DNA of 24,689 bases, taken from positions 3,218 through 27,906 of IMG/VR virus record IMGVR_UViG_3300011992_000034; one strand, written 5' to 3'. Below the pieces are notes generated by a model that worked only from the letters and a program-made list of their open reading frames with translations, did not search any database and was not told the origin of the DNA. Below, piece by piece: positions 1 through 24,689 of the stretch (position 1 is its first letter; every line of letters starts with the position of its first letter). The stretch comes from a virus. The translations under genes and the position numbers were made by a program.

Positions 1-64
1 CTCTCCCCGCATTGAGCGAGGTGATTGTGATATGGAGCAGACGATGTTCTTTAAAGAGACTCAT
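1..64 (-). CDS. Partial virion-operon protein (N-terminus only)
   Basis: The first 21 codons of a leftward ORF that runs off the left edge; it begins MSLFKEHRLLHITITS. It starts 19 nt after the stop of the fibre gene, and its ATG is directly preceded by CCACCCC, the pyrimidine/C-rich leader seen before many genes here. Its place at the end of the structural operon suggests another tail or virion protein, but too little is visible to assign a family. Confidence 0.5.
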   Translation of the reverse strand, partial: MSLFKEHRLLHITITSLNAGR

Positions 65-83
65 GGGGTGGTGAGAGTGGGCA

Positions 84-1475
84 TTAGAAGGCTGTGGAAC
101 TCACTTTGGTAAATTTACAAGAAGTGATTGTGACTGAATTGCTTGCGTTCGATGTCCCAAATATGAAGCCTAGCTGTAAAGTGAGTGCTCCATTCGTCGC
201 AACATTCGCGCTAGCTCCTAGAAATGCTTGCGCCACTCCCGTTATTCCCCAAGCCATCCCTCCTTTGACGGCAACAGACGCTCCTACTACGGCAGTGCCA
301 AAAATGGACCCTCTGAAATATCCGATATTCGAACTAATACCCACTGTAATACTTGGATTAACGATAATCGTAGAACCAAGCATGATGCTGAGACTCTCCG
401 TGCTGCTCGTGTTAGGAGTAAGTAATATTGTTCCTTCTACTTCATACGAAATTCCATTGAAAATATCATTGTTTGGAATACTGAAAGTATGCGTATCAAA
501 AGCCGTATTCGTTGTCGGATTCGTCAGAGCCGTTGAACTTACGCCGGAGCAATAGACGACTTTGGAATAGATGGGAACCGCTTGCATGGTTGGAAGATTC
601 CCAGCTCCGTTACTGCCGAGGAACTGCCCGGCACTTCCAGCGGCGAGTGCCTGATAGGCATTCGCCCCCGCTCCTGTACCCGTGGCTATAAGAAGGTTTG
701 GTGATGAACTTGTATTCCCTGTACCACCCAATGACGTTGCAAGGGCCCCCGATGTATTCAGGATAGGAACTTTCCCCGAGTCTCCCGCTCCTGCACTCGT
801 AGCGACTGCCAGAGAGGCAGGGATAACCACTGCGCCTGCTGTTCCCGCTATTGTATCCGCTGCCGCCGCGAGTTGGGATTTCCCTTTGACGGATGTAGTC
901 GCGTCCGCGAGGGACGCTGCCCCAAGAACAGCAATGGTCCCTCCCTGTCCGAACTGCCATAAATTTTGTGTGGAATCGTACCAAGCACGCGCATCCGCAG
1001 TTGCCGGAGCATTCCCCGTCGTCATGGAAGGAGCAGCGATATAATTCCCGTTTCCGCTTACGACGACTGGCGCTGTAAACGTCTTCGCACCTGAGACCGT
1101 TTGGACAGAATCAGTTTTGACACTCAGATTCAGCAGACGTGCATCCACGGTCATCTCCACGACTGATCCCTTCGCCCATGCTCTTCCGGCTCCTGCCGTC
1201 ACGATTGTTGTTGTCAAAGCAGGATCGACGTTTCGAATAACTCCCGTTGCCAAGGTGACTCGATTGTCTGCTCCGATGGTGGCGGTGGCATAATAAATAT
1301 CTTCGTAGAATGCACCGCTTTTGATTCGCAGGACGCCGCCGCTGAGGGAACCGAACGTATGATTCGCGCCATTGAGTTGTGGAGAAGACAAGATGATTCC
1401 CGTCGTCTGCGTCGTGGAGATCGAAACGTCGAGGAACATGTACGGCTCGTTGGTGACAATCCAAGAATTAGGCAT
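84..1475 (-). CDS. Tail fibre / receptor-binding-type protein
   Basis: 463 aa, last complete gene of the leftward structural operon, 3 nt after the gp10-like tail gene. The sequence is rich in Ala, Gly, Ser and Thr with few charges. Residues about 190-205 contain the ATTSVKG segment that commonly marks tail-fibre repeat regions, and the middle (about 200-300) is low-complexity Gly/Ala/Ser of the trimeric-fibre type. The N-terminus (MPNSWIVTNEPYMFLDV) would be the virion-attachment part and the C-terminal 150 residues, a beta-rich segment with two cysteines, the likely receptor-binding head. Function is inferred from composition and from its place downstream of the head-tail genes. The leader before the ATG is pyrimidine-rich (TTTTCTCCTTCACTC) with no Shine-Dalgarno sequence. 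A chaperone-type tail tip cannot be excluded. Confidence 0.72.
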   Translation of the reverse strand: MPNSWIVTNEPYMFLDVSISTTQTTGIILSSPQLNGANHTFGSLSGGVLRIKSGAFYEDIYYATATIGADNRVTLATGVIRNVDPALTTTIVTAGAGRAWAKGSVVEMTVDARLLNLSVKTDSVQTVSGAKTFTAPVVVSGNGNYIAAPSMTTGNAPATADARAWYDSTQNLWQFGQGGTIAVLGAASLADATTSVKGKSQLAAAADTIAGTAGAVVIPASLAVATSAGAGDSGKVPILNTSGALATSLGGTGNTSSSPNLLIATGTGAGANAYQALAAGSAGQFLGSNGAGNLPTMQAVPIYSKVVYCSGVSSTALTNPTTNTAFDTHTFSIPNNDIFNGISYEVEGTILLTPNTSSTESLSIMLGSTIIVNPSITVGISSNIGYFRGSIFGTAVVGASVAVKGGMAWGITGVAQAFLGASANVATNGALTLQLGFIFGTSNASNSVTITSCKFTKVSSTAF

Positions 1476-1478
1476 GTG

Positions 1479-3536
1479 TCAGAGTGAAGGAGAAAAGGAG
1501 TTCGGAAATTGCTTTCCGTCGAGAGAAAAGGAGATAAGGGACATATAGCCGCCATCCTGAATATTGGTTGCGATGAGTTGCGCGCGGTTCGCTTCTGCAG
1601 GGAAAATGCCAAAGCTCTTGTTCCATCGAGCGATGGGTGTTGTCTGGCCGATATCGGCTTCTCCCACTGACAAAGCGCCAACAGAAAGATTGTCGTAATA
1701 CGTATAATCGGCACCATTGATGACTTTCGTTGAACCCGTTCTGACCCCGCTCTTCTCATTGGCTATAGAGCAAATAATATTGATCTGTGACGCTTGGCTT
1801 GTTTCTCCGGATACTGTCGCTTTGCCCATCATCGCATTGCCAACATTGAAATTGCATGTAGCGATGGTTACGGGAATAGCCGAGAGATTATCGGAGAACG
1901 ATGTGAAGAAGCTGTACACGCTATCCGTGGTCGCATCTGTTCCGTAGAGGACGCCATTGCGCTCAAAGAGTCCTGTGACAGGAGCGATCAATTGCGGCGG
2001 CTGCCAACTGCCCCAAAGGTAGGAACGACGAATCTTGCGTAAAATCTTGTGATCATAAATCATCCAATACCATTGTCCTTGCACTTTGATCTGATAGATC
2101 GTCTGCGCTTGGCCGCGATAGTTGAACGCGAGAGAGCCCGTTTGGTCATCATCCATATTCTTGAGGAACTCGATGATTTCCATGTCGTAGTGTTCATCCG
2201 AGAACGACACGGCAGCTCCCGAATTCGTGGCGATACTCTGACGGATGATACGTTTGTCTTTGGTGATATAGGACATTTGTCCGTCTCCGATAGCCACGGC
2301 GCTGTCTTCATTCACACAACCATGATTCGGATCTTTTTCGATAGGGATCGTGAGGCCGATCGTTCCAACTGCAGCGTCCGTTTGGACGGCAGAAGAGTCG
2401 GCAGAGTAGGTCTTATCTTCCAGAAAGAACCACAAGTTATCCGTCACACCGAGTATATTCGCGACCTTCCCGCCGCTCCCCACTGCGATCTTGGTCGAGC
2501 CACCGGTCCCGTAGGTTAAGTTGATAATATTTTCAATATCCGTTGCGGCTCCGTCTATGAACTGCCCAGCCAATACAGAGTTGTTTGGTTGATCGACGTT
2601 CAAAGTAGAAGGGAAGCCCATCAAGTGCATGCGTGATTTCCAGAACACGATCTTGGAAGCTTTCTCGATACCGACCGTAGCGGAAATGTCATGAACGAGA
2701 ATCGCAATCGCGTTATCGGCATAACTGGCACTCACGGTCGTCGTCATGCGGACAACGCCATTGACGTTGACTGTGACTGTTCCTCCTGAAGTCCATGCAT
2801 TCGTGAACACACTCGCTGCCTTCGTGATCACATTCGTTTGTAAGTCGAAGTGCGTTGAATCAATGACGGTGATTGTCCAAGTTCCATTCGCTTCCGTGGT
2901 CCCCGTGACTGAATCGAGCGTGACAGACATCCCCGTCACAAGCGTCGTTGCTAAGGTGGTGATCTGAATCAGTCCTCCATGGCTTGCCGTCCCCGTCACG
3001 GTATACGTTGTCGGCTGCGTAAACGATTCATTCACGCCATTGATCCGTATATTGCCAGAATTGAGACCGAAGACGGAAATGCGAGAGGCAAAATCTGAGT
3101 CAACCGTGATAGAGCTTGCTCCAGCCGAGATCGCTCCATTCACCCGCCCGCAAACAATTCGCCGGGGTCCATCGGTCGTATTGGTGAGATAGACATCCCC
3201 GTTGAATTCTGCGAATCGAGTAACCGTTCCAGTCGTGAGGACCAGACCCGTGTCGTAGGTGACTCCTCCGGCAAAATCACGATAGAACAACTTAGTACCC
3301 AGAGCGAAGAAGGCGATGTCATAGGTTTTGTGGTAAAAACACGTCGCAGGAGAGCCCGTGACGCCGATACTGAACTCTAATTGATAGCCCATGCGTGAGA
3401 CAGCCTTGCCATCCTTGGTGACGAGACAATTCATCGAAGGAACTGCCAAATACGTCGGGTCTATAAGATCAGGATCTGAGCGGTAGCCCTGGAATTGAGA
3501 AGTCGAAATTGGCATCCGAGCGAATGAATCAGCCAT
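1479..3536 (-). CDS. Tail hub / P22 gp10-like tail stabilisation protein with FCCH-type insert
   Basis: 685 aa. The order connector - this protein - fibre, its size and its beta-rich composition fit the tail-accessory proteins that plug short-tailed phages (P22 gp10-like or T7 gp12-like). The first 40 residues (FQGYRSDPDLIDPTYLAVPSMN) resemble the start of such proteins. Residues about 183-235 carry the pattern H-G-L-I, LVTGMSVTLDSVTGTTEANG-W-T-V, DSTHFDLQ, which is the signature of the E1 FCCH-type domain often inserted in phage tail proteins. Residues 330-520 have the repeating short beta motifs expected of a propeller-like body. The start at 3536 follows a CCCCC leader. It was probably adjacent to the connector gene before the HNH gene at 3571-4149 was inserted. 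Confidence 0.7.
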   Translation of the reverse strand: MADSFARMPISTSQFQGYRSDPDLIDPTYLAVPSMNCLVTKDGKAVSRMGYQLEFSIGVTGSPATCFYHKTYDIAFFALGTKLFYRDFAGGVTYDTGLVLTTGTVTRFAEFNGDVYLTNTTDGPRRIVCGRVNGAISAGASSITVDSDFASRISVFGLNSGNIRINGVNESFTQPTTYTVTGTASHGGLIQITTLATTLVTGMSVTLDSVTGTTEANGTWTITVIDSTHFDLQTNVITKAASVFTNAWTSGGTVTVNVNGVVRMTTTVSASYADNAIAILVHDISATVGIEKASKIVFWKSRMHLMGFPSTLNVDQPNNSVLAGQFIDGAATDIENIINLTYGTGGSTKIAVGSGGKVANILGVTDNLWFFLEDKTYSADSSAVQTDAAVGTIGLTIPIEKDPNHGCVNEDSAVAIGDGQMSYITKDKRIIRQSIATNSGAAVSFSDEHYDMEIIEFLKNMDDDQTGSLAFNYRGQAQTIYQIKVQGQWYWMIYDHKILRKIRRSYLWGSWQPPQLIAPVTGLFERNGVLYGTDATTDSVYSFFTSFSDNLSAIPVTIATCNFNVGNAMMGKATVSGETSQASQINIICSIANEKSGVRTGSTKVINGADYTYYDNLSVGALSVGEADIGQTTPIARWNKSFGIFPAEANRAQLIATNIQDGGYMSLISFSLDGKQFPNSFSPSL

Positions 3537-3545
3537 TGCAATGTA

Positions 3546-3550
3546 GGGGG
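3546..3550 (-). promoter_or_regulatory. C-tract leader before the tail hub gene
   Basis: On the minus strand a run of five C lies 9 nt before the ATG at 3536, and there is no AGGAGG-like sequence in the preceding 20 nt. One of the recurring C-rich putative initiation elements of this phage. Confidence 0.4.
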
Positions 3551-3568
3551 TAACCTATAAAATCAATG

Positions 3569-4160
3569 GTATGATAATTCAATGTAGTACTTGCCAGCAG
3601 AGTCTTGAAAAACCCCCTAGCAGAATCAAAAGAGCAAAGATTCATTATTGCTCTGTTAAATGTAGAAGCATTGGAGATATCGGTAGGAAGAGAGCACCTG
3701 CTTCTGCAGAGCGCAAAAGAAAAATCGGAGAAGCTAACTTCAAAGGGGAAATCAAACCATGTCCTATTTGCAAGAAACCAATTAAAATCGCTCAAGGAAA
3801 ATTGAACTGTAGAAGATTTTGTTCCATGCTTTGCTATCAACTTTCTATTAGAAGAAAACATGATGCTGGAGAATATGTACGAAATTTTCTTCCAAATCAT
3901 CCTTCCAGTTGCAAGAACGGACTTGTGCGCGAACACAGAAGAATAGCAGAAGAAATCATTGGACGACCTCTTACAAAAGAAGAGATAATTCATCACATTA
4001 ATGAGATACGAAACGATAACCGCCCAGAAAACTTGTACTTGTTTAAGCACAGAAGAGATCACACGGCGTATCACATGAAAGTACAAAGAGATCAATGCAA
4101 GCCCATTACAAAAAGCAATCTTGCAAGTCTTGCCAAAGTTGTAAAATAAGTTTATCATAC
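3569..4160. repeat. 9-bp inverted repeat bracketing the HNH gene
   Basis: GTATGATAA at 3569-3577 and its exact reverse complement TTATCATAC at 4152-4160 flank the plus-strand HNH gene. The left arm overlaps the start codon of the nuclease and the right arm ends at the first base of the connector stop codon. It may mark the ends of an inserted nuclease cassette or act as a hairpin, but 9 bp can also match by chance in AT-rich DNA. Confidence 0.35.
3571..4149 (+). CDS. HNH homing-type endonuclease with N-terminal Zn-ribbons
   Basis: 192 aa, plus strand, inside an otherwise leftward structural operon. Two Cys clusters are visible: CSTC...CSVKC at residues about 5-31 and CPIC...CSMLC at about 64-88, both Zn-ribbon-like. 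The HNH core follows at about 119-160: VREHRRIAEEIIGRPLTKEEIIHHINEIRNDNRPENL, with the paired HH, the D-N-R-P-E-N-L segment and the trailing H-R-R-D-H typical of the HNH_3-type phage nucleases. The gene is visibly more AT-rich than the neighbouring capsid and tail genes and faces the opposite way, which points to independent acquisition. It likely cuts phage-like DNA lacking the insertion and so spreads itself. Confidence 0.9.
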   Translation: MIIQCSTCQQSLEKPPSRIKRAKIHYCSVKCRSIGDIGRKRAPASAERKRKIGEANFKGEIKPCPICKKPIKIAQGKLNCRRFCSMLCYQLSIRRKHDAGEYVRNFLPNHPSSCKNGLVREHRRIAEEIIGRPLTKEEIIHHINEIRNDNRPENLYLFKHRRDHTAYHMKVQRDQCKPITKSNLASLAKVVK

Positions 4161-5047
4161 TATAAAGCGTTCTCCCTTAACGCGAGTTCGTAATTTTCAT
4201 GATCGAAACGCTGGAACTTGCGTACACGCACCATTTTTCCCGTGTTCCTATCTTTCAGGAGTTCCAAGCGCAGCGTATCGGCATTGTCTTTCGCTTGTTT
4301 GATGATGTCGTAATCCCCACGTCCGAAAAGGGCATACTGAATGCTTCTCCAGACGTAAAAATCGAGCCAATCATCGGGAGCACTCACTAAATCCGTCGTC
4401 AGAAGAATGGAATTGCTGCTCTTATCAAACAAAACAGATGCAGAGCCGGACGCACTCGAAGAACCACGATAGAGCCAAAGGTACTTGGTCGTGCCATCGT
4501 CAATATACGAGAAGTATCCGAACTTCGGCGGGAAATCCATGTAGCGAAGCGTCTCACCGTTGAGCTGTACGCCGTCCCCGTAATCTTCGGATGGTCGGAA
4601 GTTCCCGAAGTTTGACGGCAGAGGATACAAAGCCTGTATGGCCGTATCGTCGGGATGGGTAAACCCTATTTGCGTAACGCCCGTGAAGCTCGTAGCCGTG
4701 AGACCAGTGTAATAGAACTGATCCGGCATGTCCGTATCCCAAAAGACAGCAGCTCCCGCAGTGGGAAAGCCTGCCGTGGAGTCTACCATGATCGTGACAT
4801 CGGTTGTGAGCACTCCGGCGGCATTGTTCACCGCTGCATCGGCAGCAAGTGTGTAGCCAGTCTCCAGTCCTCTCTCTACAGGCGTGCTGCCACCGCCACG
4901 GCGATAGGCTCGCAAGACTTCTTTGTCCGTCTGCGAGACGGCCTGGATCATGAATGCATCACTGATGGCTGGTAGATCACTGCCGCTGTCCTCACGCATC
5001 AAGCCTCGTGCCCTGTCGACGATGGTGCCGCAGCTCGGATGAGACAT
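4160..5047 (-). CDS. Head-tail connector / adaptor protein
   Basis: 295 aa. Residues 1-50 (IVDRARGLMREDSGSDLPAISDAFMIQAVSQTDKEVLRAYRR) and the C-terminal 70 residues are helical, with a beta-rich insert between (about 65-215), the arrangement of connector proteins that bind below the portal in short-tailed phages (P22 gp4-like or T7 gp11-like by position). The C-terminal helix (SIQYALFGRGDYDIIKQAKDNADTLRLELLKDRN) fits that role. It starts 14 nt after the preceding 108-aa gene, behind a CCCCCC leader. Assignment rests on gene order and helical ends rather than on a diagnostic motif. Confidence 0.6.
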   Translation of the reverse strand: MSHPSCGTIVDRARGLMREDSGSDLPAISDAFMIQAVSQTDKEVLRAYRRGGGSTPVERGLETGYTLAADAAVNNAAGVLTTDVTIMVDSTAGFPTAGAAVFWDTDMPDQFYYTGLTATSFTGVTQIGFTHPDDTAIQALYPLPSNFGNFRPSEDYGDGVQLNGETLRYMDFPPKFGYFSYIDDGTTKYLWLYRGSSSASGSASVLFDKSSNSILLTTDLVSAPDDWLDFYVWRSIQYALFGRGDYDIIKQAKDNADTLRLELLKDRNTGKMVRVRKFQRFDHENYELALRENAL

Positions 5048-5054
5048 GTTTCAT

Positions 5055-5060
5055 GGGGGG
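5055..5060 (-). promoter_or_regulatory. CCCCCC leader before the connector gene
   Basis: Six C on the minus strand, 7 nt before the ATG at 5047, in the short gap after the preceding stop codon. No purine-rich Shine-Dalgarno sequence is present. Confidence 0.4.
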
Positions 5061-5061
5061 A

Positions 5062-5388
5062 TCAGGCCAAATCAAAACTGATGGCAGAAGCAGCACCAAC
5101 CGCTCCGCTCGCAGTCGTCGTCGTTGCGTAACAAAGACCGAGCGGGAAATCCGGCGGGTTGGGGAACGTAAAGAATGGAGCGACACTCGCTTCCACCTTT
5201 ATAACCTTATCAGGTACCGTTGAACCGATAGTGACATCAGCAGCATTTTGAGCGTTGAATAACTGAAGATACAGGATTGCTGCCGTCCCGTTCTGCACTT
5301 GCAGACTGCAAAGCCTGGTGACTCCTTTGCTTGCAAGGAGAACCGTTCCTGCAACGGTGGGTGCCCAGAGTGTTCGTGAAGAAATCAT
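5062..5388 (-). CDS. Small beta-rich virion-associated protein of unknown function
   Basis: 108 aa starting MISSRTLWAPTVAGTVLLASKG. Composition is rich in Ala, Val and Thr with a predicted beta character and few charges, which fits a small structural, decoration or fibre-base protein. It lies between the capsid and connector genes, 10 nt after the stop of the 5399-5725 gene. The start at 5388 is chosen over a longer frame because ATG is preceded by AACCCC and because the longer N-terminus would lie inside the upstream gene with an implausible basic sequence. No family recognised. Confidence 0.7.
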   Translation of the reverse strand: MISSRTLWAPTVAGTVLLASKGVTRLCSLQVQNGTAAILYLQLFNAQNAADVTIGSTVPDKVIKVEASVAPFFTFPNPPDFPLGLCYATTTTASGAVGAASAISFDLA

Positions 5389-5394
5389 AGAAAA

Positions 5395-5400
5395 GGGGTT
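5395..5400 (-). promoter_or_regulatory. AACCCC leader before the 5062-5388 gene
   Basis: On the minus strand AACCCC overlaps the TAA stop of the upstream gene and is followed by TTTTCT and the ATG at 5388. It supports this start over the longer open frame. Confidence 0.35.
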
Positions 5401-5725
5401 AAAGAACTTTCTTCGGTCTGCCGACTTTCTTGGGAGCATCAATGGATTCCTCCTCTTGATCTTCTGGCTTCTCCTCCACCGTCTCAGCGGGAGGGCCATA
5501 GCCAAGCTTCTGAGCCAGCTCCTTGTCTTCCAAGTCTGGAATGAATTCCTGCAACTCCTTTTCCAAACCAGGTTTGGCAAGCATGGGGATATAGTGCTTG
5601 AGATACTGCTGATAGGTTCCCTCGTCTTTCGTGAAACGAAGATACTTCACGATCTCTTTCAAGTTCGTCTCGGCATTGAGAATGCCCATCTGACGGAATA
5701 GCTTCTCGTGATCGGGACCATCCAT
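5399..5725 (-). CDS. Small charged protein with AT-hook-like C-terminus
   Basis: 108 aa starting MDGPDHEKLFRQMGILNAETN. The first 75 residues are helical and charged; residues about 76-95 are very acidic (EEKPEDQEEES) and the end is KKVGRPKKVL, whose GRP core flanked by lysines resembles an AT-hook. The start at 5725 (ATG) is chosen because TTTCCCCC precedes it by about 10 nt; an in-frame TTG at 5746 is the alternative. Position between capsid and connector genes suggests head completion or DNA packaging, but no family is recognised. Confidence 0.7.
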   Translation of the reverse strand: MDGPDHEKLFRQMGILNAETNLKEIVKYLRFTKDEGTYQQYLKHYIPMLAKPGLEKELQEFIPDLEDKELAQKLGYGPPAETVEEKPEDQEEESIDAPKKVGRPKKVL

Positions 5726-5734
5726 ATGAAGTGT

Positions 5735-5742
5735 GGGGGAAA
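5735..5742 (-). promoter_or_regulatory. TTTCCCCC leader before the 5399-5725 gene
   Basis: Minus-strand TTTCCCCC followed by ACACTTCAT and the ATG at 5725. It is the element that favours the ATG over the upstream TTG. Confidence 0.4.
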
Positions 5743-5782
5743 CCAACTCATTCCAGCCCCCGGAAGGAGCTGGATGAATCGG

Positions 5783-6430
5783 CTAGTACGTAGGAACGAA
5801 ATCGTAGAACAGTTTGCAATCGACACCCGTTGTCTTGGGGATGACGGTGCTCGTCTGTACCATAAACTTCTCATTGGGAGGGACCACTCGTCCGCCTGTA
5901 CCCGAATAGAGAATGATTCCACCCGTACCAATCGTGTTATTCACGCTGAACTTCGGAAGCTGAAGCGTGAAGATCGAGGAACCGACAAGCTTTGGTGCAT
6001 TCGCTGTCCATGCCTTCAGATATCCACCACTGAGAGCAGCGATACTCAGCTGCGTCTTGGCGCATTCCAAAGAGATGGAACGATACGAACCAGTTGCTGT
6101 CTGTTGGATAGAACAGGTGTTGTAATATCCTGAAACACCATTCGTTCCACCTGTCGATGTACAGGGATTGTAGAACTTCTGGTCACGTTCCACGCCGTCC
6201 ACGTAGAGAACAGAACCTGACTGATAACCATTGGTGAGATAATTATATCCAGTGGCTTTGTGCTGCACGAGAGGAGTCGTACCGACGTACTCAGTATTCG
6301 TATTGTTCGTATTATCCCAGAATTGATTTCCTTGGATAATTTGCGATCCTGCGATCCACGCCGTCGAATTGGTAATCGTCGACGTGAGAATCGTCAGAAG
6401 CCCCAACGCAAGAGATGTAAAGAAAGTCAT
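5783..6430 (-). CDS. Signal-peptide or signal-anchor protein downstream of the capsid gene
   Basis: 215 aa. Residues 2-20 (TFFTSLALGLLTILTSTIT) are a hydrophobic N-terminal segment that reads as a Sec signal peptide or signal anchor. The mature part is rich in Asn, Thr, Gly and Tyr with Cys at about 89, 103, 119 and 200 and no obvious enzyme motif, so it looks like a beta-rich extracellular or virion-surface domain. An exported protein between the major capsid gene and the connector genes is unusual. It starts 14 nt after the capsid stop behind TTCCCCCC. It may be a virion surface protein whose hydrophobic N-terminus is an anchor, or a host-surface protein expressed late. No family recognised. 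Confidence 0.75.
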   Translation of the reverse strand: MTFFTSLALGLLTILTSTITNSTAWIAGSQIIQGNQFWDNTNNTNTEYVGTTPLVQHKATGYNYLTNGYQSGSVLYVDGVERDQKFYNPCTSTGGTNGVSGYYNTCSIQQTATGSYRSISLECAKTQLSIAALSGGYLKAWTANAPKLVGSSIFTLQLPKFSVNNTIGTGGIILYSGTGGRVVPPNEKFMVQTSTVIPKTTGVDCKLFYDFVPTY

Positions 6431-6436
6431 TTAAGT

Positions 6437-6444
6437 GGGGGGAA
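6437..6444 (-). promoter_or_regulatory. TTCCCCCC leader before the 5783-6430 gene
   Basis: Minus-strand TTCCCCCC fills the gap between the capsid stop codon and ACTTAA-ATG. A clear example of the C-rich element in place of a Shine-Dalgarno sequence. Confidence 0.45.
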
Positions 6445-7488
6445 TCAAGATAGGGTCGGCTTGGTGATGCTCAAGGAGAACATCGAGCCCTGCGGTTGGA
6501 CAATCGCGTACGCAGCGAACTGTGTGACCAATATTTTGGCCAGCACGTTGTCCGAGTCCGTGAACTTCTGCTCCGGTGTCGGATCTTCGGCCATCATGAG
6601 CTGCCATGCACGCTGACACATATCAGAATCGAGGACTGCCCAGCGATACATATTGGTTGTTGCAGCGTTTGTGACGACTGCGCCAGTGGGGCTACGATCA
6701 CCGAAGTTGAGAGCAATGACTTTGAGTGAACCTGCGCCGCCGTAATAGTTCACGGCGTTGTTGCCTGATTCGGGCGTGAGAGCGGAGCCGAACATCTGAT
6801 GCGCTTTGACGATCATGTTCTGCTCGTTTGCAATCACGACGAGGTTTGGCTGCGGAGCGATATACGTTCCGAAGTCATCCGGTGTATTCTGGACCATTGC
6901 CGTGATGGCGTTCGTGACGTTGCCAATCGAGAACACGGGTCCGAGGCCGCCTGCCTGCGTGGCGTTACTCAGCATGTTGCTGAACGTGATGCCGCCGTAG
7001 ACGTGGGACGTGGAACACAGAGCCTGAGCATCGGATGTGGCGATATTGTAGGCCGCTGACTGCGACAAAGGCGTGAAGGTCGTCTGATCCACTTCTGCGA
7101 AACCTTGCATCGTCATTTCCAGATCAAGCGAGTTCATGAGACGATTCACGAGAGACGTCGCATCAAACTTTGCATTTGCGTAGCGATCATTGAACTTCAT
7201 CATGCGGCGTGTGATTTCCAACTTGTCTCCGAACTGGAGCTGTGTCTTGGAAAGCTCATTGCCTTTCGTCGGGTTCACGACCGTGTAGTTATCGTTTTCA
7301 ACGACACGGGGAGCGAAGCCGGAGAGCGCAACCGAGTTGAAGGTGACTTTTTCACTGTCACCAGGCTGCCAAGGAACGGAACGGAAGAGCGAACGTACCA
7401 TGTTCGGCTTTGCATCTTTGATTTGTTCAATGACGGTACGCTCGACGTTATCCACGAATTCATTGAACGCTAATGTGTTATATGCCAT
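6445..7488 (-). CDS. Major capsid protein (HK97-fold type)
   Basis: 347 aa, starting MAYNTLAFNEFVDNVERTVIEQI. The N-terminal helix region, the VPWQPGDSEKVTFNSV segment, the middle NVTNAITAMVQNTPDDFGTYIAPQPNLVVIANEQN segment and the late GSLKVIALNFGDRSPTGAV...NMYRWAVLDSDMCQRAW are characteristic of P22/HK97-fold capsid proteins with a separate scaffold. Size fits the family. Order is scaffold, decoration-like protein, then this gene, as usual. The ATG is immediately preceded by TTTTTTTCCCC, with no Shine-Dalgarno sequence even though this should be the most strongly translated gene of the phage. Confidence 0.88.
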   Translation of the reverse strand: MAYNTLAFNEFVDNVERTVIEQIKDAKPNMVRSLFRSVPWQPGDSEKVTFNSVALSGFAPRVVENDNYTVVNPTKGNELSKTQLQFGDKLEITRRMMKFNDRYANAKFDATSLVNRLMNSLDLEMTMQGFAEVDQTTFTPLSQSAAYNIATSDAQALCSTSHVYGGITFSNMLSNATQAGGLGPVFSIGNVTNAITAMVQNTPDDFGTYIAPQPNLVVIANEQNMIVKAHQMFGSALTPESGNNAVNYYGGAGSLKVIALNFGDRSPTGAVVTNAATTNMYRWAVLDSDMCQRAWQLMMAEDPTPEQKFTDSDNVLAKILVTQFAAYAIVQPQGSMFSLSITKPTLS

Positions 7489-7520
7489 GGGGAAAAAAAG
7501 AAGAGATTACGAAGTAAAAA

Positions 7521-7952
7521 TTACGCAACACCAACGACATGCCTGCTAAGGCCGCCTTGGTTGAAGACTACGTACGCAGCGGAGGTTGTAACGCCATCCC
7601 AACCAGCGATAGTGAAATCATGAGTAGTGTCCGTACCGACATCGACTGTCAAACCACCGGCAAGCATATCGCACGTCGCACCGATCTTGTTCGCTGCCAT
7701 GGTTCCAGTGATACCCGTGACTTTCCAAATAGAACCGTCATCAATGATATCGGCATTGCCGACCGTGCTCAGGGCCTGAGCGTTCACCGAGACGCCGATA
7801 GTCTGCTTATTTGCCGCTCCGACTGCGACGTTGCCGCCTTCGTCGAACTGAAGCGAAGCCCCAGCGACAAGAGCAACAGCAGTGTTCGGGAATTGCATAT
7901 AACGACTCTTGCCCGTCATGCGGGAAAAGAGATTGCACAAACGATTTTCCAT
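7521..7952 (-). CDS. Head decoration-like small beta protein
   Basis: 143 aa between scaffold and major capsid genes. It is Gly/Ala/Val/Thr-rich with short alternating hydrophobic strands (TAVALVAGASLQFDEGGNVAVGAANKQTIGVSVNAQ), a composition typical of small capsid-stabilising or decoration proteins, and it sits exactly where those genes usually lie. There is no signal peptide and no catalytic motif. The start at 7952 follows TTCCCC by 9 nt. The role is inferred from position and composition. Confidence 0.68.
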   Translation of the reverse strand: MENRLCNLFSRMTGKSRYMQFPNTAVALVAGASLQFDEGGNVAVGAANKQTIGVSVNAQALSTVGNADIIDDGSIWKVTGITGTMAANKIGATCDMLAGGLTVDVGTDTTHDFTIAGWDGVTTSAAYVVFNQGGLSRHVVGVA

Positions 7953-7961
7953 GATTTGTAA

Positions 7962-7967
7962 GGGGAA
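7962..7967 (-). promoter_or_regulatory. TTCCCC leader before the decoration-like gene
   Basis: Minus-strand TTCCCC followed by TTACAAATC and the ATG at 7952, in the 18-nt gap after the scaffold stop codon. Confidence 0.45.
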
Positions 7968-7970
7968 GAA

Positions 7971-8558
7971 TTATAGTTGGCCCCTACTTTTTTTCAGTTC
8001 CTTCTGACGTAACCAGCTTTCTTTGGAGTATCCCCATTTCTTTGCTTCTTCAGGATTGAAACCTTCATATTGGTTATCCTCAAGAATGCGGGTACCCATT
8101 GCCGTGCCGGAAGCCATAGATTGCTGACGTTCCAGACGTGCCTTATCTGGATTCGATTGAAAGCGCAGTTTGGCGGTATTGAGGGCATAATCCCTTGGGA
8201 TACCGTTCTCCACATCTTTCAAGAACACATCGTCGCCGTAGAGTTCAACGTCCTTGGCGTTCTTGAGTTCCCAAACCTGCTCCCTCAGTTCTGCTTTCGA
8301 AACGGTTTGCGGTTCTTCGGCAGGTGTCACTATCGCTTCTTCGCCTGCGAGAACTTTCAACCGAGCGACTTCCGCTTGCAGTTCTTTCTTGGAGAGGTTC
8401 GTCTTATCCATGTCTTGATGAGCTGCGTTGTATTTCTTCTTCAGTTCCTGGAAGTGCGGATTACTCTCAAGCTGTTCGAGAGTCATACCTTCGGGAGCAG
8501 AAGCGTTGACGTTTGCATCAGTGGGGCTTTCGCCGTTGACGCCATCGTTAGTGGGCAT
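7971..8558 (-). CDS. Capsid scaffolding protein
   Basis: 195 aa starting MPTNDGVNGESPTDANVNASAPEG. Residues 1-25 are disordered and acidic, residues about 26-75 form a strong charged coiled-coil (LEQLESNPHFQELKKKYNAAHQDMDKTNLSKKELQAEVARLKV), and the C-terminus is a short basic helix (KESWLRQKELKKSRGQL) like the capsid-binding tail of phage scaffolds. It precedes the decoration-like and capsid genes. The start at 8558 is preferred over the longer open frame (8621), because TTCCTCCC lies 10 nt before it and the extra 21 residues look non-coding. Confidence 0.82.
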   Translation of the reverse strand: MPTNDGVNGESPTDANVNASAPEGMTLEQLESNPHFQELKKKYNAAHQDMDKTNLSKKELQAEVARLKVLAGEEAIVTPAEEPQTVSKAELREQVWELKNAKDVELYGDDVFLKDVENGIPRDYALNTAKLRFQSNPDKARLERQQSMASGTAMGTRILEDNQYEGFNPEEAKKWGYSKESWLRQKELKKSRGQL

Positions 8559-8731
8559 TGAAGAAATTGGGAGGAATAGCCAGATGGCTCTGTGATATGT
8601 GCAGTAGTGTGGAAAGCACACATCACGCAGCCATCGGCTTGGATAGTCAGCGGTGCTGAAAAAGAGCGAGGACTGCCCCGATATATACGCTGAATTCGAT
8701 ATTTTGATGAGCGTGTGATAGCTCTCCCGTG
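8559..8731. other. Intergenic region upstream of the scaffold gene
   Basis: 173 nt with no convincing gene, the largest gap within the virion genes. It holds a small inverted repeat (GTGTG, 5-nt loop, CACAC at 8607-8621) and an AT-rich stretch near 8680-8705. It could carry a promoter for the capsid genes or an RNA structure, but I see no clear -35/-10 pair. TTCCTCCC at 8569-8576 is the C-rich leader of the scaffold gene. Confidence 0.4.
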
Positions 8732-9001
8732 CTATGACTTACAATACAATTCAGTCTTTGAACCGTCTTCGGGAACACAAAGATCGAACTGTGGAGTTGT
8801 GCAGAAATACTCGCGTAATACTTTCAGCACATGACTGTTCGAACCGTTGATGTCCAGTGTGTACCCAAGCTCATGGGAAATACTCTGGACAATATAAAAT
8901 ACACTGCGGGAATCCTTCTGACGTATCTCAAGATACAACCGGATGATCGTCCTGCGGCTGGGCGAAAGAGAGACCAAAGAACTGGAATCAGGCTTACTCA
9001 T
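8732..9001 (-). CDS. Small protein of unknown function
   Basis: 89 aa starting MSKPDSSSLVSLSPSRRTIIRLYLEIRQKD. The middle is helical (TIIRLYLEIRQKDSRSVFYIVQSISHELGYTL) and the end has three Cys without a clear metal-site spacing. The start at 9001 overlaps the stop of the previous gene by 8 nt, implying coupling; an in-frame ATG at 9013 is also possible. It lies between portal and scaffold genes, where small head-assembly or protease genes are often found, but it has no protease motif. No family recognised. Confidence 0.6.
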   Translation of the reverse strand: MSKPDSSSLVSLSPSRRTIIRLYLEIRQKDSRSVFYIVQSISHELGYTLDINGSNSHVLKVLREYFCTTPQFDLCVPEDGSKTELYCKS

Positions 9002-9290
9002 CCTTGAGTGCATCAGGAATGTAGTCAGACGGTTTTTTCATTTGTGTCTTACTCTCCCCATCAGATTTGTTTTTCTCTGAAAATGTATCACGCATCAATT
9101 GATTACGAATACGCAGAGACGCCATACGGTCAACATCCCTATTGAGAATGTAGGAAAGCTGTGTGAGCCTCTTATAGAGCCCCTGGCGTTGACGCTTGGA
9201 GAGCGTTTGCAGGGCTTCCAGATCCTCCACTTGCGGCATCATCGTTTCCTGCGTTTGGTAAAGGAGCCATCTGTTGAGGAGCTTGAGCAT
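8994..9290 (-). CDS. Small helical protein overlapping the portal gene end
   Basis: Up to 98 aa, highly charged and helical (MMPQVEDLEALQTLSKRQRQGLYKRLTQLSYILNRDVDRMASLRIRNQLM). Its first 119 nt lie in another frame inside the 3' end of the portal gene. The start at 9290 has CCCCCTCCTA directly before it, matching the C-rich leader pattern, but that stretch also encodes prolines of the portal; in-frame ATGs at 9242 and 9239 are alternatives. The portion after the portal stop (9171-8994) is clearly open and unclaimed by any other frame. Function unknown. Confidence 0.55.
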   Translation of the reverse strand: MLKLLNRWLLYQTQETMMPQVEDLEALQTLSKRQRQGLYKRLTQLSYILNRDVDRMASLRIRNQLMRDTFSEKNKSDGESKTQMKKPSDYIPDALKDE

Positions 9291-11409
9291 TAGGAGGGGG
9301 AGAAGAAGATTGCTGCTGCGGTGGATTCTTTGCTTGGTCTTTCATCTTTTGGACCAAGTTTTGCACGTTCGTGAGCGTCTCGGAGCCGCCTGTACTCGCG
9401 TTCATGATGAGTTTTGGATCAATCTCTGCGAAGTCCAACATGACGGAAACCATCTTGTCAAAATCAGCGCCTTTGTAGCCAAGCTGAATGAGCTGCAAAA
9501 TAAAGTTGATAGTTGTTTGCACGTTCTTCACTTCTTGATTCTTCACGTCGGCCAGCATTCTCTTGGAATCAACAATACAAGTGGGGAGACTGCTGGAATC
9601 AATACCATCGGAAGGATAGACGTAGGCGGCAGTCAGAGGGACATAGGATGTTTCTACTTTCATCTTCGAATCATGGACGAGTGTGTTCGACGTTCTGCCT
9701 TTAGAATCATACGTAGGATTGTAGTCAAGTTGGCGTTTCTTGGAGACAGTGAAGTCTTCTCGAATCTTCTCTCCTTTCATCGGAATATACCGCATGAATT
9801 TCTTTTGAGGCTTGTCCGTATTCAAATCTTTGTAGTCATCCACTGGTTTCTTCTTTGCTTTGATATCTGCTTTCGCCTGGCTGACCTGATCGTCTGTCAT
9901 CTCTTCATAATCGTCATCGGTCAATGTCGTCAGAGCGTTTGCAAGCAAGAGGGAGCCGACGGGCGTGAACACTTCATGCTCCAAGCGTGTTAAGCGTTGC
10001 TCAGCTCCACGATTGCTTTGCCGGATACGGAGTGCAAACTCTCCAAGAGTCTTGGAACTGTCCCCGATCATCTGCTGCGGATTGATTCCGGTCGCTGGAA
10101 CGACAAACTTATCCATCTGATCCATCGTCTCGGCATAATCTGTTACTTTTGCAATCCCCAGAGACATCGGCGTGATCTCTCCATCAATGAGTTCTCCACC
10201 ATAGAGCCTGTTTGCGTCGACATCGAGATACGAATCGGCATTGGAGCCTTTATAGTTGAGCACGGAAGAACCGGACCAGCGGGAATTGTCGAGGAATTGA
10301 TTAAAGAGTCCTTGGATAGCCGTGTCTTCGCCTTCGATACGCTCCGGCAGACCCATGCCGTATGCGGAGTGCGTGCCTTGGTAGTTCTTATCATACTTAT
10401 CAAACATGATGCCCCAGCGCAGCGAACACATGCCCGGGATATTGAGCCCTGTCGAACGCTCTACAACCTTGTTCACTACCTTTTCATAGATCTTCAGAGG
10501 CTTATCCAGCACACAAATACCCATCGAGCTGATCAAGGGGGGAGGATAGAGCGCCATGCCGTCTGACTGGTTGCCAAATGTTTTGATATAGATGCGATAG
10601 AGGTCTCTGATTCCGTCTTGGTAGTAATAGATCGCAGCGTGGGAACCTTTCGCCAGTTTGTCCATGTTCTTGTAGCGCGGCGTCCCATCATCTTTCTTTG
10701 CTCGCCCGAACCCTTGCGCCATCTGATTCCATGTGATGATGCGACGACGCAGACAAGAGGGTACGTCATTGGTGCTGTCAATATTGGGGTTACGCCAACA
10801 GTTCATCGGGTTTACGGCGCGCACACCTACCTTGGGCCTGCGGTGATCCTGGACGATGATCGGTTCGTAGCCGCCTGGATAGGCTTCATTGGGGAGCCGC
10901 AGCGTTCGCTGCGGGTAATCTATAAAGACTTCGAAGACACCACAGCCCATCACAAAGAAATCTCGAAAGAACGTCTCTTGGTGTAACTTATACTGACAAT
11001 CCGAGAGAATCATTCTGATCATGTGCTTCCAGGTGATCACTTTCATGTGATCGCTCGGTTTGTTTGGTTCGAAATCAAAATCAGGTTCACCCTCTGTCAT
11101 TTGGTTAATGCCTTGATCTATTTGTGTACGCGCATACCCGAGAAAGATACGCGAAATCTCATCATCCGGTCGCATGGTCTGCAAACAGTTGTACACCTTC
11201 ATTCCTCGTCTCGCCTTCAAATCCCATCCGGAGTTACGGCGGTACTCGTCCATGTAGCGAATATCCTGCCAATCTTCATCACGATATTGCGCTTCCAAGC
11301 CCTGTGGTTCTTCTCCCGTCAAACGCTCATTCTCTCCTATCTGATGCAGAAAAGGGAACAGATTGGATCGCTTCGCTGCGAGGGAATCAGGTGTTTCAGT
11401 TGAAAGCAT
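9172..11409 (-). CDS. Portal protein (P22-like, long form)
   Basis: 745 aa, the usual length of the large podovirus-type portals. The N-terminal third contains DIRYMDEYRRNSGWDLKARRG and RIFLGYARTQIDQGINQMTEGEPDFDFEP, then FFRDFFVMGCGVFEVFIDY and the PMNCWRNPNIDSTNDVPSCLRRR segment typical of portals that list their residual substrates. The middle (GEDTAIQGLFNQFLDNSRWSG, QQMIGDSSKTLGEFALRIRQSNRGAEQRLTRLEHEVFTPV) matches the stem and wing region, and the last 80 residues are a Gln/Pro/Ser-rich low-complexity tail. It would form the dodecameric ring through which TerL packages DNA. ATCCCC lies 5 nt before the start at 11409. Confidence 0.85.
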   Translation of the reverse strand: MLSTETPDSLAAKRSNLFPFLHQIGENERLTGEEPQGLEAQYRDEDWQDIRYMDEYRRNSGWDLKARRGMKVYNCLQTMRPDDEISRIFLGYARTQIDQGINQMTEGEPDFDFEPNKPSDHMKVITWKHMIRMILSDCQYKLHQETFFRDFFVMGCGVFEVFIDYPQRTLRLPNEAYPGGYEPIIVQDHRRPKVGVRAVNPMNCWRNPNIDSTNDVPSCLRRRIITWNQMAQGFGRAKKDDGTPRYKNMDKLAKGSHAAIYYYQDGIRDLYRIYIKTFGNQSDGMALYPPPLISSMGICVLDKPLKIYEKVVNKVVERSTGLNIPGMCSLRWGIMFDKYDKNYQGTHSAYGMGLPERIEGEDTAIQGLFNQFLDNSRWSGSSVLNYKGSNADSYLDVDANRLYGGELIDGEITPMSLGIAKVTDYAETMDQMDKFVVPATGINPQQMIGDSSKTLGEFALRIRQSNRGAEQRLTRLEHEVFTPVGSLLLANALTTLTDDDYEEMTDDQVSQAKADIKAKKKPVDDYKDLNTDKPQKKFMRYIPMKGEKIREDFTVSKKRQLDYNPTYDSKGRTSNTLVHDSKMKVETSYVPLTAAYVYPSDGIDSSSLPTCIVDSKRMLADVKNQEVKNVQTTINFILQLIQLGYKGADFDKMVSVMLDFAEIDPKLIMNASTGGSETLTNVQNLVQKMKDQAKNPPQQQSSSPPPNAQAPQQMAPLPNAGNDDAASGGSGSPANALQASTPGAL

Positions 11410-11414
11410 AGTGC

Positions 11415-11420
11415 GGGGAT
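11415..11420 (-). promoter_or_regulatory. ATCCCC leader before the portal gene
   Basis: Minus-strand ATCCCC followed by GCACT and the ATG at 11409; no Shine-Dalgarno sequence. Confidence 0.4.
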
Positions 11421-11463
11421 TTCACACTACTGAGCAACTTCTACGCTCTCGAAGTGCAAAAGT

Positions 11464-11619
11464 CTAGTACTTCGATTTCTTCATCTTGAGCATTTTGACA
11501 GGCTTCACTGCTGCTGTTTTCTTCACGGCAGGAGCTTTTGCCTTCGGAATGCCAAGCTTCTGCTTAGCCTGAAATGTTTTGAGTCCGGCGCGTGCTTGCG
11601 CAATGGTTCTTTTAGCCAT
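11464..11619 (-). CDS. Tiny lysine-rich protein
   Basis: 51 aa: it starts MAKRTIAQARAGLKTFQAKQ and ends KMLKMKKSKY, with about a third Lys or Arg, many Ala and Pro, and no acidic residues. It resembles small nucleic-acid-binding or DNA-condensing basic peptides. It sits between the portal gene (54 nt downstream) and another 51-aa gene (14 nt upstream). The leader TTCTCTTTCTTTCT before the ATG is pure pyrimidine. It could be a virion DNA-associated peptide; no family recognised. Confidence 0.65.
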   Translation of the reverse strand: MAKRTIAQARAGLKTFQAKQKLGIPKAKAPAVKKTAAVKPVKMLKMKKSKY

Positions 11620-11633
11620 AGAAAGAAAGAGAA

Positions 11634-11789
11634 CTAATTAGAATCGTTATCAGTCGTGTTGCCGCCGAACTTCGACGGTGTGGGCTTCGGAGAGATATCA
11701 ACTTTGGGCTGTGCAACCTTGCCCATCGCTGCACGCTTGCGGGGGGACATTTGATCGTCCGGTACGTTTTGGAGAGGATAATTCGACAT
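11634..11789 (-). CDS. Small hydrophilic protein of unknown function
   Basis: 51 aa, starting MSNYPLQNVPDDQMSPRKRA and ending FGGNTTDNDSN. It is disordered-looking, with Pro, Lys and Asp/Asn. This frame is preferred over the longer overlapping frame (11612-11908), which is an Arg/Ser-rich shadow, because it has an ATG preceded by TTTCCCC at 9 nt and sits in tight order with the flanking small genes. Function unknown. Confidence 0.6.
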   Translation of the reverse strand: MSNYPLQNVPDDQMSPRKRAAMGKVAQPKVDISPKPTPSKFGGNTTDNDSN

Positions 11790-11797
11790 GAGGTAGT

Positions 11798-11804
11798 GGG
11801 GAAA
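11798..11804 (-). promoter_or_regulatory. TTTCCCC leader before the 51-aa gene
   Basis: Minus-strand TTTCCCC followed by ACTACCTC and the ATG at 11789. It helps choose this small frame over the longer shadow ORF. Confidence 0.4.
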
Positions 11805-11837
11805 CGGATGGAACCTACTCTTCTATTTTTTGATTGT

Positions 11838-12071
11838 CTAGTTTTCCTGTGGATGGAATTTTCTAACGTGATGCACGAGAAAATCCAAGAGGACAAATTG
11901 CGAATCACAACGAGGACATTGATAGTTTATTTGCATAAGATGATGGGGAGTCGGGCAAGGATCACCGTATTTCGGTTTACCCTGAGACATACAGGTTTCG
12001 CCGCAGTGGATGCATTCATGATGCTGATCGGTTGTATCGCTATGCCATTCATGTTTTATAAATTTTTTCAT
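11838..12071 (-). CDS. Small two-site zinc-finger protein
   Basis: 77 aa starting MKKFIKHEWHSDTTDQHHECIHC. A first Cys/His cluster (HHECIHCGETC, then C and HH near residues 39-44) is followed by a C2H2-like finger at about 51-73: CPRC, 15 residues, then HHVRKFH. The start at 12071 overlaps the upstream stop as ATGA, so translation is probably coupled. It likely binds nucleic acid or a protein partner. No named family recognised. Confidence 0.7.
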   Translation of the reverse strand: MKKFIKHEWHSDTTDQHHECIHCGETCMSQGKPKYGDPCPTPHHLMQINYQCPRCDSQFVLLDFLVHHVRKFHPQEN

Positions 12072-12214
12072 GAGTGATTTTTGCATCTACCGCAAACACA
12101 TTCAGTGTCATCTAAAATCTGGTGAAGTTTGCACATGAATTGTGGATTAGATGCGTTTTCATGAGAAATGAGAATGGTAGTAGGCTGACTTCTATAGTGC
12201 CAATCATTGGTCAT
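12068..12214 (-). CDS. Tiny Cys-containing protein
   Basis: 48 aa starting MTNDWHYRSQPTTILISHEN. The C-terminal half has C-x2-H ... C-x-C-x2-C (MCKLHQ, CVCGRCKNHS), a plausible single zinc site. It overlaps the upstream gene by 11 nt and the downstream zinc-finger gene by ATGA. Function unknown; the tight coupling on both sides is the best evidence that it is real. Confidence 0.6.
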   Translation of the reverse strand: MTNDWHYRSQPTTILISHENASNPQFMCKLHQILDDTECVCGRCKNHS

Positions 12215-12338
12215 TTACGGAGTGGTAAATAGTTTTCTTCTTTGCCTTGCGTCTCTGCTGCTCCAAACGATTCTCCATGCTGTCTTTCGCAAACTGTGCA
12301 TCCGGTTCGTTATCGGAGGAGAGAGGATTATTTTTCAT
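12204..12338 (-). CDS. Tiny charged protein
   Basis: 44 aa starting MKNNPLSSDNEPDAQFAKDS, then a basic helix (LEQQRRKAKKK). Its ATG overlaps the previous stop as ATGA, and its own end overlaps the next gene by 11 nt. No motif recognised. Confidence 0.55.
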   Translation of the reverse strand: MKNNPLSSDNEPDAQFAKDSMENRLEQQRRKAKKKTIYHSVNDQ

Positions 12339-12520
12339 AGCTCTTCAAAGTAATAGCGTATCTGAGAAGGCCGAACTCTTAGAATGCTATCTGGCCTGCC
12401 ATCAAAAAGAAGAGGCAGAAGAATAAACTCTTTCTTATTGTTCAACTCTTCCTCAAATTCTTCGACTGTCTTATTAACATGCCAATCAGCACCGCCGAAG
12501 TTCACTCGTAATTCTTTCAT
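12335..12520 (-). CDS. Small protein of unknown function
   Basis: 61 aa starting MKELRVNFGGADWHVNKTVEEF and ending RPSQIRYYFEEL. The start at 12520 is chosen over an upstream in-frame TTG (12544), because this ATG overlaps the preceding stop codon as ATGA. It is a mixed alpha/beta acidic peptide with no known motif. Confidence 0.6.
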   Translation of the reverse strand: MKELRVNFGGADWHVNKTVEEFEEELNNKKEFILLPLLFDGRPDSILRVRPSQIRYYFEEL

Positions 12521-12669
12521 AAAGGATTCAGAGGACACCCGCAATTCTCACAAAGAGTATTCTTCATAAACTCTCTCACAGGTGTTCCTCGTGGAACTCG
12601 TATTTGAATCTCTTTCTTATCACAATTAAAGCAGGTGACAGTGGCCGAGTAGGATTCTTCAGAAGTCAT
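12517..12669 (-). CDS. Tiny Zn-ribbon protein
   Basis: 50 aa with C-x2-C (CFNC, residues 13-16) and C-x2-C-x-C (CENCGC, residues 40-45), a compact treble-clef or ribbon site. It starts 51 nt after the terminase stop, with TGCCTCCG before the ATG, and ends coupled to the next gene by ATGA. Function unknown; such peptides in phages often bind host proteins or RNA. Confidence 0.65.
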   Translation of the reverse strand: MTSEESYSATVTCFNCDKKEIQIRVPRGTPVREFMKNTLCENCGCPLNPL

Positions 12670-12719
12670 CGGAGGCAGTATACACCATTTGCCGTCGAGT
12701 CACGGCTCACTTTTGCATT

Positions 12720-13982
12720 TCATGACTGCCCTCCATAAATCGAGCGAGTTTTCCTTGCTTCTGTCTTCTTCTTTGTCACTCGAAAGGCCATAGCCATCGC
12801 ACGTAATGCATCCGGTCCGTCTGAGAAGTCATGATGCGGCTCTTCTCCATACGTTTTGCCTGTAATCGGATCAACCTTGTAGTGATAGTGAGCGAGTGAG
12901 AACAACAAATCAGCCCCTTTCTCCTTATCAATCCGCAGGAACGGGAAAATGTTTCTGACCGCTTCTATGCCATCTCTGACCGCTCCAGGGTACGTTTCAT
13001 TCACATGCACCTTAGAGTTTGGAAAAGACTTCTCCACTTGTGTTTTCGTGTTGAATTCCGCATCAGCTCTATCATGGTTCGCATCATGCGGCAGAACGTG
13101 TAAATCATAGGTATACGTCTTTTGATGCAGCAGCTCCAAGTAGTAGGGAATCTTTTTATGCTTGTCTTGGATGTAATCCACAATCCAATGCTCCAGACCT
13201 ACCTTCTGTTTGATGATGATCGTCATGTAATCGCCTTCACCAATATCCCAGTACGTTGAACAGGGCTTACTTGCATCGTAGGGCACATCGCCTATTCTTC
13301 CTTCATCTTGGGCCTTCTGTAGTTCTTCTGCATAGATTGCGCCTTCGACTGCTTGTCTCGGCTCGCCGAGCCAAACATTTCTGTAGGCGATAGGATCACG
13401 TTCGAGAAGGTCTAGACGCTCTTTCTCTAAAACTGCAGGAAAGAACGGATTGTCATCGTAGTTCACTTTTACCACGATAGAATCTTTCGGAGGATTCAGA
13501 ACGAAACGAACATACGCCGGATCAGTCGGCAAAATGGGATTCATCGTGATGATGATCTCGGAATCTTCCGCTCTGATTGTCGGCAGGAGAACATTGATGG
13601 AATTCTCCGAGATTGTTTGTCCCTCTTCAATCCATGCCCGCTTGATGTCATACATACTCTTGATACTCGCAACGTTATTCTTGAGACCTGCAAAGACGAA
13701 TTTGGTCAGGTTCCTTCCTACGATCTCCGCCTCTTTGACCGTATAGAAATCCTCCAGTTCCATCTCAACGATCATCGCGGCAAGAAGACTATGAACAGAT
13801 TGCTTAATGGATACCATGTATTCTCTGCAACAGAGTATATTTTGCGTTTCAGCCATTCCCTCACCAAGGAGCCATCTTGCGACTGTTTCGCTTTTTCCTC
13901 CTCCTCTGCCGCCGTAGAAACACTTGATACGATGCTTCTCAAATAAGCCTTCAAACGCCGCAGGGATGGGAACTTCCTTCAT
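12720..13982 (-). CDS. Terminase large subunit (TerL)
   Basis: 420 aa, normal for the PBSX/T7-like TerL group. The ATPase part shows Walker A GGRGGGKS at residues 24-31, Walker B with catalytic glutamates in RAWIEEGQ (119-120) and the coupling-type motif IIITMNP (144-149). The RNase-H-like nuclease part shows D246 in WDIGEGD, a second acidic cluster in LPHDANHD (about 298-304) and HHDFSDGPDAL (383-393). It packages DNA through the portal at 9172-11409. Its start overlaps the TerS stop as ATGA. Confidence 0.95.
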   Translation of the reverse strand: MKEVPIPAAFEGLFEKHRIKCFYGGRGGGKSETVARWLLGEGMAETQNILCCREYMVSIKQSVHSLLAAMIVEMELEDFYTVKEAEIVGRNLTKFVFAGLKNNVASIKSMYDIKRAWIEEGQTISENSINVLLPTIRAEDSEIIITMNPILPTDPAYVRFVLNPPKDSIVVKVNYDDNPFFPAVLEKERLDLLERDPIAYRNVWLGEPRQAVEGAIYAEELQKAQDEGRIGDVPYDASKPCSTYWDIGEGDYMTIIIKQKVGLEHWIVDYIQDKHKKIPYYLELLHQKTYTYDLHVLPHDANHDRADAEFNTKTQVEKSFPNSKVHVNETYPGAVRDGIEAVRNIFPFLRIDKEKGADLLFSLAHYHYKVDPITGKTYGEEPHHDFSDGPDALRAMAMAFRVTKKKTEARKTRSIYGGQS

Positions 13983-14284
13983 ACTTCTTTTTCTTTGGGC
14001 TTTGTCAGAATGTAATGCACATTGTGATTGAAAGGATTTTTTTCACTCCCCAGCTCTCCGTCGGAACTCTTCGGCTTCCCGTCTATTCGATCAAAAGCAT
14101 CTTTGAGTATTTCCGGCTTTCCCTCTTTAAGGTGCTTGAGATAAGCATCAATCGCTTTTGTTGCCACCATCTCTTTTTCTCCTTCAGGAATGGAACGCAA
14201 ACGATCTTTGAGAAGTTCAACAAGAGAAAACGCTCCTACCGGCCTTCCTTTCAAATTGCCGCTTTGCCCTTTCTTAAATACCAT
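13979..14284 (-). CDS. Small terminase-like protein (DUF5681-type, probable TerS)
   Basis: 101 aa starting MVFKKGQSGNLKGRPVGAFSLVELLKDRL. The FKKGQSGN-KGRP opening is the hallmark of a small phage protein family (DUF5681) regularly encoded just before TerL, and it probably recognises the packaging site. The middle is helical (LVELLKDRLRSIPEGEKEMVATKAIDAYLKHLKEGKPEIL). It is translationally coupled to TerL by ATGA. The ATG lacks both a Shine-Dalgarno sequence and a C tract (AAAATTTATTC precedes it). Confidence 0.8.
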   Translation of the reverse strand: MVFKKGQSGNLKGRPVGAFSLVELLKDRLRSIPEGEKEMVATKAIDAYLKHLKEGKPEILKDAFDRIDGKPKSSDGELGSEKNPFNHNVHYILTKPKEKEV

Positions 14285-14321
14285 GAATAAATTTTAGCAT
14301 ACTTGTAATATCAAATCCATT

Positions 14322-14501
14322 TCACACCCTATTCGGTCCAGCGAATCCCTCACCGCGAAGCATGAATTTAGGCTTCCCAATAACTCTTTGCATATATTTT
14401 CCACAACTGCATTTTACTCTTTTCGGCTTCCCGATAGGGAAATCTTTGTATCCAATTCTTCCTATTCCCCCATGATTGTTGCAAATATATTCGTATTTCA
14501 T
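14322..14501 (-). CDS. FmdB-like Zn-ribbon protein
   Basis: 59 aa starting MKYEYICNNHGGIGRIGYKD. The layout C...H, then K-C-S-C-G (residues 31-33) and a terminal F-M-L-R-G-E-G-F-A-G is that of the small FmdB-type zinc ribbon, which usually ends in a hydrophobic-K/R-G-x-G-F segment. Its start overlaps the upstream stop as ATGA. There are 37 nt between its stop and TerS. The role in phages is unknown; it may be regulatory. Confidence 0.7.
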   Translation of the reverse strand: MKYEYICNNHGGIGRIGYKDFPIGKPKRVKCSCGKYMQRVIGKPKFMLRGEGFAGPNRV

Positions 14502-14842
14502 ATCTTGAACGGATAGAAATTTTTCAATGGGTCATCAATAGGTTTGAGAGCCATTCCCGTATCTGAACTGCTCCATGCGTTCAGTTTCTGCATCATTAAA
14601 GTATTCGCCATCGGTTCTCTGCGTAGATATTCTTCACTTGGATATCCTCCAACATGTTTCAAAAACAGCAAGCAGTTGCGGAACTTCTGATTGATCTCCT
14701 CCATCTTCTTTGGATTCAAATCTTCTGTGTTCACGAGTTGTTCGAAGAGAATGCCATTGCCTCTGATTTGAAATCTAGTCTGTTTGCCAAAAATCTCTCT
14801 CTTCTGGCCCTCGATCTTCAGCACGAGTCGCTGCACGATCAA
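14498..14842 (-). CDS. Protein of unknown function
   Basis: 114 aa, charged, predicted mixed alpha/beta (KKMEEINQKFRNCLLFLKHVGGYPSEEYLRREPMANTLMMQKLNAWS). No ATG exists at the 5' end: the best start is TTG at 14842, which overlaps the upstream stop as TTGA; GTG at 14836 is the alternative. The start type differs from the neighbours but the coupling pattern is the same. It is coupled to the FmdB-like gene downstream. No family recognised. Confidence 0.6.
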   Translation of the reverse strand: MIVQRLVLKIEGQKREIFGKQTRFQIRGNGILFEQLVNTEDLNPKKMEEINQKFRNCLLFLKHVGGYPSEEYLRREPMANTLMMQKLNAWSSSDTGMALKPIDDPLKNFYPFKI

Positions 14843-15075
14843 TTGGAAAGATGTATGGACGATTTCTTTCTCTTCACAGAAGAATGCGAAGAGCTTGAGA
14901 GACTGGAAGAGCCGGCAGTACCATAATAATTCGTCTTATACGTGGATGAGCTTCGCATGACAGGTGTAAAGCCGTGATTGATTTGAATATTATCCGTCGG
15001 CGTGCGCCAGGTTGCAACGGTAGCGATAAGACCGATAAGGAAGGTGAAACCTATGATGTAGTGGCTTATTTTCAT
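14839..15075 (-). CDS. Single-pass membrane protein with Ser-rich basic tail
   Basis: 78 aa. Residues 6-23 (YIIGFTFLIGLIATVATW) form one transmembrane segment close to the N-terminus, followed by a hydrophilic domain ending in a run of Ser and a basic KRKKSS stretch. Coupled to both neighbours by 4-nt overlaps (ATGA upstream, TTGA downstream). One short TM plus a charged tail is compatible with a lysis accessory (spanin- or holin-like) or an anchor protein, but nothing is diagnostic. Confidence 0.6.
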   Translation of the reverse strand: MKISHYIIGFTFLIGLIATVATWRTPTDNIQINHGFTPVMRSSSTYKTNYYGTAGSSSLSSSSHSSVKRKKSSIHLSN

Positions 15076-15467
15076 ACCATGGCTACAGGCCTCTGATGCA
15101 AAATTCTTTTCGTTTCAATCCATTTATGTCCAGGAATTTTTTCCTCAGCATGATCAATAATATCTTCTAAATATTCATGGATTTCTTCATCCGCATTGAA
15201 TGTAGGAATATCATCAAAAATTATGGCCTCATAGGAACTTTTCAGGTAGAAGGCTGTCACTAAGTAATACCAATACATCTTCATATCTCCCTCGGTATCT
15301 CGTTCGTAGCTGACTTCCAACTTATAGTTTATTTTCCCTCGTTTTTCATATCCTTTAAACGTCAATTCATCGGCGAGAGAATCTTTTAACTCAAGAAAGA
15401 GAGTTAAATACTTTGAAAGATTCTTAATATCATCCTTGTAGACTATTTGAGAAGGTTTCATAGTCAT
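15072..15467 (-). CDS. Acidic protein of unknown function
   Basis: 131 aa starting MTMKPSQIVYKDDIKNLSKYL. It reads as a soluble alpha/beta protein (YKLEVSYERDTEGDMKMYWYYLVTAFYLKSSYEAIIFDDIPTFNADEEIHEYLEDIIDHAEEKIPG). No catalytic motif recognised. The leader TTCCTTTTTCTTTCT before the ATG is all pyrimidine. It ends coupled by ATGA to the membrane protein gene downstream. Confidence 0.65.
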   Translation of the reverse strand: MTMKPSQIVYKDDIKNLSKYLTLFLELKDSLADELTFKGYEKRGKINYKLEVSYERDTEGDMKMYWYYLVTAFYLKSSYEAIIFDDIPTFNADEEIHEYLEDIIDHAEEKIPGHKWIETKRILHQRPVAMV

Positions 15468-15482
15468 AGAAAGAAAAAGGAA

Positions 15483-15764
15483 TTAAACCATAGACAGAAT
15501 ACTCTTCTTTCGATCTTCATAGATTGCTTTCCAGATTGCGAATCTTGAGTCTTTCTTGTCTTTCATTCTTTTTTTCAATGCTGCATTTCTTTGTTGTAAT
15601 TTCGAGAGGAGAGCGTGATTGATCTGGCAACTTCTGACCTTTGCTCTGCTTTTTGGCGCTCCGATTCCTTCGCCATGCGGCGAGAGTTGCTTATTCGCTA
15701 TCACTCTCATGAATTTCCCTCCTGCGAATCCTGCCTTGATGTGACGGTTTCGATGGAGATTCAT
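15483..15764 (-). CDS. Small basic protein of unknown function
   Basis: 93 aa from the ATG at 15764, strongly basic: HRNRHIKAGFAGGKFMRVIANKQLSPHGEGIGAPKSRAKVR then a Lys/Arg-rich helix (SKLQQRNAALKKRMKDKKDSRFAIWKAIYEDRKK). The ATG lies 1 nt after the stop of the two-TM gene, so the longer frame (15782) is unlikely. It may bind nucleic acid. No family recognised. Confidence 0.55.
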   Translation of the reverse strand: MNLHRNRHIKAGFAGGKFMRVIANKQLSPHGEGIGAPKSRAKVRSCQINHALLSKLQQRNAALKKRMKDKKDSRFAIWKAIYEDRKKSILSMV

Positions 15765-15765
15765 A

Positions 15766-15918
15766 CTAAATAAGTTTAGCAAAGCGAAGCACCATCAACA
15801 ATACGATCACGCCAATTACCAGGTAGGTCACTTTTCTAATAGTTTCGTCCATTGGTGTGTAGCTTACAATTATTCCGACAATAAGGATCACAAGGAACGG
15901 CAGGAGTGAAATGAGCAT
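15766..15918 (-). CDS. Two-TM small membrane protein (Thivi_2564-like, holin candidate)
   Basis: 50 aa with two hydrophobic segments, residues about 3-20 (ISLLPFLVILIVGIIVSY) and 31-46 (VTYLVIGVIVLLMVLRF), joined by the short polar turn TPMDETIRK. The hydrophobic - PMD-x-x-I-R/K - hydrophobic arrangement is that of a widespread small membrane family found in bacteria and phages (Thivi_2564-type). Size, topology and phage context would also fit a class II holin, but no endolysin gene is seen nearby. It sits just upstream of the basic 93-aa gene. Confidence 0.65.
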   Translation of the reverse strand: MLISLLPFLVILIVGIIVSYTPMDETIRKVTYLVIGVIVLLMVLRFAKLI

Positions 15919-15951
15919 ACAAGATGGGGAAGATTCTAGGATACTCTTCTT

Positions 15952-16203
15952 TCACTTGGCTCTCAAGAGGGCTTCTTTGGCAATTTTGCACCAGTTCGGT
16001 TCAATTATTATACCATTTTTCATTGTTCGTAGTGACGGCTGTTCTTTTGCTATCTTCTCCAAAGCCTCCCTATATGCTGCCAGTTCGGAGAGGAGATATT
16101 TTACGTCTTCAGATGATTCTTTTGCGGGAACCATCTCGTACGATTGATCCCAAATTTCTGCCTTGAGCCGTATCTCGCCTATTCTGGAGGGATCGTATGT
16201 CAT
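15952..16203 (-). CDS. Small coiled-coil protein with IAKEALLR C-terminus
   Basis: 83 aa from the ATG at 16203, preceded by TTCCC about 8 nt upstream; a TTG-initiated longer form from 16245 is possible. It is charged and helical (VKYLLSELAAYREALEKIAKEQ) and ends WCKIAKEALLRAK. The ALEKIA...IAKEAL ending resembles small early proteins of many phages. The same seven-residue ending is found in the gene at 23430-23741, with 19 identical nucleotides. Function unknown. Confidence 0.65.
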   Translation of the reverse strand: MTYDPSRIGEIRLKAEIWDQSYEMVPAKESSEDVKYLLSELAAYREALEKIAKEQPSLRTMKNGIIIEPNWCKIAKEALLRAK

Positions 16204-16258
16204 TTCTTGGAAAGGGAAGTAATTCGATCCTGCATGAGAATGCAAAATCCATTTTACC

Positions 16259-16729
16259 TTATCCCATTGCCATCTCTAGTACTTCTTTCGTTGTTCCTTT
16301 GTAGGAAAGTACCGGGTTCCCAAAGATCTGCAATGTAGACGGCCTTCCAGGTCCAGCCACATGGACCACCGTTTTTCCATATTTCGCAATAACATCATCA
16401 AGCGTAATTGCGCCTTCCGCAGTGATGGGGATTTTGACGCTTATGGCATTTGCATCAATATATTCAATATTATTCTCTTCGATAATCTTCTCCAGCTGGT
16501 CCAGCAATGGCTTGGGTTGCGTCTGAATTTTCTTAGCTACCTTTTCCGCTTTCTTCGGTGAACTCTTCACCTTGGTGCCTTTCTGTTCGATTTTGCCCCG
16601 TTTTGCAAGACGTAGGGCACTCATACAGTGCTTGCAGGTTGGTCTGAGTCCTCCACGGCCATTGGCTTGATAGTGGGGAGAAGGCTGCTCCACTTTGCAC
16701 TCTTGACAGGTCTTAGAGGTTAAAAACAT
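16259..16729 (-). CDS. Protein with N-terminal Cys4 Zn-ribbon
   Basis: 156 aa. Residues about 8-35 show T-C-x2-C, 20 residues, then T-C-x2-C (KTCQECK ... PTCKHC), the small ribbon found at the N-terminus of several phage DNA-binding and endonuclease-VII-like proteins. A Lys-rich linker follows (residues 44-72) and then a folded C-terminal part (LLDQLEKIIEENNIEYIDANAISVKIPITAEGAITLDDVIAKYGKTVVHVAGPGRPSTL). No HNH catalytic residues are seen. TATATCCCT precedes the ATG. Probably nucleic-acid binding. Confidence 0.7.
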   Translation of the reverse strand: MFLTSKTCQECKVEQPSPHYQANGRGGLRPTCKHCMSALRLAKRGKIEQKGTKVKSSPKKAEKVAKKIQTQPKPLLDQLEKIIEENNIEYIDANAISVKIPITAEGAITLDDVIAKYGKTVVHVAGPGRPSTLQIFGNPVLSYKGTTKEVLEMAMG

Positions 16730-16774
16730 AGGGATATATCTTATCCCAGAATGAGAGGAGATTCAAGACAATAA

Positions 16775-17176
16775 TTAGAATTTATCTCGTAAGAGATCGA
16801 AGAGGACCGATTCCAAGTGACAGACGGAAATCTCACAACCCATATCTATTGCCTCTTCCCACATTTCCTTTTCGGCTAGATGTAATTTCCCGACTGCGGC
16901 TAAGACTTGCTGATCATACGGAATCAAACAGGCGTGAATGTGCTCATGAATCAAACATCTAATTTGTGCATCGGGCTTCTCTTCCCAAAAAGGGGAATTG
17001 ATAAACATGATGATGTACCACCCACTATAGGTCGTTCTGGTAGACGCTTGGGCTTTTGAGTCTTTATTTGTTACGAATTCATACTTGCATTGCTGATGAT
17101 CCAAATGCAAAAAACCCCGAATCTTTTTGCAAATATCCTCGAATCTCTGGCGCTCAGATTTCTTGAGTTGCTTCAA
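16775..17176 (-). CDS. Putative zinc metallopeptidase-like protein (HEHIH)
   Basis: 133 aa. Residues 77-81 are HEHIH in a hydrophobic helix (IRCLIHEHIHACLIP), the HExxH zinc-peptidase signature, and a glutamate-containing helix follows (MWEEAIDMGCE, about 106-115) that could give the third ligand. The size fits minimal phage-encoded HExxH or SprT-like proteins. The start is TTG at 17176, 1 nt after the upstream stop, with TTTCCC 7 nt before it; there is no in-frame ATG. It might process a phage protein or may be a catalytically inactive metal-binding protein. Confidence 0.6.
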   Translation of the reverse strand: MKQLKKSERQRFEDICKKIRGFLHLDHQQCKYEFVTNKDSKAQASTRTTYSGWYIIMFINSPFWEEKPDAQIRCLIHEHIHACLIPYDQQVLAAVGKLHLAEKEMWEEAIDMGCEISVCHLESVLFDLLRDKF

Positions 17177-17177
17177 A

Positions 17178-17273
17178 TCAAAAGGGAAACACCATTTTCC
17201 AAGCCATAACGTTCAACAAGAGCCCGATAGCAAGAACCGAGAGATACGCGAGGAAAAGAGCACGATCAATCAT
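17178..17273 (-). CDS. 31-residue single-TM peptide
   Basis: 31 aa, MIDRALFLAYLSVLAIGLLLNVMAWKMVFPF, nearly all one hydrophobic helix. Its ATG overlaps the 3' end of the Ser-rich gene by 8 nt, and its stop is 1 nt from the TTG of the metallopeptidase gene. Short single-TM peptides in this setting may be pinholin-like or lysis-regulating, but the sequence alone cannot show this. Confidence 0.45.
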   Translation of the reverse strand: MIDRALFLAYLSVLAIGLLLNVMAWKMVFPF

Positions 17274-17811
17274 GGTGAAAGGCGGTGATTGTCCCAGAAG
17301 AGGGACCAATAACTTGTAGCGAAACAGATTGTGAAGACGATGAAGATGAACTTGGGATAGAGGACTGACTCGAATCCTCCGAGGAAGATGAAACAGCAAA
17401 AGAGGAAGATCCCTGCGAAGTAGAGGACGTAGCCGATGAGGAGCTGGAGGAGACGGATGAACTATCGGAAGAAGAAGCTACAGAGGACGTTGACGATGAG
17501 GAGGAGAGCGAAGAAATCGCAGACGAGGACGCCGGTAGGGCCGATGAATCGGAGGAGACGCTTGATAGAGAAGAGGAATTACTTATAGCGCTGGAAGTCT
17601 CGGAGCTCCTTGAGGATGGCTTGCTGCTGACGCCTGCGCTTGCGTCGCTCGAAGAATAGGAGGAGGAAATCTGCAACGAGGTAGCCGAGAAGTCCTGCGA
17701 CGAAGAGGATGGACCAATAGCTGATACAGAAGATCGGGAAGAGGCGAAGACTTGTTGAAGACAAAGAACGCTGAGAAGGATACCACTGGATGCAAGGAGA
17801 ATCTTTTTCAT
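17266..17811 (-). CDS. Serine-rich exported protein
   Basis: 181 aa. Residues 1-23 (MKKILLASSGILLSVLCLQQ then VFA) are a clean signal peptide with a signal-peptidase-I-like A-x-A-type end (VFA before SSR); the LSVLC segment is not a good lipobox. From residue 24 to about 160 the protein is a low-complexity chain of Ser with Ala, Thr, Val and Asp, then SLQVIGPSSGTITAFHHD. It would be a flexible, possibly glycosylated, surface or periplasmic spacer. The start at 17811 is the first ATG in this frame adjacent to the signal peptide. Function unknown. Part of it is overlapped by an open alternative frame (17579-17815). Confidence 0.6.
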   Translation of the reverse strand: MKKILLASSGILLSVLCLQQVFASSRSSVSAIGPSSSSQDFSATSLQISSSYSSSDASAGVSSKPSSRSSETSSAISNSSSLSSVSSDSSALPASSSAISSLSSSSSTSSVASSSDSSSVSSSSSSATSSTSQGSSSFAVSSSSEDSSQSSIPSSSSSSSQSVSLQVIGPSSGTITAFHHD

Positions 17812-17815
17812 GCAA
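17579..17815 (-). CDS. Alternative-frame membrane ORF inside the Ser-rich gene
   Basis: 78 codons in a different frame, covering the signal peptide and first Ser-rich third of the gene above. It encodes SYWSILFVAGLLGYLVADFL then LLFFERRKRRRQQQ and a charged helix ending LKELRDFQRYK, an organised TM followed by a basic stop-transfer anchor. The only start is TTG at 17815, 4 nt before the ATG of the Ser-rich gene. Embedded membrane genes are known from phage spanin pairs (Rz/Rz1), but a frame-shifted Ser-codon tract tends to give Leu and Pro by itself, so this may be a by-product. Confidence 0.25.
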   Translation of the reverse strand: MHEKDSPCIQWYPSQRSLSSTSLRLFPIFCISYWSILFVAGLLGYLVADFLLLFFERRKRRRQQQAILKELRDFQRYK

Positions 17816-17824
17816 GGAGAATTT

Positions 17825-18022
17825 TCATGAGGGACGGGGAACGTAGGTGATCGGGACGGGCAATTGACCAAAGTAATCTTCATCAAGAATCTTATCAGCA
17901 TTCGCTGTTCTTTGTACATCCGGTGATGGCTCCCCTCTTGCCTTGCGCCTATCACCGACGATCCGGCTCCCGCGAAACATTCCCGGCTTATTCGTCCCGA
18001 TGAGGGAGTTACCGTAATGCAT
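17825..18022 (-). CDS. Small basic protein of unknown function
   Basis: 65 aa from the ATG at 18022, MHYGNSLIGTNKPGMFRGSRI then DRRKARGEPSPDVQRTANADKILDEDYFGQLPVPITYVPRPS. The start overlaps the previous gene by 14 nt; GAAAGG 3 nt before it is the closest thing to a Shine-Dalgarno sequence in this block. It is soluble, Arg/Pro-rich, with no recognised motif. Confidence 0.5.
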   Translation of the reverse strand: MHYGNSLIGTNKPGMFRGSRIVGDRRKARGEPSPDVQRTANADKILDEDYFGQLPVPITYVPRPS

Positions 18023-18149
18023 CTGCCTTTCGGAGAATCTCGTAGCTGGGCAACTGGCTGAGGTCCTGAAGCTTCTTCTTTTTCTTCTTCTTGCCCCTGA
18101 GGGGATAGAAACCGTGATCTTCGAGTTCTTCTTCAAATTCGTCTAACAT
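18009..18149 (-). CDS. Small protein with polylysine run, first gene of the leftward block
   Basis: 46 aa: an acidic N-terminus (MLDEFEEELEDHGFYPLRG), seven consecutive Lys (residues 20-26), then LQDLSQLPSYEILRKADALR. It is the first gene leftward of the divergent intergenic region, with TTCCCC about 5 nt before its ATG. The acidic/basic split suggests protein or nucleic-acid binding. No family recognised. Confidence 0.5.
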   Translation of the reverse strand: MLDEFEEELEDHGFYPLRGKKKKKKKLQDLSQLPSYEILRKADALR

Positions 18150-18265
18150 GGGATGGGGAAGTTCTCTTGAGTGTACGCTGCTGTATTTAAAACTCAAGTA
18201 AAAATATATCCTAAACCATTGCAGCCTGAGCCACAAAAGGAGTAGGATACGTTTGTTCACAACGT
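18150..18265. promoter_or_regulatory. Divergent intergenic region
   Basis: 116 nt between the leftward block (first gene 18149) and the rightward block (first gene 18266), so it should carry promoters for at least one direction. It is AT-rich around 18180-18212 (TATTTAAAA, AAAAATATAT). No -35/-10 pair is good enough to name. Confidence 0.4.
18155..18160 (-). promoter_or_regulatory. TTCCCC leader before the polylysine-protein gene
   Basis: Minus-strand TTCCCC then ATCCC and the ATG at 18149. Matches the leader element seen before the capsid-region genes. Confidence 0.4.
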
Positions 18266-18733
18266 ATGAAAACTATACCACTAAACCACGGCAAGGTAGC
18301 AATCGTTGATGATGAGGATTTTGAATACCTTTCAAAATTCAAATGGTATGCCCATTGTAGAAAAACAAATAGCCATGACTACTATTACGCTGCAAGATTC
18401 GATAAACTGCTGGGAAGACCAGTCTTCATGCATCGCCATATACTAAAACCAAGTAAAAAAATGAAAGTAGACCATGTCGATGGGAATGGGTTGGACAACA
18501 GAAAGCAAAATATACGGATTTGCACCCATGCTCAGAATATGGCTAACAGGAGAAAGTTCTGCAAAAGTTCATCTAAATTCAAAGGTGTTTATAGGCATAA
18601 AAATAAATGGGCTGCCTGCATCGGTATAAATAATAAAACCAAGCATATTGGAGTTTTTTCTACCGAAGAAGAGGCACATTCCGAGTATATGAAAAAGGCA
18701 AAACAAGTTTTTGGTGATTTTACCCATGACTGA
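18266..18733 (+). CDS. HNH/AP2 homing-type endonuclease
   Basis: 155 aa. Residues 1-30 (IPLNHGKVAIVDDEDFEYLSKFKW) are the conserved opening of the phage HNH-AP2 family. The HNH core lies at about 69-95: MHRHIL, then KVDHVDGNGLDNRKQNIRIC, with H, D-H, N and N in place. A DNA-binding AP2 domain follows at about 111-150 (SKFKGVYRHKNKWAACIGINNKTKHIGVFSTEEEAHSEY). It is AT-rich and sits alone before a hairpin. It resembles the minus-strand protein at 20210-20782 in architecture, so the window has two copies of this family. Confidence 0.92.
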   Translation: MKTIPLNHGKVAIVDDEDFEYLSKFKWYAHCRKTNSHDYYYAARFDKLLGRPVFMHRHILKPSKKMKVDHVDGNGLDNRKQNIRICTHAQNMANRRKFCKSSSKFKGVYRHKNKWAACIGINNKTKHIGVFSTEEEAHSEYMKKAKQVFGDFTHD

Positions 18734-18759
18734 AAAGCCCCGATTTGCATCGAGGCTTT
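18734..18759. terminator. Hairpin after the HNH/AP2 gene
   Basis: AAAGCC at 18734-18739 pairs with GGCTTT at 18754-18759; after one mismatch CGAT pairs with ATCG around the loop TTGC. The stop codon of the nuclease ends at 18733. The plus-strand 3' side has only a short T run (CTTTA), while the minus-strand reading ends in GGGGCTTTTC, so it may act in either direction. It overlaps the putative -35 of the next promoter. Confidence 0.5.
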
Positions 18760-18772
18760 AAACGTGTACAAT
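18745..18772 (+). promoter_or_regulatory. Putative promoter of the replication operon
   Basis: TACAAT at 18767-18772 is a good -10 box; 16 nt before it is TTGCAT (18745-18750), a weak -35. A transcript would start near 18779, just at the first arm of the 9-bp inverted repeat. Sigma factor use in the unknown host is unproven. Confidence 0.35.
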
Positions 18773-18780
18773 ATTTTCAG

Positions 18781-18844
18781 TGCCGCAAAACTCTCATTTT
18801 GGATCGGGTAGTATCACGCGCTGGCTTTGCGGCATTTGTGCGTG
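18781..18844 (+). promoter_or_regulatory. Structured leader with 9-bp inverted repeat
   Basis: TGCCGCAAA (18781-18789) and TTTGCGGCA (18836-18844) are exact reverse complements separated by 46 nt. In RNA they would close a large stem-loop at the very 5' end of the initiator mRNA; in DNA they could be two protein-binding half sites. The initiator start is 27 nt downstream. A longer GTG-type start inside this region is unlikely. Confidence 0.4.
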
Positions 18845-18871
18845 CTCTGCTATCCGTTCCAAACTGAGACT

Positions 18872-19630
18872 ATGACTTCAGGATGGATCAAACTCCATCG
18901 GCAAATTCTTGACCATCCAATTGCCAGACGCCCTACGTATGCCTGGCTCTGGACGTCACTACTTTTGATGGCAAATCACCAAGATAAAGAATTCATATGG
19001 AATGGGAAAATGCAGATATGTAAAGCCGGGCAAATTCTCACCGGACGCCCGGCACTTTCTCTCCAAACTGGCATTCCAGCTTCGACAATTGAAGATGCTT
19101 TAAACTTCCTAGAAAACCAACATCAAATCCGACAAGAGAAAACAACGAAATTTCGGCTTATCACAATAGTTAAATGGGATGAATATCAAATTTCCGACAG
19201 TAATTCCGACAACAAAGCGACAACAAAGCGACAACAAAGCGACACAAACAAGAAGGATAAGAATGTAAAGAATGAAAAGAAATATGAAGTTAGGCCAGAA
19301 ACAGAAACGCTGTACGCTTGGATTCAACAGAGAACCATAGAAGTTGGTATTGAGAATAAAGTGCACAAGAAATCTCTCGATCTTCTGGTAGAACGGTATG
19401 TTGGTCAGATCCATATGAAAGTAGAATTAGATCATTATTTAGTTTGGATGCTTGAAAACGGGAAGAAAGTTTTAAATACCAGTGCTATTGGAAATTGTTT
19501 CAAACGGCAGAAGACGTACCAGAAAAAACAACAGCTAAAGATTCTTGAAACTAGTCATTCACGGAAAATAGGACAAATTCCAGTGAGTGATTCACTTTCT
19601 CATTTTACTACTTCCCCTTTTGCACAATGA
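18872..19630 (+). CDS. Phage replication initiator (DnaD / lambda-O-like)
   Basis: 252 aa starting MTSGWIKLHRQILDHPIARRP. Residues 1-105 form the winged-helix N-terminal domain of phage replisome organisers: GWIKLHRQILDHP, AWLWTSLLLMANHQDKEF, KAGQILTGRPALSLQTGIPASTIEDALNFLENQHQIRQEKTTKFRLITIVKWDEYQ. Then comes a hydrophilic linker (about 106-145) with Asp/Asn/Lys/Gln, and a C-terminal helical domain that would recruit the helicase loader. The start at 18872 is preferred to 18827 because the family begins with this sequence. The linker DNA carries 11-bp tandem repeats, so the origin is probably inside the gene, as in lambda O. It overlaps the next gene by ATGA. Confidence 0.75.
   Translation: MTSGWIKLHRQILDHPIARRPTYAWLWTSLLLMANHQDKEFIWNGKMQICKAGQILTGRPALSLQTGIPASTIEDALNFLENQHQIRQEKTTKFRLITIVKWDEYQISDSNSDNKATTKRQQSDTNKKDKNVKNEKKYEVRPETETLYAWIQQRTIEVGIENKVHKKSLDLLVERYVGQIHMKVELDHYLVWMLENGKKVLNTSAIGNCFKRQKTYQKKQQLKILETSHSRKIGQIPVSDSLSHFTTSPFAQ
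19194..19249. repeat. Iteron-like 11-bp tandem repeats, probable replication origin
   Basis: CGACAACAAAG occurs three times head to tail at 19207-19217, 19218-19228 and 19229-19239, followed by a degenerate copy CGACACAAAC at 19240-19249 and preceded by CCGACAG at 19194-19200. Because 11 is not a multiple of three, the copies are read in three different frames (DNKA-TTK-RQQ), so DNA rather than protein sequence appears to be conserved. An A-rich purine stretch (about 19247-19295) follows and could be the unwinding element. This is the layout of the lambda origin inside gene O. Confidence 0.6.
19613..19618 (+). promoter_or_regulatory. TTCCCC leader before the HNH gene on the plus strand
   Basis: TTCCCC then TTTTGCACA and ATG at 19627. 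It lies within the last codons of the initiator gene and shows the element also on the plus strand. Confidence 0.35.
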
Positions 19631-20007
19631 AAAAAGAAGAATACCTTTTGTATATTCAAAGTCTTGCATGGTTTAATATGCGACGAGCGAGAATTGATTT
19701 AGATGGTGGAATGTGTTTTATTTGCAACCTTCGTCCAGATGACAGTTGTCTAAATGTCCATCATCTCACATACGAAAGAGTTGGCCATGAGGATTTCCAA
19801 GATCTCATCACCCTTTGTATCCGCTGCCATAAAGAAATCCATATGCGTCCTTCATACGACAAAGGTGATCTTTATCAAATGAAAGAAGAATACGACGAAA
19901 GAACAATGCCAAAATCCCCAGATACAACAATCATTGAAAAAAGGAGAAAAGAGGCAGAAGATTTCTTACAATTTTCCATTCTTCCCCATGGGACCTCTTC
20001 CATTTGA
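19627..20007 (+). CDS. HNH endonuclease
   Basis: 126 aa. The core at residues 30-75 is classical HNH with its zinc site: CFICNLRPDDSCLNVHHLTYERVGHEDFQDLITLCIRCHKEIH (C-x2-C, H-H-L, the L-x-x-L-C-x2-C-H segment). It starts by ATGA overlap with the replication initiator. HNH proteins of this short type occur in phage replication modules; a role in resolving or nicking DNA, or a selfish homing role, are both possible. Confidence 0.9.
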   Translation: MKKEEYLLYIQSLAWFNMRRARIDLDGGMCFICNLRPDDSCLNVHHLTYERVGHEDFQDLITLCIRCHKEIHMRPSYDKGDLYQMKEEYDERTMPKSPDTTIIEKRRKEAEDFLQFSILPHGTSSI

Positions 20008-20200
20008 TGCTTGGGCCTGTCCCCCTCGTTCTATCAGTTACAGAATGAGAGGAGTACGAGGATGTGAAACTTGTAGTGGCAATGGCTATTATTGGTTAGA
20101 TTTAGGGAAGGGTATGAATGGGTGGCTCCGTTGTTGGCAATGCAGATCAAAACTCTATTCCGAGAAAGAAACAGTGGGAGCTGCTTCGATGTTACGATAG
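19988..20200 (+). CDS. DnaJ-type Zn-binding protein
   Basis: 70 aa from the ATG at 19988, which overlaps the end of the HNH gene by 20 nt; an ATG at 20045 (MRGVRGCETC) is the alternative. It holds C-E-T-C-S-G-N-G-Y, then, after a loop, C-W-Q-C, the C-x2-C-x-G-x-G ... C-x2-C layout of DnaJ-like zinc centres. CTTCCCC lies directly before the first ATG. It ends 9 nt before the convergent stop at 20210. Function unknown. Confidence 0.55.
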   Translation: MGPLPFDAWACPPRSISYRMRGVRGCETCSGNGYYWLDLGKGMNGWLRCWQCRSKLYSEKETVGAASMLR

Positions 20201-20209
20201 CCAAAAAAT

Positions 20210-20782
20210 CTAAGCATTGTTCCTGGCACGATAGGCGTAGTAGATATCCGTCCCTTTGTAAACGTATTCCCCATCGGTAAAAGGGATGTCGTTGAGATAG
20301 TGCGCACCTTTGGGCCACATCCTCAGAACCGCCTTATTATAGGCAATAGCTGCGCCCTCGGGTGTCGTGTGGGTTCCAAACCGGTACTGAATGCGGTTTT
20401 TATTTATGATGGCGCGCCACCGCCCTCCCACAATCTGGTAGACCCCGTAGTAGCCGCTCTTACTCCTTCTTTTCGGTGGGTCGTTCAAAGGGCGAGGCGT
20501 TGGTGGCCGACGGAAGGTCATCGCCTCTTTCGGCAGACAGAGTACCAAGTTTGATTTCTGGAGGTTCAGTAGGTTTCTGTCGCGATGGACAACCCAGAAT
20601 GGCAAGTACGGCTCCATGATGAGGTGATGCATATAGAGGCGCTTATTCGCCGAATGGCTGCCGCCCGTCTGGACAACGTGTCCTGAAAACTCGTCAGGCT
20701 TCCACCGAAATTCGTTCAAGAGCGCGTAGTCCTCGTCATCTACGAGGGCGAATTTTCCATTTCCAATCGGCATTTTCTGCAT
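20210..20782 (-). CDS. HNH/AP2-family protein, partly divergent HNH
   Basis: 190 aa. The opening IGNGKFALVDDEDYALLNEFRWKP is the same family signature as in the protein at 18266-18733. The HNH part (about 51-90) keeps H and N residues (MHHLIM; VVHRDRNLLNLQKSNLVLC) but has V for the first D and R for G of the usual D-H-x-D-G-N motif. A good AP2 domain is at about 111-165 (SGYYGVYQIVGGRWRAIINKNRIQYRFGTHTTPEGAAIAYNKAV). It may have weak activity or act as a DNA-binding protein. Unlike the other copy it has a promoter with an operator-like palindrome. Confidence 0.85.
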   Translation of the reverse strand: MQKMPIGNGKFALVDDEDYALLNEFRWKPDEFSGHVVQTGGSHSANKRLYMHHLIMEPYLPFWVVHRDRNLLNLQKSNLVLCLPKEAMTFRRPPTPRPLNDPPKRRSKSGYYGVYQIVGGRWRAIINKNRIQYRFGTHTTPEGAAIAYNKAVLRMWPKGAHYLNDIPFTDGEYVYKGTDIYYAYRARNNA

Positions 20783-20785
20783 ACT

Positions 20786-20817
20786 CTCAGTCTATATACA
20801 GACTTTAGAAGTGTCAA
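20786..20817 (-). promoter_or_regulatory. Sigma70-like promoter giving a leaderless or near-leaderless mRNA
   Basis: On the minus strand a perfect TTGACA (20812-20817) is followed after 15 nt by TATAGA or after 17 nt by TAGACT. The expected start point falls at or within a few nucleotides of the ATG at 20782, so the mRNA would have almost no leader. Confidence 0.5.
20789..20804. promoter_or_regulatory. Operator-like palindrome over the -10 region
   Basis: AGTCTATATACAGACT, a 16-bp imperfect palindrome with seven of eight pairs matching. It overlaps the -10 box of the promoter above, the usual place for a repressor operator. The partner is unknown. Confidence 0.45.
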
Positions 20818-20894
20818 GAATCCAATCGTTTTCTTTGTCGTTCCGGCAACATCAATTCGAGGAATGATTCTGGTCTCAGAAAGTCAATCGTTGC

Positions 20895-21152
20895 TTAAAA
20901 AGAATCCTCAATTCTCTCTCTTTGATTTTTTGGCAAAAGTAACTCGCAAAGTTTTTCTCGACTTATCCAGAGTCGATGACGGACTTCTCGAAAGACAGGA
21001 TCGACGACCTGGCCGTTTACGTACAGCCGTTTCACGTCTTGATAGAGAGAATCAATCATGAGACGTGCATCATCTTTGGGCGTCATCTTCTCTGCCGCGA
21101 GTGCTGCACGCTCTGCAAGGAAGCCACAATCGATTTTTACATCACTTTGCAT
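20895..21152 (-). CDS. Small helical protein of unknown function
   Basis: 85 aa starting MQSDVKIDCGFLAERAALAAEK. It is charged and helical (ARLMIDSLYQDVKRLYVNGQVVDPVFREVRHRLWISREKLCELLLPKNQRERIEDSF). It overlaps the end of the 50-aa gene upstream by 11 nt. CCACCCGCC precedes the ATG. No family recognised. Confidence 0.6.
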   Translation of the reverse strand: MQSDVKIDCGFLAERAALAAEKMTPKDDARLMIDSLYQDVKRLYVNGQVVDPVFREVRHRLWISREKLCELLLPKNQRERIEDSF

Positions 21153-21294
21153 GGCGGGTGGCTCGGAAGACTTTACGGCGAAGGATTGCCATCGTATTGG
21201 CGATTTGTATTTTCTCCTGCTCCGTCAGTCGGACATTCTTGCCTGCGTCTTGCAGACGAAGGATGGGCGCATTCCACAGAATATCTTTGCTCAT
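21142..21294 (-). CDS. Tiny helical protein downstream of the Tat protease
   Basis: 50 aa, starting MSKDILWNAPILRLQDAGKN and continuing VRLTEQEKIQIANTMAILRRKVFRATRHAK. The start overlaps the protease stop as ATGA, so its expression is probably tied to the protease. It could be a partner or inhibitor, but nothing in it proves this. Confidence 0.6.
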   Translation of the reverse strand: MSKDILWNAPILRLQDAGKNVRLTEQEKIQIANTMAILRRKVFRATRHAK

Positions 21295-22232
21295 TTGCTT
21301 GCGGGGAAATCCTTCTGATATTGCAAAACCTGCTCAGGATTCATCAGGTTGAGTCCAAATTGCGTGGTGCAGATATACGCCACATAATCCATTCTGAGCC
21401 CTCCTGACATGCCCTGATGCCCATGGTAGCCATACGCTGACATCCCTATCGCCTTGCTCTGGACTTTTCCATTCTCACGTTTGAAGGTCGCCATCAAGCC
21501 GCCTGAATTTCCGCTGTTGATTGCTGCGTCTGTTCCGATCATCGGCACGCCGTCCCACATCTCTTCATCTTTTTCCATAATCACTTCTTTGCTCACACGA
21601 CCTGTACCGACCAGAGAAGTCGTATCTAATGGATCACCGATGGTGATGACTTTCTCTCCGATGCCAGCCGTACCCCACGGTATCGGTCTCATCTTCATAC
21701 CGACGGGGAGTTGCAGCAGAGAGATATCTTTGTGTTGTGCTCGCGTACCGTCTTCTTTGTGAGCGAAGGTCACGCGAAAGCGCTTGCCTGGTTTTCGATC
21801 GTCCGTCGTCGGGAGACTGATTTCAATATTGGGATCATTGGCTGCTTTGAGTGGTGGCGGGAGAAATGCAGGCGCAAAAGGAAAAGGCAAAAAGATGGGA
21901 GCTGTTTCCACGCCATACATATTCTTGTCGGTGACGTGGTTGCAGGTCACCAGGTAGCCGTCAGCAATACAAAATCCCGATCCGTGGCCCTCAGGTCCAT
22001 AGACACCGACGACCGATTCTTGCAGTTGTTTGATCGCCTCGCTCCAGTCTTTGTCCTCCATCACATTCTCTACTTTCGAATGCACTTCTCCGGTGGCTTG
22101 CGTGACCTGCTTTTCTTGTGTCGCCAGCACTCCCGCTCCCAGTCCTCCTGCAACGAGAAGGGCACCTTTGAGGAAATCGCGACGTGAGGATGGGCGTTCC
22201 ACGCGCGCAACGTATTCCTCTTGCTGACGCAC
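21291..22232 (-). CDS. Trypsin-like serine protease with Tat signal
   Basis: 313 aa from a GTG at 22232. A twin-arginine signal is present: SRRDFLK at about residues 16-22, then a hydrophobic stretch (GALLVAGGLGAGVLATQ) with a cleavage region near 37-38. The mature chain is an S1/DegP-like protease with H99 (VTCNHVTD), D169 (HKDISLL) and S243 (NSGNSGG), and a GSGF oxyanion-side segment; a proline-rich insert lies at about 111-130. No PDZ domain is seen. It is the first of three coupled leftward genes. A start further upstream (ATG 22328 or TTG 22247) would overlap the divergent plus-strand gene and is less likely. It should act outside the cytoplasmic membrane. Confidence 0.85.
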   Translation of the reverse strand: MRQQEEYVARVERPSSRRDFLKGALLVAGGLGAGVLATQEKQVTQATGEVHSKVENVMEDKDWSEAIKQLQESVVGVYGPEGHGSGFCIADGYLVTCNHVTDKNMYGVETAPIFLPFPFAPAFLPPPLKAANDPNIEISLPTTDDRKPGKRFRVTFAHKEDGTRAQHKDISLLQLPVGMKMRPIPWGTAGIGEKVITIGDPLDTTSLVGTGRVSKEVIMEKDEEMWDGVPMIGTDAAINSGNSGGLMATFKRENGKVQSKAIGMSAYGYHGHQGMSGGLRMDYVAYICTTQFGLNLMNPEQVLQYQKDFPASK

Positions 22233-22284
22233 GCAAGAAAAAAGCAATGGTATTGTTTTTGGAGAGGAGTAGAATTCCAAACTA

Positions 22285-22554
22285 ATGGAAGAGATCGTCA
22301 CCAGAGAACAAGTTTTAACATACATCATGCAGCATGAGACGCTGGCCCGGCGTGACTTTTTGGACTTTGCGAAATACTTATTTCACAAGCATGAGAATAT
22401 TCCTGCAAGCGTACGGTCAAAGTTTTTACTGGCAGGAGATCAATATGGAAAGTTTAATTTGGATGTGGATTGGATGAAAGAATTGGAAAGCGAGGTGTGG
22501 GATTCTATCTGCTATAGCGGCCTGGAGCGCTTTAAGAAGGAAATGTACGATTAA
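22285..22554 (+). CDS. Small acidic protein of unknown function
   Basis: 89 aa, MEEIVTREQVLTYIMQHETLARRD then FAKYLFHKHENIPASVRSKFLLAGDQYGKFNLDVDWMKELESEVWDSICYSGLERFKKEMYD. It is the only plus-strand gene in this leftward region, divergent from the protease gene; its 3' end overlaps the convergent Zn-ribbon gene by 23 nt. It reads as a normal soluble helical protein and no better frame covers the stretch. GGAGAGGAG lies too far upstream (more than 14 nt) to be a standard ribosome site. Family not recognised. Confidence 0.5.
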   Translation: MEEIVTREQVLTYIMQHETLARRDFLDFAKYLFHKHENIPASVRSKFLLAGDQYGKFNLDVDWMKELESEVWDSICYSGLERFKKEMYD

Positions 22555-22714
22555 GTCTGTAGGCTCTGGAATATGCATTACAGGCGGCTTGATAGGCCGG
22601 ATCTGTTCTTTTCTGCTGCTCCCGCAGTCGCTTCCAGCAGGCTCTGCAGTGCGTCTTCCCCACTTGATCGCAGGTGTCTTTTCCACATTCCCTACAGAGA
22701 ATCCAGTGCTTCAT
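22532..22714 (-). CDS. Small Zn-ribbon protein
   Basis: 60 aa with C-x2-C (CRECGKD) and C-x3-H-C-x2-C (CDQVGKTHCRAC) in the first 26 residues, followed by a basic helical tail (KRLREQQKRTDPAYQAACNAYSRAYRLNRTFPS). The start overlaps the HNH stop as ATGA. It resembles small zinc-ribbon proteins encoded next to phage HNH genes, and may help bind DNA. Confidence 0.7.
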   Translation of the reverse strand: MKHWILCRECGKDTCDQVGKTHCRACWKRLREQQKRTDPAYQAACNAYSRAYRLNRTFPS

Positions 22715-22962
22715 ACGTGGTCAGGCATTCGCTCCTTCTGGGCGGTTTCGTGACAAGAATGACAGAGTCGTTGAATGTTTCGAGGATCGTGGCGGTACTG
22801 GAGATACCGTCTGCGAATCTTATGGTGCGGCTCGGTCGGTCCCGTCTTCCCGCAATGCTCACAGCGGTTCGTCTCCGTGTCCTTGGCAATCTTTCGGTCG
22901 AGGGCCTGGAGCGCCCGTCTTCGTCTTTCTCGCAGCTGCTTGGCCGTCTTCCCCTTGGGCAT
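22711..22962 (-). CDS. Small HNH endonuclease
   Basis: 83 aa from the ATG at 22962 (MPKGKTAKQLRERRRRALQ); an in-frame ATG at 23004 would add 14 residues. The core is CEHCGKTGPTEPHHK, then YRHDPRNIQRLCHSCHETAQ: zinc pairs C-x2-C and C-x2-C with H-H, N and H as in short phage HNH proteins. A basic N-terminal helix would contact DNA. It is coupled by ATGA to the Zn-ribbon gene downstream. Neither start has a good ribosome site. Confidence 0.85.
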   Translation of the reverse strand: MPKGKTAKQLRERRRRALQALDRKIAKDTETNRCEHCGKTGPTEPHHKIRRRYLQYRHDPRNIQRLCHSCHETAQKERMPDHV

Positions 22963-23032
22963 CGGATGAAAGGAGCCACTGGATGATATTATCGCTGCGG
23001 ACATAGCCCTTAAGGACGTAGCGGGTAGGCAT
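22859..23032 (-). CDS. Possible small ORF overlapping the HNH gene
   Basis: 57 codons from an ATG 3 nt after the stop of the HTH gene: MPTRYVLKGYVRSDNIIQWL and then a Gly/Pro/Lys-rich end. The first 25 codons look coding; the rest runs through the HNH gene in another frame. It fills the otherwise empty 23035-22963 gap, the only gap in this run of coupled genes. Weak: it could also be a spacer. Confidence 0.25.
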   Translation of the reverse strand: MPTRYVLKGYVRSDNIIQWLLSSDAQGEDGQAAARKTKTGAPGPRPKDCQGHGDEPL

Positions 23033-23035
23033 GGT

Positions 23036-23203
23036 TCATCGGGAGTGCAGGAAATGCAGCCGTTTTCGCCAGTTGGTGACCGTGTAGGTGTAGGTCTTGA
23101 GGATACGAGCGACTTCAGAGCACGACTTCCCTTCCGCCAGGAGATCCCAGGCCCGGATCATGAGCTTGTCTTTCTCTTCCTGACGGCGGAGAGAGGGGTT
23201 CAT
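23036..23203 (-). CDS. Small helix-turn-helix protein
   Basis: 55 aa starting MNPSLRRQEEKDKLMIRAWDLL. The segment AWDLLAEGKSCSEVARILKTYTYTVTNWRKR has the layout of a homeodomain-like HTH (helix, G-K-S turn, S-E-V-A-R-I-L, recognition helix ending in W-R-K-R). It probably binds DNA and may regulate this operon. The ATG overlaps the upstream stop as ATGA. Confidence 0.7.
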   Translation of the reverse strand: MNPSLRRQEEKDKLMIRAWDLLAEGKSCSEVARILKTYTYTVTNWRKRLHFLHSR

Positions 23204-23433
23204 AGTGATGAAGCGGAATCCAACCAGCGCTTCGCTTCAATGCCCTGCTGCTCTGTCCAGGTGCCTTCCAGAAGAGCTGTAGCGATCAGCAGGCGAATGC
23301 GGATGATGGTCGAGCCGTGCTCGATGGGGAGGAGTTCTGGGGGTGTTTCCAGAGTTTCAGGTGCAGGCGGGTGCGCCGGATCACGTCGCACAACGTCTTG
23401 ATCGAGCGGGAAGGGTTCGTAGGAGTTGTTCAT
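23200..23433 (-). CDS. Pro-rich small protein of unknown function
   Basis: 77 aa from the ATG at 23433 (MNNSYEPFPLDQDVVRRDPAHPP), followed by PAPETLETPPELLPIE and a helical end (STIIRIRLLIATALLEGTWTEQQGIEAKRWLDSASSL). The longer frame from 23499 is rejected as its extra part lies within the upstream gene; the ATG at 23433 overlaps the upstream stop as ATGA. The C-terminal helix resembles a small protein-interaction domain. Family not recognised. Confidence 0.6.
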   Translation of the reverse strand: MNNSYEPFPLDQDVVRRDPAHPPAPETLETPPELLPIEHGSTIIRIRLLIATALLEGTWTEQQGIEAKRWLDSASSL

Positions 23434-23741
23434 GGGAGGGGGGAGAGGCGGAGGAGGGCTTCTTTGGCAATTCCTCTCTTTTTTGCAGTAACTTCCCACA
23501 TGGTCTTTTCAACATGCGGACTATCAATCGCTTCCAAGGCTGTCACCGCGATCTTCAGCTTCGTTTCCAGTCCGTCGCATTTATTCATCATGGCATTGTG
23601 CTCTTTGGCGAGCGTCTTGATTGTCTCTTCTCTTTCGAGCAGGGCTTGGGCGATGGATCTCATGTTTCCTTGGTCTCCAAGATCAATGTTCGATGCAAGA
23701 AAATCCGAAGCCAGGCCGATGATGTCTTGAGAGGTGTTCAT
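23430..23741 (-). CDS. Coiled-coil protein with IAKEALLR C-terminus
   Basis: 103 aa starting MNTSQDIIGLASDFLASNIDLG. A long charged coiled-coil (residues 29-70: SIAQALLEREETIKTLAKEHNAMMNKCDGLETKLKIAVTALEAI) is followed by RGIAKEALLRLSPLP. The C-terminal motif is the same as in the gene at 15952-16203, including 19 identical nucleotides. It is coupled by ATGA at both ends, and CTCTCCCTCAGT precedes the ATG. Similar small early coiled-coil proteins occur in many phages; function unknown. Confidence 0.65.
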   Translation of the reverse strand: MNTSQDIIGLASDFLASNIDLGDQGNMRSIAQALLEREETIKTLAKEHNAMMNKCDGLETKLKIAVTALEAIDSPHVEKTMWEVTAKKRGIAKEALLRLSPLP

Positions 23742-24139
23742 ACTGAGGGAGAGGAAGCGAGAGACACGACTATTTTCATATCAACCACCGCAAGCCTATA
23801 CCCTTCATCAAATTCGTCGCTCTCCCTTTCAGGAAACTTCTTGGGAGTGAAAGCATGGATTGCCGCGTTCTCTTTTTCCAGGGTTCGGATCAAAGCATCC
23901 TTTTCCGTCTCATCTTTTAGATGTTCCCTCATGCAATCACGATGGAATGATGCCGTGCAATCAACACAACGATAGGCGGCAAAGGCGCTCACTTCTTTGG
24001 CACATCCTCCTCTTAGATGAACAGTCCGACCGTCGTCTATTGCTGCGCCACAAATGAGATGAATGGACTGTAAAACACAGGCATGATCTGTTGTCTCCAA
24101 GAGTTTCTGCATATCTGCCGGTGATGGTGAAGTGTTCAT
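23738..24139 (-). CDS. Zn-binding protein with B-box/RING-like motif
   Basis: 133 aa starting MNTSPSPADMQKLLETTDHAC. In the middle, YRCVDCTASFHRDCMREHL (about residues 55-73) gives C-x2-C-x4-F-H-x2-C-x3-H, the spacing of a treble-clef or B-box-like zinc site. The C-terminal half is helical and acidic. TTTCTCCACTC precedes the ATG. It opens with MNTS like the gene downstream, to which it is coupled by ATGA. Possibly a protein-protein interaction factor against the host; unproven. Confidence 0.65.
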   Translation of the reverse strand: MNTSPSPADMQKLLETTDHACVLQSIHLICGAAIDDGRTVHLRGGCAKEVSAFAAYRCVDCTASFHRDCMREHLKDETEKDALIRTLEKENAAIHAFTPKKFPERESDEFDEGYRLAVVDMKIVVSLASSPSV

Positions 24140-24189
24140 GAGTGGAGAAAGAAAGATACCCTGAGCAGGATTTTCACCTGCGCGAACCT

Positions 24190-24453
24190 TCAGCGGTAAA
24201 CGCAGTTCGTCGTGTTAGGTTCAGTAGGCTCAAGGGTTGCCCCTACAGCCTCCAAGGCTCGTTGCGATCCGTTGGCCAGATCGCACCGTTCACACTTCAC
24301 GCCCGTACGGGACAGGGTATCAAACATAAAAGGTTTTCTGCATTTTTTGCAGACGTAGCTATGTTTCCCATCATCCTCTCCCATGCCGAACTTGCTTCCG
24401 CAACAGGGAGAACCGCCATTGGGTTGCCCGTGGTATGAGATAAGTTTAGTCAT
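24190..24453 (-). CDS. Zinc-ribbon protein
   Basis: 87 aa with C-C at residues 17-18 (GGSPCCGSKFG), C-x2-C (YVCKKCRKPF, about 34-37) and C-x2-C (VKCERCDLANG, about 53-56), so at least one zinc ribbon is likely. The ATG overlaps the stop of the upstream 54-aa gene by two bases, and TTCCCTCTCTGC precedes it. There are 50 nt to the next gene with no feature seen in them. Function unknown. Confidence 0.7.
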   Translation of the reverse strand: MTKLISYHGQPNGGSPCCGSKFGMGEDDGKHSYVCKKCRKPFMFDTLSRTGVKCERCDLANGSQRALEAVGATLEPTEPNTTNCVYR

Positions 24454-24614
24454 TTTGCAGAGAGGGAATCAACGTCCAGACATGCTACCAGGACTGTCGT
24501 TGCGGTGAAGGGGCAATCGGGTTTTTGACAAAAAGAAAAGGAATAGGGAGCGGCGTCCCACTGATCGCGGAGGGCGAGACGTTCGGCACAGGAGCGGCAC
24601 AAAGAAAGGATCAT
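24450..24614 (-). CDS. Tiny Cys-rich protein
   Basis: 54 aa: it starts MILSLCRSCAERLALRDQWD, then CQKPDCPFTATT and an aliphatic end VLVACLDVDSLSAK. C-x2-C (residues 6-9) and C-x4-C (29-34) suggest a zinc site. It overlaps the upstream RHH gene by ATGA and the downstream Zn-ribbon gene by 4 nt. Function unknown. Confidence 0.6.
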   Translation of the reverse strand: MILSLCRSCAERLALRDQWDAAPYSFSFCQKPDCPFTATTVLVACLDVDSLSAK

Positions 24615-24689
24615 TTCTTCGAGGGTAGGTCGCGGAGGAGTTGGCGGACCAGCTGTGAGAGGCTGATGTCTCTGGCCTTGGCCTTTACC
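24611..24689 (-). CDS. Partial ribbon-helix-helix (CopG-like) protein, C-terminus
   Basis: 25 codons entering from the right edge: VKAKARDISLSQLVRQLL then RDLPSKK and stop. The A-x-x-x-x-I-S-L-S-Q-L-V-R-Q-L-L pattern is the second helix pair of an RHH DNA-binding fold. It may regulate the coupled gene chain downstream. The N-terminus is outside the window, so the family is only probable. Confidence 0.55.
   Translation of the reverse strand, partial: VKAKARDISLSQLVRQLLRDLPSKK

Follow-up and report, generated by a model that had tools for sequence, protein, structure and literature searches.

Pyrimidine tracts at the Shine-Dalgarno position in a phage and in its probable Peribacteria-like host lineage: candidate signals for translation initiation

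In textbooks, ribosomes recognise gene starts by Shine-Dalgarno (SD) pairing. The stretch of viral DNA studied here (24,689 nucleotides, referred to as the window) raises the question of how ribosomes find gene starts that are preceded by runs of C instead. The original prediction had named twelve such sites, and all of them (12/12) are present in the sequence. We examined whether these tracts are more than a product of base composition, whether they are shared with relatives and cellular genomes, and what might read them.

It is in the structural operon that the tracts stand out most clearly. The tracts lie on the minus strand unless stated otherwise, and distances are given 5' of the ATG. 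A CCCCC tract (3546..3550) is located 9 nt from the start of gene 1479-3536, where the leader is ACCCCCTACATTGCA followed by ATG. Gene 4160-5047 has a CCCCCC tract (5055..5060) at 7 nt (leader ATCCCCCCATGAAAC; TAATCCCCCTTCTGAAG in the ortholog of relative G001), and gene 5062-5388 a CCCC tract (5395..5398) at 6 nt (leader ACCCCTTTTCT). The tract TTTCCCCC (5735..5742) precedes gene 5399-5725 by 9 nt in the leader TTTCCCCCACACTTCAT, with TTTCCCCCC and TTCCCCCC in the orthologs of G001 and G005. Gene 5783-6430 carries TTCCCCCC (6437..6444) at 6 nt (leader ATTCCCCCCACTTAA), and its orthologs have TTCCCCCC (G001), ACCCC (G002) and ACCC (G003). A polypyrimidine leader, TTTTTTTCCCC (7489..7499), abuts the ATG of the major capsid gene 6445-7488, and every ortholog of this gene is polypyrimidine at this place. 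TTCCCC (7962..7967) is found 9 nt from gene 7521-7952 (leader TTCCCCTTACAAATC), and TTCCTCCC (8569..8576) 10 nt from gene 7971-8558 (leader TTCCTCCCAATTTCTTCA), whose orthologs show at least CCC in 5/6 cases and TTTCC in G003. The portal gene 9172-11409 has CCCC (11415..11418) at 5 nt (leader ATCCCCGCACT), a position at which the relatives have no tract.

The remaining tracts belong in part to less certain genes. TTCCCC (11798..11803) lies 8 nt from the ATG at 11789 (leader TTTCCCCACTACCTC) of the short, uncertain ORF 11612-11789 (58 aa), and TTCCCC (18155..18160) lies 5 nt from the small ORF 18009-18149 (46 aa, leader TTCCCCATCCC), also a less certain gene. On the plus strand TTCCCC (19612..19617) precedes the HNH gene 19627-20007 by 9 nt (leader TTCCCCTTTTGCACA). 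A CCCCCC tract (23438..23443) inside CTCTCCCCCCTCCC is located 4 nt from the ATG at 23433 (leader TCTCCCCCCTCCC) of ORF 23200-23433 (77 aa, less certain), and TTCCC (24464..24468) 10 nt from gene 24190-24453. Several early or coupled genes are devoid of the tract, e.g. 12720-13982, 13979-14284 and 14839-15075. Searches for tRNA, Rfam and 16S sequences gave no match in the window or the viral record.

To control for composition we used every ATG in the window (n = 922) and compared the 20 nt or less upstream with those of 28 hand-listed genes. CCCC occurs before 9/28 genes and before 40/922 (4.3%) of all ATGs (p = 8e-7); for a run of seven pyrimidines the counts are 13/28 and 96/922 (p = 8e-7). 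The enrichment survives this composition-matched control, which had been set beforehand as a test that could refute it. GGAG, GAGG or AGGA precede 2/28 genes as against 136/922 (14.8%) ATGs, so there is no SD enrichment in the window, and SD motifs are at or below background.

Relatives of the phage were recovered from viral contigs with the capsid as query, and a portal query against viral contigs gave no match. Loss of the tracts in relatives would have spoken against the prediction; they are retained before orthologous genes at 35-88% protein identity and at a GC content of 37% or 63%. Among 52 ortholog leaders, 23 contain CCC, 30 a run of six pyrimidines and 3 an SD motif. Leaders are pyrimidine-rich in G001, G003 and G005, with SD at or below background (the gene numbers of G002 and G006 are too small for separate testing), and the tract is mostly missing before the portal and terminase genes of the relatives. 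More distant terminase relatives (L001-L036) have SD in 46% and CCCC in 1% of cases. C tracts are found again in the distant phage MW202647 (24% capsid identity). The distance from the end of the C-run to the ATG is 5-10 nt in 43/60 genes; in SD-using terminase relatives the SD-to-ATG distance peaks at 5-9 nt. Register and conservation bear on a passive explanation, in which starts are selected to be unstructured and G-poor, pyrimidines avoid structure and spurious SDs, and no specific reader exists. The general depletion of G and A in the leaders and the looseness of the motif are in line with it. However, the register is sharp, the C-runs are conserved even in the relative with 37% GC, and a rule for unstructured starts only would be expected to favour A/T, as in Bacteroidetes. 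We regard a purely passive effect as unlikely.

An unbiased scan of bacterial genomes for TTCCCC together with an S12 start yielded five true rpsL matches, four of them from Patescibacteria, of which three belong to Peregrinibacteria/Gracilibacteria. For this class we counted TTCCCC N3-11 ATGA against a reversed-pattern control with Bonferroni correction, and 30/145 genomes were significant (e.g. 77/9 in cellular genome G134 and 79/11 in G007, a member of Peribacteraceae), where the baseline ratio is about 2 even in genomes with a canonical tail. Significance by this test extends to about nine Patescibacteria that do not belong to the class. The corresponding genome-wide count of AGGAG N3-11 ATGA is uninformative, because the coding background swamps the signal.

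G140 is a near-complete, Peribacteraceae-like genome with an S12 protein 90% identical to that of a Peribacteraceae locus. Over the whole genome CCCC is found in 18.4% of leaders at -20..-1 compared with 2.9% at -80..-61, and a run of ten pyrimidines in 13.2% compared with 1.7%, whereas AGGAG/GGAGG is depleted (1.1% compared with 5.2%). Genes of the candidate host thus do without AGGAGG, the use of which would have counted against the prediction. Compared with the phage, the tract in G140 is more spread out and less pronounced. The original prediction had also considered a phage regulator as binding partner. The concentration of the tracts in late structural genes would suit a phage-encoded translational regulator, but leaders of the identical type occur genome-wide in a cellular genome, and in MW202647 as well; we rejected this reading, which is very improbable. 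The phage itself probably infects a Peribacteria-like lineage of Patescibacteria. This assignment is not proven, since there was no provirus among 353 genomes of the class (portal profile A2) and no spacer-like match in 3.4 Mb of DNA (blastn-short); the capsid profile A1 likewise detected no provirus in the genome contigs.

In G140, -10-like pentamers (ATACT, TATAA, CTATA) are enriched within 20 nt of the ATG, which suggests that the mRNAs of many first genes have a short leader or none. The tracts could accordingly be promoter-proximal elements or belong to leaderless transcription, with pyrimidine start sites, rather than address the ribosome. The phage tracts, however, sit in gaps of 10-18 nt within a long, co-oriented structural operon, often right after the previous stop codon. 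They are internal to operons, so that the mRNA has sequence upstream of the AUG. Their spacing of 5-10 nt is SD-like, and in G140 the tract is most common at genes with a close upstream neighbour (CCCC 27%). A transcriptional role is therefore quite improbable, and the tract very probably acts in translation.

A deviant host 16S tail was another proposal of the original prediction. Altered tails are indeed present in the block of genomes with the highest enrichment, where GGAUCACCUCC is replaced by GGAACACUUCC, GGAACAUCUCC, GGAACAUUUCC and the like: the anti-SD (aSD) core is lost and no G-rich core is gained. The intact CCUCC of the Bacteroidia type is absent from this block, which has GGAACACUUCC, AUCUCC or AUUUCC. 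Enrichment is also seen in some genomes with an intact GGAUCACCUCC tail (59/8 in G028, 41/10 in G038). By tail type the median enrichment ratios are 4.4 versus 2.1 (p = 0.011), a correlation that is real but modest, which means that use of the C tract does not strictly go with decay of the tail. In an RNA duplex test with shuffled leaders as reference, pairing with GGAUCACCUCC is evident for SD phages (t = -7.3), while the leaders of C-tract phages pair no better than the reference with the canonical tail GGAUCACCUCC (t = 0.1) or with the G140 tail (t = -1.8). The tail is thus different in the candidate host lineage, but it does not pair with the tracts. As pairing partners in the duplex test, GGAUGGAACA, the altered mature tail and the side strand of h45 gave a weak signal or none.

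The tract could still be read by an unusual 16S 3' end, if an extension UUCCUUACCAGGGAA or UCUCCUUACCAGGGAG were retained and its GGGAA or GGGAG paired with TTCCC or CTCCC. In the GGAAC-tail block these motifs do lie just past the usual 3' end (GGGAA with a UUCC tail, GGGAG with a CUCC tail), leaders pair slightly better than shuffled ones with the extension part (t about -2.6), and, on small counts, the GGGAG genomes lean towards CTCCC and the GGGAA genome towards TTCCC. Compared with the SD control the effect is weak, and the same 3' hairpin is present in canonical genomes, where it is normally trimmed. Moreover, TTCCC is found in 0/18 leaders of G003 although these are pyrimidine-rich, and C-runs of up to six are longer than the GGG of the extension. 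We consider such a retained extension improbable.

Of the readings put forward originally, S1-like binding to pyrimidine tracts remains as the best one and agrees with the data. A bS1 match (TIGR00717) was detected in 47/48 genomes checked, mostly over model positions of about 4-347; no match reaches the curated cut-off, which is likewise the case for most control genomes, and G067 has a single domain only. A pyrimidine tract upstream of the AUG, as in bS1-type leaders, is found in the phage, its relatives and G140. The binding itself is inferred, and that bS1 reads the tract is a tentative assignment which we place a little short of even. In E. coli the S1 site is usually further upstream of the SD region. 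The leaders described here resemble bS1-dependent E. coli leaders (including rpsA) in having a pyrimidine tract with weak or no SD, but differ in that the tract is C-rich, genome-wide and in the SD register.

Based on these observations we propose the following model. The tracts would be the ribosome-binding signals of the phage genes and stand in for SD sequences in a Peribacteria-like lineage of Patescibacteria (the class of Ca. Peribacteraceae), in which the CCUCC core of 16S rRNA is largely gone. The element would be a pyrimidine stretch free of structure, with 3-6 C at its core and its end 5-10 nt before the AUG. A protein of the 30S platform that binds pyrimidines, for which bS1 is the most plausible candidate, would keep it in the mRNA exit channel, and pairing with 16S rRNA would have no part in this. 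We regard initiation signals of this kind, replacing SD in this lineage with bS1 as the most plausible reader, as fairly likely. At the level of sequence the model draws on enrichment, register, conservation, the lack of SD, cellular leaders of the same type, altered tails and the lack of pairing with the mature tail.

Like SD sequences, the tracts lie 5-10 nt before the AUG, one per uncoupled gene; unlike them, they consist of the opposite bases, do not pair with the 16S tail and go along with loss of CCUCC in the candidate host block. Bacteroidia leaders are A/T-rich. SD use is lost lineage-wide in Bacteroidia as well, but the leaders of the phage and of G140 are C/T-rich and not A-rich, and the 16S core is changed. 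Bacteroidia 16S rRNA keeps its anti-SD, which is intact and sequestered by bS21/bS18/bS6, according to the accessible part of PMC9976891. Leaderless transcription is similar in that the candidate host genome also has -10 boxes near the ATG, and different in that the phage tracts are internal to operons. A 2024 tabulation (PMC10783764, accessible part) lists Ca. Peribacter riflensis, SR1, Wolfebacteria and Campbellbacteria as SD-scarce without conserved CCUCC. One of the listed organisms belongs to the candidate host lineage, and the block that we link to the phage by inference has few genes with SD and a changed aSD core, which confirms low SD use and an altered tail. PMC10783764 reports absence of SD/aSD and contains neither "pyrimidine" nor "C-rich", and its accessible part describes no replacement signal. 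Our literature search found no description of a C-rich leader.

The pyrimidine run at the SD position, typically TTCCCC, is shared by this phage, its relatives and the tiny uncultured bacteria that probably serve as its hosts, and points to an undescribed route by which ribosomes reach gene starts. Descriptions of lineages without SD usually stop at what they lack; the tract would be a positive, conserved replacement signal common to phages and a cellular lineage. In this lineage and its phages, the SD read by rRNA may have given way to a C-rich tract that keeps the register of the SD and is read by a protein. Such tracts would form a class of bacterial ribosome-binding site of their own, evolved together with decay of the anti-SD core, a view we hold in even balance. 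The signal would allow tests of a case in which a protein takes over start selection from rRNA, along with the changes in the rRNA. The leader type would help to assign hosts to hostless Patescibacteria phages, and the annotation of start sites would improve in a large uncultured group.

The 27.9 kb viral record contributes its bases 3218–27906 as the window, which represents the structural and packaging region of a tailed phage. It comprises genes for the terminase large subunit (12720–13982, PF04466), the portal (9172–11409, weak P22_portal match, PHROG head-tail adaptor) and the capsid (6445–7488, weak Phage_capsid_4 match). A trypsin-like protease (21291–22328), in which a TAT signal was weakly matched, is unusual cargo for a phage genome, and ORF 17266–17955 contains a long serine-rich low-complexity stretch. 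Three genes were assigned to HNH endonucleases by Pfam (3571–4149, antisense between two structural genes, 18266–18733 and 19627–20007; one with an AP2 domain match) and ORF 20210–20782 is HNH-like; four such genes within one 25 kb region are likely mobile inserts.

The pyrimidine tracts (typically TTCCCC) that the original prediction had named upstream of gene starts are all present. When all ATGs of the window, plus and minus strand alike, served as a composition-preserving control, their enrichment persisted: CCCC lies within 20 nt upstream of 9 of the 28 window genes compared to 4.3% of the control ATGs (p = 8e-7), and at least seven consecutive pyrimidines precede 13/28 genes compared to 10.4% (p = 8e-7). 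The claimed scarcity of Shine-Dalgarno (SD) sequences was also borne out, with SD tetramers before 2/28 genes versus 14.8% of the control ATGs. Mechanical ORF calling, with starts not chosen by hand, yielded CCCC at 7 of 23 genes (p = 2.5e-5). In the C-tract phages the longest C-run ends (3') 5–10 nt from the ATG in 43 of 60 genes over a flat background, and in SD-using relatives the SD ends at 5–9 nt. The C-run therefore occupies the SD position. Operon tracts, held in intergenic gaps of 10–18 nt, often lie directly 3' of the preceding stop codon, e.g. TAATTCCCCCC followed by the next ATG.

As the prediction required of relatives, the feature is retained in five phages related by capsid: G001 (87% identity), G003 (76%), G005 (65–68%; 63% GC), G006 (65%) and G002 (64%; 37% GC). 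Seven-pyrimidine runs are enriched in G001 (p = 2e-7), G003 (p = 3e-6) and G005 (p = 3e-4), with SD sequences at or below background throughout; the signals of G002 and G006 are weaker, with small gene numbers. Among 52 ortholog leaders, CCC occurs in 23, a six-pyrimidine run in 30 and an SD in 3. The clearest ortholog set belongs to gene 7971–8558, with the leader TTCCTCCC in the window and TTTCCC, TTACCC, TTTCC, TTTCCCC and TTCCCC in relatives; the ortholog of the distant phage MW202647 has TTTCCCC despite a capsid identity of only 24%. This complete public podovirus (L052, Manatee Spring), with C-tract leaders and no host on record, is a candidate Patescibacteria phage. In contrast, 36 terminase relatives (L001–L036, mostly ~40% identity) show SD at 46% (p = 1e-46) and CCCC at 1%. 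Leader type thus goes with a single branch of the phages and presumably with the host of that branch.

No host for the phage is recorded in collections of viruses and phages, and profile searches of the genome collection and of 353 genomes of the class Peregrinibacteria/Gracilibacteria found no provirus. We therefore scanned the genome collection for TTCCCC followed after 1–12 nt by the opening codons of S12. Five of the 80 loci listed are true S12 gene starts; among these matches Peribacteraceae, Peregrinibacteria, Gracilibacteria, Uhrbacteria and a Gemmatimonadetes MAG are represented once each. In the class, which includes Peribacteraceae, 30/145 genomes have significantly more TTCCCC N3-11 ATGA than the reversed pattern after Bonferroni correction (strongest counts 79/11 and 77/9). 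Outside the class, by-eye selection gave ~9 enriched genomes in a draw of 380 phylum genomes.

The cellular genome G140 was analysed as a single contig of 1.25 Mb; its S12 and the S12 of the Peribacteraceae locus share 90% identity. For its 174 genes with unambiguous ATG starts, frequencies at -20..-1 versus -80..-61 are 18.4% and 2.9% for CCCC, 13.2% and 1.7% for a ten-pyrimidine run, and 1.1% and 5.2% for AGGAG/GGAGG. The enriched pentamers are CTCCC, CCCCT, CCCCC and TCCCT. Since -10-box-like ATACT/TATAA form a separate enriched class and CCCC is commonest (27%) in genes with a nearby upstream neighbour, G140 probably has pyrimidine leaders inside transcripts as well as short leaders or none.

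One option in the original prediction was that the host 16S tail differs. Altered tails were indeed found: the most enriched block of the class carries GGAACACUUCC, GGAACAUCUCC, GGAACAUUUCC, GGAACUUUUCC or GGAACGCCUCC in place of GGAUCACCUCC, and the precursor sequence downstream co-varies (UUCC with GGGAA, CUCC with GGGAG). Forward/control ratios have a median of 4.4 for this block and of 2.1 for genomes with the canonical tail (p = 0.011). Tail type and enrichment are not strictly coupled: G028 and G038 are enriched yet keep GGAUCACCUCC, and the reversed-control baseline is itself ~2. Ca. Peribacter riflensis is listed independently as SD-scarce and without CCUCC, with 7% SD, in PMC10783764. 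The Era KH domain binds GAUCA together with CCUCC, and Era is lost from most CPR (PMC10582724); this loss may have freed the CCUCC-containing sequence to drift. Genome G018 (L188, L225) has two 16S tails in one MAG, GGATCACCTCC and GGATTACCTCC, and may therefore be a mixed bin. In the enriched genomes G028, G040, G134, G067, G092, G112 and G088 (loci L225–L252) the 16S has long insertions or was matched piecewise.

Pairing of the leaders with 16S rRNA was assessed through RNA duplex energies, real against shuffled leaders. For SD phages, pairing with the canonical tail is evident (t = -7.3). C-tract phages show no pairing above shuffled with the canonical tail or the h45 strand (t = 0.1 each), pair more poorly than shuffled with GGAUGGAACA (t = +2.2) and give no convincing result with the altered tail (t = -1.8). 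The sole tested segment with a signal is GGGAA/GGGAG just past the usual 16S 3' end; at t = -2.6 and -2.5 it is weak, the SD control pairing far more strongly, and leaves reading by RNA through this segment as a less probable alternative. The motif itself, loosely pyrimidine around a core of C, fixed in register, variable in length and retained over 37–63% GC, is more what would be expected of a target for a single-strand-binding protein.

Ribosomal protein bS1 would be the obvious candidate for this reader. It was found in 47/48 genomes, its own gene has a nearly all-pyrimidine leader in the altered-tail block (e.g. TTATCCTTCCCCTCGCACCCTTATTCCCCT|ATG in G030), and bS1 of E. coli prefers pyrimidines. 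The S1-like initiation originally proposed thus agrees with bS1 occurrence and motif type, bS1 being a putative reader as judged from sequence. Most GGAAC-tail genomes encode a bS1 with the conserved C-terminal stretch FVASKTGKKYYPADSAAGKKIKEENRVYFKTEKEAEKAGFSA (rpsA loci L294–L319: G140, G100, G030, G112, G150, G007, G010, G094, G155, G040, G134, G059, G017, G050, G082, G117, G106). It resembles an Ada zinc-binding domain minus the cysteines (PF02805, E = 0.02–0.06, below cut-off) and is absent from the inspected canonical-tail genomes and from G075 and G128. The rpsA leaders (L296–L319) share CTTGCACC or CTCGCACC ~12–20 nt before the ATG, the rest being pyrimidine; this element is possibly an S1 autoregulation site. 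The rpsA matches of G078 and G084, of the same class, contain 8 and 22 in-frame TGA codons, respectively; these members translate TGA as sense, which agrees with the code already described for Gracilibacteria/SR1.

The absence of SD and CCUCC in Peribacter is already published (PMC10783764). For a C-rich replacement signal no description was found in the literature searched, which was largely that outside subscription journals, so the signal is putatively new; the words Shine and start codon are absent from the Peribacteria genome paper PMC4736985. The leaders of the phage and its candidate hosts are probably an undescribed form of SD-independent initiation, with a C-rich signal in place of the SD.
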